Source of the DNA: Microbacterium limosum
Lineage (GTDB): Bacteria > Actinomycetota > Actinomycetes > Actinomycetales > Microbacteriaceae
Reading direction: 5' to 3'
Assembly: GCF_036324365.1 (NCBI RefSeq)
Contig: NZ_CP137080.1
Location: 62,001-126,000, forward strand
DNA: 64,000 bases
Shown: positions 1-64,000 of the stretch, piece after piece
How positions within the stretch are numbered: the stretch's first letter is position 1
How the letters are laid out: each line of letters opens with the position of its first letter
The notes under the pieces: model-generated
Told to the model about the DNA's origin: nothing
Database searches by the model: none
What the model saw: the letters and a program-made list of their open reading frames with translations, nothing else
Program-made: the position numbers and the translations under genes

Positions 1-624
1 GATGCGGCCCTGGTCGATGACGATGATCTTCTCGATGAGGTTGGAGACCTCGTCGATGAGGTGGCTCGAGAGGATCACGGTGCGCGGATGCTCGGTGTAG
101 TCCTCGAGCAGGCGGTCGTAGAAGATCTGGCGGGCCACGGCGTCGAGGCCCAGATAGGGCTCGTCGAAGAACGTGATCTCCGCGCGGGATGCAAGGCCGA
201 TGATGACGCCGACGGCCGAGAGCTGACCCCGCGAGAGCTTCTTGATGCGGCGCTTGAGGGGCAGCTGGAAGTCTGCGACGAGCCGGTCGGCGAGGCCCTG
301 GTCCCAGTTCGGGAAGAACAGCCGCGCGGTGCGGAAGGCGTGCAGCGGCAGCGCGTCGTCGGGGTACTTCTGGCCTTCCCGCACGAAGCACATGCGCCGC
401 AGCACGCGGCTGTTCTCGTACGGGTGCTCGCCGAAGATGTGCACATCGCCCGAGGTCGCGAAGTTCTGCGCCGTGAGGATCGACATGACGGTGGTCTTGC
501 CGGCCCCGTTGCGGCCGAGCAGGCCGTAGATGCAGTCCTTCTCGATGCGGAAGCTCACGTCGTCGACGGCGAGGGTGTCGCGGTACCTCTTCGTGAGGTT
601 CTGCACCTCGATCACGGAGGTCAT
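1..624 (-). CDS. ABC transporter ATP-binding protein (3' end outside window)
   Basis: ATP-hydrolysing subunit of an ABC transporter; 208 codons are visible and the C-terminus lies beyond the window edge. Walker A is GRNGAGKT (residues 37-44), the signature is LSRGQ (130-134, R in place of the usual second G), and Walker B is ITFFDEP (150-156) followed by the D-loop and a switch His in SSHLIDE. The ATG at 624 overlaps the stop of the upstream GntR gene by 4 nt (ATGA), so the two are co-translated. A short GntR regulator paired with an ABC ATPase is the YtrA/YtrB-type arrangement seen with antibiotic- or envelope-stress exporters. The permease should lie outside the window. The substrate cannot be told. 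Confidence 0.9.
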   Translation of the reverse strand, partial: MTSVIEVQNLTKRYRDTLAVDDVSFRIEKDCIYGLLGRNGAGKTTVMSILTAQNFATSGDVHIFGEHPYENSRVLRRMCFVREGQKYPDDALPLHAFRTARLFFPNWDQGLADRLVADFQLPLKRRIKKLSRGQLSAVGVIIGLASRAEITFFDEPYLGLDAVARQIFYDRLLEDYTEHPRTVILSSHLIDEVSNLIEKIIVIDQGRI

Positions 625-1025
625 GCGTCGGTCCTTTCGGGGTGGTCGGGGGAGGGGGCGGGCAAGGCGGATCCTGCACGCTCTCGGATCAGCGCGGAGA
701 GGTCCGAGGGGCTGATCCCGAGCCGCCGTGCCTCCGCGAGGAGAGGCTCAAGGTAACGATCTGCAAACGCTTCACGCCGAGCCGAGAGCACCCGATCGCG
801 CGCTCCGGCGGTGACGAACATGCCGACGCCGCGTCGCTTGTACAGAACTCCCGAGTCGACGAGCACGTTCACTCCCTTCGCGGCGGTCGCGGGGTTGATG
901 CGGTAGAAGGCGGCAAGCTCGTTTGTGGACGGGGCCTGGGATTCTTCGCCCAGACTCCCGTCGACGATCTGGTCCTCGATCGCCTCGGCGATCTGCAGGA
1001 AGAGCGCTCTGCCGTCTTCGATCAC
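621..1025 (-). CDS. GntR family regulator, YtrA-like
   Basis: Transcriptional repressor of 134 residues. A winged-helix GntR domain spans about residues 10-75 (segments PSTNELAAFYRINPATAAKG and GVLYKRRGVGMFV). Only a short helical tail of about 60 residues follows, as in the YtrA subfamily, which lacks a large effector domain. The start is GTG at 1025, with an AGGAGAG ribosome site 3 nt upstream. It is followed by the overlapping ABC ATPase gene and preceded by a perfect palindrome that is its likely operator, so autorepression of the operon is expected. The inducer is unknown. Confidence 0.9.
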   Translation of the reverse strand: MIEDGRALFLQIAEAIEDQIVDGSLGEESQAPSTNELAAFYRINPATAAKGVNVLVDSGVLYKRRGVGMFVTAGARDRVLSARREAFADRYLEPLLAEARRLGISPSDLSALIRERAGSALPAPSPDHPERTDA

Positions 1026-1052
1026 GTACTCTCCTCGTGCCCAGCTCCCTGG

Positions 1053-1068
1053 TTAGTTACCTAACTAA
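1053..1068. promoter_or_regulatory. Palindromic operator upstream of the GntR/ABC operon
   Basis: TTAGTTA-CC-TAACTAA is a perfect inverted repeat (7-nt arms, 2-nt spacer). It stands out as AT-rich in a very GC-rich region, 28 nt upstream of the GTG start of the GntR gene. Its position and form fit the autoregulatory operator of the adjacent GntR repressor. Binding is inferred. Confidence 0.65.
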
Positions 1069-1074
1069 TGAACC

Positions 1075-1381
1075 ATGCAGGAGGGCTGCGTGTCAACCCC
1101 GTCTGCGGAGGGTCCCCGAACTTGACCGAGGCATCCATCTCTGATTCCCTCGAAGTCGGGCCTTCACGGCCCACAAGACCAGTCCGCGCCCCCGCCGCCC
1201 CCGAGAACTTCGGGTGAGGAGACGGGGACGTACGGTCGATGATCTGGGCGGAGAACCCGATGTACTCCGCCGGTAGCGATGCCGCCGGGGCCACCCGAAG
1301 GCCCCTGCATCGCCGGTGATCATCACCCGGGCGTAACCGATGCGGCCCCACGAAGCGCAGCGGGCCGTCGAGGTGTCAGCA
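1075..1381. other. Intergenic region between divergent GntR/ABC and proVWX operons
   Basis: No credible gene was found in these 307 nt. Short open frames exist on both strands but show no recognisable protein and no ribosome site. The stretch should hold the proVWX promoter. The only structure seen is a small palindrome near its right end, listed separately. Confidence 0.5.
1315..1327. promoter_or_regulatory. Small palindrome upstream of proV
   Basis: GGTGAT-C-ATCACC is a perfect 6+1+6 inverted repeat 54 nt upstream of the proV start. It could be an operator for the osmoprotectant transporter operon. No regulator gene adjoins it, so this rests on symmetry and position only. Confidence 0.3.
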
Positions 1382-2679
<1,298 letters not shown>

Positions 2680-2680
<1 letters not shown>

Positions 2681-3663
2681 TGGACGGGTTCCGCATTCCT
2701 CTCGGAGACTGGATCGACACGGCCGTCGACTGGCTGCGCGACAACCTCGCGGGGCTGTTCGACGTCATCACCGTGGTCGTGCGCTTCCTCGTCGACGGCC
2801 TCACCGACGGACTCACCGCAATTCCCGCGTTCGTGGCGATCGCCCTCTTCGCGCTGCTGGGCTGGTTCTTCCGGTCCTGGCAGATGGCACTGGGCACCGC
2901 ACTGACGTTCACCCTCATCGTCGCGATGGACCTCTGGGTGCCGGCGATGCAGACGCTCTCGCTCGTGCTCGTCGCGACGCTGGTGGCGCTGCTGATCGGC
3001 ATCCCGCTGGGCATCTGGTCGGCGCGCAACGACACCGTGCGCGCCATCCTGAAGCCGATCCTCGACTTCATGCAGACGATGCCCGCGTTCGTCTACCTGA
3101 TCCCCGCGATCACGTTCTTCAGCATCGGGGTCGTCCCGGGCCTCGTCGCGACGGTCATCTTCGCGCTGCCCCCGGGCGTGCGCCTGACCGAGCTGGGCAT
3201 CCGAGGCGTCGACTCCGAGACCGTCGAGGCGGGGCACGCATTCGGGGCCACGCCGGGACAGATCCTGCGCGGCATCCAGCTGCCCCTCGCCACCCCGACG
3301 ATCATGGCGGGCGTCAACCAGGTCATCATGCTCGCGCTGTCGATGGCCGTCCTCGCGGGCATCGTCGGTGCCGACGGGCTCGGCAAGATCGTCGTGCAGT
3401 CGGTCTCGACGGTCAACCTCGCGCAGGGCGTCGAGGCGGGCCTGGGCGTCGTCATCCTCGCGGTCTTCCTCGACCGCGTCACGGCCGCGCTGGGCAATCC
3501 CGCCGACTATCCGAGTTCGCTGCGACGCGCCCTCGGCCGCCGTCGTGCGGCGCAGGGGTCGAGCGGTGACGCGCCCGAGGGCGGTTCGAACGCCGTGGCC
3601 GAGCAGACCGAGCGCGAGGTCGCCTCGCCGCGGCGCGCGCCCGTCGGCGGCGGTGCCGTCTGA
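2680..3663 (+). CDS. proW: Glycine betaine/proline ABC transporter permease (ProW-like)
   Basis: Membrane-spanning subunit, 327 residues. Several hydrophobic segments run from about residue 25 to 270, with the EAA loop (EAGHAFGATPGQILRGIQLP) that contacts the ATPase near residue 185. The N-terminal part before the core domain (VDWLRDNLAGLFDVITVVVR) matches ProW/OpuAB architecture. The last 50 residues are a charged, Ala-rich cytoplasmic tail with no recognised domain. It is translated with proV (TGATG junction) and followed 80 nt later by the binding-protein gene. Confidence 0.93.
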
Positions 3664-3743
3664 CGCGTGCAGCCGACGAAGACTCACAACTGAAGACCCA
3701 TACGGAACGAGTGCAATCACACATGAAGATGAAGGGACGCACC

Positions 3744-4655
3744 ATGAGAAATCGCAAGCTGACAGGAATCCTCGCCCTCGGCGCGGCCGCGACGCTCACG
3801 CTCGCCGGCTGCTCGAGCGACGCCGGTGACAACGGAAACGGCGACAACGGCTCGGAGGACATGGGCACGATCACGCTCGGGTTCCTCCCCTCGTGGACCG
3901 ACGGACTCAGCACCGCCTACCTGCTCCAGAACCAGCTCGAGAAGATCGGCTACACGGTCGAGATGCAGGAGCTCACCGAGGCGGGCCCGCTGTACGCCGG
4001 GCTCGCGCAGGGCGATGTCGACATGTACCCGTCGGCCTGGCCCGAGGTCACGCACGCCTCGTACATGGAGGAGTACGGCGACGACATCGAGGACATCGGC
4101 GCGTACTACGAGGGCGCCGTGCTCACGATCGCGGTTCCCGACTACGTCGAGATCTCCTCGATCGAAGACCTCAAGGGCAACGCCGACATGTTCGGCGGCC
4201 AGATCATCGGCATCGAGCCCGGCGCCGGCCTCACCGGCGTGACGCAGGACTCGATGATCCCCGCCTACGAGCTGGGCGACGAGTACGAGCTCGTCACCTC
4301 GTCGACCGCCGCGATGCTCACCGAGCTCGAGAACGCGATCGCCGGCGAGGAGAACATCGTCGTGACCTCGTGGCGCCCGTTCTGGGCCAACGACGCGTAC
4401 AACCTGCGCGACCTCGAGGACCCGAGGGGCGCTATGGGCGAGCCCGAGGCGCTGCACTTCCTCGGCACGAGCGACTTCTCCGAGCGCTTCCCCGAGGCGG
4501 CCGAGCTGATCGCCGGCATCCAGCTGGATGACGCGCAGTACGCCTCGCTCGAGGACATGGTCGTGAACGAGTACGGCGAGGGCAACGAGGCCGAGGCCAT
4601 CGAGGCCTGGCTCGAGGCCAACCCCGACGCGTTCGACACGATCATCACCGAGTGA
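3744..4655 (+). CDS. proX: Glycine betaine/proline ABC transporter substrate-binding lipoprotein (ProX-like)
   Basis: Extracytoplasmic receptor of the ProVW transporter, 303 residues. The signal peptide ends in a lipobox LAGC with Cys23 as the lipidation site, then an acidic Gly/Asn linker. The mature part fits the OpuAC fold, with aromatic ligand-binding candidates in LPSWTDG, PSAWPEV and SWRPFW; such Trp residues form the cage for quaternary amines in this family. ATG 3744 is chosen over the in-frame ATG at 3723 because GAAGGGA lies 7 nt upstream and the signal peptide begins there (MRNRK). The operon ends at a strong terminator just downstream. Confidence 0.93.
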   Translation: MRNRKLTGILALGAAATLTLAGCSSDAGDNGNGDNGSEDMGTITLGFLPSWTDGLSTAYLLQNQLEKIGYTVEMQELTEAGPLYAGLAQGDVDMYPSAWPEVTHASYMEEYGDDIEDIGAYYEGAVLTIAVPDYVEISSIEDLKGNADMFGGQIIGIEPGAGLTGVTQDSMIPAYELGDEYELVTSSTAAMLTELENAIAGEENIVVTSWRPFWANDAYNLRDLEDPRGAMGEPEALHFLGTSDFSERFPEAAELIAGIQLDDAQYASLEDMVVNEYGEGNEAEAIEAWLEANPDAFDTIITE

Positions 4656-4677
4656 TCCGGTCCTAGCGATCCTGTGA

Positions 4678-4712
4678 GCGGGTCCCGGCTTTCGGCCGGG
4701 GCCCGCTTCTTC
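4678..4712 (+). terminator. Rho-independent terminator of proVWX
   Basis: A GC-rich hairpin (left arm 4678-4689, right arm 4694-4706, tetraloop TTTC) is followed by TTCTTC, 22 nt after the proX stop. Confidence 0.75.
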
Positions 4713-4800
4713 GTGGAGGCGGGGCGGGGGCGTGCGCCGGCATCGGTGCCGCGTACGACGTCGCCCGGCACGCGGTTCGTCGCTTGGTCGACGCCTCGGG

Positions 4801-4890
4801 CGGGACAACACTCCGGAAGCAACGTGGCCGGGCGGGGTGGACAGGCGGCAGGGGCCCATGGCCGCGCGAAGTCTCCGGATTGTTGTCACG
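4801..4890. repeat. Intergenic inverted repeat, family A copy 1
   Basis: 17-nt arms at 4801-4817 (CGGGACAACACTCCGGA) and 4874-4890 match at 15 of 17 positions in inverted orientation, 56 nt apart. The same arm sequence recurs at 16978-17079. It lies between the end of proVWX and a convergent gene, in noncoding DNA. Function is unknown; a REP-like or transposon-derived palindromic element is possible. Confidence 0.7.
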
Positions 4891-4936
4891 CGGGACGGTG
4901 CTAACCCGCGATGCGGCCGCCGGTCCGGATGCGGGA

Positions 4937-5842
4937 TCAGGCGCGCGGACGGGTGATGCGCCCCGGAGGGGGCGGCGTCCCCGGTCCCGTGCGTCTTCTC
5001 ACGGGTGGGTCCTCGGCGGAGGGCGACGCTTCCTCGGATGCCGGAGCCCGCGGCGCTCCCGGTTCGCCTGCGCCGTCCGCGGGCTCGCTCACGGCACCCG
5101 CCGCCCCCGCACCCGCTGCCCCCGGGTCCGGCGGCTCCGCAGCCGAGGTGAGCTCCAGCGCAACGCGCTTCTCGAGCACATCGATGGCCTCGTCCGACAC
5201 GGAGATGAGCCCGTCGAGTTCCTCGCGCACGCGTCGGTAGGCCAGCTGGCGCTCGGCCGGGGTCGCGGCCTGGTCGACGGCGACCGTCAGCAACTGCTTC
5301 GCGGTGTCGAGCCGCTTGCGCTCCGCCTCGGTGAACGATCGGTCCCGAAGCCGCCGCGCGTCGCGCTCGGCGATGTCGAACGCCGCCTCGTACTCATGCA
5401 CGGCATTGCGATAATCGGCGAAATCGTCCTTGCTGATCCTCGCCTTCGCCGACGCCGGGCGGAACCCGTCCGCCGTGCGCTTGGCCCGAAGGAATGCGGC
5501 GGTGAGCGGCTGGCGACCGTCGCTCATCGCGGGGAAGGCGATCAGCTTGGCGACATCCAGCTCGTACTCGAGCCATCGAGCGGTCACCGCGTCATGCGCC
5601 TCGAACAGGCGCTGGAGCCGGGCGGCGGGGGAGTCGTCGACGCGGGTGGCGCGGTCGGGGCTCACGGCGCCTGCCGGGGCCTGCGACGCGGCGCGCAGTC
5701 CGCTCTTGGCCCGCAGCACCTCGAGCCGGCGGACGTGTCGGCGCTCGAGCGCCTTCTGCCAGGCGCCCCCGATGCCGCCCGCCATCGCCATGACGGGGAA
5801 GATCAGCCACCAGTAGTTGGCGAACAACTCCCCGAAGTCCAC
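4937..5842 (-). CDS. Hypothetical membrane-anchored protein, paralogue of the upstream gene
   Basis: 301 residues, no recognised family. An N-terminal membrane segment (YWWLIFPVMAMAGGIGGAW, about 10-28) is followed by charged, helical, probably coiled-coil sequence (30-215) and a Pro/Ala/Glu-rich disordered tail of about 80 residues. The central part (HDAVTARWLEYELDVAKLIA, then FPAMSD) closely parallels the protein encoded at 5881-6915, so the two arose by tandem duplication. The start is GTG 5842, with a -10 box 6 nt upstream, suggesting a leaderless transcript of its own. Function unknown. Confidence 0.75.
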   Translation of the reverse strand: MDFGELFANYWWLIFPVMAMAGGIGGAWQKALERRHVRRLEVLRAKSGLRAASQAPAGAVSPDRATRVDDSPAARLQRLFEAHDAVTARWLEYELDVAKLIAFPAMSDGRQPLTAAFLRAKRTADGFRPASAKARISKDDFADYRNAVHEYEAAFDIAERDARRLRDRSFTEAERKRLDTAKQLLTVAVDQAATPAERQLAYRRVREELDGLISVSDEAIDVLEKRVALELTSAAEPPDPGAAGAGAAGAVSEPADGAGEPGAPRAPASEEASPSAEDPPVRRRTGPGTPPPPGRITRPRA

Positions 5843-5854
5843 CCCGTCATGCTA
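5843..5854 (-). promoter_or_regulatory. Leaderless promoter -10 region
   Basis: TAGCAT (5849-5854 on the minus strand) is separated by 6 nt from the GTG at 5842. No ribosome site is present, as expected for a leaderless mRNA. Confidence 0.55.
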
Positions 5855-5880
5855 CGCGTCAGCGGCGAGCGCGCGGGACG

Positions 5881-6915
5881 TCATTCCGCGGAACGGCGGG
5901 GCACCGGCCACGTCGGGCGGCGCGGCGAGGAGGGGGGAGGCGCTGCCCCCGCGTCGGGCTGCGGCGCCGCCTCCGCGGGCTGACCGGCAGCGGTCCCCCG
6001 CGATGCCGGGGGCGCCGCCTCCTCCGGCGCTCCCGCGCGGGCGGCGGATGCCGCGGGTCCCTCCGCGCCCGGATCCCGGTTCGCGGCCCGCCAGACGGCG
6101 TCGCGCGCCGCCTCCGCCGCTGCGGCCGCGGCCGAGGCGGCGACTGCCCGCGTGCCCTCGAGGAAGCCGTTCCACGCTCCGCGCAGCAGCGGCGGCAGGC
6201 CGCCGCGCGCGTCGCCGCCGTCGGGTCCCGGTGTTCCCGCGCCCGCCGCGCGCCAGGCCGCGGCCTCGGCGACGCGGAAGGCCGTCTCCACCTCGGTCAC
6301 GGCCGCGCGGTAGCGGGCGAACTCCTCCGGCGTCAGCGTCGGGCGCCCCGGGCGGGGGCGCAGCCACCATGCCCGATCCATGGCCGTCAGCAGGGTCGCC
6401 GTCGCGGGCACGTGGGCGTCGCTCATCGTCGGAAACGCGATGGCCTTCGCCGGGTCGGTCTCGTAGGCCATCCATCGGGCGACAACGGCGTCGTGCTCGG
6501 CGACCAGCCGGGCCAGCGGCAGGTGCTCGTCGCCCCGCGGCATCCCGCGCAGCAGCGCCCTGGCCGCCTTCACCTGCACGCGTCGGCCGCGCAGTGCGGT
6601 GTGGGCGGCGCGCGCCTCGCGCTGGGCGTCGCCGACGGCCGTCCGCGCCGCTTCGACCTCGCCGGGCGCGCCCCGACCGCTCTGCCGATCGCTCTTCGCC
6701 ACGAGCAGGGCCGCTTGAGCGGCCTTCGCCCGCGCCCGCGCCGCCTGCAGCCGTGACCGCGCCACCGTCAGCTCGTGCCGCGCCCCCGCGTACTCCAGGG
6801 TGCGGGCGCGCCGCCGGCGACCGTACCGGAGGCCCGCGAAGGACGCGGCGGCGCCGGCGATCGCCGCGGGGCCGAGCCACCACAGCTCCGCGGCGAACGC
6901 GAAGAGAGGCTCCAT
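5881..6915 (-). CDS. Hypothetical membrane-anchored coiled-coil protein
   Basis: 344 residues, no recognised family. One N-terminal membrane segment (LWWLGPAAIAGAAASFAGL, about 11-29) is followed by Arg/Ala-rich helical sequence likely to form a coiled coil (35-130). A core then contains HDAVVARWMAYETDPAKAIA and FPTMSD, shared with the downstream paralogue, and the tail is Pro/Ala-rich. The coiled-coil part is longer than in the paralogue. The gene begins at ATG 6915, 6 nt after a TAGCAT box. Only 38 nt separate the two paralogues, and each has its own apparent promoter. Confidence 0.75.
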   Translation of the reverse strand: MEPLFAFAAELWWLGPAAIAGAAASFAGLRYGRRRRARTLEYAGARHELTVARSRLQAARARAKAAQAALLVAKSDRQSGRGAPGEVEAARTAVGDAQREARAAHTALRGRRVQVKAARALLRGMPRGDEHLPLARLVAEHDAVVARWMAYETDPAKAIAFPTMSDAHVPATATLLTAMDRAWWLRPRPGRPTLTPEEFARYRAAVTEVETAFRVAEAAAWRAAGAGTPGPDGGDARGGLPPLLRGAWNGFLEGTRAVAASAAAAAAEAARDAVWRAANRDPGAEGPAASAARAGAPEEAAPPASRGTAAGQPAEAAPQPDAGAAPPPSSPRRPTWPVPRRSAE

Positions 6916-6927
6916 GCCGCCATGCTA
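6916..6927 (-). promoter_or_regulatory. Leaderless promoter -10 region
   Basis: TAGCAT (6922-6927, minus strand), 6 nt, then ATG at 6915. It is identical in hexamer and spacing to the promoter of the downstream paralogue. Confidence 0.55.
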
Positions 6928-6968
6928 ACCGCGCCGCCTGGGCGCGTCAGCAGGCTCGGTGCCGCGAC

Positions 6969-7100
6969 TCAGCCGAAGAAGATCGATACGACGGTCGCCC
7001 CGCCACCGCCGAGGATGAGCGCGACGATCACGACCCACGCGACCACCCTCATGCGCTTCTGACGCTTCGCGCCGAGATCGCCGTAGTCGTCGTCCGACAT
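6969..7100 (-). CDS. Small single-pass membrane protein downstream of purL
   Basis: 43 residues, beginning MSDDDYGDLGAKRQKRMRVV. An acidic then strongly basic N-terminus precedes one hydrophobic helix (VVAWVVIVALILGGGGATVVSIFF), giving an N-in topology by the positive-inside rule. The start codon lies 8 nt after the purL stop, so it is expressed from the purL transcript. Family and function are unknown; its codon use matches neighbouring genes. Small proteins of this form are easily missed by gene callers. Confidence 0.6.
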   Translation of the reverse strand: MSDDDYGDLGAKRQKRMRVVAWVVIVALILGGGGATVVSIFFG

Positions 7101-7108
7101 CGGCCCGC

Positions 7109-9505
7109 TCACGTGACCGGGGGCACCGCGGGCGCCACGAACTCGCCGACGGTGGGGCCGAAGGCCGCGGGAAGCGTCTCGCGCCACGTGCGCGAGAGCT
7201 CCGACACGGGCACGGTGAACAGGTCTTGGATCTCCAGCTCGGCCTCGCCCGTGGGTGGGGCGTCGGTCACGCCGATGCGCAGCACGGGGTACCCGCGCCC
7301 CTCGCACAGGCCGCGGAACTTCACGTCGTCCTCGCGGGGGACGGTCACGATGACGCGACCGGTCGACTCGGAGAAGAGCGCGGATGCGGCATCCACCCCG
7401 TCGCGCTCGATGATCTCGCGCAGCCACACCCGTGCGCCCACGCCGAAGCGCAGCACGGCCTCGGCGAGGGCCTGACCGAGGCCACCACCCGACAGGTCGT
7501 GCGCGCTCGAGACGAGCGACTGCTGGGATGCCGCGTGGAGCAGCTCGGCGAGCTGCTTCTCGGCCTCGAGGTTGACCTTGGGGGGGCGGCCGCCCAGGTG
7601 TCCGTGCACCGCGGCGGCCCACTCGGAGCCGCTCAGCTCGGTGGCGGTCACGCCGAGGAGGTAGATGTTCTCGCCGGCGTCCTGCCACCCGCTCGGGATG
7701 CGGCGGGCGACGTCGTCGATGATGCCGAGCACGCCCACGACGGGGGTGGGGTAGATCGGCTGGTCGCCCGTCTGGTTGTAGAAGCTCACGTTGCCGCCCG
7801 TGACCGGGATGCCGAGCTCGCGGCATGCGTCGGCCAGGCCCTCGACCGACTGCTGGAACTGCCACATCACCTCGGGGTTCTCGGGGCTGCCGAAGTTGAG
7901 GCAGTCGGTGACGGCGGTGGGCACGGCGCCCGTCACGGCGACGTTGCGGTACGCCTCGGCGAGGGCGTGCTGCGCTCCCGCATAGGGGTCGAGCTGGCAG
8001 AAGCGGCCGTCGCAGTCGGTGGCGATCGCGAACCCGAGGCCGGACGCCTCGTCGACGCGCACCATGCCTGCGTCGTCGGGGAACGACAGGGCGGTGTTAC
8101 CCATGACGTAGTAGTCGTACTGGTTGGTGATCCACGACTTGTCGGCGAGGTTCGGGCTGCCCAGCACCTGGAGGAACTGCGCGCGCAGGGTGTCGGCATC
8201 GTTCGCGCGGGGCAGCGCGCTGGCCGAGTCCTCCTGCAGCGTCTCGATCCACGTCGGGTAGGCGACGGGGCGCTCGTAGACGGGTCCGTCGACGGCCACC
8301 GTCGAGGGGTCGACGTTGACGATCTCCTCGCCGTGCCAGTTGATCAGCAGGCGGCCGTCGCCGGTCACCTCGCCCAGGACGCTCGTCTCGACATCCCACT
8401 TCCCGGTCACGGCGAGGAAGGCGTCGAGCTTGTCCGGCGCGACGATCGCCATCATGCGCTCCTGGCTCTCGCTCATGAGGATCTCCTCGGGCGTGAGCGT
8501 GGGGTCGCGCAGCAGCACGTTCTCGAGGTCGACCTTCATGCCCGATCCGCCGTTGGCGGCCAGCTCGCTCGTCGCGCACGAGATGCCGGCCGCGCCGAGG
8601 TCCTGGATCGCCTCGACGAGCTCGCCGCGGTACAGCTCGAGGCAGCACTCGATCAGCACCTTCTCGGCGAAGGGGTCTCCCACCTGCACGGCGGGGCGCT
8701 TCGTCGGGCCGCCGTCGGCGAACGTGTCGGAGGCGAGGATCGAGGCGCCCCCGATGCCGTCGCCGCCCGTGCGGGCGCCGAAGAGCACGACCTTGTTGCC
8801 CACGCCGCTCGCGTTGGCGAGCTTGAGGTCCTCGTGGCGGAGCACGCCGACCGCGAGGGCGTTCACGAGCGGGTTGCCCTGGTACACCGGGTCGAAGTAC
8901 GTCTCGCCCCCGATGTTGGGCAGGCCCAGGCAGTTGCCGTAGAACGAGATGCCGCTGACCACGCCGTGCACGACGCGTGCGGTGTCGGGGTGGTCGATCG
9001 CCCCGAAGCGCAACTGATCCATGACGGCGACGGGGCGTGCGCCCATCGAGATGATGTCGCGCACGATGCCGCCGACGCCGGTCGCGGCGCCCTGGAACGG
9101 CTCGATGTAGCTCGGGTGGTTGTGGCTCTCGACCTTGAAGGTGACGGCCCAGCCCTCGCCCACGTCGACGACGCCGGCGTTCTGTCCCATGCCGACCATG
9201 AGCCTCTCGCGCATCTTGTCGGTCATGCGCCGGCCGAATTCGCGCAGGTAGATCTTGCTCGACTTGTAGGAGCAGTGCTCGCTCCACATGACGGAGTACA
9301 TCGCCAGCTCGGAGCTCGTGGGACGACGCCCGAGCAGCGCGCGGATGCGGTCGTACTCGTCGGGCTTGAGTCCGAGGGCCGCATACGGCTGCTCGCGCTC
9401 GGGCGTGGCGGTGGCGTTCTCGACCGTGTCGGTCGCGGGCCGGGGGGAGACGGCGGCGCGGCCGTCGGGAGTGGGGATGGTCACGCGGCTGGGCTCCAAG
9501 ATCAC
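7109..9505 (-). CDS. purL: Phosphoribosylformylglycinamidine synthase subunit PurL
   Basis: Converts FGAR, ATP and ammonia (delivered by PurQ, with PurS as bridging subunit) to FGAM in de novo purine synthesis. The 798 residues match the small PurL class. Visible signatures are [16 protein letters not shown] near the N-terminus, KVESHNHPS (active-site His), [32 protein letters not shown] and [17 protein letters not shown]. The start is GTG 9505; no ribosome site precedes it. Its partner genes purQ and purS are about 43 kb away rather than adjacent, with the catabolic island between. Confidence 0.97.
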
Positions 9506-9523
9506 GGGATGCCGGACCGCCCC

Positions 9524-9529
9524 AGTCTA
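9524..9529 (-). promoter_or_regulatory. Probable purL -10 box
   Basis: TAGACT on the minus strand, 18 nt upstream of the GTG start, would give a leader of roughly 12 nt without a ribosome site. Confidence 0.4.
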
Positions 9530-9545
9530 GCCCGGGCCGTCGCCG

Positions 9546-9610
9546 CCCCCGGCGCTCCGCCCCGTCGCCGCCCCGCCCCCGCCCCGCCCCCGGCGCTCCG
9601 CCCCGTCGCC
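9546..9610. repeat. GC-rich tandem direct repeat
   Basis: A 24-nt unit occurs at 9546-9569 and 9587-9610, separated by a C-rich spacer of the same composition. It lies in the purL/arsR intergenic region directly before inverted repeat B1. It probably arose by slippage. Confidence 0.6.
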
Positions 9611-9624
9611 CGCCCCGCCCGTCG

Positions 9625-9693
9625 CCCCGCTCCCCTGTCGCAAAGCGACGCATCGCCGGCCGCGGCGGAGCGTTCCGTGACAGGGGAGCGGGG
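9625..9693. repeat. Intergenic inverted repeat, family B copy 1
   Basis: Arms CCCCGCTCCCCTGTCGC (9625-9641) and its inverse (9677-9693) match at 16 of 17 positions around a 35-nt centre. A second copy with the same arms and similar inner ends (CGACGC next to the left arm, GAGCG-TTC next to the right) is at 38369-38431. Confidence 0.7.
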
Positions 9694-9726
9694 CGGGAGC
9701 GGGCGCCGCGTGGACACGACACGTGC

Positions 9727-9769
9727 TTGACGGCCGCGGCATCCTGCCATAACGTACAACCAAATGGTT
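9727..9769 (+). promoter_or_regulatory. arsR promoter with operator over the start codon
   Basis: TTGACG (9727-9732), 17 nt, TAACGT (9750-9755), then ATG at 9764: a near-consensus promoter whose predicted start point falls at or next to the ATG, with no ribosome site, so the mRNA should be leaderless. The palindrome AACCA-AA-TGGTT (9758-9769) straddles start point and ATG and is a likely autoregulatory operator for the ArsR-type protein. Confidence 0.6.
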
Positions 9770-10126
9770 ACATATCCTCTGAGCGACACCGAGATCGACG
9801 CCGTCTTCCACGCGCTCGCCGACGCGACGCGACGCGACATCCTGCGCCGGTCCCTCACGCGCGAGCACTCGATCTCGTCTCTCGCCCGCGAGTACTCGAT
9901 GTCGTTCACGGCCGTGCAGAAGCACGTCTCCGTCCTGACCGCCGCGGGGCTGGTCGTCAAGCGCGCCGAGGGGCGGGAGCGGCTCGTCCGTGCCGACCCC
10001 GCCCGGATCGCGCGCGCGCGACTGCTCCTCGAGGGCTACCAGGAGATGTGGCGGGCGCGCATCGACCGCCTCGACGAGATACTCGCCGAACCCGCGCCGC
10101 CCCCGGCATCCATCGAAGGAGAATGA
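9764..10126 (+). CDS. ArsR-type winged-helix regulator
   Basis: 120 residues with one winged helix-turn-helix domain: FHALADATRRDILRRSL (about 15-31), recognition region YSMSFTAVQKHVSVLTAAGL (44-63), wing VKRAEGRERLV. No metal-binding Cys motif is visible, so it is not a classical arsenic sensor; it resembles the SdpR/PadR-like ArsR members paired with SRPBCC proteins. The next gene, an SRPBCC protein, starts 2 nt after its stop, and such pairs are common in actinobacteria. An operator covers its own start codon. Confidence 0.9.
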   Translation: MVTYPLSDTEIDAVFHALADATRRDILRRSLTREHSISSLAREYSMSFTAVQKHVSVLTAAGLVVKRAEGRERLVRADPARIARARLLLEGYQEMWRARIDRLDEILAEPAPPPASIEGE

Positions 10127-10127
10127 C

Positions 10128-11105
10128 ATGCCCGTGACCGACGTCACCACCGACCCCGAAGCCCTCACGATGACCCTCACGGCGGAGTTCGCCGCCCCGC
10201 CCGAGCGGGTGTGGCGGGCGTTCACGCAGCCGCGCGAGCTGGAGCGGTTCTGGGGTCCTCCCGGCTGGCCGGCGACCTTCACCGAGTTCGACCTCAGCGT
10301 CGGCGGGCGTGCGGCGTACTACATGACCAGTCCCAGAGGCGAGCGCGCCCCCGGAGCGTGGGAGTTCCTGGCGATCGAGGAGCCGCACCGCTTCGAGGTG
10401 CTCGACAGCTTCACCGACGAGCACGGCGATCCCGTCGAGGGGATGCCGTCGATGCGCACGACGTACGAGTTCACGGCGGTGGATGCCGGCACCCGCATGA
10501 CGAACGTGACCTACTTCACGTCGGGCGAGGCTCTCGAGCAGGTCGTCGCGATGGGCGCCGTCGAGGGCTCGACGATGGCGATCAACCAGCTCGACCGCGT
10601 GCTCGCCGGGCTGCGGGAATACGCGCAGGGGAAGGGCACGCGCAGCGAGATCCTCGACGACACGCACGTGCGCATCACGCGGCTGATCGAGGGACCCCGC
10701 GACCTCGTCTGGCGCGCCCACACCGAGCCGGAGCTCATGAAGAGGTGGCTGCTCGGCCCCGACGGTTGGCGCATGAGCGTGTGCGAGATCGACCCGACCC
10801 CCGGCGGTCGCTACCGGTACGCGTGGGAGCCCGTGGGCGAGACGGAGGGCGAGGGGTTCGGCTTCGACGGCGAGACGGTGCTCGCCGAGCCCCCGCGGAG
10901 GGCCGTGACGACCGAGCACATGACCGGCACCGACTTCCCCGCGACCCTCAACGACATGATCCTCGACGAGGAGGACGGCGCGACGCTCATCGTGCTCGTG
11001 ATCGAGTACCCCGACGCGCAGACGCGCGACGCCGTGCTCGCGACGGGCATGACCGACGGCATGGAGGCCTCGTACGCCCGGCTCGAGACGGTGCTGGCGG
11101 GCTGA
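10128..11105 (+). CDS. SRPBCC (AHSA1-like) protein with two tandem domains
   Basis: 325 residues with two copies of the hydrophobic-cavity START-like fold. Domain 1 (about 15-165) begins FAAPPERVWRAFTQPREL and domain 2 (about 180-320) begins LIEGPRDLVWRAHTEPELMK; each has the family pattern of a W/F-rich first helix, then GG-R-Y. Most homologues in ArsR pairs have a single domain, so this is a fusion or internal duplication. It probably binds a small hydrophobic ligand or acts in a stress response; no catalytic function can be assigned. It is co-transcribed with the ArsR gene. Confidence 0.88.
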   Translation: MPVTDVTTDPEALTMTLTAEFAAPPERVWRAFTQPRELERFWGPPGWPATFTEFDLSVGGRAAYYMTSPRGERAPGAWEFLAIEEPHRFEVLDSFTDEHGDPVEGMPSMRTTYEFTAVDAGTRMTNVTYFTSGEALEQVVAMGAVEGSTMAINQLDRVLAGLREYAQGKGTRSEILDDTHVRITRLIEGPRDLVWRAHTEPELMKRWLLGPDGWRMSVCEIDPTPGGRYRYAWEPVGETEGEGFGFDGETVLAEPPRRAVTTEHMTGTDFPATLNDMILDEEDGATLIVLVIEYPDAQTRDAVLATGMTDGMEASYARLETVLAG

Positions 11106-11174
11106 CGCGCGACCGGGGGTGTGCCCGGACGCAGCAGCGACGCCCACGGTGCTCCCGCACGCGGTCCCGCCGGG

Positions 11175-11615
11175 TCAGGCGCGCGAGAGTGCGTCCTCCA
11201 GGGCGACCCACGCGAGCATCGCGCACTTCACCCGGGCGGTGTACTTCGACACCCCCGACAGCGCCGCGGCATCCCCGTAGTCGTCGATGTCGAGCTCGCG
11301 CGCCCCGCGCGAGCGCATGACGTCGCGGAAGCCGTCGATGAGGGCGGATGCCTCGGCCCGCGTCAGCCCGGCGGAGAGATCCACGAGCATCGACGCGCTC
11401 GCCTGCGAGATGGAGCATCCCGCGCCCTCCCACGTGACGTCGCGGATGCTGCCGTCGTCCGCGAGCCGCGCGCGGAGGGTGATCTCGTCGCCGCACACCG
11501 GGTTGCGCTGGTGGGACGTGGCGTGGGGGCCCTCCTCCGGCGCGAGGGTGCGCCCGTGCGGGTGCTTGGAGTGGTCGAGGATGAGCTCCTGATAGAGCGA
11601 TTCCAGGCCGCTCAC
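11175..11615 (-). CDS. sufU: SUF system iron-sulfur/zinc scaffold protein SufU
   Basis: 146 residues. It accepts persulfide sulfur from SufS for iron-sulfur cluster building. The three conserved Cys and the Asp of the metal site are present: Cys41 and Asp43 in NPVCGDE, Cys67 in GAGCSIS, and a third Cys in VKCAMLAW near residue 131. The insert between the second and third Cys is the mark of the Gram-positive SufU type, in which a zinc site activates SufS. The ATG overlaps the sufS stop by 4 nt, so the pair is translationally coupled. Confidence 0.95.
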   Translation of the reverse strand: MSGLESLYQELILDHSKHPHGRTLAPEEGPHATSHQRNPVCGDEITLRARLADDGSIRDVTWEGAGCSISQASASMLVDLSAGLTRAEASALIDGFRDVMRSRGARELDIDDYGDAAALSGVSKYTARVKCAMLAWVALEDALSRA

Positions 11616-12895
11616 GAGGTCACCCCGAAGAATTCGCGTACGCCGCTGACCGCCTCGAGCATCCGGTCGACCTCATCCTCCGTCGTGTAGAGCGCGGCGC
11701 TCGCGCGCACGGTCGCGGTGAGCCCGAACCGCCGGTGCAGCGGCTGGGCGCAGTGGTGGCCGACGCGGACCGCGACGCCGCGGGAGTCGAGGAACTGACC
11801 CACGTCGTGCGCGTGAACGCCGTCGACATCGAACGACCAGAGCGCCACGCGCTCGGCGTCGGCGGCGTCTCCCAGCAGGCGCACGCCCTCGATCCCGCGC
11901 AGGCCGTCGCGCATGCGCAGGGCGAGGGATGCCTCGTGCGCCGCGATCGCGTCGTGCCCGATCCGCCCGAGGTACTCCACGGCGGCCGCGAGGCCCACCG
12001 CCTGCGAGACGGGCTGCGTGCCCGCCTCGAACCGCTGCGGCGGATCGAGGTACTCCGCCTCGTTGAGCGTCACGGTCGTGATCATCGATCCGCCCGTGAG
12101 GAACGGGGGCAGCGCCTCGAGCACGTCGGTGCGGCCGTACAGCGCGCCGACCCCGTAGGGGCCGAACAGCTTGTGGCCGGAGAACACGGCGAGGTCGACC
12201 CCCAGGGCGGGAAGGTCGAGGCGCAGGTGCGGCGCCGACTGGCAGGCGTCGAGAACCGTCGTGGCCCCCACCATCCGGGCGAGCTCGACGAGCTCCGCGA
12301 CCGGATTGACGATGCCGAGCACGTTGGACACGTGGGCGAAGGCCACGACGCGCGTACGGTCGCTCACCAGGCGGGCCGCGGCATCCATGTCGAGGGTGCC
12401 GTCCTCGCGCACGGGGATGTGGCGCAGGCGTGCGCCGGTGCGGGCGGCCAGCTCCTGCCACGGGATGAGGTTCGCGTGGTGCTCGGCCTCGGTCAGGAGG
12501 ATCTCGTCGCCGGCGAAGAGCCGGAATCGGGATGCCGCGCGGCCGCCGCGCCCCGCCGAGGCGTTGCCGATCGCGTAGGCGGCGAGGTTCAGCCCCGCCG
12601 TCGCTCCCGAGGTCCACGCGAGCTGCTCGGGCGCCGCCCCGACGAAGCCCGCCACGACCTCACGGGCGGACTCGAAGGCGTCGGTCGCATCGGCGGCGAG
12701 CGTGTGCGCGCCGCGGTGGACGGCGGAGTTCGACGATTCGAGGAACGCGATCTCCGCGTCGAGCGCGGCGCGCGGGCGCTGTGCGGTCGCGGCCGAATCG
12801 AGGTAGGCGAGGGGGTGCTCGTGAAGAGTCCGCGCGAGGATCGGGAAGTCCTCCCGCACGGCGGCCACGTCGAAGGCGGGGGCGCTGGTGCTCAT
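11612..12895 (-). CDS. sufS: Cysteine desulfurase SufS
   Basis: PLP enzyme, 427 residues, that removes sulfur from cysteine for Fe-S cluster assembly. The Schiff-base lysine is Lys242 in FSGHKLFGPYG and the persulfide Cys is Cys382 in VGHHCAQPLH, both in standard group II context. AEHHANLIPWQ and DACQSAPH supply other PLP contacts. A leaderless-type promoter precedes the ATG. Only sufS and sufU are here; sufBCD must lie elsewhere. Confidence 0.96.
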   Translation of the reverse strand: MSTSAPAFDVAAVREDFPILARTLHEHPLAYLDSAATAQRPRAALDAEIAFLESSNSAVHRGAHTLAADATDAFESAREVVAGFVGAAPEQLAWTSGATAGLNLAAYAIGNASAGRGGRAASRFRLFAGDEILLTEAEHHANLIPWQELAARTGARLRHIPVREDGTLDMDAAARLVSDRTRVVAFAHVSNVLGIVNPVAELVELARMVGATTVLDACQSAPHLRLDLPALGVDLAVFSGHKLFGPYGVGALYGRTDVLEALPPFLTGGSMITTVTLNEAEYLDPPQRFEAGTQPVSQAVGLAAAVEYLGRIGHDAIAAHEASLALRMRDGLRGIEGVRLLGDAADAERVALWSFDVDGVHAHDVGQFLDSRGVAVRVGHHCAQPLHRRFGLTATVRASAALYTTEDEVDRMLEAVSGVREFFGVTS

Positions 12896-12907
12896 CCGTC
12901 CAGGCTA
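12896..12907 (-). promoter_or_regulatory. Leaderless promoter of sufSU
   Basis: TAGCCT (12902-12907, minus strand), 6 nt, ATG at 12895, with no ribosome site. Confidence 0.55.
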
Positions 12908-12933
12908 CGCCGCGCCGCGGGCCCGCGCCGCGC

Positions 12934-14148
12934 CTACGCCAGGAACTCGCGTGCGGCGGCCGTCAGGGCCGTCACGCCCACCTCGATCGTCGGGCCCGCC
13001 ACGGGCGCGAAGAAGGGCGAGTGGTTCGTCGGGATGACGCTCTCGACCGTGCCCGAGGCGACGGCTCCTGCGTAGAGCGCGGGGTCGATGCCGCCCCAGA
13101 ACCAGAACACCAGGGGCACCCCCGCATCGCGGGCGAACCACGAGACATCCTCGCTGCCGGTGAACATCCCCGGGTCGATGACGGAGCCCTCCCCGAGCGC
13201 CGCGTCGATCGCGGCCGACACCCGCGCCGTCGGTGCGGGGTCGTTGATCGTCGGCGGCAGGGAGTGGTCGTTGACGATCGTCGGGGGCGTGAGCGCGCCG
13301 GATGCCTGGGCCTCGGCGGCCACGATGCGCTCCACCTTCTCCAGCACCCGCTCGCGCGTCTCGTCGTCGGGATAGCGAAGGCTCAGCTCGAGCACCGCCT
13401 CCGCCGGGATGATGTTGTGCTTGAGTCCCGCGTGGATGGAGCCCACCGTCACCACCGCGACATGGCGCGGATCGATCTCGCGGGAGGCGATCGTCTGCAG
13501 CCGCATCACCGTCGCGGCGGCCATGACCACGGGGTCGACCGTCGCGTGCGGGCGGGACCCGTGCCCGCCGCGTCCGTGCATCGTGACCGTGAGTCCGTCG
13601 GAGGCCGCCATCTGCGTCCCCGGACGAACCCCGACGGTGCCCACCGGCAGGGGGGTCACGTGCTGGCCGAGCACGATGTCGGGACGGGGGAACCGCTCGA
13701 GCACGCCGTCGGCGATCATCGCCTTCGATCCGGCACCGAACTCCTCCGCGGGCTGCAGGACGGCGACCACCGTGCCCGCCCACTCCGTGCGGGTCGCGAC
13801 GAGCGCCTCGAGCGCGCCGATCAGCGCCGTGACGTGCATGTCGTGTCCGCACGCGTGCATGACGGGCACCTCGACGCCCGCGGGGCTGATGCCGCGGGCC
13901 GTGCTCGCATACGGGAGTCCCGTCTGCTCCTCGACGGGCAGGGCGTCCATGTCGGCCCGCAGCCACACCACCGGACCGGGGCCGTTCTCGAGCACTCCCA
14001 CGACGCCCGTGATGCCGATGCCCTCCTCCACCCGCAGGCCGAGATCGCGCAGGTGTGCGGCCGCGACCGAGGCGGTGCGCGTCTCCTGGAACGACAGCTC
14101 CGGGTGGGTGTGCAGGTCGACGTAGAGGGCTTCGAGGTCGATCGTCAT
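12934..14148 (-). CDS. M20 family amidohydrolase (hippurate hydrolase/N-acyl amino acid amidohydrolase type)
   Basis: 404 residues, cytoplasmic metallopeptidase fold that cleaves N-acyl amino acids. Metal ligands are in MHACGHDMHV, the catalytic Glu pair in LQPAEEFGAGS, and further His in LGQHVTPLPVG and TNHSPFFAP. The dimerisation domain (about 185-300) contains HGRGGHGSRPH. The substrate is not determined. It has its own leaderless-type promoter whose -10 box is built partly from the stop codon of the upstream lacI-type gene. Confidence 0.92.
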   Translation of the reverse strand: MTIDLEALYVDLHTHPELSFQETRTASVAAAHLRDLGLRVEEGIGITGVVGVLENGPGPVVWLRADMDALPVEEQTGLPYASTARGISPAGVEVPVMHACGHDMHVTALIGALEALVATRTEWAGTVVAVLQPAEEFGAGSKAMIADGVLERFPRPDIVLGQHVTPLPVGTVGVRPGTQMAASDGLTVTMHGRGGHGSRPHATVDPVVMAAATVMRLQTIASREIDPRHVAVVTVGSIHAGLKHNIIPAEAVLELSLRYPDDETRERVLEKVERIVAAEAQASGALTPPTIVNDHSLPPTINDPAPTARVSAAIDAALGEGSVIDPGMFTGSEDVSWFARDAGVPLVFWFWGGIDPALYAGAVASGTVESVIPTNHSPFFAPVAGPTIEVGVTALTAAAREFLA

Positions 14149-14160
14149 GACCCGAGCCTA
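14149..14160 (-). promoter_or_regulatory. Leaderless promoter overlapping the stop codon of the lacI-type gene
   Basis: TAGGCT (14155-14160, minus strand), 6 nt, ATG at 14148. The first three bases of the -10 box are the TAG stop of the LacI-type gene. Confidence 0.55.
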
Positions 14161-15177
14161 CGGGCGGGCCCGCGCCGTGGTTCCCCGGACGACCAGCTCG
14201 TAGGGCAGGTCGGCCGCGGACGCGGGGACCGCGGCATCCGCCCCGCCCTCCAGCTGGGCGAGCATCGTCTCGGCGGCGCGCTCGCCCTGGCCCTGGGGGA
14301 ACTGATCGACGGTGGTCAGCCGGAAGAACTCGCCCAGCTCGTGGCCGTCGATGCCGACGATCGAGAGGTCCTCGGGCACCCGGAACCCCAGCTCGCGCGC
14401 GGCGAGCACGGCGCCGATGGCCATCTCGTCGCTCGCGGCGAAGATCGCGGTCGGGTGCGCTCCGGGCCTTCCGAGCAGCTGCTTCGCGGCGCGGAATCCG
14501 CCGTCCAGCGTGAAGTCGGCCGGCTCGTACAGCTCGGGGCGCGCGGGCATCCCCGCCTCGGCGAGGGCCAGCTCGAAGCCGCGCCTGCGGTGGGTGGGGA
14601 TGTGGAAGTCGCGGTCGAACTCGGGGTTCGCGCCGATGTGGGCGATGCTGCGGTGCCCGAGCCCGATCAGGTGCGAGGTCGCGAGCCGCGCGACGGCCAC
14701 GTCGTCGACCGTGAGGCTCGGGAACGACGGATTCGGCCCGCCGAGGCCGATGAGCGGGATGCCCAGCTGCACCAGTTCCGCCGACTCCTCCGCGCCCAGC
14801 TCGATCGAGATCGCGATCACGCCGTCCACGCGCTGACGGCGCAGGAAGGTCTCGAAGATCTCGCGCCGCTCGCCGGCATCGGCGGTGAGGGAGTACAGCG
14901 TGATGTCGAACCCCGCGCGGGCCAGCGCCGCGGCGACCCCGCTCAGCACGGTGCTGAAGAACCAGCGGTCGAGGAAGGGTACGAGCACGCCGATGTTGCG
15001 GGTGCGGCCGGTCGCCAGGCTCGATGCCGACGCCGAGACGACGTAGCCCAGGTGCTTCGCGGCGGCGGCGACCCTCTCGCGCGTCATCGCGGAGACGTGC
15101 CCGCGGCCCGAGAGGGCGCGCGAGACCGTCGCCGTCGACACGCCCGCCAGATGTGCCACTTCATCGATGCTCACCAT
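14158..15177 (-). CDS. LacI family repressor, probably of the adjacent alpha-glucosidase
   Basis: 339 residues. The helix-turn-helix VSIDEVAHLAGVSTATVSRA opens the protein, followed by the hinge helix region (ASSLATGRTRNIGVLV) and a periplasmic-binding-type sugar domain (about 60-335) with SDEMAIGAVLAARELG and SIVGIDGHELGEF near the end. ATG 15177 has AAGGGAG 6 nt upstream. The next gene upstream is a GH13 glucosidase whose promoter carries a classic LacI-type operator, so it probably represses maltose or isomaltose use. Confidence 0.92.
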   Translation of the reverse strand: MVSIDEVAHLAGVSTATVSRALSGRGHVSAMTRERVAAAAKHLGYVVSASASSLATGRTRNIGVLVPFLDRWFFSTVLSGVAAALARAGFDITLYSLTADAGERREIFETFLRRQRVDGVIAISIELGAEESAELVQLGIPLIGLGGPNPSFPSLTVDDVAVARLATSHLIGLGHRSIAHIGANPEFDRDFHIPTHRRRGFELALAEAGMPARPELYEPADFTLDGGFRAAKQLLGRPGAHPTAIFAASDEMAIGAVLAARELGFRVPEDLSIVGIDGHELGEFFRLTTVDQFPQGQGERAAETMLAQLEGGADAAVPASAADLPYELVVRGTTARARP

Positions 15178-15218
15178 GCGCGGTCTCCCTTGATCCGCCG
15201 GATGCCGCGCGGTCGCGC

Positions 15219-16907
15219 TCAGCTCGCCGAGGTGATCCAGACGGCGGTGTCGACCGGGAGGGTCGCCCCGTCGATCGGGCCGCTCGCGACGAGTACGCGC
15301 GCGCCCGCGGGCAGCTCGACGGGCTCGGCGCCCGCGTTCGCCACGACGGTCACCGCGCCGTTGCGGAACGCCACAACGTCGTCGCCGTAGCCCTCGACCC
15401 ACGAGAGGTCGCCCGCGCCGAGACCGTGCTCGCGACGCGTCGCCAGCAGCGTGCGGTACAGCTCGAGCGTGGAGCCTTCCACCCCGACCTGCCGGTCACG
15501 GGCGAGCCGGGCCCACTCCGCGGGCTGGGGCAGCCACGACTCGCCCGAGTCGTTGAAGCCGTATGCCGGGGCATCCGCGGTCCACGGGATGGGCACGCGG
15601 CAGCCGTCGCGACCGTAGCGCTCACCGTTCGTGCGGAACCACGTGGGGTCCTGACGCGCGGAGTCGGGCAGGTCGATGACCTCGGGAAGCCCGAGCTCCT
15701 CGCCCTGGTAGAGGTACGCCGAGCCGGGCAGCGCGAGCATGAGCGTCGTCGCGGCGCGCGCACGTGCGAGGCCCACGTCGGGGATCGGCTGACCGGCCGA
15801 GTCCGGACCGATGCCGTGGCCCTGCGGGTTCTCGGCCGTGAGGGCGAGACGGGAGGCGTGGCGCACGACGTCGTGGTTGGAGAGCACCCACGTGCTGGGG
15901 GCACCCACGGCGGGGAAGGCCCGAAGCGATTCGGTCACGACATCGCGCAGCGCCGCGGCATCCCACCCCGTCTGCAGGTAGGGGAAGTTGAAGGCCTGGT
16001 GCATCTCGTCCGGCCGCACCCACAGGGCGGTCTTGTCGGGCGTGGGCAGCCACGCCTCGGCGCACAGCGCACGGTCGCCGGCGTAGCCCGCGAGCAGCTC
16101 GTGCCAGTCGCGGTAGACCTCGTGCACGCCCTCCTGCCCCCAGTAGGGCACGTCGGTCTCGCCGCCGCCCATCGAGTCGGACTCGGCCGGCGGGGTGTAG
16201 TCGGGCAGTCCGTCGGCCTTGATGAGGCCGTGTGCCACGTCCACGCGGAAGCCGTCGACGCCGCGGTCGAGCCAGAAGCGCAGGACGCCGCGGAAGTCCT
16301 CGCGGACGACCTCGTTCGACCAGTCGAAGTCGGGCTGCGACGAGTCGAACAGGTGCAGGTACCACTGGCCGGGCTCGCCGTCGGCCTCCTTGATGCGGGT
16401 CCACGCCGGGCCGCCGAAGACGGACTCCCAGTTGTTGGGCGGCAGCTCGCCGTTCGCGCCCTTGCCGTCGCGGAACATGTAGCGGGCGCGCTCGGGGCTG
16501 CCCGGGGCGGCGGCGAGGGCCTCCTGGAACCAGGCGTGCTGGTCGGAGGAGTGGTTCGGGACGAGGTCGACGATGACCCGGATGCCGCGGGCGTGGGCGG
16601 CCTCGAGCAGATCGTCGAAGTCGGCGAGCGTGCCGAAGAGCGGGTCGACGTCGCAGTAGTCCGCGACGTCGTAGCCGGCGTCGCGCTGGGGCGAGGTCAT
16701 GAAGGGGCTCAGCCAGATGGCGTCGACGCCGAGCGTGCGCAGGTCGTCGAGGCGGCTCGTGATGCCGGGCAGGTCGCCGATGCCGTCGCCCGAGGCGTCG
16801 GCGAAGGACCGGGGGTAGATCTGGTAGATGACGGCGGTGCGCCACCACTCGGTGCCCGGCTCGGCGTCGACGTGCAGGGCGGAGGGGTTCTCCTGCGTGG
16901 AAGTCAT
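15219..16907 (-). CDS. GH13 alpha-glucosidase (oligo-1,6-glucosidase-like)
   Basis: 562 residues, intracellular (no signal peptide), hydrolysing short alpha-glucans or disaccharides. Catalytic residues are nucleophile Asp223 (DGFRVDVAHG), acid Glu284 (CAEAW) and stabiliser Asp346 (LSNHDVV); domain B calcium-type segment and DLVPNHSSDQH are present. A small beta domain ends the protein. The length fits GH13 alpha-glucosidases of actinobacteria. The ATG is only 6 nt from a -10 box and a LacI-type operator adjoins it, so expression is probably controlled by the downstream LacI gene. Confidence 0.94.
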   Translation of the reverse strand: MTSTQENPSALHVDAEPGTEWWRTAVIYQIYPRSFADASGDGIGDLPGITSRLDDLRTLGVDAIWLSPFMTSPQRDAGYDVADYCDVDPLFGTLADFDDLLEAAHARGIRVIVDLVPNHSSDQHAWFQEALAAAPGSPERARYMFRDGKGANGELPPNNWESVFGGPAWTRIKEADGEPGQWYLHLFDSSQPDFDWSNEVVREDFRGVLRFWLDRGVDGFRVDVAHGLIKADGLPDYTPPAESDSMGGGETDVPYWGQEGVHEVYRDWHELLAGYAGDRALCAEAWLPTPDKTALWVRPDEMHQAFNFPYLQTGWDAAALRDVVTESLRAFPAVGAPSTWVLSNHDVVRHASRLALTAENPQGHGIGPDSAGQPIPDVGLARARAATTLMLALPGSAYLYQGEELGLPEVIDLPDSARQDPTWFRTNGERYGRDGCRVPIPWTADAPAYGFNDSGESWLPQPAEWARLARDRQVGVEGSTLELYRTLLATRREHGLGAGDLSWVEGYGDDVVAFRNGAVTVVANAGAEPVELPAGARVLVASGPIDGATLPVDTAVWITSAS

Positions 16908-16934
16908 CTCTCCAGGATAATGCAAGCGCTTACA
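16908..16934 (-). promoter_or_regulatory. LacI-type operator and leaderless promoter of the alpha-glucosidase
   Basis: TGCAAGCGCTTACA (16921-16934) is a near-perfect CG-centred palindrome of the standard LacI/CcpA family form. On the minus strand it adjoins the -10 box TATCCT (16914-16919), which is 6 nt from the ATG. The operator would sit between -10 and -35 and block polymerase. Confidence 0.75.
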
Positions 16935-16977
16935 CGGGGTCGCGCTCCGTCCGGCCCGGGGCGCCGGCGCTGCGCCC

Positions 16978-17079
16978 CCGGACAACACTCCGGAAAGATG
17001 CGGACGGACGGCTGGTCGGCCGGCGTCGTTCCGCGGGTCGACCGGAGCCGGGCGGCAACGTTGCCGGAGTGTTGTCCCG
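16978..17079. repeat. Intergenic inverted repeat, family A copy 2
   Basis: Arms CCGGACAACACTCCGG (16978-16993) and its inverse (17064-17079) match at 15 of 16 positions, 70 nt apart. The arm core GACAACACTCCGG is the same as at 4801-4890, but the inner sequence differs. The repeat lies between the divergent glucosidase and apt genes. Confidence 0.7.
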
Positions 17080-17116
17080 CCCGCGGCGCCCGCGGGCCCC
17101 CGGACCCGCCCGCGGC

Positions 17117-17129
17117 TAGGGTGAACCCC
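17117..17129 (+). promoter_or_regulatory. Leaderless promoter of apt
   Basis: TAGGGT (17117-17122), 7 nt, GTG at 17130. The absence of a ribosome site and this spacing favour GTG 17130 over the in-frame GTG at 17121, which overlaps the -10 box. Confidence 0.5.
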
Positions 17130-17654
17130 GTGCCAGAGAACGATGCCCTCGCCCGTGCCGAATCGCTGATCGGCGTCATCCCCGACTACCCGAGCCCCGG
17201 CATCCTGTTCCGAGACATCACCCCGATGCTGGCCGACGCCGCGGCCCTGCGCGCGTGCATCGGCGCCCTCGTCGAGCCGTTCGCGGGGCGGTTCGACGTC
17301 GTCGCCGGCATCGAGGCGCGCGGGTTCCTGCTGGCCGGGGCGGTCGCGGCGGCGGCGGGCGTGGGACTGGTCCCCATCCGCAAGGCGGGCAAGCTGCCGC
17401 GGCCGGCCGTCTCGGTCGACTACGCCCTCGAGTACGGCACCGCCACGATCGAGGCCCACGACGACCTGCCCGAGGGATGCCGGGTGCTCCTGCTCGACGA
17501 CGTGCTCGCCACCGGCGGCACCCTCGCGGCCGCCCAGCGGCTGGTGGGCAGGCTCGGCTGCGTCGTCGCGGGGTCCGCCGTGCTCCTCGAGCTCGACGGG
17601 CTCGGCGGTCGCGCGCTCGCCGGCGACGACGTGCACACGCTCTTCCACGCCTGA
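17130..17654 (+). CDS. apt: Adenine phosphoribosyltransferase
   Basis: 174 residues. Salvages adenine with PRPP to AMP. The PRPP-binding motif VLLLDDVLATGGTLAAA lies near residues 120-136, and the N-terminal IPDYPSPGILFRDITPML and GIEARGFLLAGAVA segments are typical of Apt. It stands at the edge of the purine catabolic island and converges with hpxO 12 nt away. Confidence 0.93.
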   Translation: MPENDALARAESLIGVIPDYPSPGILFRDITPMLADAAALRACIGALVEPFAGRFDVVAGIEARGFLLAGAVAAAAGVGLVPIRKAGKLPRPAVSVDYALEYGTATIEAHDDLPEGCRVLLLDDVLATGGTLAAAQRLVGRLGCVVAGSAVLLELDGLGGRALAGDDVHTLFHA

Positions 17655-17666
17655 CCGGGGGTCGGC

Positions 17667-18860
17667 TCAGGTCAGGATGCCGCCGCCCAGGTTCACGGGC
17701 GAGTCGACGATGTTGCCGACGATGCCCCGGATGACGCCGCTGCCGTCCTCCGTGCGCAGCTCGTCGTACCAGGCCTGCGTCGCAGCGGGATCGAACGCGT
17801 GCGTCTCGAACGCGCGCTTGCGGGCGCGACGCACCAGCTCACCCGCCCGCTCGGCGCGGATCTTCTCGTAGCGCTTCAGCGCATCCGCCACCCCCAGCGT
17901 GTTCGTCGCGAAGACGATGCCGAGCGCGAAGCTGTCCTCCAGCGCGGAGCACGCGCCCTGTCCGATGTCGGGCGCGGTGTTGTGCGCCGAGTCGCCGAGG
18001 AGCGCCACGCGGCCGTGCACCCATGTGTCGAACGGATCGATGTCCCAGATCTCCACCCGGTTGAAGGATGCCTCGGGGTCGATCGAGTCCAGCAGCGCCC
18101 GCACGCCGGGCGCCCAGCCCCCGAACGCCTCGCGCAGCGGGGCGATGCCCTCGGCCCGGTCGTAGGGGACGCCCGCGGGCTGCGGCACGTCGAGGAAGAA
18201 GTAGAACCGGTCGCCCGCGACCGGCATGACGGCGCAGCGCTTGCCGTCGGCGACGTAGGTCGTCCACTGGTCGAGCGGGCCGACGGCGGGGTCGGCGGGC
18301 ACGAGGCCGTTGAAGTTCGTGTAGCCCGAGTAGGTGCGCTCGATCGGGTCGAGCCCGAGGACGCCGGTCAGGTACTCGCGGGTGAAGGAGCGGGCGCCGT
18401 CCGCGCCGATGAGCAGGTCGGCGGTGTCGGTCGAGCCGTCGGCGAAGGTGGCGGTGACGCGCTGCCCGTCGTCCTCGATGCCGACCAGCCGCATCGACAG
18501 GCGGATGTTCTCGGAGCCGACCCGGTCCATGAGCAGCGCCTGCAGCTCCGCGCGGGCGACGGGGTACGCGCGCTGGCCCGTCTGCGCCGTGACGGGCTCG
18601 AGGCTGAAGCGGCACAGCTCCTCGCCCGTGTGGCCGTCGTAGTAGGCCATGTCGTCCATGCGACCGCCGAGGGCGGCGACCTCGTCCGCGAGCCCGAGCC
18701 AGTTGAGCACCTTCACGCCGTTGGACCACAGCGACAGCGCCGCACCGACGGGCTTGTTCTCGCGCATCTGGTCGTACACGACGACGTCGTGTCCGAGGCG
18801 CTGCAGCGCGATCGCCGCGCTCGTGCCGCCGATTCCGGCGCCGATGACGATGACCTTCAT
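17667..18860 (-). CDS. hpxO: FAD-dependent urate hydroxylase (HpxO-like)
   Basis: 397 residues, single-component flavoprotein monooxygenase that oxidises urate to 5-hydroxyisourate with NAD(P)H and O2, replacing uricase. The N-terminal FAD fold is GAGIGG (7-12), the middle DG motif is in LIGADGARSFTR, and GDSAHNTAPDIGQGACSALED lies near 288. The segment DQWTTYVADGKRCAVMPVAG and the C-terminal ARKR-THAFD-AWYDELR pattern match Klebsiella HpxO rather than generic PHBH monooxygenases. It is third in the uraD-uraH-hpxO operon, whose other products process its product, which makes the call firm. Confidence 0.93.
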   Translation of the reverse strand: MKVIVIGAGIGGTSAAIALQRLGHDVVVYDQMRENKPVGAALSLWSNGVKVLNWLGLADEVAALGGRMDDMAYYDGHTGEELCRFSLEPVTAQTGQRAYPVARAELQALLMDRVGSENIRLSMRLVGIEDDGQRVTATFADGSTDTADLLIGADGARSFTREYLTGVLGLDPIERTYSGYTNFNGLVPADPAVGPLDQWTTYVADGKRCAVMPVAGDRFYFFLDVPQPAGVPYDRAEGIAPLREAFGGWAPGVRALLDSIDPEASFNRVEIWDIDPFDTWVHGRVALLGDSAHNTAPDIGQGACSALEDSFALGIVFATNTLGVADALKRYEKIRAERAGELVRRARKRAFETHAFDPAATQAWYDELRTEDGSGVIRGIVGNIVDSPVNLGGGILT

Positions 18861-18883
18861 GGGTTTCCTCCGTGCGGGCGGGC

Positions 18884-19222
18884 TCAGCTGCCGCGGTAGG
18901 TCGAGTAGGCGAACGGGCTCAGCAGCAGCGGCACGTGATAGTGCCTGCTGGTGCCGTCGTCCGCGACCTCGACGGTGAAGGTCACGGTGACGTGGGGGTA
19001 GAACGAGGCGATGCCCCGTGCCGCGAAGTACGCGCCGGTGGCGAACGTGAGGCTGTAGTCGCCGGACTCCAGCAGCTCCGGGCCGAGGCCGGCCCGCCCG
19101 TCCCGATCGGTCGTCGCGCGGGCGATCACCGGCCCGGATGCCGCGGAGAGCGTCACGTCGACAGCGGGCGCCGGCGTTCCCGTCGCGGCGTCGAGGATGT
19201 GGGTCGTCAGGTGCGGGGTCAT
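18884..19222 (-). CDS. uraH: 5-hydroxyisourate hydrolase
   Basis: 112 residues, transthyretin-related. Hydrolyses 5-hydroxyisourate to OHCU. It shows the family marks: N-terminal THILDAATGTPAP with the active-site His, HYHVPLLLSPFAYSTYRGS at the C-terminus ending in the diagnostic YRGS, and FYPHVTVTF. The ATG overlaps the stop of uraD by 4 nt. There is no signal peptide, so it is cytoplasmic. Confidence 0.97.
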   Translation of the reverse strand: MTPHLTTHILDAATGTPAPAVDVTLSAASGPVIARATTDRDGRAGLGPELLESGDYSLTFATGAYFAARGIASFYPHVTVTFTVEVADDGTSRHYHVPLLLSPFAYSTYRGS

Positions 19223-19731
19223 GCGCCCATCCTGTCGTCGCGGACGGCCGAGCGCAGGCGCAGCACCGCGATCTCGCCCAGCTGCGCCGCCGCCTCGCGC
19301 CACTCCGCGTCGGGGTCGGCGGTGAGACGCCGCTCGAGCTCGGCGAGCATCTCGTGAGGGGAGCGGCCGGCCGCGCGGATGAGGAAGACGCGGCCGAACC
19401 GCCGTTCGTAGGCGGCGTTGCCCGCCGCGATCCGTGCCGTGACACCGGCGTCGGCGCCGGTCATGGACGCCTGCTCGCCGCGGGATGCCTCGGCCTCCGC
19501 GCCCGACCCGGCCGGCTTCTCGCCGATGCGGGGGTGGTGCGCGAGGGCGGCGTCGAGGTCCGTCTCGGACCATGTCGCGGCCAGTCCGGCGGCGCGTGCC
19601 GCGAGCTCGTCGACCGATCCGTAGGGGCGGGCGGCGAGGATGCCGTCGACGAAGGAGGGCACATCGGCCCACACCCGCACGAGGGCGGCGGCCTCCGCGG
19701 CATCCGCCGTGTTGAATTGCGTCAGGAGCAC
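19219..19731 (-). CDS. uraD: OHCU decarboxylase
   Basis: 170 residues. Decarboxylates 2-oxo-4-hydroxy-4-carboxy-5-ureidoimidazoline to S-allantoin, the last step of urate degradation. The catalytic motif HHPRIGEKP is at 65-73. The start is GTG 19731, 6 nt after a -10 box and without a ribosome site. It is first in the operon uraD-uraH-hpxO, divergent from allB across a symmetric regulatory region. Confidence 0.96.
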   Translation of the reverse strand: MLLTQFNTADAAEAAALVRVWADVPSFVDGILAARPYGSVDELAARAAGLAATWSETDLDAALAHHPRIGEKPAGSGAEAEASRGEQASMTGADAGVTARIAAGNAAYERRFGRVFLIRAAGRSPHEMLAELERRLTADPDAEWREAAAQLGEIAVLRLRSAVRDDRMGA

Positions 19732-19737
19732 CCGGCC

Positions 19738-19806
19738 ACGCTAGCGCCGGGACGTTTCCCGAATGTTGCTGTGAGTAACATCCGGGAAACGCGGGGGCCC
19801 TAGCGT
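19738..19806. promoter_or_regulatory. Divergent uraD/allB promoters with inverted GlnR-like boxes
   Basis: Two -10 boxes TAGCGT face outward: minus strand 19738-19743 (6 nt before the uraD GTG) and plus strand 19801-19806 (7 nt before the allB ATG). Between them is the inverted repeat 19753-19791. Its right half reads GTAAC-N6-GAAAC (19775-19790) and its left half, on the minus strand, GCAAC-N6-GAAAC (19769-19754). Each GAAAC ends exactly 10 nt before its -10 box. The form fits GlnR boxes of actinobacteria; the regulator itself is inferred. Confidence 0.7.
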
Positions 19807-19813
19807 GGGGGCC

Positions 19814-21217
19814 ATGACCGCACTCCCCGACGCCCCGCGGGCGTTCGCCGCTCGCCGCGTCTGGATCGACGGTGTCTTCCGCCCGGCCCTCCTGCGCATC
19901 GAGGACGGGCGCATCGCTGCGATCGACCCCCTCGAGCCGGCTGCGGCCCTCCCCGACGGGTTCGACGTCGTCGCGCTGCCCGACGAGGCGGTGCTCCTGC
20001 CAGGACTGGTCGATTCGCACGTGCACCTCGACGAGCCCGGCCGCACCGAATGGGAGGGCTTCGAGACGGGGACCGCGGCGGCCGCCGCGGCAGGCATCAC
20101 GACGATCGTCGACATGCCGCTCAACAGCGATCCCGTCACGACGACCGTGGCGGCTCTCGCCGTCAAGCGAGAGGCGACGCGCGGCAAGCTCGCGGTCGAT
20201 CTGGCCTACTGGGGCGGCGCGGTGCCCGAGAATCTCGGCTCCCTCGCCGCGCTCGCCGCCGCCGGGGTAGTGGGGTTCAAGTGCTTCCTCTCGCCCTCGG
20301 GCATCGACGAGTTCGGCAACCTCGACGCCGCGCAGCTCGAGGCGGCGCTCGCGGAGATCGCGGCCTTCGACGGCCTGCTGATCGTGCACGCGGAGGACCC
20401 CGCGCAGCTGCACGGCGACGGTGCCCTCGGTCCGCAGTACGACACCTTCCTCGCGACCCGCCCGCCCGAGAGCGAGCGCGAGGCCATCCGGCGCGTGATC
20501 GACGCCGCGCGACGCACGGGAGCGAGAGCGCACGTCGTGCACGTCAGCGACGCCGGCTCGCTCGCCGACGTGCGCGCGGCGAAGGCGGAGGGCGTGCGCC
20601 TGAGCATCGAGACCTGTCCCCACTACCTCACCCTCGCCTCGGACGACGTGCCGGATGCCGCGCCCGAGTTCAAGTGCTGCCCCCCGATCCGGGACGCCGC
20701 CAACCAGGACCTGCTCTGGCAGGGCGTGGTCGATGGCACGATCGACGCGATCGTCAGCGATCACTCGCCCTCCACCGCCGAGATGAAGAACCAGGGCGGC
20801 GGGGACTTCGGGCTGGCGTGGGGCGGCATCTCGGGGCTGCAGACCGGGTTCGCGTCGGTGTGGACCGAGGCGAAGCGGCGCGGCATCCCGCTCGCGGCGC
20901 TCCTGCCGCTGTTCACGACGGGGCCCGCGAAGGTGGCGGGGCTCGCCGGGGCGGGGACGATCGCCGTCGGCGGCCCCGCCCACCTGGCGGTCTTCGCCCC
21001 CGAGGAGGGCTTCACGGTGGATGCCGCGGCCCTCGAATACCGAAACAAGATGTCGCCGTGGCACGGGCGCGCCCTCGTGGGGGTCACGGAGGCGACGTAT
21101 CTCGCGGGCCGGCGCGTCTTCGCCCGCGGTCGGGGCGTGCTGGCCCGCGGCGGGCGGGAGATCCTGAGCGCGGAAGCGGCCGTCGCCGCGACCGACGTCG
21201 ACGAGGAGGTCGTGTGA
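19814..21217 (+). CDS. allB: Allantoinase
   Basis: 467 residues, binuclear metal cyclic amidohydrolase that opens allantoin to allantoate. Metal ligands are in DSHVHLDEPG, the carboxylated Lys in GFKCFLSPSGIDEF, the later His in VHAED and VVHVSD, and Asp in IVSDHSPS. The pattern GRTEWEGF and the C-terminal RNKMSPW-GR are allantoinase rather than hydantoinase features. The start is ATG 19814 on a leaderless-type transcript. It heads an operon of six genes with 4-nt overlaps at most junctions. Confidence 0.95.
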   Translation: MTALPDAPRAFAARRVWIDGVFRPALLRIEDGRIAAIDPLEPAAALPDGFDVVALPDEAVLLPGLVDSHVHLDEPGRTEWEGFETGTAAAAAAGITTIVDMPLNSDPVTTTVAALAVKREATRGKLAVDLAYWGGAVPENLGSLAALAAAGVVGFKCFLSPSGIDEFGNLDAAQLEAALAEIAAFDGLLIVHAEDPAQLHGDGALGPQYDTFLATRPPESEREAIRRVIDAARRTGARAHVVHVSDAGSLADVRAAKAEGVRLSIETCPHYLTLASDDVPDAAPEFKCCPPIRDAANQDLLWQGVVDGTIDAIVSDHSPSTAEMKNQGGGDFGLAWGGISGLQTGFASVWTEAKRRGIPLAALLPLFTTGPAKVAGLAGAGTIAVGGPAHLAVFAPEEGFTVDAAALEYRNKMSPWHGRALVGVTEATYLAGRRVFARGRGVLARGGREILSAEAAVAATDVDEEVV

Positions 21218-22419
21218 GCATCACCATCCTGCAGCCCGGCACGGGGGAGGTCCCCGGCGACCACTACCTGCGCGCGTCCGCGGAGACCGTCCACTGGGGC
21301 CGCCTGCCCTGCGCGCGGGATGCCGCGGTGCTGGAGATCGCCGCGGGCGAGACCGTCACGATCGACACCGTGAGCCACGAGGGGATCCTCGAGGACCAGG
21401 GCAAGGATCCGCTGGCCTACTTCACCGGCAAGGGCGTGCCCGCGGCATCCGTCCTCTCCGACGCGATCGAGATCGCGCGGGAGCTCGCCCGGGACACGCT
21501 CGCCGACGGCCCGCACGTCGTGACGGGGCCGATCCGGGTGGCGGGGGCGATGCCCGGCGACCTTCTCAAGATCACGGTGGTGCGGCTGCAGCCGCGCGTG
21601 CCGTACGGCGTGATCTCGAACCGGCACGGCAAGGGAGCGCTCGTGGGGGAGCTGCCCCGCGGCGAGCACAACGTCAGCGTCTTCACGCCCGTCGAGGAAC
21701 GGGAGGGGCGCCTCGTCGGCGTGCTCCCGGTGACGGAGGGAGGCCCCGGCGTGGTTGAGTTCCCCCTCGCGCCGTTCCTCGGCACGATGGGCGTCGCCGT
21801 CGCGGGCGATCAGCGCCCGCACTCCGTGCCCCCCGGCGAGCACGGCGGCAACATCGACATCAACCTGCTGGTCGAGGGCAGCGTGCTGTACCTGCCCGTG
21901 CAGGTCGAGGGCGCGCTGGCGTACGTCGGCGACCCGCACTTCGCGCAGGGCGACGGCGAGGTCGCGCTCACGGCGCTCGAGGCATCCCTGCGCGCGACGC
22001 TGCGCTTCGAGGTCGTTCCGAGCGAGGAGGCGCTCGCCGAGTTCGGCGCGTTCACCGGCCCGCTGGTGCGCACCGACGAGTACCTCGTGCCGACGGGGCT
22101 CGACCCCGACCTCGGCGAGGCGATGCGCCGCTGCGTGCGGGCGGCGATCTCGCTCATCCGCGCCCGCTGGGGGCTCGACGAGCACCTCGCCTACGCGTAC
22201 CTGAGCGCCGCGACCGACTTCGACATCTCGCAGGTCGTCGACATCGTGTGCGGCGTGCACGCCCGCATCCGCGAGGCCGACTTCGCGGGCGTCGAGCGCA
22301 CGGGGCATCCGTCCGCCGACTCGCTGGGAACAGGAGATCGCGCGGGCACAGGAGAAACCCCGGCGAGCGCTCCTGTCTCCGGCGGATCGCCTGCTCCCGG
22401 GCGGGAGCACGCGCGATGA
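21214..22419 (+). CDS. Acetamidase/formamidase family protein
   Basis: 401 residues of the FmdA/AmdA family, which hydrolyse short amides. Characteristic segments are DTVSHEGI, VVTGPIRVAGAMPGDLLKI, PGEHGGNIDINLLVEGSVLYLPV and VGDPHFAQGDGEV. The GTG start overlaps the allB stop (GTGA). The last 30 or so residues are low-complexity and encoded by a palindromic repeat, so the natural C-terminus was probably shorter. In this operon it may hydrolyse a small amide arising from allantoate or oxalurate breakdown, possibly oxamate or formamide. That is inference from context. Confidence 0.9.
   Translation: MSITILQPGTGEVPGDHYLRASAETVHWGRLPCARDAAVLEIAAGETVTIDTVSHEGILEDQGKDPLAYFTGKGVPAASVLSDAIEIARELARDTLADGPHVVTGPIRVAGAMPGDLLKITVVRLQPRVPYGVISNRHGKGALVGELPRGEHNVSVFTPVEEREGRLVGVLPVTEGGPGVVEFPLAPFLGTMGVAVAGDQRPHSVPPGEHGGNIDINLLVEGSVLYLPVQVEGALAYVGDPHFAQGDGEVALTALEASLRATLRFEVVPSEEALAEFGAFTGPLVRTDEYLVPTGLDPDLGEAMRRCVRAAISLIRARWGLDEHLAYAYLSAATDFDISQVVDIVCGVHARIREADFAGVERTGHPSADSLGTGDRAGTGETPASAPVSGGSPAPGREHAR
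22327..22398. repeat. Imperfect inverted repeat within the 3' end of the amidase gene (family C)
   Basis: Left arm begins GGGAACAGGAGATC (22327) and right arm ends GATCGCCTGCTCCC (22398), with a second nested pair CACAGGAGA and CTCCTGTCTC. It codes for the final low-complexity tail of the acetamidase-like protein. The inner sequence CGCTCC-TGTC recalls family B arms. Confidence 0.5.
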
Positions 22420-24038
22420 CGGATGCCGCGGCCCGCGGCGCGGAGACGGTCCCGGCCGACCTGCTGCGGGCGTTCGAGGCCTACGAGCGGGCGATCATGG
22501 CGAACGACCTCGACGCGCTCGACGCGGCCTTCGCGCCCGGCGAGGGCACGATGCGCGGGGATGCCGCGGGCCTGCTCGTCGGCCACGACGCGATCAGCGC
22601 CTTCCGCGGCGTGCGTGGGGGAGTGCCGCCGCGATCGATCGAGCGGATCGAGCACCGCGAGCTCGCCCCGGATGTCGCGCTGCTCGTGTCGATCTCGCGG
22701 TACGCGGGCGGGGGCACCGGCCTGCAGACGCAGATCTGGCAGCGGATCGAGGGCCGGTGGCTCATCACCGCCGCGCACGTGACCCCGCGGGCCCAGGCGC
22801 TCGACCGGTCGGTGTGGCGCACCGTCGGCGACCCGCTCTTCCAGGGCGCGTGGGAGGGCCCGCTCGAGGGCCTGACGGTCGCCGTCAAGGACCTCTTCGC
22901 GATCAAGGGCTACCGCATCGGCGCCGGAAACCCCACCTATCTCGACTCCGCGCGCGCCGAGACGACCACCGCCGCGGCGGTCTCCGACCTGCTGCGCGCG
23001 GGGGCCTCCCTGCGGGGCATCGCGCGCACCGACGAGTTCGCCTACTCGGTCGCGGGCGACAACGCCCACTACGGCACGCCCCCCAACGGGGCGCTGCCGG
23101 GGGCCCTGCCCGGCGGCTCGTCGAGCGGCCCGGCGTCGGCCGTCGCCACGGGGCAGGCGCAGATCGGCCTCGCGACCGACACTGCCGGTTCCATCCGCGT
23201 CCCCGCGTCGTATCAGGGCCTGTGGGGCCTGCGCACGACCCACGGGCTCGTGCCTCGGCAGGGGCTGCTCCCCCTCGCGCAGACCTTCGACACGATCGGG
23301 TGGCTCACGCGCGACGGCGAGACGCTGCAGAAGGTCGTCGACTGGTGCCTCAGCTACGACGGCTCGGAGTCGACCGAGAGCGTCTTCGGGGAGTCGGGGC
23401 GCGACCTGCCGTGGAGCTTCGCCGTCCCCACCGAGGCGCGCGACTCGCTCGAGCCGCAGACGCGCGAGGCGTTCGACGCGTTCGTCGAGGCGCTGCGCGC
23501 CGGGCCCGACGCGCCCGAGGTGGCCGAGGCATCCCTCGGCGATCTCGACGAGTACCTCGCCGCGTTCCGCACGGTGCAGGGCGCGGAGGCATGGCGCAAC
23601 AACGGCGAGTGGCTGCGGGAGCATCCCGGCGCCGTCGGGGCGGCCGTGGCCGAGCGGTTCCGCATCGCCTCGGAGGTGACCGCCGACGCCGAGTCGGGCG
23701 CACGCACCGCGGTGGAGTCGCTCCGCGAGCGGATGCACGACGCGACCCGCGACACCGTCCTGATCATGCCGACCGTCCCCGGTCCCGCGCCGATGCGCAC
23801 GCACCGCGGCGAGCGCGTCGACGCGGTGCGCACGGCGACGCTGCGCATGACGACGCCCGCGGCGATCGGGGGCATGCCCGCGATCTCGATCCCGCTCCTG
23901 ACCGTGCCCTCGACGCTCGGCCCCGCTCCCGTGGGCGTCAGCCTCATCTCGCGCGCGGGCACCGATATCGCCCTCGTCCGCCTCGCGCGCCGCCTCGCGC
24001 GCGCGGCGGCCCCCCTCCCTCCGAAGGACCCCGCATGA
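22416..24038 (+). CDS. Fusion of DUF3225 (HpxZ/AtzH-like) and amidase (HpxY/AtzE-like)
   Basis: 540 residues, two parts. Residues about 15-128 form an NTF2-like domain (LLRAFEAYERAIMANDLDAL, LLVSISRYAGGGTGLQTQIW, GRWLITAAHVT) as in HpxZ/AtzH. The rest is an amidase-signature hydrolase with catalytic Lys in VAVKDLFAIKG, the Gly/Ser loop GGSSSGPASA and the nucleophile Ser in TDTAGSIRVPAS. In Klebsiella hpx clusters these are separate proteins HpxZ and HpxY encoded next to the oxamate amidohydrolase HpxW. The gene overlaps both neighbours by 4 nt and lies directly before pucG, so it probably acts on an oxalurate- or ureidoglycine-derived amide. No HpxX/AtzG-like small subunit is present. Confidence 0.85.
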   Translation: MTDAAARGAETVPADLLRAFEAYERAIMANDLDALDAAFAPGEGTMRGDAAGLLVGHDAISAFRGVRGGVPPRSIERIEHRELAPDVALLVSISRYAGGGTGLQTQIWQRIEGRWLITAAHVTPRAQALDRSVWRTVGDPLFQGAWEGPLEGLTVAVKDLFAIKGYRIGAGNPTYLDSARAETTTAAAVSDLLRAGASLRGIARTDEFAYSVAGDNAHYGTPPNGALPGALPGGSSSGPASAVATGQAQIGLATDTAGSIRVPASYQGLWGLRTTHGLVPRQGLLPLAQTFDTIGWLTRDGETLQKVVDWCLSYDGSESTESVFGESGRDLPWSFAVPTEARDSLEPQTREAFDAFVEALRAGPDAPEVAEASLGDLDEYLAAFRTVQGAEAWRNNGEWLREHPGAVGAAVAERFRIASEVTADAESGARTAVESLRERMHDATRDTVLIMPTVPGPAPMRTHRGERVDAVRTATLRMTTPAAIGGMPAISIPLLTVPSTLGPAPVGVSLISRAGTDIALVRLARRLARAAAPLPPKDPA

Positions 24039-25264
24039 CCCTCCTCCCCGGCCCCATCGACCCGCCCACCCGCCTGCTCATGGGCCCCGGGCCGATCTCG
24101 GCCTACCCGAGCGTGCTCACCGCGATGTCGGCGCAGCTGGTGGGCCAGTACGACCCGTTCATGACCGGGGCGATGGCCGAGACGCAGGAGCTGTACCGCC
24201 GGATCTGGGCGACCCGGAACGACGCGACCCTGCTCATCGACGGCACCTCGCGCGCCGGCATCGAGGCGGCGATGATCTCGCTCGTCCGCCCCGGCGACCG
24301 TGTGCTCGTGCCCGTCTTCGGCCGCTTCGGGCATCTTCTGGCCGAGATCGCCGAGCGCGCGATGGCGGAGGTGCACACGATCGAGGTGCCGTGGGGGCAG
24401 GTCTTCACCCCCGCCGCGATCGAAGAGGCGATCGTGCGCGTCAGGCCTCACCTGCTGGGTCTCGTGCAGGGCGACACGTCGACGACGATGCTGCAGCCGC
24501 TCGACGAGATCGGCGCGATCTGCGACCGGCACGGCGTGCTGTTCTACTCCGATGCCACCGCGTCGCTCGGCGGCAACCCCTTCGAGGCGGATGCCTGGGG
24601 CCTGGATGCCGCGACGGCCGGGCTCCAGAAGTGCCTCGGCGGGCCCTCGGGCTCGGCCCCGATCACGCTCTCGGAGCGCGCCGTGGAGATCATCCGGTCG
24701 CGCAAGAAGATCGAGGCGGGCATCCGCGAGCCGGGCGACGAGGACGCGCCCGACTTCGTGCGCTCCAACTACTTCGACCTCGGCATGATCCTCGACTACT
24801 GGGGCCCGCGTCGCCTGAACCACCACACCGAGGCCACGTCGATGCTCTACGGCGCGCGCGAGTGCGCCCGCGTGCTGCTGGGCGAGGGCCGCGACGCCGT
24901 CATCGAGCGGCACGTGCTGCACGGCGAGGCGATGCTCGCCGGCGTGCGGGGGCTGGGACTGGTCGTCTTCGGCGATGTCGCGCACAAGATGTCGAACGTC
25001 GTCGCCGTCGAGATCCCGGAGGGGGTCGCGGGGGATGCCGCGCGACAGGCCATGCTCGAGGACTTCGGCATCGAGATCGGCACCTCGTTCGGGCCCCTCC
25101 ACGGCCGCGTCTGGCGCATCGGCACGATGGGCTACAACGCCCGCAAGGACGCCGTGCTGACGACCCTCGCGGCGCTCGAGCAGGTGCTGCGCCGCTTCGG
25201 CGCGAAGGTCCCCGCCGGGGGCGGCGTCGAGGCGGCGCTCGACGTCTACGCGGGGGCGCGATGA
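24035..25264 (+). CDS. pucG: (S)-ureidoglycine--glyoxylate aminotransferase (PucG-like)
   Basis: 409 residues, PLP enzyme of the alanine-glyoxylate/serine-pyruvate aminotransferase fold. It moves the amino group of S-ureidoglycine to glyoxylate, giving oxalurate and glycine. The PLP Lys is in GLQKCLGGPSG; the start LLMGPGPISAYP and GTSRAGIEAAM bind cofactor. VGQYDPFM and LNHHTEAT match PucG and carry the polar substrate-binding residues that separate it from ordinary AGAT. The neighbouring allC supplies ureidoglycine, which supports the call. Confidence 0.88.
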   Translation: MTLLPGPIDPPTRLLMGPGPISAYPSVLTAMSAQLVGQYDPFMTGAMAETQELYRRIWATRNDATLLIDGTSRAGIEAAMISLVRPGDRVLVPVFGRFGHLLAEIAERAMAEVHTIEVPWGQVFTPAAIEEAIVRVRPHLLGLVQGDTSTTMLQPLDEIGAICDRHGVLFYSDATASLGGNPFEADAWGLDAATAGLQKCLGGPSGSAPITLSERAVEIIRSRKKIEAGIREPGDEDAPDFVRSNYFDLGMILDYWGPRRLNHHTEATSMLYGARECARVLLGEGRDAVIERHVLHGEAMLAGVRGLGLVVFGDVAHKMSNVVAVEIPEGVAGDAARQAMLEDFGIEIGTSFGPLHGRVWRIGTMGYNARKDAVLTTLAALEQVLRRFGAKVPAGGGVEAALDVYAGAR

Positions 25265-26565
25265 TCCGCACCCTGCTCGAGGACCTCACCCCCGACCGCG
25301 TCGCGGCCGCCGCGCGGCGCGTCATGGCGCGGTGCGACGAGCTCGCACGCGTCACGGCGACGCCCGGCGGGATCGAGCGGGTCTACCTCTCCACCGAGCA
25401 CGCGCGGGTGAACCGCCTCGCGGCGGAGTGGATGCGCGAGGTCGGCATGTCCACACGGCAGGACGCGGCCGGAAACCAGATCGGCCGGCTCGCGGCATCC
25501 GACCGCGACGCGCCCGCGCTCATGCTCGGCTCGCACCTGGACACCGTGCCCGACGCGGGACGCTTCGACGGCATCGTCGGCGTGCTGATGGCGCTCGAGG
25601 TCGTCCGGCTGCTGCGCGTTCCGGCGCCCGTCGGGGAAGGCAGCCTGTCGCCCCTCCCGTTCGCGCTCGAGGTCATCGCCTTCTCCGACGAGGAGGGCAC
25701 GCGCTTCGGCAAGGCCCTGCTGGGCTCGTCGGCCGTCGCCGGCACGTGGGACGAGGACTGGTGGCAGCTGACGGATGCCGACGGCATCACGCTGCGTCAG
25801 GCGTTCCTGGAGTTCGGGCTCGACCCCGGTCGCGTGGGCGAGGCCGCACGCCGGCCCGAGCAGCTCGTGGGGTACCTGGAGGCCCACATCGAGCAGGGGC
25901 CCGAGCTCGACCGTCGGGGGGAGTCGCTCGCCGTCGTCTCGTCCATCGCGAGCGCCCGACGCTTCCAGCTCGTCGTCGAGGGCGAGGCCCGGCACGCCGG
26001 TGGCACCCCCTACGACATGCGCCGCGACGCCCTGCTCGGGGCGAGCGAGGCCGCACTCGCGGTGGAGCGGATCTGCTCGGGCGAGCACCACGTCATCGGC
26101 ACGGTCGGCCAGCTCGAGGCCTTCCCCGGCGCGGTCAACATCGTGCCGGGCGAGGCGCGCTTCAGCCTCGATCTGCGCGGCGAGTTCGACGAGTCCCGCG
26201 ACCGCGTGTGGAGCGCGATCTCGCGCGACCTCGACGCGGTCATGGGCCGGCGCGGACTGCGCTGGCGCGCGCGCGAGGTGCACAACGCCCCCGCCGTGAT
26301 GTGCGCCCCGCTGCTGCAGGACGTCGTGCGAGAAGGCATCCGCGGCGCCCTGCCGGAGGCGCCCGGCGACCCCGCGACGCTGTTCAGCCCCGCGGGGCAC
26401 GACGGCATGTCGATGGGCGCGATCACCGGCGTCGGGATGCTCTTCCTGCGCAATCCCGACGGCATCAGCCACCACCCCGACGAGGCGGTGAGCGCCGGGG
26501 ACGTGGCCCTCGGCATCCGCGCCCTCGCCGAGTCCGTGCTCCACCTGGGCGCCGAGCCCCGCTGA
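25261..26565 (+). CDS. allC: Allantoate amidohydrolase
   Basis: 434 residues, M20-family dimetal hydrolase of the hydantoinase/carbamoylase group. Releases ammonia and CO2 from allantoate to give S-ureidoglycine. Metal ligands appear in LGSHLDTVPDAGRFDGIVGV, FSDEEGTRFGKA (catalytic Glu) and EAHIEQGPELDRRG, and the final His in GISHHPDE. The dimerisation domain contains GEARHAGGTPYDMRRDA. Homologues include ureidoglycolate hydrolases and carbamoylases; the position between pucG and allB favours allantoate. The ATG overlaps the pucG stop. Confidence 0.9.
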   Translation: MIRTLLEDLTPDRVAAAARRVMARCDELARVTATPGGIERVYLSTEHARVNRLAAEWMREVGMSTRQDAAGNQIGRLAASDRDAPALMLGSHLDTVPDAGRFDGIVGVLMALEVVRLLRVPAPVGEGSLSPLPFALEVIAFSDEEGTRFGKALLGSSAVAGTWDEDWWQLTDADGITLRQAFLEFGLDPGRVGEAARRPEQLVGYLEAHIEQGPELDRRGESLAVVSSIASARRFQLVVEGEARHAGGTPYDMRRDALLGASEAALAVERICSGEHHVIGTVGQLEAFPGAVNIVPGEARFSLDLRGEFDESRDRVWSAISRDLDAVMGRRGLRWRAREVHNAPAVMCAPLLQDVVREGIRGALPEAPGDPATLFSPAGHDGMSMGAITGVGMLFLRNPDGISHHPDEAVSAGDVALGIRALAESVLHLGAEPR

Positions 26566-26589
26566 GAACACCTCACCCGTTAGGAACCC

Positions 26590-27963
26590 ATGTCTCTCCT
26601 CGTCATCAACGCACGCCTCATCACGATCCCGACCGGCAGCGACGACCCCGGCTACATCGAGCGCGGGTGGATGCGCGTCGAGGACGGCCGCATCGCCGGG
26701 ATCGGTGCGGGAGACCCGGGAGATGCGACCGCCGACGAGGTGCTCGACGTCGACGGCGCGTTCGTCGCCCCCGGCTTCGTCTCGAGCCACAGCCACCTGT
26801 TCACGAGCGGACTGCGCGGCCTCGGCGTCGCCGACACCCTCTACGGCTGGTGCGACTCGATGCTCGGCATGACCGCCCACGCGACGCCGGAGGACGTCTA
26901 CTGGTCGACGCTGCACGGCGCCCTCGACTTCCTCGGCAACGGCGTCACGACCGCCTACAACTTCACCGATCCGCAGCAGGCGTGGGAATCGATGGTCGAC
27001 GGCAAGCGCGTCGGCGACGCGCCCCTGCGCGGCACCGAGTACCACACGCGTCAGGCCGACGGATGCCTGGATTCCGGCATCCGCTTCGTCGACTCGATCG
27101 GCATGGACGTCACCGCGGGGACGGATGACGAGATCTTCGCGCGCTTCGAGGCATCCGTCGCCCACACCCGCGCCATGGACCCGGACTTCGCGCTCGGCGC
27201 CTCGATCATGGGCCAGGTGCAGTGGTCGCCCCGGCCCGAGGCGGCCGAGATCGAGGTCGAGGCGATGCGGCGGTTCGGCGTGACCAACCAGGCTCACTTC
27301 CTCGAGTCGCCAGAGGCCGTGCCGCTGCAGCAGTCGAAGTTCGCGCTGTACCGGGATGCCGGGGCCCTCGGCGAGGGCATGATGTTCGGCCACTTCATCC
27401 AGACGACCCCCGAGATCATCGAACAGGCCGCCGCGGGCGGCGCCTCGATGTCCTGGCAGCCCGCCTCGAACGGGCGCCTCGCCTCCGGTACGGCGCTCGT
27501 GCCCGAGATGATCGCGATGGGCATGAAGGTCGGCATCGGGCTCGACGACCAGGCCTGCACCGACGTCTCCGACCCGTGGCAGAACATGCGCATGGGCATC
27601 GCGATGCAGCGGGCGCGAACGAAGGACCCGCTGTCGATGATGCCCGAGCTCGTGCTGCGTCTGCACACGCTGGGCTCGGCCGAGATCATGGGCGTCGCCG
27701 ACCGCGTCGGCAGCCTCGAGGTGGGCAAGTTCGCCGACTTCGTCGTGGTCGATCCCCGCCGCCCCGACGTGGGCCCCCTGTGGCACCCCGTGCGCAGCTA
27801 CGTGCTGTCGATGAGCCTGCGGAACCTGCTCGGCGTCTACGTCGGCGGCGAGCTCGTCTCGCGGGCGGGGGAGTCCACGAATCCGCTGGCCGCCGAGGCA
27901 TCCGCCCGCATCCACGCCGACCTGCCCGCGGTCGCCGAGCGCCGGGGGCGCCACCCGCACTGA
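26590..27963 (+). CDS. Amidohydrolase of the TRZ/ATZ aminohydrolase type
   Basis: 457 residues, metal-dependent TIM-barrel hydrolase. The first metal site is SSHSHLF (near 58-64); later ligands are TNQAHFLES, FGHFIQTTPE and GIGLDDQACTD. Family members deaminate or dechlorinate s-triazines, guanine, 8-oxoguanine and related rings. The HFLE motif where guanine deaminases have H-x-x-E fits an aminohydrolase. It ends the allB operon after a 24-nt gap with an AGGA ribosome site. Its ring substrate is not determined; a base feeding xanthine or urate is plausible. Confidence 0.85.
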   Translation: MSLLVINARLITIPTGSDDPGYIERGWMRVEDGRIAGIGAGDPGDATADEVLDVDGAFVAPGFVSSHSHLFTSGLRGLGVADTLYGWCDSMLGMTAHATPEDVYWSTLHGALDFLGNGVTTAYNFTDPQQAWESMVDGKRVGDAPLRGTEYHTRQADGCLDSGIRFVDSIGMDVTAGTDDEIFARFEASVAHTRAMDPDFALGASIMGQVQWSPRPEAAEIEVEAMRRFGVTNQAHFLESPEAVPLQQSKFALYRDAGALGEGMMFGHFIQTTPEIIEQAAAGGASMSWQPASNGRLASGTALVPEMIAMGMKVGIGLDDQACTDVSDPWQNMRMGIAMQRARTKDPLSMMPELVLRLHTLGSAEIMGVADRVGSLEVGKFADFVVVDPRRPDVGPLWHPVRSYVLSMSLRNLLGVYVGGELVSRAGESTNPLAAEASARIHADLPAVAERRGRHPH

Positions 27964-28011
27964 CTCGCCGCTGGGCCGCGCTTCCGCCTGCGCAACGGCG
28001 GGGCCGAAGGT

Positions 28012-28065
28012 GTAACGGCGCCGAAACATCCGGCCAGTGTTCGTGAAATCTACATCCCATACCGT
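28012..28065 (+). promoter_or_regulatory. GlnR-like box and promoter of the ABC-transporter/deaminase operon
   Basis: GTAAC (28012-28016)-N6-GAAAC (28023-28027)-N6-CCAGT (28034-28038)-N6-GAAAT (28045-28049), then 10 nt and the -10 box TACCGT (28060-28065). The first pair is a perfect GTnAC-N6-GAAAC; the second is degenerate but in register. The 10-nt distance to the -10 box equals that at both uraD and allB. Confidence 0.7.
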
Positions 28066-28139
28066 CGGAGGCGTCGCTCACCGCCGAGGCCGTGGCGACA
28101 TACCCGAGTGCACACACCGTCCTGATGGAGACACAGCAC

Positions 28140-29210
28140 ATGACCTTCTTCGCATCCTCGCGTCGCCGCTTCGCGGCCGCAGGCGCCGGCATCGCCGTCG
28201 CCGCCCTCGCTCTGACCGCCTGCGCGGGCGGCAGCGGCTCCGAGACCTCCGAATCGCCCGCCGGCGAGGAGGGCTACGGCGACCTCACCCTCCAGCTCAG
28301 CTGGATCCTCAACGAGGAGTTCGCCGGCGAGTACTTCGCCGACTCGAACGGCTACTTCGACGAGGCGGGTTTCAGCTCGGTCAACCTCGTGCCCGGCCCC
28401 TCGACCGGTGTCGCCGAGCTCGTCTCCGGCACCGCCGACATCGCGCTCAGCGACTCCGTCTCGATCGGCTCCGCCGTCGCGAACGAGGGCGCGCCCCTCA
28501 AGATCATCGGCGCCACGTTCCAGGCCAACCCCTTCACGATCCTCTCGCTCGCCGACGGCGGCGACATCGCGACGCCGGAGGACCTCATCGGCAAGCGCAT
28601 CGGCGTGCAGGACTCCAACACGACACTCTTCAACGCGCTGCTGGCGGCCAACGACATCGACCCGTCCGAGCTGACGATCGTCCCCGTCCAGTACGACCCG
28701 GCTCCGCTGGTCAACGGCGAGGTCGACGGATTCGTGGCATACCTGACGAACGAGGCCATCTCCGTCGAGATGGAGGGCCTGGCAACGACGAACCTCGCGT
28801 TCGCGGAGAACGGCCTGCCGTTCGTCGCCGAGACCTTCACCGTCACCGACGAGCAGATCGCGAACAACCGGGAGATGCTCAAGGCGTTCCTCGTCGCCGA
28901 GATCAGGGGCTGGACCGACGCGCTCGCCGACCCGCAGGCCGCCGCCGACCTGGCGGTCGAGGTCTACGGCGCCGACCTCGACCTCGACCCCGCGAAGACC
29001 CTCGCCGGTGCCGAGGCGCAGAACCTCCTGATCGTCTCGGACGAGACCGAGGCCAACGGCCTGTTCACCATCTCGGAGGAGCTGCAGGCCCAGACGATCG
29101 CGAGCCTCGAGCGAGCGGGCATCGAGATCGAGGCCAGCGACCTGTTCGACCTCAGCCTGCTCGCCGAGGTCTACGAAGAGAACCCGGACCTCATCGCCTA
29201 CGCGGGCTGA
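28140..29210 (+). CDS. ABC transporter substrate-binding lipoprotein (NMT1/SsuA-like)
   Basis: 356 residues. The signal peptide ends in LTAC with lipidated Cys28. The mature protein has the NMT1/SsuA/TauA fold: [18 protein letters not shown] binds at the mouth, then [20 protein letters not shown] and [19 protein letters not shown]. Family members bring in thiamine precursors, sulfonates, pyrimidines and related compounds; the location between purine-degradation genes points to a nitrogen heterocycle. ATG 28140 is chosen because GGAGA is 8 nt upstream. A close paralogue lies at 42846-43913. Confidence 0.92.
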
Positions 29211-29238
29211 GCTCCCCACCTCGATCGAGAGATTCACT

Positions 29239-30063
29239 GTGACCGATACGGCCACCCAGACCGGTGCCCAGGGGACGACCCTGGGCACCGGCCTGCAGAT
29301 CACCGGACTGAACAAGGTTTTCAGCGTGGGACGCAAGAGCGTCGTCGCGCTGCAGGATGCCGACCTCCACACCGAACAGGGCAGCTTCCTGGCGCTGCTC
29401 GGCCCCTCGGGCTGCGGCAAGTCGACCATCCTGCGCATCCTCGCGGGCCTGGAGGACCCCACCAGCGGCACGACGCGCGTGGACGGCAAGAGCCCGAAGG
29501 AGCTCCGACGAGGCAACGAGCTGGGCATCGCGTTCCAGGACTCGGCGCTGCTGCCCTGGCGCAGCGTGCAGTCCAACATCCAGCTGCCCTTCGAAGTCGC
29601 GGGCAAGCCCGTCGACAAGGAGTACGTGCGCGAGATGATCGCGCTCGTGGGCCTGACCGGCTTCGAGAAGGCCAAGCCCGCGCAGCTGTCGGGAGGCATG
29701 CGCCAGCGCGTCTCGATCGCGCGCTCGCTCATCATGAAGCCCTCCGTCCTGCTCTTCGACGAGCCCTTCGGCGCACTCGATGACATGACCCGCCAGAAGC
29801 TCAACCTCGAGCTCCTGCGCATCTGGACCGAGAAGCCGGCCACGACCCTCCTCGTCACGCACGGCATCTCGGAGGCGATCTTCCTCTCCGACCAGGTCGC
29901 CGTCATGAGCCCCCGCCCCGGTCGCATCAAGGAGGTCATGACGATCGACCTCCCCCGTCCTCGCACCCCAGAGATGATGCGGAGCCCGGAGTTCCACGCC
30001 TACGTGGACCAGGCCTCCGAACTGCTCTTCGGCGTCGGAGGCGCCGCCGCGGATGACCACTGA
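29239..30063 (+). CDS. ABC transporter ATP-binding protein (SsuB/TauB/ThiZ type)
   Basis: 274 residues. Walker [10 protein letters not shown] (about 55-63), Q-loop [10 protein letters not shown], signature LSGGMRQR, Walker [14 protein letters not shown], and switch His in [10 protein letters not shown]. This is the nitrate/sulfonate/taurine branch of importer ATPases. The GTG start is 28 nt after the binding-protein stop and the gene overlaps the first permease by 11 nt. Confidence 0.95.
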
Positions 30064-30949
30064 CGTGGCGGAGAAGGGCACGGATGCCGCGTCGGGCGCT
30101 CCCATGCCCAGTCCCGAGACCGGCACGGGCAAGGCCCGCAGCATCCAGTGGGAGGACGTGCGTCTTCCCGCCTGGGTGACCGGCCTCATCGGCGGCGTCG
30201 GCATCATCGCCGCGTGGTGGATCCTCGCGGCCACCGTCTTCTCCAACGTCGGTCCCGGAGGGGTGCAGGCGATCCCGACCCCGCCCCAGGTGATCATCGA
30301 GTTCGCCGACACGGGGTGGGAGTTCTACGTCAAGAACTTCAGCGTCACGCTCGCGGAGGCGGGCATCGGGTACCTGTGGGGCAACGGCCTCGCGCTCGTG
30401 CTGGCCGCGCTCGTGCTGATCGTCCCGCGGCTGGAGGGCGTCGTGATGCAGGTCGCGATCATCACCTACTGCATCCCGATCGTCGCCCTCGGCCTGCTGC
30501 TCTCGGTCATCGTCCCTATCCCGACGGCTGGCCAGCCCTCGACCACCGCCATCTTCCTCGCGGCGCTCAGCTGCTTCTTCACGACCGTCGTCGGTGCGCT
30601 GCTCGGCCTCAAGGCGGCCGACAAATCCAGCCTCGACCTCGTCACCGTCTACGGCGGGTCGCGCCTGACGCAGCTGCGCAAGGTACGCCTCATCGCCTCG
30701 CTGCCCGCCATCCTCAACGCCCTGCAGATCGCGGTCCCGGCCGCGTTCCTCGGCGCCGTGCTGGGGGAGTTCTTCGGCAAGGTCACCCTCGGGGTGGGTC
30801 CCGCGATGATCGCCGCGCAGCAGGCCCTCAACTCCGCCCGCGTCTGGGACATCGCGCTGGCCTCGGGAGCCGTCGCGCTCGCCGGCTACGGCCTGCTCGG
30901 GCTCGTCTCCCGAGCGATCGCGCCCTGGTCGAAGGGAGCCTCGAAGTGA
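30053..30949 (+). CDS. ABC transporter permease 1 (SsuC/TauC type)
   Basis: 298 residues, about six membrane helices after a 40-residue cytoplasmic N-terminus. The EAA-type loop is [23 protein letters not shown] near 200. It pairs with the next permease, giving a heterodimeric membrane domain; many relatives use a homodimer. It overlaps the upstream ATPase by 11 nt and the downstream permease by 4 nt. Confidence 0.93.
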
Positions 30950-31833
30950 CCGCGCTCATGACAAGCCCGCAGCCCACGGCATCCACGTCCGCGTCGTCCT
31001 CGACGCAGCCCCTCGACGTCGAGATGCGCCGTGAAGTGCGCCGGGCCACCCTGCGTGCGCTCGGCCGGAGCGTCCTCACGTTCGTGCTGACGATGGTCGC
31101 CGTCGTGGTGATCTGGGTCGGCTCGCTCTGGGCGTTCCAGATCTCGCCGTACGTCGGCAAGGGCCCCGTCGACGTGTGGAACTTCCTCGTCACGGTCCCG
31201 GCCGCCGAGGCCAACCGCGAGCAGATGTTCGGCCAGCTCTGGGTGACCCTCGGGCACGCGTTCGTCGGCTTCGTCGCGGGGCTCGTCGTGGCGCTGATCG
31301 TCGCGATGGTGTTCCAGCTCAGCAAGGGCGTCGAGCACGCCCTCATGCCTCTCGCGATGCTGCTGCGTTCCGTGCCGCTCGTCGCGATGGCGCCCGTCAT
31401 CATCCTGATCTTCGGGCGCGACTTCGCGTCCGTTGCCGTCATCGGCGGCATCGTGGTGCTCTTCCCGGCGCTCGTGAACATCGTCTTCGGCCTCAAGTCC
31501 GCCTCGCCTCAGATGAACGACCTGGTGACCGTCTACGGAGGATCGTCGTGGACGCGCCTGCGCAAGGTGGCGCTGCCCAGCTCGCTGCCCGAGTTCTTCG
31601 CCGCCGTGCGCATCTCGGTGCCCGGCGCGATCACGGGCGCGCTCCTCGCCGAGTGGCTCGCGGTCGGCGGCGGGATCGGCGGGGCGGTGGGCGGCTACAT
31701 CGCCGGCGCGCAGTTCAGCGCCGTGTGGACCGCCGTCGTGCTCGTCACCGGCACGGCGCTCATCCTCTACAACCTCGTGCAGATCGTCGAGTCGGTCGCC
31801 CTCGCCCGCATGGGCATGGCGAACCGCGCCTGA
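30946..31833 (+). CDS. ABC transporter permease 2 (SsuC/TauC type)
   Basis: 295 residues; GTG 30946 overlaps the stop of permease 1. Ser/Thr-rich N-terminus, then membrane helices from about residue 40. The loop [23 protein letters not shown] is nearly the same as in permease 1, showing that the two arose by duplication. It ends the transporter part of the operon; a hairpin follows before the deaminase genes. Confidence 0.93.
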   Translation: MTALMTSPQPTASTSASSSTQPLDVEMRREVRRATLRALGRSVLTFVLTMVAVVVIWVGSLWAFQISPYVGKGPVDVWNFLVTVPAAEANREQMFGQLWVTLGHAFVGFVAGLVVALIVAMVFQLSKGVEHALMPLAMLLRSVPLVAMAPVIILIFGRDFASVAVIGGIVVLFPALVNIVFGLKSASPQMNDLVTVYGGSSWTRLRKVALPSSLPEFFAAVRISVPGAITGALLAEWLAVGGGIGGAVGGYIAGAQFSAVWTAVVLVTGTALILYNLVQIVESVALARMGMANRA

Positions 31834-31880
31834 CGACGGGATGCCGCGCCCGCGCGCGCGGCGGCATCCTCCCCGTCGTC
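31832..31880 (+). terminator. Hairpin between transporter and deaminase genes
   Basis: GACGACGGG (31832-31840) and ATGCCGC (31841-31847) pair with GCGGCAT (31861-31867) and CCCGTCGTC (31872-31880), with a 4-nt bulge. No T-tract follows, so it may lower rather than stop transcription into the downstream genes, or protect the transporter mRNA. Confidence 0.45.
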
Positions 31881-31898
31881 CCTCCCGAAAGGACCCCC

Positions 31899-32933
31899 AT
31901 GACCGTCGACCTCGTGTCCTTCGCCCACGGACTCCCGAAGGCGGAACTGCACCTGCACCTGGAGGGAACGCTCGAGCCCGAGCTGAAGTTCGCCCTCGCC
32001 GCGCGCAACGGCATCGACCTGGCGGAGAAAACCGTCGAGGAGGTGCGGGCGACCTACGACTTCACCGACCTGACGAGCTTCCTCGCCGTGTACTACCCCG
32101 CGATGCGGGTGCTCGTCACCCCCGACGACTTCCACGACCTCGCCTGGGCGTACCTGCAGAGGGCGCACGCGCAGGGGGTCGTCCACGCCGAGATGTTCTT
32201 CGACCCGCAGGCCCACACGAGCCGCGGAGTGCCGTTCGACGACGTGATCGCGGGCTACCGCCGCGCCGTCGTGCGTGCCGAGCGCGAGCTCGGGGTGAGC
32301 GCGGAGCTCATCATGTGCTTCCTCCGGGATTTCTCGGCGGAGTACGCGATGGCGACCCTCATGGACGCCGTGAGGTACAAGTCATGGATCGTCGGGGTCG
32401 GCCTCGACTCCGACGAGCGCGATCACCCGCCGGCGAAGTTCGCGGAGGTCTTCGCGCGCGCCCGGCAGGAGGGGTTCCTGCTCACGATGCACTGCGACAT
32501 CGATCAGGTGGGTTCGATCGACAACATCCGCTCCGTGCTGAACCAGATCGAGGTCGACCGCATCGATCATGGCACGAACATCGTCGAGGACCCCTCCCTC
32601 GTGGCCCTCGCCAAGGAGCGCGGGCTCGGGTTCACCACGTGCCCCGTGTCGAACTCCTTCGTCACCGAGCAGATGAAATCGGACGAGATCGTCGCGCTCC
32701 TGCGCGAGGGAGTCAAGGTCACGATCAACTCCGACGATCCCGCCTATTTCGGGGCCTACGTGGGCGACAATTACGTCGCCCTCGCCGAGGAGGCGGGGCT
32801 GGCGGCATCCGACCTCGTTCAGCTCGCGATCAACTCCTTCGAAGCCTCGTGGCTCACCCCGGCCCGCCGTGCCGCCTACGTCGCGGCGGTCGAGGACTAC
32901 GCACGCGCCGAAGGCGTCACGGTCGCCGCCTGA
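31899..32933 (+). CDS. Adenosine deaminase-like amidohydrolase 1 (altered catalytic motif)
   Basis: 344 residues of the ADA/adenine deaminase TIM-barrel family. Metal ligands H18 and H20 (AELHLHLEGT), His198, and the Asp pair in NSDDPAYFG are kept, as is RIDHGTN. Where the family has HAGE with the proton-shuttle Glu, this protein has HCDID (198-202): in a gapless alignment with the second paralogue in this operon Ile201 occupies the Glu position, flanked by Asp200 and Asp202. It may use another acid or a different substrate, for example a substituted adenine. It follows the transporter genes by 65 nt with AAAGGA upstream. Confidence 0.85.
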   Translation: MTVDLVSFAHGLPKAELHLHLEGTLEPELKFALAARNGIDLAEKTVEEVRATYDFTDLTSFLAVYYPAMRVLVTPDDFHDLAWAYLQRAHAQGVVHAEMFFDPQAHTSRGVPFDDVIAGYRRAVVRAERELGVSAELIMCFLRDFSAEYAMATLMDAVRYKSWIVGVGLDSDERDHPPAKFAEVFARARQEGFLLTMHCDIDQVGSIDNIRSVLNQIEVDRIDHGTNIVEDPSLVALAKERGLGFTTCPVSNSFVTEQMKSDEIVALLREGVKVTINSDDPAYFGAYVGDNYVALAEEAGLAASDLVQLAINSFEASWLTPARRAAYVAAVEDYARAEGVTVAA

Positions 32934-32942
32934 GGCGCAATC

Positions 32943-33557
32943 ATGACGGCCACCATCGTCGAGGACGCCGCGGCCGGCGACGCGGCGGCGAGCCGGCGGC
33001 TGGGTGCCTGCATCCGGCAGCTCCGGCAGCGACGAGGGCTCACCCTCGTCAGGCTCGCCGAAGCCACCGGCCTGTCGCACCCGTTCCTCAGCCAGCTCGA
33101 GCGGGGGCTCGCGCAGCCGAGCCTGTCGTCGCTGCGACGGATAGCGGTGGCGCTGCAGACGAGCCCGATCGAGCTCATCGCCGCCGCCGACGCGCCAGAC
33201 GGGGATACGGAGGCGGTGGAGGTGCACCGCCGCGGGGAGACCGCTCTCGACGCGTCGTTCGCATCGGGGTCCGCCCGCATGCTCGCGCACGGTCGGCGCG
33301 CGATCCACCCCCTGGAGGTCTCGGGCGACCAGACCGAGCCCGGCGAGACCTTCGTCCACGGCGAGGACGAGTTCCTCTACGTCGTCGAGGGGGAGGTGTG
33401 CGTCGAGCTCGACGGGACGCAGAGATGCCTGCGTCCGGGCGACTCCGTCTACTACGCCGGCGGTGTCTCGCACCGGTGGTGGTCGGCGGGCGGCGCGGCG
33501 TACCGCCTCGTCGTGGTCAAGCAGGGGCCGACGCTGCCGCGATGGGAGGGCGGGTGA
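32943..33557 (+). CDS. XRE family regulator with C-terminal cupin domain
   Basis: 204 residues. The N-terminal helix-turn-helix (about 20-75) includes LRQRRGLTLVRLAEATGLSH and FLSQLERGLAQPSLSSLRRI. The C-terminal cupin (about 115-195) with GETFVHGEDEFLYVVEGEV and LRPGDSVYYAGGVSHRWWS binds a small ligand. Regulators of this form often control amino acid, polyamine or purine use. It sits between deaminase genes 1 and 2 and overlaps the latter by 4 nt, so it probably senses a metabolite of this pathway. Confidence 0.92.
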   Translation: MTATIVEDAAAGDAAASRRLGACIRQLRQRRGLTLVRLAEATGLSHPFLSQLERGLAQPSLSSLRRIAVALQTSPIELIAAADAPDGDTEAVEVHRRGETALDASFASGSARMLAHGRRAIHPLEVSGDQTEPGETFVHGEDEFLYVVEGEVCVELDGTQRCLRPGDSVYYAGGVSHRWWSAGGAAYRLVVVKQGPTLPRWEGG

Positions 33558-34705
33558 TCGTCGGGGCCGATTATCTCCAGCTCATCCCGAAGACCGAGCT
33601 GCACTGCCACTTCGTCTCGACCATGGATGCGACGCTCTTCCTCGAGCTTGCGCAGAAGTACGGGGTCGAGCTTCCCTCGCGGCATCCCGAGACCCTGTTC
33701 GACTTCTCGGATCTCGTCGACTTCCTCGTCGCGTTCCGGTACGCCCACGATGTCCTGCGGGAACCGGCCGACTTCGAGCGGGTCGCCTACGAGGGTGTGC
33801 GCCGGGCCGTCGCCGACGCGAACCTCCGCTACCGCGAGTACTACGTCAATCCGCAGTACTTCGCCGAACGCGGCCTCACCTACCCCCAGGTGATCGACCC
33901 GATCATCGCGGGGCTGGCCGCCGCGGAGCGCGACTTCGGCGTGGGGTTCGGCATCGTCGTGGCCATCAATCGTCGGGAGCCGGCGGATGCCGCGGTCGCG
34001 CTCGTCGAAGAGATGATTGCGCATCCCCGCCCGGAGGTGGTGGGCCTCGGCCAGGACGATCTCACGCCCGAGAACACCGAGGATCCCCTCCGCTTCGCGG
34101 ACGCGTACCGCCTCGCGCGGTCGCACGGATTCCGGCTGACCGCGCACGCGGGGGAGACGGATGCCGCAACGTCCGACGCCGTGCGGGAGGCGATCGAGGT
34201 GCTCGGGGTCGACCGCATCGATCATGGCTACCGCATCGTCGATGACACCGACCTCGTCTCCCTCGCCCTCGAGCGTGGCATCGGGTTCACGGTCACCCCC
34301 GTCTCTACGACGATCTGCTCGGGGTGGACGCTCGACCCCCAGCACCGCATCCGCCGGATGATCGACGCGGGCCTCCCCGTCGCCGTCTCGACCGACGACG
34401 CGATGTTCTTTCGCACCGACCTCGGCCGCGAATACCGCGAAGGTCTCGCGGCCATGGGCGTCGATCTCGCCACCGCGCGGCGCGTGGCGTTCGAGGGCAT
34501 CGACGTCGCCTTCTGCTCGGACGAGGAGAAGGCGACCCTGCGCGCGGACTTCCGTGCCCACTTCCTCGCTCTCGACGCCCTGCTCGCCCGAACCGGAGGA
34601 CCCGATGATCTCGTACCCCGACTACCTGCGCCTGCTTCCCAAGGCGGAGCTGCACTGCCACTTCATAGCGACGATGCGACCGGGGATGATCCTCGAGCTG
34701 GCTGA
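33554..34705 (+). CDS. Adenosine deaminase-like amidohydrolase 2
   Basis: 383 residues. It keeps the full ADA set: HCH near the N-terminus (KTELHCHF), HAGE at 198-201, RIDHGYR and STDDAMFF. LNLRYREYY-type sequence (ANLRYREYYVNPQYF) and closeness to paralogue 3 show a tandem duplication. The GTG start overlaps the XRE stop. The last 34 or so residues have no counterpart in the paralogue and run 101 nt into the next gene in another frame, so the original stop appears lost. The substrate could be adenosine, adenine or an N6-modified form. Confidence 0.87.
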   Translation: MIVGADYLQLIPKTELHCHFVSTMDATLFLELAQKYGVELPSRHPETLFDFSDLVDFLVAFRYAHDVLREPADFERVAYEGVRRAVADANLRYREYYVNPQYFAERGLTYPQVIDPIIAGLAAAERDFGVGFGIVVAINRREPADAAVALVEEMIAHPRPEVVGLGQDDLTPENTEDPLRFADAYRLARSHGFRLTAHAGETDAATSDAVREAIEVLGVDRIDHGYRIVDDTDLVSLALERGIGFTVTPVSTTICSGWTLDPQHRIRRMIDAGLPVAVSTDDAMFFRTDLGREYREGLAAMGVDLATARRVAFEGIDVAFCSDEEKATLRADFRAHFLALDALLARTGGPDDLVPRLPAPASQGGAALPLHSDDATGDDPRAG

Positions 34706-35654
34706 TCGCAACGGTGTGGTCCTGCCCACGCGCGACATCGACTCCCTCCTGGACTCGGATAATCTCCAGGACTTCCTCACGCTCTTCGTCACCGCCAACG
34801 ACGTGCTGCGCACGGCGGACGACTTCGCCGACGTGGCGTACCAGGGCGTCGTCGACGCCGTGCGCGATGGCAACCTCCGCTACCGCGAGTACTTCGTCAA
34901 CTCGCAGAACTCCCGCCGCTACCTCGCCTACCCCGACCTCGTCGACGGGGTTATCGACGGGCTCCGCCGCGCGGAGCGGGAGTTCGGTGTGGGCTTCCGC
35001 ATCGTCAATGCGATCAACCGCGCTCTCTCGCCGGAGGACGCCGTGGCGATGGTGCGCGAGATGATCGATCATCCGCGCGACGAGGTGGTCGGCATCGGTC
35101 AGGACCATCTGACGGAGGACGGCCGGGAGGCGCCCGGGATGTGGGTGGAGGCCTACCGGCTGGCCGAGGCGAACGGGCTCCGGCGCACCGCCCACGTGGC
35201 GGAGACGCTTCCCGCCGACCCCGAGAGCGTCCTCGTCGCGATCGACGACCTGCACGTCGACCGGATCGATCACGGCTACCGGGCGGCCGACGACCCCGAC
35301 GTGCTCGCCCGCCTCGTGGAGTCCCAGGTTCCGGTCGCGTGCACCCCGATCTCGACGCTCGTGCTCTCCGGGTGGGCTCCCGAGCCCGATCACCGCATCG
35401 CCCGCCTCATCCGCGCGGGGGCGAACGTCACGCTCTCCACCGACGACGCGGTGTTCTTCCGCACCGACCTCGGCCGCGAATACGTCGAGGGACTCGGCGG
35501 CATGGGGTTCGGTCCCGATGTCGCCAAGCGCGTCTCGCTCGCCGGCGTCGAGGCGGCGTGGTGCGACGAGGCGCAGAAGGCGCGGCTGCGCGCCGACTTC
35601 CGGGCCCAGCACCTCGCCCTGGATACCCTGCTCGATCCGGCCTCCGCCGCCTGA
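34605..35654 (+). CDS. Adenosine deaminase-like amidohydrolase 3
   Basis: 349 residues, paralogue of the upstream gene. Metal site HCH (KAELHCHF), HVAE at 197-200 with the catalytic Glu kept but Gly replaced by Ala, RIDHGYR, and STDDAVFF. ATG 34605 has CGGAGGA just upstream. Substitutions around the HAGE motif and in the pocket suggest a different specificity from the other two. It ends the operon, 4 nt from the convergent GMC gene. Confidence 0.87.
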   Translation: MISYPDYLRLLPKAELHCHFIATMRPGMILELADRNGVVLPTRDIDSLLDSDNLQDFLTLFVTANDVLRTADDFADVAYQGVVDAVRDGNLRYREYFVNSQNSRRYLAYPDLVDGVIDGLRRAEREFGVGFRIVNAINRALSPEDAVAMVREMIDHPRDEVVGIGQDHLTEDGREAPGMWVEAYRLAEANGLRRTAHVAETLPADPESVLVAIDDLHVDRIDHGYRAADDPDVLARLVESQVPVACTPISTLVLSGWAPEPDHRIARLIRAGANVTLSTDDAVFFRTDLGREYVEGLGGMGFGPDVAKRVSLAGVEAAWCDEAQKARLRADFRAQHLALDTLLDPASAA

Positions 35655-35658
35655 GGGC

Positions 35659-37218
35659 TCAGGAGGCGAGGAGCTCTGCGGCGCGTTCGGCGATCGCGAC
35701 GGTCGGGGCCTGGGTGTTGCACGTCGGGATGGAGGGCATGACGGATGCGTCGGCGACCCATAGCCCGTCGAGTCCGCGCACCGCGAGTCGGGGATCCACG
35801 ACGGCGAGGTCGTCGGTGCCGATGCGCGCGGTGCCCGAGCAGTGGAAGAACGAGCCGATGTTCTCCCGGACGAATCGCGTCTTCGCTGCCGTGTCGAGCC
35901 CGGCGGGCGGAGTGAGGGGGCCTTCGGCGAGGTCGCGGTACGCGGGCATGGAGACGAAGGCGTGTGCCGCATCGACCGCCTCGACCATCGCCGCCAGATC
36001 GACGGGATCGGCGAGATAGTTCGGGTGGATGTCTGCGGCGGCGCCCGGTTCGGCCGAGCGCACCCGCACCCATCCGACGCTCCGCGAGCGGTAGAGGCCC
36101 GGCACGAGGGCGAACACGCGATCGCCGGAGAGGTCGTGCCGGGTGTGCAGCGCCTCGTCGCCGCGCGAACCGTGTGCGATGACGGTGTGCAGGTCGGGCC
36201 CGGCCTCCGCGTGAGAGCTCCGCCAGTTCACCATCGCGCCTCCGCCGTTGCCGATCACCGGCCCCAGGTCGTGTCGGGCCCGGAAGTTCATGCCGAGGAT
36301 GAGCGGGTGGTCCTGGAAGTTCTCGCCGACGCCGGGGAGATGATGGCGAACGGCGATGCCGGCCTCCGACAGGCGTCCGGCATCACCGATGCCCGACAAC
36401 TGCAGCAGCCGCGGCGTGTCGATCGCGCCGGCGGCCAGCACGACGCGCGACGCGGCGGTCGTCACCCGCACCCCTCCGGCGAGGTGGCGCACGCCCGTGA
36501 CGCGGGTGCCCGTGAGTTCGACGGCGTGGGCGGGGGAGTCGACGAGCACGTCGAGGTTCGGACGGGGAAGCGCCGGCTCCAGATACGCGCGGGCGGTCGA
36601 GAACCGTTGGAAGGATCCGTCCGGGCCCTCGACCGCGTTGTAATCGGGATAGACCGCGCCCTCATTCGCCCCGGCGTTGGCATCGTCGAGAACAGGGAGG
36701 CCGCGCTGCGCGGCGGCCTCGACCAGTGCGTGGGCGATCGGGTGCACCGCGGCAAGCGGTCCGACGCGCACGGGTCCGTCGAGCCCCCGGAAAGCGGGGT
36801 CGCCGCCCACCCGCGACTCCGAGCGGCGGAAGTAGGGGAGGAGGTCGTCGTACCCCCATCCGGTGGCGCCGGCATCCGCCCACGCGTCGTAGTCGGCCCG
36901 GTGCCCGCGGTACCAGAGCATCGCGTTCGTCGACGACGAGCCGCCGAGCACGCGGCCGCGGGGCATCGCCATCGAGCGGCCGAGCACGTGCGCGGTGGGG
37001 CGGGCGCGGTAGCCGTAGTCGTAGCGCGAACCGATCAGGGCGTCCCAGTGCGCCGCGTCGAGGATCTCCCGAAGCCCTTGGTGGTCGGGACCCGCCTCGA
37101 TCAGCAGGACCCGGCGCGCGGGATCTTCGCTCAGCCGAGCGGCGAGCACGCACCCCGCCGCCCCTCCGCCCACGACGATCACGTCGTAGGCGGGTGCGGG
37201 CAGGCGCACGATCGGCAT
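35659..37218 (-). CDS. GMC family oxidoreductase
   Basis: 519 residues, FAD-dependent alcohol/choline-oxidase-type enzyme. GGGAAG (17-22) begins the ADP-binding fold; the GMC signatures are PRGRVLGGSSSTNAMLWYRG and AGAIDTPRLLQLSGIG; HCSGTARIG holds the catalytic His and NTQAPTVAIAERAAE closes the protein. It oxidises a primary alcohol to aldehyde, possibly the product passed to the aldehyde dehydrogenase of the same operon. It is the last gene of the SBP2 operon; its ATG shares one base with the upstream stop. Confidence 0.92.
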   Translation of the reverse strand: MPIVRLPAPAYDVIVVGGGAAGCVLAARLSEDPARRVLLIEAGPDHQGLREILDAAHWDALIGSRYDYGYRARPTAHVLGRSMAMPRGRVLGGSSSTNAMLWYRGHRADYDAWADAGATGWGYDDLLPYFRRSESRVGGDPAFRGLDGPVRVGPLAAVHPIAHALVEAAAQRGLPVLDDANAGANEGAVYPDYNAVEGPDGSFQRFSTARAYLEPALPRPNLDVLVDSPAHAVELTGTRVTGVRHLAGGVRVTTAASRVVLAAGAIDTPRLLQLSGIGDAGRLSEAGIAVRHHLPGVGENFQDHPLILGMNFRARHDLGPVIGNGGGAMVNWRSSHAEAGPDLHTVIAHGSRGDEALHTRHDLSGDRVFALVPGLYRSRSVGWVRVRSAEPGAAADIHPNYLADPVDLAAMVEAVDAAHAFVSMPAYRDLAEGPLTPPAGLDTAAKTRFVRENIGSFFHCSGTARIGTDDLAVVDPRLAVRGLDGLWVADASVMPSIPTCNTQAPTVAIAERAAELLAS

Positions 37219-37832
37219 CAGTTGTGCTCGCTGGGTCCCATGATCGATACGCCCTCGGTCTGCTCGACATGGCGCACGAAGATGTACTTGTCCTCGCGGC
37301 CGTCCGAGTGCTTGCGCCGGATTCCCGGCTCGAGGATGCCGTCGGTCTTCGCGACCACGAGGTACGGCTCGCGCGCAGCGAGTCCCGCCGAGCAGTGCGC
37401 ATCGAACTCATCGAGCGTCTGCGCCGTGAAGGCCTTCGCCACGCCCGCCCCACGTGCGATCGCCGCGAGGTCCACGCGACCCTTGGCCGTGTGCGTGGCG
37501 GGGCCGCCGATCGACTGGTACTGCTCGTTGTCCCACACCACGACGAAGAGATTCGACGGCTGCTCGTTGCCGAGGGTCGCGAGGATACCGAGGTTGAACA
37601 GGAGGCCGCCGTCGGTGTCGAGCGACACGATCCGGCGGTGCGGCAGGCCCACGGCGAGCCCGAATGCCTCGGGCGTCACGCAGCCGAGCTGCTGCTGGAA
37701 CAGGCTTGCCTCGCGCATGTGTGGAGCGGCGTTGTACCACTCGTCGACCGCGCCCCCGAGGGAGAGGATGACGAGCTCCTTCTCGAGGCGCGCCCCGAGC
37801 AGCTTCATGGCTTCGAAACGGCTGTAGCTCAT
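37218..37832 (-). CDS. Thiamine-diphosphate enzyme, beta-type subunit (sulfopyruvate/phosphonopyruvate decarboxylase-like)
   Basis: 204 residues. Corresponds to the C-terminal TPP-binding half of 2-oxoacid decarboxylases: LDTDGGLLFNLG with N-F-V-V-V-WDNEQYQSIGG forms the diphosphate/Mg site. With the upstream gene it makes a two-subunit enzyme like ComDE sulfopyruvate decarboxylase. The likely role is decarboxylation of a 2-oxo acid to an aldehyde for the nearby aldehyde dehydrogenase. The substrate is unknown; nothing here points to coenzyme M synthesis. Confidence 0.82.
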   Translation of the reverse strand: MSYSRFEAMKLLGARLEKELVILSLGGAVDEWYNAAPHMREASLFQQQLGCVTPEAFGLAVGLPHRRIVSLDTDGGLLFNLGILATLGNEQPSNLFVVVWDNEQYQSIGGPATHTAKGRVDLAAIARGAGVAKAFTAQTLDEFDAHCSAGLAAREPYLVVAKTDGILEPGIRRKHSDGREDKYIFVRHVEQTEGVSIMGPSEHN

Positions 37833-38329
37833 CGGACCAGATCCCCTCCGAGGACGACGGCGGCGTGGTAGTACGAGGCATACGCCGTCTCGTACGCGCG
37901 CACGACGGCCGTCTCGATCTCGTCCACCTCTCGGACGACCGTGTACGGAGTACGCAACGTCTGCAGGAGCGGCTCCATCGTGATGCCATGCGGGATCGCC
38001 CACCAGTTGTTCTCGCCCATCTCGCCGCGGTAGCTCATGATCATCACGACGGGGATGCCGGCGCCGAGCCCCATCCGGGCCAGATGCTCGGTCGCGGCCC
38101 GCAGCCCCGAGTTCTCCATCACGAGCACGGCGCGCTTGCCCGACAGGAAGACGCCTCCCGCGATCGCGGCGCCCTCGCCCTCGTTGGTGACGGGGATCGT
38201 GCGGATGTCGGGGTCGGCGTCGAGGGCCGGGTAGAGCTCCTTGAGCAGGGAGTCCGGCAGGTAGGTCGCAACGCTCACCCCCGCGCGCTTCAGTCCGCGG
38301 ATGACCGCGTCGACGGCTTCGGCTTTCAT
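37829..38329 (-). CDS. Thiamine-diphosphate enzyme, alpha-type subunit
   Basis: 166 residues, the PYR-type domain of the split decarboxylase. TNEGEGAAIAGGVFLSGKRA includes the conserved Glu that activates the thiazolium, and MENSGLRAATEHL and MSYRGEMGENNWWAIPHG match the sulfopyruvate/phosphonopyruvate decarboxylase group. The stop overlaps the start of the beta subunit (ATGA). A palindromic repeat fills the 106-nt gap to the preceding monooxygenase gene. Confidence 0.82.
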   Translation of the reverse strand: MKAEAVDAVIRGLKRAGVSVATYLPDSLLKELYPALDADPDIRTIPVTNEGEGAAIAGGVFLSGKRAVLVMENSGLRAATEHLARMGLGAGIPVVMIMSYRGEMGENNWWAIPHGITMEPLLQTLRTPYTVVREVDEIETAVVRAYETAYASYYHAAVVLGGDLVR

Positions 38330-38368
38330 GAGAGTGGCTCGCTTTCGTGACTGGTGGGGCGGAGGAGT

Positions 38369-38431
38369 CGCTCCCCTGTCGCGATTCGACGCCGTGCCCG
38401 ACGACGGCGAGCGGTTCGTGACAGGGGAGCG
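38369..38431. repeat. Intergenic inverted repeat, family B copy 2
   Basis: Arms CGCTCCCCTGTCGC (38369-38382) and its inverse (38418-38431) match at 13 of 14. The inner sequences (CGAC-GC after the left arm, GAGCGGTTC before the right) resemble copy 1 at 9625-9693. It lies inside an operon, just after the monooxygenase stop. Confidence 0.7.
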
Positions 38432-38435
38432 GCGG

Positions 38436-39827
38436 TCATTTCGAGCGCGCGGAGAGGCGCCGCGCGCGGTGGCTGTCGGGCAGGCGCGGTCCGCCGTGCG
38501 GGTGGATCCGCTCGCGCAGGGTGCGGGGAGAGGACTCGGCATCCTCGGTGCCTGGAGGGTCGAGTCGCCCCCGCTCGCGCAGGATCGGCACGACGAGCTC
38601 GATGAAGGCGCGGTACGCGTGCGGTCCCCCGAAGGTGGGCTCGAGCATGATCCCGTCGATGCCGGATCCGTCGACGATCGCCTCGATCTCGTCGGCCACC
38701 TCGACGGGTGAGCCCGTGATCTGGAAACCGCGGATCGCCCTGGTGCGGAAGGAGTCGAGGATCTCGCCGACGCGCATGTCGGGGTTCTGTCGCGCGTAGC
38801 GCTGCACGAGGGTCTGCCCGAGGTCGGTGTGCAGATCGACGACACGGGTGGCAGGGTCCAGGCCTGTGAGATCGAGACCCGTGATGCCGGCGAACATCAC
38901 CGCCGCGTCGTCGAGCGCCAGCAACCTCTCGTATTCGGTGCGCAGCGCGTGCGCCTCGGTCGAGGTGGGAGCGACGGTCACGGTCGCGCCGGTCACGACG
39001 GCGACATCCCTCGCGGCGCGTCCGCCCTTCTCCGCCTGCGCCCGGATGTCGGCGACGTGCGCCGCGGCTGACGCGATCGACTGCCCCTGGATGAAGACCG
39101 CCTCGGCGTTGCGCGCCGCATAGGCCCGGCCACGGTCGGAGGTCCCGGCCTGGAACAGCACGGGGGTGCGCTGCGGCGTCGGCGGCACGGCGAAGACGCC
39201 GCGGGAGCGCTGGTGGGCACCGGCCACCTCGACCCGGTGCAGCTTCGCGGGGTCGGCGTACACACCCCGGGCGCGGTCGCGCACTTCTGCGTCGTCGTCC
39301 CAGCTGTGCTCCCAGTAGCGCAGGCACGTGTCGAGGAAGTCGTCGGCGGCGTCGTAGCGCTCGTCGTGCGAGAGCTGAGCCGTGACGCCGAACAGCTCAT
39401 CGGTCGTGGACTGGGAGCTCCCCGTGACGATGTTCCACCCGATGCGCCCGCCCGTCAGCCGATCGAGCGTCGCGAATCTGCGCGCGGTCGCGTACGGCTT
39501 CTCGACGGTCGTGGGCGAGGTCACGACGAAGCCGAGGTCGCGGGTCTCCCGTGCCAGCGCCGCGATCGCGAGCATCGGGTCGAGTGCGGGGAACTGGATG
39601 CCGTGGGCCGCGACCTGCTCGGGCATGATGCCCTCGAGGGTGGCGTAGCCGTAGGTGTCGGCGAAGAAGAGGAAGTCGAATCCCGCCGCATCCAACTCGC
39701 GGGCCAGAGCGATCCAGTACTCGAGCCGGTCCCAGTCGTCGCCGCGCCCGCGCGGATCGGTCCACGTGGGCATCCCGTTGCTCGGGTTCATCATCTCGAA
39801 CACGCCGAGCGCGATCCGTGTGCTCAT
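38436..39827 (-). CDS. LLM class flavin-dependent monooxygenase (NtaA/DszA/SoxA type)
   Basis: 463 residues, FMNH2-dependent luciferase-like TIM barrel. Typical segments are ARELDAAGFDFLFFADTYG, TSPTTVEKPYATARRFATLD, LTGGRIGWNIVTGSS and FQAGTSDRGRAYAARNAEAVF. Relatives cleave C-N bonds in nitrilotriacetate/EDTA or C-S bonds in dibenzothiophene sulfone, and RutA opens uracil. In this operon it probably starts oxidation of an alkyl- or ring-nitrogen compound. It overlaps the aldehyde dehydrogenase stop by 4 nt. No flavin reductase gene is nearby. Confidence 0.9.
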   Translation of the reverse strand: MSTRIALGVFEMMNPSNGMPTWTDPRGRGDDWDRLEYWIALARELDAAGFDFLFFADTYGYATLEGIMPEQVAAHGIQFPALDPMLAIAALARETRDLGFVVTSPTTVEKPYATARRFATLDRLTGGRIGWNIVTGSSQSTTDELFGVTAQLSHDERYDAADDFLDTCLRYWEHSWDDDAEVRDRARGVYADPAKLHRVEVAGAHQRSRGVFAVPPTPQRTPVLFQAGTSDRGRAYAARNAEAVFIQGQSIASAAAHVADIRAQAEKGGRAARDVAVVTGATVTVAPTSTEAHALRTEYERLLALDDAAVMFAGITGLDLTGLDPATRVVDLHTDLGQTLVQRYARQNPDMRVGEILDSFRTRAIRGFQITGSPVEVADEIEAIVDGSGIDGIMLEPTFGGPHAYRAFIELVVPILRERGRLDPPGTEDAESSPRTLRERIHPHGGPRLPDSHRARRLSARSK

Positions 39828-41329
39828 ACGACCATCACCACCGACTTCGTCTCGAGGTAGTTCTCCAGCCCCTGAGGGCCGTTCTCGGTGCCCCAGCCCG
39901 ATTCCTTGTAGCCGCCCTTGGGCAACTCGGGACCGAGGAACGAGTGGCAGTTGACCCACACCGTGCCCGCCTGCAGGCGGGCCGCGATGCGGTGGCCGTT
40001 GCTCAGGCCCTCCGTCCACACGCTCGCCGCGAGGCCGTAGTCGCTGTCGTTGGCCCACCCGACGACCTCATCCAGGGCGTCGAACGGGGTGACGACGGCG
40101 ACCGGGCCGAAGATCTCCTCGCGCATCAGGCGGGCGTCGGGGCGCACATCGGTGAGCACGGTCGGGCGGTAGAAGGTGCCCTGTGCGCCGTCGCGCTCGC
40201 CGCCCGTCACGACGGTGACGCCCTCGCTGCGGCCCTCGTCGATGAACGACGCCACGCGCTCGGCCTGCGCGACGCTCACGAGCGGACCGAGATCGGTCGT
40301 CTCCGCGAGCCCGTGGCCGAGCCGCAGGCCTTCGCCCGTCCGCGCCATCCCCGCGACGACCGCGTCGTAGACGTCCCGATGGGCGTAGATCCGGGCGCTC
40401 GCGACGCAGACCTGCCCGCCGTTGTCGAAGATGCCCCGCGAGACGCCCTCGATCGCGGCGGGCAGGTCGGCATCGGGCATGATGATCGACGGCGACTTGC
40501 CGCCGAGCTCGAGGGTGAGCCTCGCGAGGCGATCGGATGCCGTGGCCACGAGTCGCTTGCCCACGGCCGTCGACCCCGTGAAGGCGACCTTGGCGACGCC
40601 GCGGTGCTCGGCGAGCGCCTGGCCCGCCTCCGCGCCGAACCCGGTCAGCACGTTGACGACGCCGTCGGGAAGCCCCGCCTCCTGCAGCAGTCGGCCCAGG
40701 TAGAGCGCCGTGAGCGAGGTGTTCTCAGCGGGCTTGAGCACGATCGTGCACCCCGCGGCAAGGGCGGGGGCGAGCTTCATCGCCGTCATGATGAGCGGCG
40801 AGTTCCACGGAACGATCGCGGCGACGACGCCCACCGGCTCGCGGCGCGTGTAGGCGAAGACCTCCTTCCCCGCGGGGGTGCGGGAGAGCGAGGTGGGGAT
40901 CGTCTGACCCAGGATCTTCGTCGGCCAGCCGGCGTAGTAGCGGAACTGCGCGATCGCCGCCGGCACCTCGCCGAACCGGGACGTGCGCAGGCTCTTGCCC
41001 TGGTCGAGGGTCTCCAGCTGGGCGAGGTCGTCGAGGTGGGCCTCCATGAGGTCGGCGATGCGCCAGAGCAGGGCGGTCCGCTCGGCGGGGCGCATCGCCG
41101 CCCATGCGGGGGTGGCCGCCGTCGCCGCGGCGACGGCCCGGTCTGCGTCGGCGGCGGTTCCGCGCGCGATCTGCGCGAGCGTCTCTCCCGTCGCCGGGTC
41201 GACACTCACGAACCGCTCGCCCCCTGCGGCCTCGACCCAGCGGCCCCCGATCATCAGACGCCCGGGGTCGTCGGCGAGGAAGGCCGACACCCGCTCCCTC
41301 AGGGGGGCTCGTGTGATCTCGATCGTCAT
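39824..41329 (-). CDS. Aldehyde dehydrogenase (NAD(P)+)
   Basis: 501 residues. Catalytic Cys308 in NGGQVCVASAR and general-base Glu in LELGGKSPSI; cofactor loops IVPWNSPLIM and GFGAEAGQALAEH; FTGSTAVGKR. The length and NCHSFLGPELPKGGYKESG-type end match betaine/phenylacetaldehyde-class dehydrogenases. It oxidises an aldehyde made by the monooxygenase, GMC oxidoreductase or TPP enzyme of the operon. GAGG upstream of the ATG is a weak ribosome site. Confidence 0.93.
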   Translation of the reverse strand: MTIEITRAPLRERVSAFLADDPGRLMIGGRWVEAAGGERFVSVDPATGETLAQIARGTAADADRAVAAATAATPAWAAMRPAERTALLWRIADLMEAHLDDLAQLETLDQGKSLRTSRFGEVPAAIAQFRYYAGWPTKILGQTIPTSLSRTPAGKEVFAYTRREPVGVVAAIVPWNSPLIMTAMKLAPALAAGCTIVLKPAENTSLTALYLGRLLQEAGLPDGVVNVLTGFGAEAGQALAEHRGVAKVAFTGSTAVGKRLVATASDRLARLTLELGGKSPSIIMPDADLPAAIEGVSRGIFDNGGQVCVASARIYAHRDVYDAVVAGMARTGEGLRLGHGLAETTDLGPLVSVAQAERVASFIDEGRSEGVTVVTGGERDGAQGTFYRPTVLTDVRPDARLMREEIFGPVAVVTPFDALDEVVGWANDSDYGLAASVWTEGLSNGHRIAARLQAGTVWVNCHSFLGPELPKGGYKESGWGTENGPQGLENYLETKSVVMVV

Positions 41330-41360
41330 GCGGTACCTCGGTTCGGCCGGCGGGGAGCGG

Positions 41361-42782
41361 TCAGAGCGTAGGGCGCTCGTGTGACGGCGCGTCGTCGCTC
41401 GTGTGTCCGCGGTGGAACAGTCCGCTCGGGTCCTCCTGCTCATCGAGCCAGGCCGAGCGGCGGGCGAAGAGGTCGGGCACCAGCGCACGCACGCGGTCGA
41501 TCAGCTCCGCGAGGTCGGCGTTCACGAGCCGGCCGTCCTTGACCACGACCCGCCCATCGACCATCGTCAGGTCCACGTCCGAGCCCCGCACTGCGTGCAC
41601 GAGGTTGTGGTGGATATTGGCGTAGCCGCCCGAGGGGAGCAGGGGCGTCATCCGCGGCGTATCGGTGCGCACGGCGACGAGGTCGGCCTTGTGCCCGGGC
41701 AGCAGCGCACCCAGCTCGCCCCCGCGTCCGATGGCCGCCGCCCCGCCGCGGGTGGCCATGTGCAGGACATCCCACGAGTCCATGGCCGCGGCATCCATCG
41801 TGCGCAGCTTGCCCAGCAGGGAGGCGACCTTCATCTCCTCGAACATGTCGAGGTTGTTGTTCTCCTTCTCGCCGTCGGTGCCAAGACCCACGTTCACGCC
41901 CGCCGCGAGCATCTCGGCCACCGGCGCCATGCCGCTCGCGAGCTTCATGTTCGAGACGGGGTTGTGCGAGACCCCCACGCCGCGGGCTGCGATGAGGTCC
42001 ACCTCGGCATGATCGAGCCACACCGCGTGAGCGATCATCGCGCGGGGGGCGTCGAAGAAGCCGAGCTTGTCGAGGGCGAACATCGGCCGGGTGCCGTAGC
42101 GCCCGACGAAGTCGGCCACCTCGATCTCGGACTCGCTGCAGTGCGTGTAGAGGCCGGTGTCGTAGGAGCGGGCCAGTGCCACGGCGCGCCGCTGGCCCGC
42201 CTCGTCGGCGTAGAACGGGTGCTCGAGTCCGACCCACGGCATGATCCGGCCGTTCGCCGCCCCGGTCCACTCCTGCAGCATCCGCTCGTTGTCATCGAGG
42301 GTGTCGAAGTAGTCGAAGTCGGGGTGCTCCCCCACGTAGTTCACGCTCACGAGTCGGTTGCCCAGAGCGGATGCCGCGCGGGCCGCGCCGTCCATGAAAC
42401 GCCACATGTCGACGACCGTCGTGGTCCCCGACAGAAGCCCCTCGGCGTAGCAGAGCCAGGCGGCCGCCTCCGCCTCATCGGGTCGCAGCACCCGGTGCAT
42501 CGGATCGATGTGCAGGCGCAGCCACTCCCACACCGGAAGGTGCTCGGCGGTTCCGCGCAGCATGCCGGAGTGGTGGTGCGCGTTGACGAGGCCCGGCATG
42601 AGGACGTGATCGGGCAGATCGATGTGCTCGGCGTCGGGGTTCTCCGCCGCGAGTGCGGTCGCGTCGCCGACGGCCCTTATCGTGTCGCCGGTCACGAGGA
42701 CCGCGGCATCCGTCAGGACGGTGCGGGCGTCGTCCATCGGGACGACGACAGGGGCGGTCAGCAGGAGGGGGGTGGTGCTCAT
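41361..42782 (-). CDS. TRZ/ATZ family amidohydrolase (aminohydrolase/chlorohydrolase type)
   Basis: 473 residues. Full metal and catalytic set: NAHHHSGMLR, THCSESE (H-x-x-E catalytic Glu), AHAVWLDHAE, SHNPVSNMKLASG and GLGTDGEKENNN. This is the AtzA/TrzN/SAH-deaminase branch, which removes amino or halide groups from nitrogen rings. It follows the orphan binding protein across a strong hairpin, suggesting that the imported compound is first deaminated by this enzyme. The substrate is unknown. Confidence 0.9.
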   Translation of the reverse strand: MSTTPLLLTAPVVVPMDDARTVLTDAAVLVTGDTIRAVGDATALAAENPDAEHIDLPDHVLMPGLVNAHHHSGMLRGTAEHLPVWEWLRLHIDPMHRVLRPDEAEAAAWLCYAEGLLSGTTTVVDMWRFMDGAARAASALGNRLVSVNYVGEHPDFDYFDTLDDNERMLQEWTGAANGRIMPWVGLEHPFYADEAGQRRAVALARSYDTGLYTHCSESEIEVADFVGRYGTRPMFALDKLGFFDAPRAMIAHAVWLDHAEVDLIAARGVGVSHNPVSNMKLASGMAPVAEMLAAGVNVGLGTDGEKENNNLDMFEEMKVASLLGKLRTMDAAAMDSWDVLHMATRGGAAAIGRGGELGALLPGHKADLVAVRTDTPRMTPLLPSGGYANIHHNLVHAVRGSDVDLTMVDGRVVVKDGRLVNADLAELIDRVRALVPDLFARRSAWLDEQEDPSGLFHRGHTSDDAPSHERPTL

Positions 42783-42804
42783 GGGGGCTCTCTCAAGAAG
42801 TGGG

Positions 42805-42842
42805 GTCTGTGGCGGGGCGGCGGGGGTCGCCCCGCCACAGAC
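42805..42842 (-). terminator. Perfect 15-bp hairpin after the orphan binding-protein gene
   Basis: GTCTGTGGCGGGGCG (42805-42819) pairs without mismatch with 42828-42842 across an 8-nt loop, starting 3 nt after the binding-protein stop. No T-tract follows. Such hairpins after binding-protein genes stabilise that mRNA and reduce expression of distal genes, as known for malE. Confidence 0.65.
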
Positions 42843-42845
42843 GTC

Positions 42846-43913
42846 TCAGCGTGCGTCGACGAGTTCGGGGTTCTCCTCGTAGACCTCGTCGAGCAGGCTG
42901 AGGTCGAAGATGTCCTCGGCCGACACCTCGAATCCGGATCTCGCGAGGCTCGCGATCGTCTGCTGCTGCAGGTCCTCGGAGATCGTGAACAGCCCGTTTT
43001 CGATCGTCTCCTCCGAGACGACGAGGAGTTCGGCCTGCGCGGTCGCGCTCGCGATCGAAGTCTCGAGGGACAGGCCCAGGTCGGCGCCGTACTCCTCGAC
43101 GGCGAGCTCCGCGCCGATCGCGGGGTCGGCCACGGCGTCCCGCCAGCCGCGGATCTCGGCGACGAGGAACGCCTTCAGCCGCTCGCGATCGGAGGCGATC
43201 GTGTCGTCGGTGGCGGCGACGACGTGGCCGACGAAGGGCAGCCCGTTGTCGGCGAAGAGCAGGTCGGTCACTGCGATCCCCTGCACCTCGAGGGTGACGG
43301 ACTGGCTCGTGACGAACGCGATCAGGCCGTCGACCTCGCCCGTGACAAGGGGGGCGGGATCGTACTGCACCGGCACGATCTCGATCTCGCTCGCGTCGAT
43401 GCCGTTAGCGGAGAGGAAGGCGTCGAACACCGGGCGGTTGGAGTCCTGCACGCCGATCTTCTTGCCGATCATCTCCCCGGGCGTCGTGATGTTCGCGCCG
43501 TCGGTGAGGGAGGCGATCGTGAAGGGGTTCTTCTGGAACGTCGCGCCGACGACCTTGAGGGGCGCGCCCTCGTTGGCGACCGCGGCGCCGACCGAGAGAG
43601 CGTCGGTGAACGACACCTCGGCGGTGCCCGAGAGCAGCTCGGCGATGCCGCTCGAGGGTCCGGGGATGAGGTTGACCGACGAGAAACCGGCGTCCTCGTA
43701 GTAGCCCTCGGAATGGGCGATCAGCTCGCCCGACCACTCTTCGTTGAGGATCCAGCTCAGCTGAACGGACAGATCTCCGAGGTCGTCGCCGGCGACGGGC
43801 GAGCTATCGGTGGATGCGGCGCCGCCGGCGCACGCGGCGAGTCCGACGGAAGCGGCGATCAGCGCCGCGCCGACGGCGAGGCCGCGGGCGCGGCGCGGGA
43901 GGGCGAAGGACAT
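42846..43913 (-). CDS. Orphan ABC substrate-binding lipoprotein (paralogue of 28140-29210)
   Basis: 355 residues. Lipobox LAAC with Cys28, then [29 protein letters not shown] and [20 protein letters not shown], each closely matching the binding protein at 28140. No ATPase or permease accompanies it, so it probably feeds the transporter 12-15 kb away with a second ligand. It is first in the operon with the aminohydrolase and oxidative genes, and has its own nitrogen-type promoter. The ribosome site is a weak AGAAAGAG. Confidence 0.92.
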   Translation of the reverse strand: MSFALPRRARGLAVGAALIAASVGLAACAGGAASTDSSPVAGDDLGDLSVQLSWILNEEWSGELIAHSEGYYEDAGFSSVNLIPGPSSGIAELLSGTAEVSFTDALSVGAAVANEGAPLKVVGATFQKNPFTIASLTDGANITTPGEMIGKKIGVQDSNRPVFDAFLSANGIDASEIEIVPVQYDPAPLVTGEVDGLIAFVTSQSVTLEVQGIAVTDLLFADNGLPFVGHVVAATDDTIASDRERLKAFLVAEIRGWRDAVADPAIGAELAVEEYGADLGLSLETSIASATAQAELLVVSEETIENGLFTISEDLQQQTIASLARSGFEVSAEDIFDLSLLDEVYEENPELVDAR

Positions 43914-43941
43914 GTGATGCTCTTTCTCTCGGGTGCAGCCG

Positions 43942-43995
43942 ATAGTAGAGAGCAATCATTGATTGCACGTGGCAATCGTGTTTCCGCCGTGTTTC
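43942..43995 (-). promoter_or_regulatory. GlnR-like box array and -10 of the orphan-SBP operon
   Basis: On the minus strand: GAAAC (43995-43991)-N6-GAAAC (43984-43980)-N6-GCCAC (43973-43969)-N6-TCAAT (43962-43958), then 10 nt and TACTAT (43947-43942). The outer pair is strong and the inner pair weak, but all four 5-mers keep the 11-nt register and the same 10-nt distance to the -10 box as at 28012-28065. Confidence 0.55.
43952..43966. promoter_or_regulatory. Palindromic operator in the orphan-SBP promoter
   Basis: GCAATCA-T-TGATTGC is a perfect inverted repeat between the putative -35 and -10 regions; a further half-site GCAATC lies at 43972-43977. Its position implies repression, and the adjacent XRE-cupin gene is the natural candidate. 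Confidence 0.6.
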
Positions 43996-44008
43996 CCGTC
44001 CCGCTCCG

Positions 44009-44060
44009 CGCGGCTCAGGCGTCGGTCGCGTACGCGCGGCTCAGGCGTCGGTCGCGTACG
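44009..44060. repeat. 26-bp perfect tandem duplication at the end of the XRE-cupin gene
   Basis: Two identical 26-nt units (44009-44034 and 44035-44060). The second holds the last codons and TGA of the XRE gene; the first repeats them, including an extra TGA, just beyond. The protein is unchanged. It appears to be a recent slippage event. Confidence 0.8.
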
Positions 44061-44643
44061 CGAGGATGATGCGGATGGGGGACTCGCCGCGTGCGGTCCA
44101 GCGGTTGCGCAGCGCCCCGGGATAGGTCACGGCATCGCCCGGGCCGAGCTCCCAGGAGCCGCGTCCTTCGATGTCGACCGTGATCTCCCCGTCGACGACG
44201 TAGACGGTGACCTCGCCGTCCGATTCGTACCAGTCGCCCATGTACTGGCCGGGCTCGACCCGGTACTCCTGCATCGAGGCGGCGCCCGAGTGGACGACGC
44301 GCGTCGTGGCGGCGTTCTCGACCTCCGCGATCGGCACCCAGTGCGCCTGCTCGCGGCGGGAGACGTGGATCGGGTCGACCTCCGGCTCGGCGGGCAGGAG
44401 CGCGGACGGTGAGATGCCCAGCACCTTCGCGATCCGGTAGAGCGTGATGAGCGAGGGCATCGCGCCGCCGCTCTCGATCTGGCTCAGGAACGGCTGGCTG
44501 ATCTCCGCCGCCGACGCCAGGGCGCGCATCGAGAGCTTCTTGCGCGTGCGCGCCTCGCGGATCGCCCGCCCGAGCGACGCGCCGATGAGGGCGTCGGGCG
44601 GCGCGGACGGCCGCGCGGCGTCGGAAGGGGAGCGAGCGGGCAC
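44041..44643 (-). CDS. XRE family regulator with C-terminal cupin domain
   Basis: 200 residues. Helix-turn-helix about 24-80 (IREARTRKKLSMRALASAAE, SQPFLSQIESGGAMPSLITL) and cupin about 120-195 (VEPGQYMGDWYESDGEVTVYV, ELGPGDAVTYPGALRNRW). Start GTG 44643, 6 nt after a -10 box. It lies between the xanthine dehydrogenase genes and the orphan-SBP operon and probably binds the GCAATCA palindrome in the latter's promoter. It is distinct from the XRE-cupin protein at 32943. Confidence 0.92.
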   Translation of the reverse strand: MPARSPSDAARPSAPPDALIGASLGRAIREARTRKKLSMRALASAAEISQPFLSQIESGGAMPSLITLYRIAKVLGISPSALLPAEPEVDPIHVSRREQAHWVPIAEVENAATTRVVHSGAASMQEYRVEPGQYMGDWYESDGEVTVYVVDGEITVDIEGRGSWELGPGDAVTYPGALRNRWTARGESPIRIILAYATDA

Positions 44644-44655
44644 CGCACCACCCTA
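44644..44655 (-). promoter_or_regulatory. Leaderless promoter of the XRE-cupin gene
   Basis: TAGGGT (44650-44655, minus strand), 6 nt, GTG at 44643. No ribosome site is present. Confidence 0.55.
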
Positions 44656-44733
44656 GCGAGCACCCGGACCCGAGGCGGCGGCGATGCCCGCCGCCGGGCG
44701 CGCCCACCGCCGGAGGGTGGGGTCCGATCCGAC

Positions 44734-47508
44734 TCAGCGGGCCTGCGCCAGGCGCCACACCCGGTCTCGCGAGAACGGCTGCTCGAACGGCCGCGTGCCG
44801 AGGGCGCGGGCGATCGCGTTGCCGATCGCCGGTGCCACGGGGTTGTAGGGCGACTCGCTCATCGACTTGGCGCCGAACGGGCCGAGATCGTCGTTCGTGT
44901 CGGCGAAGTGGATCTCCGTCTCCGGGATGTCGGCCATCTGCGGAACCCGGTACAGGCGGAACTGCCCGTTGACGACGGCCCCGGCATCCGTCATGACCTC
45001 TTCGTACAGCGCGCTGCCCACGCCCTGTGCCACGCCGCCCTCGATCTGACCGCGGCATTGCGCGGGGTTCATCACGAACCCGGCATCCGCCGCGTGCACC
45101 TGCTGCAGGATGCGCACCGACCCCGTCTCGGGATCGACCGCAAGCCGCACGGCGTGCACGTTGAAGGCGAGGGAGCGGTGCTCGCCGAGCTCGCTGCCCA
45201 CCGCCGTCACGCCGCCGTGGGCGAGCTCGTCGGGGGATGCCGCGCCGACGAGCTCGGCGAAGCCCACCGTCCCCGACGGGGTCGCCACCCCGTCTGGAGT
45301 GAGGCGGCACTGCGCCGGCGGCACGGCTGTCACGCGAGCCGCGATCGCGACGAGGCGTTCGCGCAGCGCCAGGCAGGCGGCGTAGAGGGCCTTGCCGGCC
45401 ACGGTCGTGCCCGCCGAGGCGAACGCGCCGGTGTCGTGCTCGACCTCGTCGGTGTCGGCGTGGGCGAGGGTCAGCCGGGCGGAGTCCACACCGAAGACGG
45501 ATGCGGCGATCTGCCGCTGCACGGTCGTGGTGCCGTTGCCGAACTCGGCCGTTCCCGTGCGCAGGGCGTAGGTCCCGTCGGATCGGAGCGTCGCGCTCGT
45601 GTGCGAGATGTGGCCCCGGGGCGCCATCGTCGCGATCATCGAGGCCGCCATTCCCTCGCCGACGAGCCAGCCGTCGGGGGCCGTGGCGCCGTTGCCGCGC
45701 CGCAGGCCGTCCTGCGCGAGGTCGAGGCACTGATCGAGCCCGTAGCTGCCCCAGATCACCTCCTCCTCGATGACGCCGTCGGCGGTCCGCAGCCGGTCGG
45801 CCTCGGTCACGGCGTTGATGCGGCGCAGGTCGAACGGGTCGATGCCCAGACGCTCGGCGAGCATGTCCATCGCCGATTCCACCCCGAGCATGACCTGGCC
45901 GAGCCCGTATCCGCGGAACGCGCCGGAGGGCACGTTGTTGGTGTACACGGCCTCGGCGTCCACGCGCGAGACGGGCGTGCGGTAGATCGTCAGCGACTCG
46001 GCGCAGCCGTGGAACATGACGCCGATCGCGTGGTTGCCGTACGCGCCCGTGTCGCTGAGCACGTCGAGCTTGACGGCGGTGAGCCGGCCCGCGGCATCCG
46101 CCCCCAGTGTCACGCCGACCCGCATCGGGTGACGCACCGAGGCGCGCACGAACTGATCGGCGCGCGAGAACTCGTAGCCGACGGGCCGGCCGGTGCGCAG
46201 CACCGCGAGCGCGACGAGGTCTTCGGTGAAGATCTCCTGCTTGCCGCCGAACCCGCCGCCCACCCGAGGCGCGTAGACGCGCACCTTCTCCCGCGGGAAG
46301 TCGAGGATGCGGCACAGCTCGTCCCGGGTGAGGAAGGGCACCTGCGTGCTGGAGCGGATGACGAGGCGTCCGTCGTCGTCGAGCCACCCGACCGAGCCGT
46401 GGGTCTCGAGCTGCGCGTGGGAGACCCGCGATGTCTGCCACGTGCCCGAGACGGTGACCGCGCTCGCCGCGAGCGCCGCGTCGATGTCGCCGCCGTAGCC
46501 CGCGTGCAGGGCCGCGACCACGTTGCGGGAGGCTTCCGCGACGCGATCCTCCGGCGTGCGGTCGGGGTGCAGCAGCGGAGCGCCCGGTGCGCGTGCCTCG
46601 TCCGCGTCGAACACCGCGGGCAGAACCTCGTAGTCGATCCGGATGAGCCGGCAGGCCGCATCCGCGGCGGCGGCGGTCTCGGCGACGACGGCCGCGACCC
46701 GCTGACCGATGTGCCGCACGACGTCGTCGAGCATCCGGGTGTCGTCGGGGTCGTCGGTGCGATGCTCGTGGCGTCCGGTGGAGTAGCGCGTACGCGGGGC
46801 GTCCTCGTGGGTGAAGACGGCGACGACGCCCGGCACGGCGAGAGCGGCGGCCGTGTCGATCGAGCGGATGCGCGCGTGGGCGTGCGGCGATCCGACGACG
46901 CGCAGCACGAGGGTGCCCGGAGGCACCTCGTCGAACGTGTAGGGCTCGAGGCCCTGCACCACCCGGCGCGCGGCCTCGGGGGACACCGATGCGCCGACGC
47001 CAGAGCCCGTGACGGCGGGCGGGTGCGCGCACGCGTGCTCGGGGGCGCAGCCCGCGGCATCCGCGCGGCGACCGGTCTCCCGCACGGCGCCCATGATGGC
47101 CTCGCGGATCGGGCGGTAGCCGGTGCAGCGGCAGAGGCTGCCCTTCATGCGGCGGTCGAGGTCGGGCAGGTCGTCGGCGCCCAGCGTCGATGCCGTGACG
47201 CTCATCCCCGGCGTGCAGAAGCCGCACTGGAAGCCGAAGCTCTCGATGAGGGCGTCCTGCACCGGGTGCAGTTCGCCTTCCGGTGCCAGGCCCGCGGCGG
47301 TCGTGACGTGCCTGCCCTCCACTCGGGGGGCCGGGATGATGCAGGAGTGCACGGGCTCGCCGTCCAGCAGCACGGCGCAGGCGCCGCAGTCGCCCGAGTC
47401 GCACCCCTTCTTCACCTGGGTGCGCCCCGTCTCCCGCAGAAGCGTGCGCAGGCACTGGCCCGGTCGCGGCTGCGCCTCGACGGCCTCGCCGTCCACTTCG
47501 AATCTCAT
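44734..47508 (-). CDS. Xanthine dehydrogenase, fused 2Fe-2S and molybdopterin subunit
   Basis: 924 residues. Residues 1-160 carry two 2Fe-2S clusters: Cys36, 41, 44 and 56 (KKGCDSGDCGACAV), then GFQCGFCTPGM and SLCRCTGYRP. A linker leads to the Mo-bis-binding domain (about 190-920) with VGGGFGGKQEIF, GAFRGYGLGQ and the catalytic Glu in FGAKSMSESPYNP. It oxidises hypoxanthine/xanthine to urate, or a related heterocycle. The order 2Fe-2S then Mo in one chain with a separate FAD subunit recalls Mop-type aldehyde oxidoreductase plus an added FAD protein. Context favours xanthine. The ATG overlaps the FAD-subunit stop. Confidence 0.9.
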   Translation of the reverse strand: MRFEVDGEAVEAQPRPGQCLRTLLRETGRTQVKKGCDSGDCGACAVLLDGEPVHSCIIPAPRVEGRHVTTAAGLAPEGELHPVQDALIESFGFQCGFCTPGMSVTASTLGADDLPDLDRRMKGSLCRCTGYRPIREAIMGAVRETGRRADAAGCAPEHACAHPPAVTGSGVGASVSPEAARRVVQGLEPYTFDEVPPGTLVLRVVGSPHAHARIRSIDTAAALAVPGVVAVFTHEDAPRTRYSTGRHEHRTDDPDDTRMLDDVVRHIGQRVAAVVAETAAAADAACRLIRIDYEVLPAVFDADEARAPGAPLLHPDRTPEDRVAEASRNVVAALHAGYGGDIDAALAASAVTVSGTWQTSRVSHAQLETHGSVGWLDDDGRLVIRSSTQVPFLTRDELCRILDFPREKVRVYAPRVGGGFGGKQEIFTEDLVALAVLRTGRPVGYEFSRADQFVRASVRHPMRVGVTLGADAAGRLTAVKLDVLSDTGAYGNHAIGVMFHGCAESLTIYRTPVSRVDAEAVYTNNVPSGAFRGYGLGQVMLGVESAMDMLAERLGIDPFDLRRINAVTEADRLRTADGVIEEEVIWGSYGLDQCLDLAQDGLRRGNGATAPDGWLVGEGMAASMIATMAPRGHISHTSATLRSDGTYALRTGTAEFGNGTTTVQRQIAASVFGVDSARLTLAHADTDEVEHDTGAFASAGTTVAGKALYAACLALRERLVAIAARVTAVPPAQCRLTPDGVATPSGTVGFAELVGAASPDELAHGGVTAVGSELGEHRSLAFNVHAVRLAVDPETGSVRILQQVHAADAGFVMNPAQCRGQIEGGVAQGVGSALYEEVMTDAGAVVNGQFRLYRVPQMADIPETEIHFADTNDDLGPFGAKSMSESPYNPVAPAIGNAIARALGTRPFEQPFSRDRVWRLAQAR

Positions 47509-48344
47509 GCGCGGACCTCCCCGTCGGCGAGCTCGCGTCGCGCCCGTTCGGCGAGCACGATCGCCACCCCTCGGCGCCAGTCGGCGCTGCCGAGGGCGTC
47601 GGTGTAGTACCCGGATGCCGCCGCGATGTCGTCGGCGAGCTCCTGCGCGGACGGGATGCCGCGGTAGCGGAACACCGTGGGCCGCTGCGTCGCCGCGGTG
47701 ATCCCGAACACCGTCCCGCCGTCGGCGTCGAGTCGGCCGGTCGTCACGGCTCCCGAGCGGCCCAGTTCGGCGAGGGCGATCTTGTGCAGGACGAGGCGGC
47801 CCCGCAGCGTCGCCGCCGGGACGTCGATGCGGCGCAGCACCTCTCCGGGCGCGAGGCCGTTCTCGCCGTTGCCCGTGACGAGGTCTGCGACGAGGGTCCG
47901 GCGTTCTCCGCCGTCCGGCGACCAGATCAGCGCGGTGGCGTCGAGGCCCGCCGCGAGCGAGACCATCGCGCCGGCCGCGAAGGAGCGGCAGATGTTGCCG
48001 CCCACCGTCGCGGTGTTCCAGATCTTGAACGACGCCAGCAGCGCGTTCGCCGCGTCGGGGAAGGCCGCGGTGGCGGCCCACTCGGCGGGCGGCGTCACGT
48101 GATGGCGCCCCTGCGCGAAGGCGACGAGCGTCGCGATCGTGCACGTCGCGCCGATCTGCAGGCCCTCGGGGGTGACGACGAGGTCCTCCCAGCCCATCGT
48201 GGTCAGGTCCACGAGACCGGTGACCCGGGGCTGCGGCTCGCCGTAGAGCCAGGTGCCGCCGCCGAGGAGGGTCTCGCCCGCCGCCAGCGCGAGGTCCTCC
48301 CGCCTCCGCGCGCTGCGGAAGGACGTCACGGAGGTGAGGTCCAC
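47505..48344 (-). CDS. Xanthine dehydrogenase FAD-binding subunit
   Basis: 279 residues, CO-dehydrogenase flavoprotein type. FAD contacts are LLGGGTWLYGE near residue 27 and TVGGNICRSFAAGAM near 113. It passes electrons from the 2Fe-2S clusters to NAD+. Start GTG 48344 (VDLTSVTSF) with GGGAG upstream. It heads the two-gene xdh operon. XdhC and a MocA-like protein needed to mature the Mo cofactor lie 1.1 kb further on. Confidence 0.9.
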   Translation of the reverse strand: MDLTSVTSFRSARRREDLALAAGETLLGGGTWLYGEPQPRVTGLVDLTTMGWEDLVVTPEGLQIGATCTIATLVAFAQGRHHVTPPAEWAATAAFPDAANALLASFKIWNTATVGGNICRSFAAGAMVSLAAGLDATALIWSPDGGERRTLVADLVTGNGENGLAPGEVLRRIDVPAATLRGRLVLHKIALAELGRSGAVTTGRLDADGGTVFGITAATQRPTVFRYRGIPSAQELADDIAAASGYYTDALGSADWRRGVAIVLAERARRELADGEVRA

Positions 48345-48404
48345 GATTTCTCCCGAGCGGTCGAGTTGTTGATGAGGCGAACACCCCGAGTGAAGCAGGC
48401 GTGC

Positions 48405-48420
48405 ATTTCGCCCGTGTTTC
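48405..48420 (-). promoter_or_regulatory. Weak GlnR-like box upstream of the xdh operon
   Basis: GAAAC (48420-48416)-N6-GAAAT (48409-48405) on the minus strand. Ten nt further is TTCACT (48394-48389), one mismatch from TAnnnT. The layout mirrors the other island promoters but with weaker matches. Confidence 0.35.
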
Positions 48421-48431
48421 CTGTCGGCCGT

Positions 48432-48575
48432 ATGTCGGGGACGGGCTTGATGCTCGCCGCGGCGGTCGTGCTCGCCCTCGCGGCGCCGGGACGGGGCCGG
48501 GCCGCTCTCGCCCAGGGCCTGTTCCCGCTTCTCGCCATAGCCCTGACGATCGCGGGTGCCCTGCTGCTGTCTTGA
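48432..48575 (+). CDS. Possible small membrane protein
   Basis: 47 residues (MSGTGLMLAAAVVLALAAPG, then a second hydrophobic stretch LFPLLAIALTIAGALLLS): two potential membrane helices joined by a basic turn. Third-position GC is as high as in real genes. No ribosome site or clear promoter precedes it, and it lies opposite to both neighbours in the 238-nt xdh/phosphorylase gap. It could be a chance frame. Confidence 0.35.
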   Translation: MSGTGLMLAAAVVLALAAPGRGRAALAQGLFPLLAIALTIAGALLLS

Positions 48576-48582
48576 GGGCCGT

Positions 48583-49368
48583 TCAGAGATCCAGCTCGAC
48601 CGCGGTCTCGAGCGCGGCCTCGATGGAGCGCATCCATCCCTCCTTCAGCGCCGCCTTCATGTCGTCGTACAGGGAGGCGCCGTCGACGAGGTTGCTCGAG
48701 CACGCGCACACCATGCCCGCTCGCAGGCCCCGCAGGCGCGCGACGATGTACAGCGCCGAGGCCTCCATCTCCACGTTGAGGATCCCCATGCGGTTGAGCT
48801 GCCCGATCCACTCCGGGGTCTCGGCGTAGAAGGCGTCGTCGCTCGCGCTGATGCCGCGGAAGGAATGCGTCCCGGATGCCGCGGCGATCCTGTCGGCGTG
48901 GCGACCGAGCGCGGCGGTGAGCTCGAGGTCGGGCACCGCCGGGAAGCCCTTGGGCAGATAGGCGTCCGTCGTGCCGTCGTTGCGGAAGCTGCCCTCGCTC
49001 ACGAGCAGGTCGCCCGGCGCGATGCCCGGCTGCAGGCCCGCCGAGCTGCCGACGCGGATGAACGACGTCACTCCCACGCGGGCGAGTTCCTCGACGGCGA
49101 TCGCCGTGGAGGGGCATCCCATGCCGGTCGAGGTCGCCGTGATGTGACGCCCCTTGTACCAGCCCGTCATGGTGCGATGCTCGCGGTTGTGGGCGACCTC
49201 GCGCACATCGGTCAGGAACTCCGCGACGAACGGCACGCGGAACGGATCGCCCGGCAGAAGCGCCACCGACGAGACCTCGCCGGGCGCGATCCCGATGTGG
49301 TACTGGCGGGCGTCGACGCCCGCCTGGGACTTGTCGACGGGTGCGGGTGCGGGTGCGGGTGCGGACAT
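48583..49368 (-). CDS. Nucleoside phosphorylase (uridine/purine nucleoside phosphorylase family)
   Basis: 261 residues, PNP/UDP-family. LLPGDPFRVPFVAEF binds phosphate, STGMGCPSTAIAVEEL and IRVGSSAGLQPGI shape the pocket, and NVEMEASALYIVA holds the ribose-binding Met-Glu. It cleaves nucleosides to base and ribose-1-phosphate, feeding bases to the xdh and deaminase enzymes. Udp and DeoD types cannot be separated safely, though the ends resemble Udp. The N-terminus is an Ala-Pro repeat coded by a hexanucleotide repeat. A GGAGGT ribosome site precedes the ATG. Confidence 0.9.
   Translation of the reverse strand: MSAPAPAPAPVDKSQAGVDARQYHIGIAPGEVSSVALLPGDPFRVPFVAEFLTDVREVAHNREHRTMTGWYKGRHITATSTGMGCPSTAIAVEELARVGVTSFIRVGSSAGLQPGIAPGDLLVSEGSFRNDGTTDAYLPKGFPAVPDLELTAALGRHADRIAAASGTHSFRGISASDDAFYAETPEWIGQLNRMGILNVEMEASALYIVARLRGLRAGMVCACSSNLVDGASLYDDMKAALKEGWMRSIEAALETAVELDL
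49339..49362. repeat. Hexanucleotide tandem repeat (GGGTGC x4)
   Basis: Four perfect units encode the Ala-Pro repeats just after the start of the phosphorylase. Units are in-frame, so changes in number would alter the N-terminal tail only. Confidence 0.7.
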
Positions 49369-49467
49369 GAGGACCTCCGGGATGCTGTGACGAACGATGT
49401 CGCGACAGTCCCCGCCCTGAGCCGCCCGGCTCGTCGCTCCACCGCGAGCGGCGGGAGGTCATGGTTG

Positions 49468-50568
49468 TTAGGACACGCAGTGCGGGAGCGTAGCACGGTC
49501 GCCCGCGGCATCCGGGGCGTGGGAGTGGATCGGCCCGGAGAGCTCGTGCAGTGGGCGCGCCGTCGCGCCGTGGCGCACCGCCTGGATCTCGGCGAGCGCC
49601 GCGATCGCCGCTTCCTCGGGACTCGATCCGCCGAGGTCGAGCCCGAGCGGCGAGTGGATGCGGGCGAGATCGTCGAGCCCCACACCCCGCTCGCTCAGAA
49701 GCTCGCGACGCCGCGCGACCGTGCTGCGGGCGCCCATCGCGCCGACGAATCCGACATTCATGCCCAGAGCGGCATGAATCGCGGGGACGTCCAGTCGTTC
49801 GTCGTGGGTGAGGACGCACACCGCGGTGCGCATGTCGGTCGCACCCGGCTCGGCCGCCTGCGCGCGCAGGTACTCCGCGGGGTCGGCGACGACGAGGGTG
49901 GCGGCGCCGGGGAAGCGCTCGGGGGTGACGAGCAGCTCCCAGGGGTCGCAGACGGTGACCGCGAACCCCGCGGCCGCGCCGATGCGGCAGAGCGCCGCCG
50001 CGTGTTCGCCCGCGCCGGCGATGATCAGGCGCGGGCGGGGGGCGTGGCAGAGCACGAGGAGGGCGTCGCCGTCGGCGTCGATGCAGCGGGTCTCGCCCAG
50101 CAGGCGGGCCGCGTCGAGCTCCGCATGCACCGCCGCGCTCGCGAGCGGCGCCGCGGTGTCGAGGATCCTCCCCGCGCTGGGCCCCGTGAGGGGGAGCAGC
50201 ACGCTCACGCGCTCGTCGTGCACGGCGCTGCGCAGCGCCCGCAGGGCCACGGCGTCCGTCGTGCGCACGAGATACGCGATCACCTCGACGGTCCCGCCGC
50301 AGGCGAGACCAGCCGCGTAGGCCTGCTCGTCGCTGAAGCCGAAGCGCGCCGTCCGGGCGCGCCCGTCGGAGCGCACCTCGTGGGCGAGGGCGATCGCGTC
50401 GGACTCCACGCACCCGCCCGAGATCGACCCGATCAGCTCGCGCGTCGCCGTCACGGCCATCGAGGCTCCGACCCCCCGCGGTGCGCTCCGGGCGACGCGC
50501 GTCACGGTTACGACGACGGCGTCGCCGGAGGGGAGGGATGCCAGCAGGCCGTCCGCGATGTCGAGCAT
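49468..50568 (-). CDS. XdhC/CoxI family molybdoenzyme maturation protein
   Basis: 366 residues. XdhC proteins bind Mo cofactor, help add the terminal sulfido ligand, and insert it into xanthine dehydrogenase. The N-terminal half has SAPRGVGASMAVT and GSISGGCVESD; the C-terminal Rossmann half starts LIIAGAGEHAAALC and ends with VGFVGAMGARS and IHSPLGLDLGGSSPEEAAIA. It is the expected helper of the xdh operon 1.1 kb away. It diverges from the MocA-like gene. Confidence 0.92.
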   Translation of the reverse strand: MLDIADGLLASLPSGDAVVVTVTRVARSAPRGVGASMAVTATRELIGSISGGCVESDAIALAHEVRSDGRARTARFGFSDEQAYAAGLACGGTVEVIAYLVRTTDAVALRALRSAVHDERVSVLLPLTGPSAGRILDTAAPLASAAVHAELDAARLLGETRCIDADGDALLVLCHAPRPRLIIAGAGEHAAALCRIGAAAGFAVTVCDPWELLVTPERFPGAATLVVADPAEYLRAQAAEPGATDMRTAVCVLTHDERLDVPAIHAALGMNVGFVGAMGARSTVARRRELLSERGVGLDDLARIHSPLGLDLGGSSPEEAAIAALAEIQAVRHGATARPLHELSGPIHSHAPDAAGDRATLPHCVS

Positions 50569-50617
50569 GGGTTCACGCTAACCCGCCCCTGTTACGGGCG
50601 CGCTACGCTGGCGCACC
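50569..50617. promoter_or_regulatory. Divergent xdhC/mocA-like leaderless promoters
   Basis: Minus strand: TAGCGT (50575-50580), 6 nt, ATG 50568. Plus strand: TACGCT (50604-50609), 8 nt, ATG 50618. The two -10 boxes are only 23 nt apart, so the promoters must overlap and could compete. Confidence 0.5.
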
Positions 50618-51214
50618 ATGGCACAGCACCCGCACGCGATCGCCGGCGTCGTCCTCGCCGCAGGTGCGGGATCGCGTTTCGGCGGGCCGAAGGCGCTCGC
50701 CCGCGATTCCGACGGCGAGGCGTGGATCGCGCTCGCCGTCGAGGTGCTGAGGGAGGGCGGCTGCGCGCCCGTTGTGGTCACGCTCGGCGCCTCCGCGGAC
50801 CATGCCCAGGCGCTCGTTCCCGCGAACGCCGAGCCGGTGCGGGTCGAGGCGTGGACGCGCGGCCTGTCGGCATCGGTCGCGGCGGGCCTCGACGCGGCGG
50901 CCGCGCACGAGGTCGACGCCGTCGTGGTGATGCCCGTCGACACCCCGGATGCCGCGGCATCCGCCGTGCGCCGTGTCATCGCCGCGGCCGGCCCGCGACC
51001 GCGGCGGGCGCTCGTGCAGGCCACGTATGCGCGGCGGCCGGGGCATCCCGTGCTCATCGGTGCCGACCATGTGCGCCCGCTGATCGCGGCCCTGGAGGGC
51101 GACCGCGGTGCGCGAGACTACCTGCGTGCGAACGGCGCGGTCGCCCTCGAGTGCGAAGACCTGTGGAGCGGCGCCGACATCGACACGCGTTCCGAGGCCG
51201 GATCCGGAGGGTAG
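50618..51214 (+). CDS. MocA-like nucleotidyltransferase
   Basis: 198 residues, NTP-transferase fold: GVVLAAGAGSRFGGPKAL (about 9-26) is the nucleotide site, and VVMPVDTPDA the metal-binding Asp. Members add CMP or GMP to Mo-molybdopterin; MocA makes the cytosine dinucleotide cofactor used by xanthine-dehydrogenase-type enzymes. RRPGHPVLIGADHV matches that group. It probably prepares the xdh cofactor, acting with XdhC. Confidence 0.87.
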   Translation: MAQHPHAIAGVVLAAGAGSRFGGPKALARDSDGEAWIALAVEVLREGGCAPVVVTLGASADHAQALVPANAEPVRVEAWTRGLSASVAAGLDAAAAHEVDAVVVMPVDTPDAAASAVRRVIAAAGPRPRRALVQATYARRPGHPVLIGADHVRPLIAALEGDRGARDYLRANGAVALECEDLWSGADIDTRSEAGSGG

Positions 51215-51236
51215 GGCGCCGATCGTCCGCCGGCGA

Positions 51237-52163
51237 CTACCGCGTGCCGTCGAGCACGACGTTGAGCGCGGGCTCGCCCCTCACCATGCGCTCGGCCTGC
51301 GTGCGCACGAGTCGCGCGATGCGCGGCCGCATCGCGTCGGAGGCGCCGCCCACGTGCGGGGAGACGAGCACTCCGGGCAGGCGCCAGAGCGGGTGGCCCG
51401 GCGGCAGGGGCTCGGGATCGGTCACGTCCAGCGCGGCGCGGATGCGACCATGCTCCACGTGGCGCACCAGCGCGTCGGTGTCGATGAGCGGCCCGCGGCC
51501 GACGTTGACGACGAGCGCGCCGTCGGGAAGGGCCGAGAGCACCTCGTCGTCGATGATGTGACGGGTGCTCTCCCCGCCCGGCAGCGTCGTGATCAGGATG
51601 TCGGCGCCCGGCAGCAGCTCGGGGAGCTCCGAGACGCCGTGCACGACCACCCCGTCCTCCTCGCGGGCGCGGGAGGCGACGGGGACGATCTCCACCTCGA
51701 ACCCCTGCAGGCGGGCGGCCACCGCCTTGCCGACCCCGCCGTACCCCAGCAGCAGCACGCGGCGATCGGCGAGGCTCGGGGTGAAGGCGGTCGTCCAGCT
51801 CTCGCTGATCTGCGAGTGCACGAAATGCGGGATGCCGCGCTGGGCCGCCAGCGTCAGGGCGACGGCGAGCTCCGCCGTGGACGTCTCGTGCACGCTCGCG
51901 GCGTTGGCGAACAGCGTGCCCTCCGGCAGGCGCTCCTTCATCCCCTCGTAGCCGATCGACTGCCCCTGGACGAGGCGCGTCTCCACGGTCTCGAGCATCG
52001 GCAGCCGCCTGCCGCCCCCGAGGTAGGGCGGGACCACGATGTCGATGACCGGCCGGGGCGCGGGGGTGGAGAGGTCCCACACGATCACCTCGACGCCCTC
52101 CGGCGGGGGTGTCAGGTCTTCGGCGAGCTGCTCGGTGGGCACGGACACGACGACGTGGGTCAT
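51237..52163 (-). CDS. D-2-hydroxyacid dehydrogenase family protein
   Basis: 308 residues. NAD(P) fold LLLGYGGVGKAVAARL, then NVGRGPLIDTDALV with the substrate Arg, Glu in DVTDPEPLPPGHPLW and His in SPHVGGASD. This is the glyoxylate/hydroxypyruvate reductase type. In this setting it may reduce glyoxylate released from allantoin. It converges with the MocA-like gene (22 nt apart), so the link to the island is suggestive only. Confidence 0.9.
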   Translation of the reverse strand: MTHVVVSVPTEQLAEDLTPPPEGVEVIVWDLSTPAPRPVIDIVVPPYLGGGRRLPMLETVETRLVQGQSIGYEGMKERLPEGTLFANAASVHETSTAELAVALTLAAQRGIPHFVHSQISESWTTAFTPSLADRRVLLLGYGGVGKAVAARLQGFEVEIVPVASRAREEDGVVVHGVSELPELLPGADILITTLPGGESTRHIIDDEVLSALPDGALVVNVGRGPLIDTDALVRHVEHGRIRAALDVTDPEPLPPGHPLWRLPGVLVSPHVGGASDAMRPRIARLVRTQAERMVRGEPALNVVLDGTR

Positions 52164-52175
52164 GCTTCCAGCCTA
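52164..52175 (-). promoter_or_regulatory. Leaderless promoter
   Basis: TAGGCT (52170-52175, minus strand), 6 nt, ATG at 52163. No ribosome site is present. Confidence 0.55.
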
Positions 52176-52302
52176 GAGACGTCGCGCGGGCCGGGTTCGC
52201 GCGCCTGCCCGCACCGTTCGCCGGGGGCCGATCGGGGGCTTACCCCCTACGCCCCGCGCCGCCGGGGGCTACGCTCGGCATCGAACCGAAGGGAGCTTCC
52301 CC

Positions 52303-52734
52303 ATGATTCCCGAGATCAACTACTGGGCCGTGCTCATCGCCACGGCATCGAGCATGGTCGTCGGCTCGATCTGGTACACGCCGAAGGTGTTCGGCACGAG
52401 GTGGGCGCGGCTCGCGAAGGTCGACATGGACCGGCCCGGCGCGTCCGCCGTGCTGCCGATCGTCGTGACGGTGATCGTGAGCTTCGTCACCGCCTGGGTG
52501 CTCGCGGGGGCCGTGGCCATCGCCTGGCACTTCTACGGCGGATCGTTCCTCGTGTCGGCGCTCGTGACGGGGCTCCTGCTCTGGGCCGGCTTCACCGCGG
52601 CGCGGTTCATCACCCACGACGCGTTCGAGGGTCGCCCGGGCGCGCTCACGGTGATGAACGTCGCGCACGAACTGGTGACGATCGTCGTAATGGCGCTCAT
52701 CATCGGCGTGTGGCCCCCGGCCGGGACCGTCTGA
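52303..52734 (+). CDS. DUF1761 family membrane protein
   Basis: 143 residues, four predicted helices. The start INYWAVLIATASSMVVGSIW followed by YTPKVFGTRWARL is the DUF1761 pattern. Function unknown. AAGGGAG lies 8 nt upstream of the ATG, and a -10 box TACGCT lies near 52270, giving a normal leader of about 27 nt. Convergent with purQ. Confidence 0.88.
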   Translation: MIPEINYWAVLIATASSMVVGSIWYTPKVFGTRWARLAKVDMDRPGASAVLPIVVTVIVSFVTAWVLAGAVAIAWHFYGGSFLVSALVTGLLLWAGFTAARFITHDAFEGRPGALTVMNVAHELVTIVVMALIIGVWPPAGTV

Positions 52735-52744
52735 ACCCGCAGGC

Positions 52745-53452
52745 TCAGGCGGCGGCGCCCACGAGGGCCGCGACGGCGCTTTCGAAGAAGACCCGGCCGT
52801 CGGTACCCGATCGCATCGCGGCGCGGGTGTCGGGGCCGAAGCCGGGCTCGACCGCGTGCTCGGGGTGAGGCATGAGGCCCACGACGTTTCCGCGCTCGTT
52901 GCGCAGGCCGGCGATGTCGCGCAGCGATCCGTTGGGGTTGACGCCCAGATACCGGAACGCCACGAGACCCTCGCCCTCGATCCGATCGAGGGTGTCGTCG
53001 TCGGCGATGTAGCCGCCGTCCCCGTTCTTCAGCGGGATGACGATCTCCTGGCCGTCCGCGAAGCCGTTGGTCCACGCGGTGTCGGCGCTCTCGACGCGCA
53101 GCCGCTGGTCGCGCCGGATGAACTGCTGGTGGGCGTTTCTGATCAGCCCGCCGGGCAGCAGGTGCGCCTCGACGAGCATCTGGAATCCGTTGCAGATGCC
53201 GAGCACCGGCATCCCGGATGCCGCGGCATCCTTCACCTCGGTCATGATCGGCGAGTGCGCGGCGATCGCGCCCGCGCGCAGGTAGTCGCCGTAGCTGAAT
53301 CCGCCGGGGAGCACGATGGCGTCGACGCCCTGCAGGTCGTGGTCGGCGTGCCAGAGCGCGACCGGCTCCGCGCCGGCGAGCGAGACGGCTCGGCGCGCGT
53401 CGGCGTCGTCGAGCGAGCCGGGGAAGGTGATGACCCCGATGCGCGTCGTCAC
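52745..53452 (-). CDS. purQ: Phosphoribosylformylglycinamidine synthase subunit PurQ (glutaminase)
   Basis: 235 residues. Class I glutamine amidotransferase that gives ammonia to PurL. Nucleophile Cys87 in GICNGFQML; catalytic His/Glu in [22 protein letters not shown] and FPGSLDD typical of PurQ. GTG 53452 overlaps the purS stop (GTGA). It works with purS and the distant purL. Confidence 0.97.
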
Positions 53453-53697
53453 GCGACCACCTCGATGTTCACGACATCCTCGATGACCGAGTTCGAGAGG
53501 ATGTCGTCGGCGACCTCGCGTGCCTTGGCGAGCACGGCGTCGGTGACCTCGCCCTCGACGGAGAGCTCGAAGCGCTTCCCGATGCGGACGGCGCTGAAAT
53601 CCTCGACCCCCAGGCGGGAGAGGGCTCCGGTGACGGCCTTCCCCTGCGGGTCCAGCAGCTCGGCCTTGGGCATGACGTCGACGACGATGGTGGGCAT
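53449..53697 (-). CDS. purS: Phosphoribosylformylglycinamidine synthase subunit PurS
   Basis: 82 residues. Small dimeric protein bridging PurQ and Pur[21 protein letters not shown] and KRFELSVEG are characteristic. A GGAGCC ribosome site precedes the ATG, and a -10 box (TAGACT, minus strand) lies about 36 nt upstream. First of the purSQ pair. Confidence 0.96.
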
Positions 53698-53733
53698 TCG
53701 AGGCTCCGGATGTCGCGGGTGGGGATCGCGGCA

Positions 53734-53739
53734 AGTCTA
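53734..53739 (-). promoter_or_regulatory. Probable purSQ -10 box
   Basis: TAGACT on the minus strand, the same hexamer as upstream of purL. The predicted leader is about 30 nt with a ribosome site. Confidence 0.45.
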
Positions 53740-53815
53740 GCCGCCGGCGCGTTGCCGTCGCCCCGACGTTGTGCGGCGCGACCCCGGCAGAACTTCTTGA
53801 CACTCGTGGGCGTCG

Positions 53816-54109
53816 ATGATCCGCACGTTCTGGACCGTCGGGCTCGTCGCGGCCCGCCCCGCGGCGGCGATGCTGGGTCTGTTCACCTTCGTCACGGCAT
53901 GGAACAACTTCTTCTGGCCGTTCATCGTGCTCGACCGGCAGAACCCGACCCTCCCGGTCGCGCTGTCGCTGCTGCAGTCCAACTACTTCGTCGACTACTC
54001 GATCGTGCTCGCCGGCGTGCTGCTGTCCACCATCCCCCTGCTCATCCTCTTCGTGTTCGCGGGGAGGCAGCTGGTGAGTGGCATCATGCAGGGGGCAGTA
54101 AAGGGCTGA
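53816..54109 (+). pseudogene. C-terminal remnant of a carbohydrate ABC permease (CebG/MalG type)
   Basis: 97 codons matching only the last third of a sugar permease: [20 protein letters not shown] and [18 protein letters not shown], ending in the typical [15 protein letters not shown]. About two thirds, including the EAA loop and most helices, is missing; a stop codon lies in frame eight codons upstream of the ATG and no ribosome site exists. Intact genes of this type stand before beta-glucosidase genes in cellobiose (ceb) operons. This is a deletion remnant. Confidence 0.85.
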
Positions 54110-54165
54110 GGCTGCTGCGTCACAGCGCCTTCCGTCCGTCATCTCCACCAAGAAAGGAGCGCGCG

Positions 54166-55632
<1,467 letters not shown>

Positions 55633-55686
55633 CCCGTCCCGCGCCCGCGGCTCGACGGCGAAGCGCCGCTGCGCCCGGCGTCGTTC

Positions 55687-56137
55687 GTGCGCGGCGGGGC
55701 GGTCGACGGGGCGCTGGTCGCGTCGCAGCACGCCGGCGATGGCTTCATCGAGGCGATTGCCGCCGCCGTCCCGCTCGTGTTCGGCGGCCGTCCGGCCAGG
55801 TGGAGCGACACGCACCACTTCGTCGACGTCGACAACGTCGCGGGTGCTCGCGTGGCGACGCAGCACCTCATCGAGCGCGAGCGACATGATGGCGCGCGCC
55901 GCGATCCGCGTGCTCACCACCGAGGGTATCCGGGTGCCCGAGGACGTCGCGATCGTCGGCTACGACGACACTCCGGTCGCGACCGATCGCGAGCCCCAGC
56001 TGACGACGATCCGTCAGCCGCTCGAGCGGATGGGCGAGACGATGGCGTCGTTGCTGATCCAGGTGATCGCGGGCACGGCACCGGCGGAGCGGGCGCTGAT
56101 CATGCCCACCGAGCTCGTGGTGCGCGAGACGACCTGA
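55687..56137 (+). pseudogene. Remnant of a LacI family repressor (CebR-like)
   Basis: Two pieces of one LacI-type ligand domain in different frames. Piece 1 (55687 to about 55872): VDGALVASQHAGDGFIEA, VPLVFGGRP, HFVDVDNVAGARVATQHLIE. Piece 2 (from about 55880): SDMMARAAIRVLTTEGIRVP, EDVAIVGYDDTPVA, up to the stop. Some 70-80 residues between them are deleted and the DNA-binding N-terminus is absent. It cannot act as a repressor. With the permease remnant it marks decay of a ceb-like locus. Confidence 0.85.
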
Positions 56138-56156
56138 TTCCGCGGATCCGCGGGGC

Positions 56157-57029
56157 TCAGCCGCGGCCGGGGGAGGTCGCCAGGAGCGCGTTCCCCCAGG
56201 GGTCCTCGAACGACAGTGTGCGTCCGTCATCCTGCACGGCCGTGCCGAAGTGGGCCAGGCGCTCGCCCAGACCGCCCAGGGCGTCGTCGTCGGGGAGCGT
56301 GAGATCGATGCGGCCGAGCCCGAGCGCCGGCATGCGGGGCCCCGCGCCCCGGGAGTTCCACACGTTCATCGCCATGTGGTGGTGGTAGCCGCCGGCACTG
56401 ACGAACAGCGCCTGGCCGCCGAGGGCGGCCGTCTGGTCGAACCCGAGCCGGCCCACGTAGAACGCGTGGGCGGTGGCGATGTCGCCGACGGACAGGTGCA
56501 CGTGGCCGACGGATGCCGGCGACGAGCCGCTCGCGGCATCCTCGCTCAAGTGCTCGCGGAGGAAGGCGGCCGGGTCGAGATGCAGCGTCGCCATCTCGAT
56601 CTGCCCGTGGGTCCACGACCACGTCGTCCGGTCGCGATCCCAGTAGAGCTCGATCCCGTTCCCCTCCGGGTCGGTGAGGTAGAACGCCTGGCTCACGAGG
56701 TGGTCGGCGCTGCCGGTGAACGTGTGGGGCGCCCGGGTCGCGACGGAGTACAGGGCCGCGGCGAGGTCGGCCTGGCTCTCGAAGAGGATCGCGGTGTGGA
56801 ACAGCCCGGCCGACCGCGGCGCGGCGGCGCGCAGGTGGGGGCTGTGCCGGAGCACCACGATGACCCGGCCGTCGCGGCCGAGCGCGACGGTGTCACCCTG
56901 GGCGTCGATCACGGTGAGCGTGATCACGTCGCGGTAGAACCGCGTCATGGCGTCGAGGTCGGCGACGTCGAGCGTGACGGCACCCATCGTCGTGGCCGGG
57001 TCGATGCCCGGGCGGGCTGTCTCATTCAC
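56157..57029 (-). CDS. VOC family dioxygenase (catechol 2,3-dioxygenase CatE-like)
   Basis: 290 residues, two vicinal-oxygen-chelate domains. The second carries the metal ligands: His in VGHVHLSVGDI, His in GGYHHHMAMNVW, and Glu near FEDPWGN. The first contains DPEGNGIELYWDR. Resembles B. subtilis CatE/YfiE ring-cleavage or related enzymes. GTG 57029 is used (no ribosome site visible); an ATG 14 codons in (MGAVTLDVADLD) is the alternative. It overlaps the permease stop by 8 nt, so it may be translated by coupling. Confidence 0.85.
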   Translation of the reverse strand: MNETARPGIDPATTMGAVTLDVADLDAMTRFYRDVITLTVIDAQGDTVALGRDGRVIVVLRHSPHLRAAAPRSAGLFHTAILFESQADLAAALYSVATRAPHTFTGSADHLVSQAFYLTDPEGNGIELYWDRDRTTWSWTHGQIEMATLHLDPAAFLREHLSEDAASGSSPASVGHVHLSVGDIATAHAFYVGRLGFDQTAALGGQALFVSAGGYHHHMAMNVWNSRGAGPRMPALGLGRIDLTLPDDDALGGLGERLAHFGTAVQDDGRTLSFEDPWGNALLATSPGRG

Positions 57030-58437
57030 ATGTATGCATAACGCACGGCGAGGTGCGGGCATTCCGCGGGTCCCGGCCCGCCGATGGTCGGCCGGCGGGC
57101 CGGGAACCCGATCGGTCCTGCGGGTCTCCGCCGATCTGCCCGACCGCCGGCAGCGGGCCTCCGTCGTCGGCGCCGGTGCGACGCCAGCGGGCGATCGCGT
57201 TGCCCGCGTGATAGATCCCGAGCGCGGCGGCCGCGCCGAGGACGATGGCGCCGAGCTGGAAGCCGCCGCCCAGGTCCATCGTGAATCCGGCGATCGCGAT
57301 TACGAGTGCGACGGCCCCGGTGTACTGGTTGACGGGCCGGGAGAAGTCCACGCGGCCCTCGACCCAGATCTTGATGCCGATGATGCCGATGAGCCCGTAG
57401 AGCGCCGTCGTGACCCCGCCGAGCACGCCCGCGGGGATCGAGTTGAACACCTCGCCGACCTTCGGCGAGAGGCTGAGGAGGATCGCGACCGATCCCGCCA
57501 CCCAGTACGCGGCCGTGGAGTAGACCCGGGTCGCCGCCATGACGCCGATGTTCTCGCCGTAGGTGGTCGTGCCCGATCCGCCGAAGGCTCCCGCGAGGGC
57601 GGTGGCGGCGCCGTCCGCGATGAGCGCGCGACCGGTCGAGGCGTTGACCCGGTCATCCGTCATCGTCGCGACGCCGCGCACGTGGCCGACGTTCTCGGCG
57701 ATCAGCACGAGCACGACGGGCAGGAACATCGCGATGACGCCCCACGTGCCGGGCGAGGCGAAGTCGGGCAGGGTGAAGGAGGGCAGGCCGATCCACGCGG
57801 CATCCGCCACCGCGGCGTAGTCGACCTCGCCGCGCAGCAGCGCCACGACGTATCCGACGATGACGCCGACGAAGATCGAGATGCGTCCGAGGAAGCCCCG
57901 GAACAGGACGCTGAAGAGCACGACCGCGACGAGGGTGATGGTGGCCGTGATCGGCGCCTGCTGGTAGCTGTCCCACGCCACCGGCGCGAGGTTGAAGCCG
58001 ATCAGGGCGACGATCGCGCCCGCGACGACGGGCGGCATGAGCCGGTTGATCCACCCGAGGCCCGCGAACTGCACGACGACGCCCACGAGGGCGAGCAGGA
58101 CGCCGGTGGCCACGATCCCCGCGAGGGCCGACCCCATGCCCGCCGACGCGGTGGCCGCCGTGACGGGCGCGATGAAGGCGAACGAGGAGCCCAGGTAGCT
58201 GGGCAGCCGGTTCTTCGTGATGAGCAGGAAGAGGATCGTCCCGACGCCGCTGAACAGCAGCGTCGTGGCGACGGGGAACCCCGTGATGGCGGGTACGAGG
58301 AACGTCGCCCCGAACATCGCGACGACGTGCTGCACGCCGACGGCGGCGGTGAGCGGCCAGTTCAGGCGCTCGTTCGGCGCCACGACGGCGTCGGGGGCGA
58401 CGGTGCGGCCGTCGCCGTGCAGGCTCCACAGGGGCAT
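57022..58437 (-). CDS. uraA: Uracil permease (NCS2 family)
   Basis: 471 residues, 14-helix NCS2 fold, proton-coupled. QHVVAMFGATFLVP in helix 1 and TYGENIGVMAATRVYS match UraA, including the Glu in NIG that binds uracil; the helix 8 Glu is in LIAENVGHV. The last 45 residues are a Gly/Arg/Pro-rich tail that runs 8 nt into the VOC gene. GGAGAA upstream of the ATG serves as ribosome site. Xanthine is a less likely substrate. Confidence 0.92.
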   Translation of the reverse strand: MPLWSLHGDGRTVAPDAVVAPNERLNWPLTAAVGVQHVVAMFGATFLVPAITGFPVATTLLFSGVGTILFLLITKNRLPSYLGSSFAFIAPVTAATASAGMGSALAGIVATGVLLALVGVVVQFAGLGWINRLMPPVVAGAIVALIGFNLAPVAWDSYQQAPITATITLVAVVLFSVLFRGFLGRISIFVGVIVGYVVALLRGEVDYAAVADAAWIGLPSFTLPDFASPGTWGVIAMFLPVVLVLIAENVGHVRGVATMTDDRVNASTGRALIADGAATALAGAFGGSGTTTYGENIGVMAATRVYSTAAYWVAGSVAILLSLSPKVGEVFNSIPAGVLGGVTTALYGLIGIIGIKIWVEGRVDFSRPVNQYTGAVALVIAIAGFTMDLGGGFQLGAIVLGAAAALGIYHAGNAIARWRRTGADDGGPLPAVGQIGGDPQDRSGSRPAGRPSAGRDPRNARTSPCVMHTCE

Positions 58438-58461
58438 GGGTTCTCCGTTCGGAAGGGTTGT

Positions 58462-58493
58462 CGGGTCGGACGCCGCGGTCGGCGCCCGACCCG
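58462..58493 (-). terminator. Hairpin between purC and uraA
   Basis: CGGGTCGG (58462-58469) pairs with CCGACCCG (58486-58493) plus partly paired inner bases. It lies 45 nt after the purC stop on the minus strand. No T-tract is present, so termination is uncertain. Confidence 0.4.
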
Positions 58494-58538
58494 GCTGCGC
58501 GAGGTGCGCAGTGATCGGGCTGGTGTCTCGTCGGGCGC

Positions 58539-59468
58539 TCAGGCGCCGGTGAGTCGCGTGAGCAGCTCGCGGTAGCGCGCGCTCGTGCGGTCGATGATGT
58601 CCGCCGGCAGGGCGGGTGGCTCGCCCGTGCGATCCCAGTGGGCGCCGAGCCAGTCGCGCACGATCTGCTTGTCGAAGCTCGCCATCCGCTGCTCGGGCGT
58701 GCCGCCGGCGTTCCACGCCTGCGCGTCCCAGTAGCGAGACGAGTCGCTCGTGAGCACTTCGTCGGCCAGGCGCAGCACGCCCTCCTCGTCGACGCCGAAC
58801 TCGAACTTCGTGTCGGCCAGGATCAGGCCGCGCTTCTCCGCCAGGGCCGCCGCGCGCCGGTAGATCTCGAGCGAGAGGTCGCGCAGCTGCGCGGCCCGCT
58901 CGGCGCCGACCAGCTCGACCGTGCGCTCGTAGGCGATGTTCTCGTCGTGCTCGCCGACGGGGGCCTTGTATGCGGGCGTGTAGATCGGCTCGGGAAGCCG
59001 GTCGCCGTTGCCCAGGCCCTCGGGCAGCCCGATGCCGCACACCGTGCCCGAGGCCTGGTACTCCGCCCACCCCGAGCCCGTCAGATACCCGCGGACGACG
59101 CACTCGATCGGCGCCATCTCCAGCGAACGCACGACCATCGCGCGGCCGGCGACGGCGTCGGGCACCCGCGAGCGGGCGTCGTCGTCGAGACCGAGGTCGG
59201 CGGCGGCCACGAGGTGGTTCGGGATGCCGCGGCCACCGTCGCCGCCGGCGAGCATGTCGAACCACCACAGGCTCAGGGTCGTCAGCAGCTCGCCCTTTCC
59301 GGGGATGCCGGGCGAGAGCACGTGGTCGAACGCGCTGACCCGGTCGGAGGCCACCACCAGCATCCGCTCGGCCACGCCGCCCTCGGGCGTCGTGTCCGGG
59401 ACGTACAGGTCGCGCACCTTGCCGGAGTAGACGTGCCGCCAGCCGGGAAGATCGTGGGGGGAGCTCAC
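58539..59468 (-). CDS. purC: SAICAR synthase PurC
   Basis: 309 residues. Joins CAIR and aspartate with ATP in purine synthesis. YSGKVRDLY at the start binds ATP; SDRVSAFDHVL, PIECVVRGYLTGSGW, LADTKFEFGV and DEVLTSDSSRYW are the standard PurC motifs. GTG 59468 follows a GATAAT box by 6 nt. The longer class typical of actinobacteria and yeast. Confidence 0.97.
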   Translation of the reverse strand: MSSPHDLPGWRHVYSGKVRDLYVPDTTPEGGVAERMLVVASDRVSAFDHVLSPGIPGKGELLTTLSLWWFDMLAGGDGGRGIPNHLVAAADLGLDDDARSRVPDAVAGRAMVVRSLEMAPIECVVRGYLTGSGWAEYQASGTVCGIGLPEGLGNGDRLPEPIYTPAYKAPVGEHDENIAYERTVELVGAERAAQLRDLSLEIYRRAAALAEKRGLILADTKFEFGVDEEGVLRLADEVLTSDSSRYWDAQAWNAGGTPEQRMASFDKQIVRDWLGAHWDRTGEPPALPADIIDRTSARYRELLTRLTGA

Positions 59469-59480
59469 CCGCCCATTATC
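59469..59480 (-). promoter_or_regulatory. Leaderless promoter of purC
   Basis: GATAAT (59475-59480, minus strand), 6 nt, GTG at 59468. The hexamer differs from TAnnnT but the spacing is the same as at other promoters here. Confidence 0.45.
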
Positions 59481-59504
59481 GCGGAGGCGCGCGGCGCGCC
59501 GTGG

Positions 59505-61232
59505 TCAGCGCCGCCGGGGGCGGTCCTCGCGCTTCGCGGAGGCGCCGTGGCGGTCGGGCTTGAGCTCGATGAGCTGGCCGCTGATGCGCGTGCCCTCGAG
59601 CCTGCGCAACGTGTCGCGGGGGAGCTCTGCCGGCAGCTCGACGAGCGAGAAGTCGGTGCGGATCTGGATCGCGCCGAAATCCTCCCGGCGCAGCCCGCCC
59701 TCGTTGGCGAGGGCGCCGACGATCTGGCGGGGCTCGACCCGGTGCCGGCGGCCGACCGAGATGCGGTAGGTCGCGCGCGTCGCGCCGCCGTCGCGGCTGC
59801 GGCGCTCGCGGCCGCCGCGGTCGGTACCCGGGCGCGCGTCGCGCTCGCGCTCGCCACGCGGTTCCGGCGCGGCGTCGGGCTCGAGCAGCAGCGGGGTGTC
59901 GCCCTGCGCGACGATCGCGAGCGCCGCCGCGACATCCGCTTCGGGAACGTCGTGGTGCTCGACGTAGTGGGCGACGATGTCGCGGAAGACGCCGATCTGC
60001 GACGGATCGGCGAGGGCCGCGGTGATCGCGTCGTCGAAGCGGGTGAGGCGCGTGGCGTTGACGTCGTCGACGCTCGGCAGCTTCATCTCGGTCAGGGGCT
60101 GGCGGGTGGCCTTCTCGATCGCGGAGAGCATGCGGCGCTCGCGGGGCGTGACGAAGCTGATCGCCGCCCCCGTGCGCCCGGCACGGCCCGTACGCCCGAC
60201 GCGGTGCACGTAGGACTCGGTGTCGATCGGCAGGTCGTAGTTGACGACGTGGCTGATGCGGTCGACGTCGAGGCCGCGCGCCGCGACATCCGTCGCGACG
60301 AGGATGTCGAGCTTGCCGCTCTTGAGCTGGTTCACGGTGCGCTCACGCTGCGCCTGCGCGACGTCGCCGTTGATGGCGGCGGCGGTGTAGCCGCGGGCCC
60401 GCAGGCGCTCGGCGAGGGTCTCGGTCTCGTTCTTCGTGCGCGTGAAGACGATCATGCCCTCGAAGTTCTCCACCTCGAGGATGCGCGTGAGCGCGTCCAC
60501 CTTCTGCGGGTACGACACGACGAGGTACCGCTCCGTGATGTTCGCGGAGGTCGTGGTCTTGGTCTTGACCGTGATCTCTTCGGGGTCGTTGAGGTACTGG
60601 CCCGAGATGCGGCGGATCTGTGCCGGCATGGTCGCGGAGAAGAGGGCCACCTGCTTGCCGGAGGGGGTGTCGGCGAGGATCGTCTCGACGTCCTCCGCGA
60701 AGCCCATCTTGAGCATCTCGTCGGCCTCGTCGAGCACGAGGAAGCGCAGCTCGGAGAGGTCGAGGGTGCCCTTGTCGAGGTGGTCCATGATGCGGCCGGG
60801 GGTGCCCACGACGATGTGTACGCCGCGGCGGAGGGCGGAGAGCTGCTGGCCGTATCCCTGGCCGCCGTAGACCGGCAGCACGTGCACGCCGCGCAGGTGC
60901 GCCGCGTACTTCTCGAAGGCTTCGCACACCTGCAGGGCCAGCTCGCGGGTCGGTGCGAGCACGAGTGCCTGCGGCGCCTTCTGCGACAGGTCGAGCTGGG
61001 AGAGGATCGGAAGTGCGAAGGCGGCGGTCTTGCCCGTGCCGGTCTGGGCGAGACCGACGACGTCGCGGCCCGACAGCAGGGGTGGGATCGTCGCGGCCTG
61101 GATGGCGGACGGGGTCTCGTATCCGACGTCCTTGAGTGCCTTCAGCACTGCATCGTCGAGACCGAGGTCGGGGAAGGTGGATTCGACGAGGGCAGGCTCT
61201 GCCTCGGCGTGCGTGTTCTTGGAGGAGGCCAT
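59505..61232 (-). CDS. deaD: DEAD-box ATP-dependent RNA helicase (DeaD/CsdA-like)
   Basis: 575 residues. Q motif and Walker A AQTGTGKT (62-69), PTRELALQV, GTPGRIMDHL, DEAD (VLDEADEML near 171), SAT (LFSATMP), ATDVAARGLDVDR and HRVGRTGRAGR. After the helicase core comes a charged Arg/Asp-rich linker and a DbpA-type RNA-binding domain (about 490-560; RISVGRRHRVEPRQIVGALA). It remodels ribosomal or cold-shock RNA. The ATG is 6 nt from a -10 box. Confidence 0.95.
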   Translation of the reverse strand: MASSKNTHAEAEPALVESTFPDLGLDDAVLKALKDVGYETPSAIQAATIPPLLSGRDVVGLAQTGTGKTAAFALPILSQLDLSQKAPQALVLAPTRELALQVCEAFEKYAAHLRGVHVLPVYGGQGYGQQLSALRRGVHIVVGTPGRIMDHLDKGTLDLSELRFLVLDEADEMLKMGFAEDVETILADTPSGKQVALFSATMPAQIRRISGQYLNDPEEITVKTKTTTSANITERYLVVSYPQKVDALTRILEVENFEGMIVFTRTKNETETLAERLRARGYTAAAINGDVAQAQRERTVNQLKSGKLDILVATDVAARGLDVDRISHVVNYDLPIDTESYVHRVGRTGRAGRTGAAISFVTPRERRMLSAIEKATRQPLTEMKLPSVDDVNATRLTRFDDAITAALADPSQIGVFRDIVAHYVEHHDVPEADVAAALAIVAQGDTPLLLEPDAAPEPRGERERDARPGTDRGGRERRSRDGGATRATYRISVGRRHRVEPRQIVGALANEGGLRREDFGAIQIRTDFSLVELPAELPRDTLRRLEGTRISGQLIELKPDRHGASAKREDRPRRR

Positions 61233-61244
61233 ACTGCGACCGTA
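61233..61244 (-). promoter_or_regulatory. Leaderless promoter of the helicase gene
   Basis: TACGGT (61239-61244, minus strand), 6 nt, ATG at 61232. No ribosome site is present. Confidence 0.55.
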
Positions 61245-61326
61245 GCCGGGTGCCTGCCCCGTCGCGACCCGGTGCGCGAGGGCGGACGCCCCGAGGGGTC
61301 GGCGCGGGCCTGGCGACCGGTGCGGC

Positions 61327-62535
61327 TCAGGCCCGGGCGCGGCTCAGGTAGTGCTCGATCACGTACTGCGCGATCGCGATCGAGCTCGTCGCGGCGGGGG
61401 AGGGAGCGTTGCGCAGCACCGTGACGGGCCCGACCTGGTCGACCGCGAAGTCATCGAGCAGCTCCCCGGCCCGGCCCCAGGCCTGTGCGCGCACGCCCGC
61501 CGACGTCTTCGCCGTCAGGTCGCTCATCCGCAGCTCGGGGATGAAGCGCCGCGCCTTGCGGTAGTAGAGCGGCTTGATGAGCGACCCGCTGATCTCGTCC
61601 ACCCCCATGCGCCAGTGCTGCTTCGCGAGCGGCCATGCGCCGGGCCACCGCAGCGACGCCATCGTGTCCTTCGGAGAGATGCGCAGCCAGCCGTATCCCT
61701 CACGCGCCAGGGCCGGCACCGCGTTGGGCCCGACGTGGATGTCGTCGTACACACCGCGGGTGAAGTGCACGCCCAGGAAGGGGAAGCGAGGGTCGGGGAC
61801 CGGGTAGATCATGCCGCGCACGAGGTCGCCGCGCTCGGGCGCGAGCTCCCAGTACTCGCCGCGGAAGGGGAGGATCTTGGGTGAGGGGTCTGCCCCGACG
61901 AGCTGCGCGACGACATCGGACTGCAGGCCCGCGCACGCGATCACTCGGTCGAACACGTGCTCTCCCGAGGGGGTGACCACCCGCACGGCGCCGTTCTCCA
62001 GGTGGATGCCGGTCACCTCGCTGTGCAACAGGATGTGCCCGCCCGCCGCGCGCACGTCCTGCGCCATCGCCTCGGTGATGGCGGCGTAGTCCACCGACGC
62101 GGTGTGCGGCGAGTGCACCGCGGCGACGCCCGCGACGTGCGGCTCGATCTCCCGGAGCCGGTCGACATCGTCGATGCGCACGAGATCGGGCACGCGGTTC
62201 TCGATCGAGCGTCGTTCGATCTCGGCGAGAGCGGGCAGTTCGGTCTCGTCCACCGCGACGACGAGCTTGCCCACCTCGCGGTAGGGCAGCCCCTTCTCCT
62301 CGCAGAACTCGCGGATCGACACCCGTCCCGCGGCGCACAGCGTGGCCTTCAGCGAGCCGGGCTTGTAGTACAGGCCGGCGTGCACGACGCCGGAGTTGTG
62401 GCCGGTCTGGTGGGCCGCAAGGCGCGCCTCCTTCTCGAGGACGGTCACCTCGCCCGCCCCCGTCATCGCCAGTTCGCGCGCGAGCGCGACACCGACGATT
62501 CCGCCCCCGATGATCCCGATGCGGTCAGCAGACAT
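61327..62535 (-). CDS. lhgO: L-2-hydroxyglutarate oxidase
   Basis: 402 residues, FAD enzyme of the DAO/glycine-oxidase fold that oxidises L-2-hydroxyglutarate to 2-oxoglutarate. FAD fold IGIIGGGIVGVALARELA (7-24); HQTGHNSGVVHAGLYYKPGSLKA is the diagnostic LhgO segment; FPFLGVHFTRGVYDDIHVGPNA follows near 245. A GGGGGGAG ribosome site precedes the ATG. The gene stands between deaD and purD on the same strand. Confidence 0.94.
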   Translation of the reverse strand: MSADRIGIIGGGIVGVALARELAMTGAGEVTVLEKEARLAAHQTGHNSGVVHAGLYYKPGSLKATLCAAGRVSIREFCEEKGLPYREVGKLVVAVDETELPALAEIERRSIENRVPDLVRIDDVDRLREIEPHVAGVAAVHSPHTASVDYAAITEAMAQDVRAAGGHILLHSEVTGIHLENGAVRVVTPSGEHVFDRVIACAGLQSDVVAQLVGADPSPKILPFRGEYWELAPERGDLVRGMIYPVPDPRFPFLGVHFTRGVYDDIHVGPNAVPALAREGYGWLRISPKDTMASLRWPGAWPLAKQHWRMGVDEISGSLIKPLYYRKARRFIPELRMSDLTAKTSAGVRAQAWGRAGELLDDFAVDQVGPVTVLRNAPSPAATSSIAIAQYVIEHYLSRARA

Positions 62536-62609
62536 CCCGAGCTCCCCCCCAGAAACACGGTGCCCCCTGCACCGTCCCCTGCCAGAACCGTACCGGCAAT
62601 CGCTTCGGC

Positions 62610-62638
62610 GCGCGCGCCCGGATCGGGAGGGCGCGCGC
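62610..62638 (-). terminator. Hairpin downstream of purD
   Basis: GCGCGCGCCC (62610-62619) pairs perfectly with GGGCGCGCGC (62629-62638), 5 nt after the purD stop on the minus strand. There is no T-tract, as is common for high-GC actinobacterial terminators. Confidence 0.5.
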
Positions 62639-62643
62639 CCCGG

Positions 62644-63912
62644 TCAGTCCGCGACGCGGGCGGCGATGTCGGTGCGGTGGTGGGAACCCTCGAGGTGGAT
62701 GCGCCCGAGCGCTTCGTAGGCCCGTTCGCGGGCTTCGCCGAAGCCCTCTCCGGTCGCGACGACGCTGAGCACCCGCCCTCCCGTCGCGACGAGCGCCCCG
62801 CCCCGCACGGCGGTCGCGGCGTGGGCCAGGTGCACGCCGGGGACGGATGCGGCGGCATCCGCGCCGTCGATGACCCGTCCGGTGACCGGGGCCTGCGGGT
62901 AGCCCTCGCTCGCGAGCACGACCGTGACGGCCGCGTCGCCCGCGAAATCGGGCCGCGGCTCGTGGTCGAGGTGACCGGATGCCGCGGCCATGAGCAGGCC
63001 CGACAGCGGCGTGCGCAGGCGCGGCAGCACGACCTGCGTCTCGGGGTCGCCGAAGCGCGCGTTGAACTCGATGACCTTGACGCCCTGCTCGGTGAGGATG
63101 AGGCCCGCGTAGAGCAGACCGATGAAGGGGGTGCCCTCGGCATCCAGGCGCCGGATGACGGGCTCGGCGATGTCGCGCGTGACGAGGTCGACGAACTCCC
63201 GCTCGGAGCCGAAGCGCTCGGCGAGCCACGGCAGGGGGGAGTAGGCGCCCATGCCGCCCGTGTTCGGGCCCGCGTCGCCGTCGTAGGCGCGCTTGTAGTC
63301 CTGCGCGGGGGACAGCGGCAGCACGGTGTCTCCGTCGGAGAGGAAGAAGAGCGAGACCTCGGGACCGGAGAGGAACTCCTCCACGAGCACCGCACCGCCC
63401 TCGAGGTAGGTCGCCGCGTGGGCGAGGGCGGCGGACCGGTCCTCCGTCACGAGCACGCCCTTGCCCGCGGCGAGGCCGTCGGCCTTCACGACGAAGGGGG
63501 CGCCGAGCTCGTCGAGCGCGGCCTCGACCTCCGCGGGCGTCTGGGCGCGCATGGCGCGGCCGGTGGGCACCTTCGCGGCATCCATGATGCGCTTGGCGAA
63601 CGCCTTGGATCCCTCCAGCTGCGCTGCGGCGCGGCCGGGGCCGAACACCGGCACGCCGCGGGAGCGTAGCGCGTCGGCGACCCCTGCGACGAGGGGGGCC
63701 TCGGGCCCGATCACGACGAGGTCGACCGACTCGGTCTCGACGAAGTCGCTCACCGCGACGGGGTCGACGGGGTCGACATCGACGAGCGTCGCGACCTGCG
63801 CGATGCCCGCGTTGCCCGGGGCCGCGAGCAGGTCGTGCCCGGCGCCCTCAGACGCCAGCGCGAGGACGATGGCGTGCTCTCGCGCGCCGGAGCCGAGGAC
63901 GAGGATTCTCAC
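62644..63912 (-). CDS. purD: Phosphoribosylamine--glycine ligase PurD
   Basis: 422 residues, ATP-grasp enzyme making GAR. LVLGSGAREHA at the start, FVVKADGLAAGKGV (ATP loop), SPAQDYKRAYDGDAGPNTGGMG and FNARFGDPETQ are standard. GTG 63912 follows a TAGGCT box by 6 nt. It diverges from a gene whose start is at the right window edge. Confidence 0.97.
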   Translation of the reverse strand: MRILVLGSGAREHAIVLALASEGAGHDLLAAPGNAGIAQVATLVDVDPVDPVAVSDFVETESVDLVVIGPEAPLVAGVADALRSRGVPVFGPGRAAAQLEGSKAFAKRIMDAAKVPTGRAMRAQTPAEVEAALDELGAPFVVKADGLAAGKGVLVTEDRSAALAHAATYLEGGAVLVEEFLSGPEVSLFFLSDGDTVLPLSPAQDYKRAYDGDAGPNTGGMGAYSPLPWLAERFGSEREFVDLVTRDIAEPVIRRLDAEGTPFIGLLYAGLILTEQGVKVIEFNARFGDPETQVVLPRLRTPLSGLLMAAASGHLDHEPRPDFAGDAAVTVVLASEGYPQAPVTGRVIDGADAAASVPGVHLAHAATAVRGGALVATGGRVLSVVATGEGFGEARERAYEALGRIHLEGSHHRTDIAARVAD

Positions 63913-63953
63913 CCGGCCAGCCTACCCAGGGCCCCGCCGGGTACCGTGGTGGG
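63913..63953. promoter_or_regulatory. Divergent leaderless promoters of purD and the right-edge gene
   Basis: Minus strand TAGGCT (63919-63924), 6 nt, GTG 63912. Plus strand TACCGT (63942-63947), 6 nt, GTG 63954. Both start codons lack ribosome sites. Confidence 0.55.
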
Positions 63954-64000
63954 GTGCCCCGAAAGATCTCCGTCGCCGACGGCCGCGCCGCGCTCGACGC
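63954..64000 (+). CDS. Start of a gene truncated by the window edge
   Basis: Only about 15 codons are visible (M/V-PRKISVADGRAALDA). GTG 63954 stands 6 nt after a -10 box. In other actinobacteria a sterol-carrier-type protein often diverges from purD and starts similarly, but this fragment is too short to decide. Confidence 0.45.
   Translation, partial: MPRKISVADGRAALD

Follow-up and report, generated by a model that had tools for sequence, protein, structure and literature searches.

The purine-recycling island and its six promoters

The window analysed here, 64,000 nucleotides of contig NZ_CP137080.1 of Microbacterium limosum, holds a 33-kb purine-recycling island of 29 genes, which operon prediction divides into six predicted transcription units (17,667–50,568; Table 1). 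All six predicted units are headed by one of six promoter sites, at which 5-mers repeat in an 11-nt register ahead of a −10 box. The NMT1-type SBP gene behind the 43995–43958 promoter, which the initial annotation had called an orphan, is instead the first of a predicted seven-gene unit (unit 4). The box form known for GlnR of Streptomyces coelicolor is gTnAc-n6-GaAAc-n6-GtnAC-n6-GAAAc, as given in the available text of PMC10704036.

Table 1. Predicted units of the island and the promoter elements ahead of them (positions in the window)
Feature	Position	Strand	Sequence and remarks
Unit 1: uraD, transthyretin-like HIU hydrolase, FAD-dependent urate hydroxylase HpxO	17667–19731	−	
uraD a-b box	19754–19769	−	GCAAC-N6-GAAAC; score 21.5, gap 10
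uraD −10	19738–19743	−	TAGCGT; 6 nt ahead of predicted GTG start 19731, leaderless-type
Unit 2: allB, FmdA/AmdA family, AtzH-amidase, class-V aminotransferase, allantoate amidohydrolase, amidohydrolase/deaminase	19814–27963	+	
allB a-b box	19775–19790	+	GTAAC-N6-GAAAC; score 28.7, gap 10
allB −10	19801–19806	+	TAGCGT; 7 nt ahead of ATG 19814
Unit 3: NMT1-type SBP, ABC ATPase, two permeases, three adenosine-deaminase family genes, XRE-cupin regulator	28140–35654	+	
SBP-ABC-deaminase four-box site	28012–28049	+	GTAAC, GAAAC, CCAGT, GAAAT; score 28.7; gap 32 from first pair, 10 from last box
SBP-ABC-deaminase −10	28060–28065	+	TACCGT
Unit 4: second NMT1-type SBP, amidohydrolase, aldehyde dehydrogenase, NtaA/DmoA-type monooxygenase, two TPP-enzyme pieces, GMC oxidoreductase	35659–43913	−	
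Second SBP site	43958–43995	−	GAAAC, GAAAC, GCCAC, TCAAT in 11-nt register; score 27.3; gap 32 from first pair
Second SBP −10	43942–43947	−	TACTAT
Unit 5: FAD subunit and molybdenum/iron-sulfur subunit of xanthine dehydrogenase-type enzyme, XRE-cupin regulator	44041–48344	−	
xdh box	48405–48420	−	GAAAC-N6-GAAAT; score 19.4
xdh −10	48389–48394	−	TTCACT; weak, N10 past box
Unit 6: xdhC, nucleoside-phosphorylase family	48583–50568	−	
xdhC-phosphorylase box	50591–50606	−	GTAGC-N6-GTAAC; degenerate a-box; score 18.5, gap 10
xdhC −10	50575–50580	−	TAGCGT; 6 nt ahead of ATG 50568

On rereading the sequence, the boxes that the initial annotation had placed at uraD, allB, the ABC operon, the second SBP gene and xdh, with their 10-nt gap, prove to be located correctly, as does its description of xdh as a weak version; the sixth site, ahead of xdhC (50606–50575), was absent from its list of five promoters. 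At the ABC operon the GAAAT ending at 28049 stands, but the pair cited with it is the degenerate half of the site, and the exact GTAAC-N6-GAAAC lies 22 nt upstream (28012–28027), which makes this a four-box site. The exact form GTnAC-N6-GAAAC is found at allB and the ABC unit, and at least one substitution is present at uraD, the second SBP, xdh and xdhC. At the second SBP site the two lower 5-mers are degenerate, and the last box is again followed by N10 and the −10 box. The geometry of the glnA promoter, with the last box 10 nt before the −10, is common to all six island promoters, that of xdh having a weak −10.

GlnR and the nitrogen genes of the same genome

A glnR gene, whose presence the GlnR reading presupposes, is found in the genome (L015, C1:2141558 region): its product matches PDB chain 8hih_O over residues 1–214 of 233 with 262 bits, and the stretch TVDVHVRRLRAKLG is identical in the two proteins. 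Exact GTnAC-N6-GAAAC occurs 14 times genome-wide versus once in the reversed control, and glnA and amtB are among the 14, seven of which remain unexplained. Outside the window the same promoter element is seen at glnA, at two other ABC operons and at one dioxygenase gene. The expectation that the motif would mark nitrogen genes held in full for glnA, which has both boxes and −10, and in part for amtB, where the box is present with no clear −10 in register; nirB offers only two weaker candidates (scores 14.6 and 7.6, both below 18), and a search of the genome for urease genes found none, so that there was no ureA promoter to score. The glnR gene, the hits of a matrix built from glnA promoters and the matches at nitrogen genes together support the prediction that the 5-mers are GlnR boxes.

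Related OmpR-type proteins are also encoded and could recognise these boxes. That MtrA, rather than GlnR alone, acts at the island sites is unlikely, even though MtrA is encoded (L016, NF040689, 384.6 bits, cut-off 300), recognises GlnR sites with a consensus of GTAACC-N5-GTAACC according to the accessible part of PMC12323332, and has a form that the xdhC site resembles. A scan of the window for exact matches to that form, GTnAC-N6-GTnAC, found none, and in five of the six sites the b-box of the best pair is GAAAC or GAAAT, as it is at glnA, which argues against MtrA. It is far less probable that the boxes are read, instead of by GlnR, by L021, a GlnR-related winged-helix protein with 39% identity to GlnR over 133 residues and a nearly matching stretch, TIDVHVRRLRAKLG, since the similarity is limited to the C-terminal part and the same boxes stand at glnA, described as a classical GlnR target in the text available of PMC10704036.

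Conservation of the register in related genomes

Scoring used a matrix made from the glnA promoters of 28 other Microbacteriaceae genomes, with a-b boxes followed by TAnnnT at a gap of 10, 21 or 32, which served for the window ranking, the nitrogen-gene scores, the scan of named loci and the box-register count; a score trained on the organism's own genome was used for the scan of the window with boxes alone, the upstream survey of allB and SBP loci and the finding of glnA sites. At 29 of 30 glnA loci the promoter reads GTAAC-N6-GAAAC-N6-GNNAY-N6-GNNAY and then N10-TANNNT, and in all 29 a gap of 32 separates the first pair from the −10; the 30th was misread at a contig end, where the fixed-offset reading errs both here and in the allB and SBP surveys (at L214, for example, the upstream sequence is just 685 bases long). 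Across three sets of relatives 61 boxes score at least 16; TANNNT follows at 10, 21 or 32 in 48, stands off register within 50 nt in 5 and is absent in 9.

Conservation at orthologous promoters was uneven. A site scoring at least 11 lies upstream at 25 of 30 SBP loci (own included) versus 5 of 30 inside the gene, a count that is not specific to the second SBP promoter, as the search with the second SBP gave largely the same loci as the first. In an even draw across the family, only 6 of 30 allB loci (own included) carry such a site, versus 0 of 30 inside the gene, and control of allB itself is therefore not family-wide; L166 was scored as a miss in the upstream survey of allB and SBP loci and has a site when whole loci are scanned on both strands. 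With the matrix from 28 glnA promoters, the 80 named loci around allB (846 kb) yield 39 promoters, spread over 22 of the loci, versus 0 in the reversed control, and 26 of the 39 precede orthologues of island genes. These 26 and the SBP loci speak for conservation, the allB draw against it. For nine of the 39 the downstream protein has no match to the window proteins: L030 is a purine permease on checking, seven are permease-like by eye only, and at L058 no gene was found. The "M20" labels on four of the 39 are unsafe (L025, when checked, is a class-V aminotransferase), and the xdh FAD subunit was found in just two named loci. None of 48 Streptomyces allB loci has a match of at least 18 with this matrix, which was trained on Microbacteriaceae and not on Streptomyces.

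The relatives also bear on whether the uraD and allB boxes form a single palindromic operator of a local repressor, a reading more improbable still than one based on L021. The two a-b pairs do make an inverted repeat with a 5-nt centre, and divergent uraD and allB sites recur in L024, L035 and L027; the centre between the mirror sites, however, widens from 5 nt here to 23, 35 and 149 nt in these relatives, respectively, and the uraD site of L032 and the allB site of L041 have no mirror site scoring at least 18 up to 300 nt away. This variable spacing and the occasional lack of a nearby mirror site led to rejection of the palindrome, and, in addition, the register to the −10 is preserved on both the uraD and allB sides and the other island sites are direct repeats.

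A different element, TTG-N7-CAA, lies beside the GlnR boxes of ABC units at the second SBP promoter, L011 and L012. Among the promoters of 30 SBP orthologues just 5 have it, and it is therefore no more than a side observation.

Boxes, register and chance

With the matrix from 28 glnA promoters, the six top-scoring of about 128,000 window positions are the five promoters of the initial annotation and that of xdhC. These six score at least 18, versus a shuffle mean of 0.03, and six were reached in none of 200 dinucleotide shuffles, which bears out the original argument that so constant a distance is hard to obtain by chance; when the register is moved by up to 5 nt in either direction, 0–2 such positions remain. 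The score for boxes alone finds 5 positions of at least 13, versus a mean of 1.45 and a maximum of 6 in 20 shuffles, so that the case rests on the combination of the boxes with the fixed −10 distance. Chance matches in GC-rich sequence, to which that modest enrichment might seem to point, can be dismissed almost with certainty given the outcome of the shuffles once the register is included and of the reversed control.

A predicted nitrogen-responsive regulon

Observed are six partly conserved sites with their register and a glnR gene; GlnR binding, activation and a nitrogen response are predicted from them. The 5-mers are very probably GlnR boxes, and six such promoters, heading the six units of a purine-to-ammonium island, would make it one nitrogen-responsive regulon, as had been proposed; that each of the six units has its own site agrees with this. 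When nitrogen is limiting, GlnR protomers would line up head to tail, each on its own 11-nt box. The last box ends 10 nt ahead of the −10, and the last pair therefore spans roughly −38 to −23, where a −35 element would otherwise lie, so that GlnR most likely substitutes for the sigma contacts at −35 in recruiting RNA polymerase. Purines would be taken up and degraded via xanthine, urate and allantoin towards ammonium, and the island is probably induced as a whole when nitrogen is short. At PhoB-type promoters an OmpR-family activator likewise binds 11-nt direct repeats that immediately precede the −10 and replace the −35; the layout is shared with the island sites, whereas regulator, box and signal differ.

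Compared with the S. coelicolor GlnR regulon, the box form in a-b-a-b order (PMC10704036), the boxes at glnA and amtB and the encoded GlnR are alike, and the M. limosum regulon differs in spanning a purine-degradation island. In Mycobacterium smegmatis, GlnR also has allantoin and purine genes among its targets, where it binds a putative allantoicase gene as well as purine/allantoin permease genes (PMC3662644, in part), and a glnR mutant shows lower survival on uric acid and allantoin (PMC6277429, in part). The M. smegmatis regulon has 53 binding sites spread genome-wide with the consensus AC/T-n9-AC, whereas in M. limosum there is one contiguous 29-gene island with a strict −10 register. What is new is the predicted GlnR regulon, the kind of system being already known.

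In Streptomyces the purine pathway is under dedicated purine regulators. It is conceivable, if somewhat doubtful, that this part of the actinobacteria follows a strict GlnR grammar, with boxes 10+11n nt from the −10 and an often leaderless start 6–7 nt further on, and that in this lineage GlnR acts as master switch for the entire route from purines to ammonium. The rule itself is simple, the last box standing 10 nt before the −10 and any others spaced from it in 11-nt steps, with no match in the 846-kb reversed control, and it allows the regulation of 29 genes to be predicted from six short promoters. For Mycobacterium tuberculosis, the accessible text of PMC4950008 describes no obvious pattern linking GlnR-binding site, start site and activation or repression, and the Microbacteriaceae are a set in which such a site-to-start rule can be tested. 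The findings suggest that control of purine breakdown has moved between regulators within the actinobacteria.

The purine island and its candidate regulators

A simple codon-usage gene call placed 29 genes between 17,667 and 50,568, in six same-strand units, each with one of six GlnR-type sites at its head. Many neighbouring genes overlap by 4 nt or lie a short gap apart. Some wider gaps within the units could hold additional promoters: one of 106 nt precedes the TPP-enzyme pieces, one of 90 nt the XRE-cupin gene at 44041-44643, one of 99 nt the phosphorylase gene and one of 65 nt the first adenosine-deaminase gene. The predicted purine enzymes are a xanthine dehydrogenase-type enzyme with XdhC, the urate hydroxylase HpxO, HIU hydrolase, UraD, allantoinase and allantoate amidohydrolase, accompanied by a class-V aminotransferase, an AtzH-amidase, two NMT1-type binding proteins and one ABC transporter. 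The molybdenum subunit of the xanthine dehydrogenase type reached 492 bits, below the NCBIfam XdhA cut-off of 780, and its substrate was therefore assigned from context. Other features of the island are a run of three adenosine-deaminase family genes, an apparently split TPP enzyme and a 26-nt tandem duplication.

Features of the window and of loci elsewhere in the genome (scores from the foreign glnA matrix)
Feature	Locus	Position	Score	Remarks
ABC promoter	window	28012-28049	28.7	GTAAC-N6-GAAAC-N6-CCAGT-N6-GAAAT, N10, TACCGT
allB promoter	window		28.7	predicted start 19814
Second SBP promoter	window		27.3	GAAAC-N6-GAAAC-N6-GCCAC-N6-TCAAT, N10, TACTAT
uraD promoter	window		21.5	predicted start 19731
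xdh promoter	window		19.4	
xdhC promoter	window		18.5	predicted start 50568
Adenosine-deaminase family genes	window	31899-35654		three in one unit, XRE-cupin gene in between
Split TPP enzyme	window	37218-38329		N-terminal and C-terminal genes (PF02776, PF02775)
Tandem duplication	window	44009-44060		spans stop codon of XRE-cupin gene 44041-44643
TTG-N7-CAA palindrome	window	43963-43975		sole one in window
Similar palindrome	L011	1531-1543		over minus-10
Similar palindrome	L012	1473-1485		over minus-10
GTTAC-N6-GAAAC	L003	1501-1532	19.3	CAGGGT at gap 10, ATG 6 nt beyond; upstream of a gene
Winged-helix gene	L021	1438-2331 (-)		

The genome is one contig of 2.79 Mb (the window is 72% GC) and has nine matches to the Trans_reg_C domain. 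It does encode a GlnR: the protein at locus L015 matches 8hih_O (262 bits) and 8hig_A (250 bits) nearly end to end, and also 4o1h, labelled 'Transcription regulator GlnR'. We take 8hih to be a structure from the GlnR-RNA polymerase study. The excerpted text of PMC10704036 describes four GlnR DNA-binding domains arranged head to tail on the promoter, and the GTnAC-N6-GAAAC-type box is, as the initial annotation had stated, a published GlnR form (PMC10704036). The winged-helix protein of L021 has a recognition stretch nearly identical to that of GlnR, the likeness lying in its C-terminal part only.

A fixed register from boxes to minus-10

GlnA was matched in all 120 genomes searched, and the best 30 loci, our own included, were taken for reading. 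At 29 of them a four-box site was found whose TANNNT lies exactly 32 nt past the first box pair, that is, 10 nt past the last box; the thirtieth (L214), near a contig end, was misread through a fixed offset. The geometry of boxes and minus-10 is thereby fixed at a classical GlnR target without recourse to the window.

The five promoters picked out by the initial annotation were found on reading the sequence as and where it had described them, the ABC site, of which it had given the last boxes only, having four boxes in full; a sixth of the same form lies upstream of xdhC. A matrix from 28 foreign glnA promoters, with both box pairs pooled and the T, A and T of the minus-10 added, was run over both strands, and at gaps of 10, 21 or 32 its top six sites in the window were the six island promoters. 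At gap 10 alone, the top five were allB, uraD, xdh, xdhC and the first pair of the ABC site. In the scan with all three gaps, a second register of the SBP site came next with 13.5, ahead of a further separate site with 12.0; no other in-register site in the window reached 18. None of 200 dinucleotide-preserving shuffles matched the window counts at five thresholds; shuffles are without gene structure, for which reversed-sequence controls make up in part. When the register was moved by -5 to +5, only 0-2 window positions reached 18.

For boxes scoring at least 16, TANNNT stood at 10, 21 or 32 in 28 of 32 boxes in the named loci around allB (off register within 50 nt in one, absent in three), in 16 of 21 at 29 foreign SBP loci (off register in four, absent in two, one box being counted twice) and in 4 of 8 at 29 foreign allB family loci (none off register, absent in four), or 48 of 61 when pooled. 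The mean count for each of the 47 other gaps was 0.02, 0.13 and 0.00, respectively. Where the gap is 21 or 32, one or two extra boxes, often degenerate, would stand ahead of the minus-10. The predicted starts of uraD, allB and xdhC lie 6-7 nt past TAGCGT, and by a crude call of the first long-frame start the same distance, 6 or 7 nt, recurs in 12 of 39 named-locus promoters; such starts suggest leaderless mRNAs in both sets.

Nitrogen genes of the genome

Exact GTnAC-N6-GAAAC occurs 14 times in the genome versus once in the reversed control, GTAAC-N6-GAAAY 7 times versus none, and the four-box pattern with up to three mismatches 12 times versus once, with three of the 12 coming from copies of a single sequence. 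Seven of the 14 are tied to named genes, namely glnA and amtB, both expected as targets, an ABC operon that follows an XRE-cupin gene (L011), another ABC operon (L012), a dioxygenase gene (L014) and two window sites; the others are at L003, L006-L010 and L013. A minus-10-like hexamer follows the last box by 10 nt at glnA, L011, L012 and L014, and amtB has its box with no good minus-10 at 10, 21 or 32. At nirB, identified by Pfam, two candidates are present, both below 18. One scores 14.6 at gap 21; the other, at 7.6, is a GAAAC-N10-TAGCGT lying 8 nt ahead of where the longest reading frame begins, and upstream of it is a GTAAC that misses the register by one base. Urease genes, looked for as a further nitrogen target, are absent from this genome.

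Conservation in relatives

Sites of at least 11 lie upstream of the ABC-unit SBP gene in 25 of 30 loci, our own included, versus 5 of 30 within the gene, and several of these have four boxes with, again, 10 nt between the last box and the minus-10; for allB in the family draw, they were found in only 6 of 30, own included, versus none within the gene. Around allB, the best 80 of at least 576 named loci were taken, from which near-identical records were possibly left out; the closest AllB there is from a Microbacteriaceae bacterium (L041, 69%), followed mostly by Microbacterium and Curtobacterium. In their 846 kb the foreign matrix found 39 promoters of at least 18, versus none in the reversed control, spread over 22 of the 80 loci, counts that are not independent events since the loci are related by descent. 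None of the 39 lay near allB in the 48 loci titled Streptomyces, scanned with a matrix of the family of M. limosum. By tblastn, 26 precede orthologues of island genes (allB 12, uraD 8, hpxO 2, xdh FAD subunit 2, deaminase 1, FmdA 1), four are labelled M20 and nine have no match; among these last two groups are a class-V aminotransferase (L025) and a purine/allantoin permease (L030).

Additional regulators may act at such promoters. The XRE-cupin regulators encoded in units 3 and 5 could bring in control by substrate. The TTG-N7-CAA palindromes are possibly operators of XRE-cupin regulators. At the second SBP promoter the window palindrome lies partly over the last two GlnR boxes, and two other ABC operons with GlnR boxes have similar palindromes overlapping their minus-10. 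Among 30 SBP orthologue promoters, only 5 have such a palindrome. Gap-21 GlnR-type promoters at six loci of relatives (L030, L031, L032, L036, L042 and L097) have in common a TTAA and CATARCTT-like element that covers the minus-10 and may be where a further local regulator binds. MtrA, encoded in the genome, may compete at GlnR boxes, as the excerpted text of PMC12323332 describes for Streptomyces.

Meaning for nitrogen control

Placing the minus-10 at -12 to -7 puts the last box pair at about -38 to -23, in the position of a minus-35 element, from which GlnR would activate the island promoters in nitrogen limitation. In M. smegmatis, according to excerpts of the respective papers, GlnR binds at a putative allantoicase gene and at purine permeases (PMC3662644), and a glnR mutant had lower survival on uric acid and allantoin and, in one assay, higher activity on xanthine (PMC6277429). 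Titles and opening abstract lines in the open-licence literature yielded no published work on GlnR regulation in Microbacteriaceae. The promoter sequences make the purine island a well-supported, new predicted GlnR regulon, of a kind already known.
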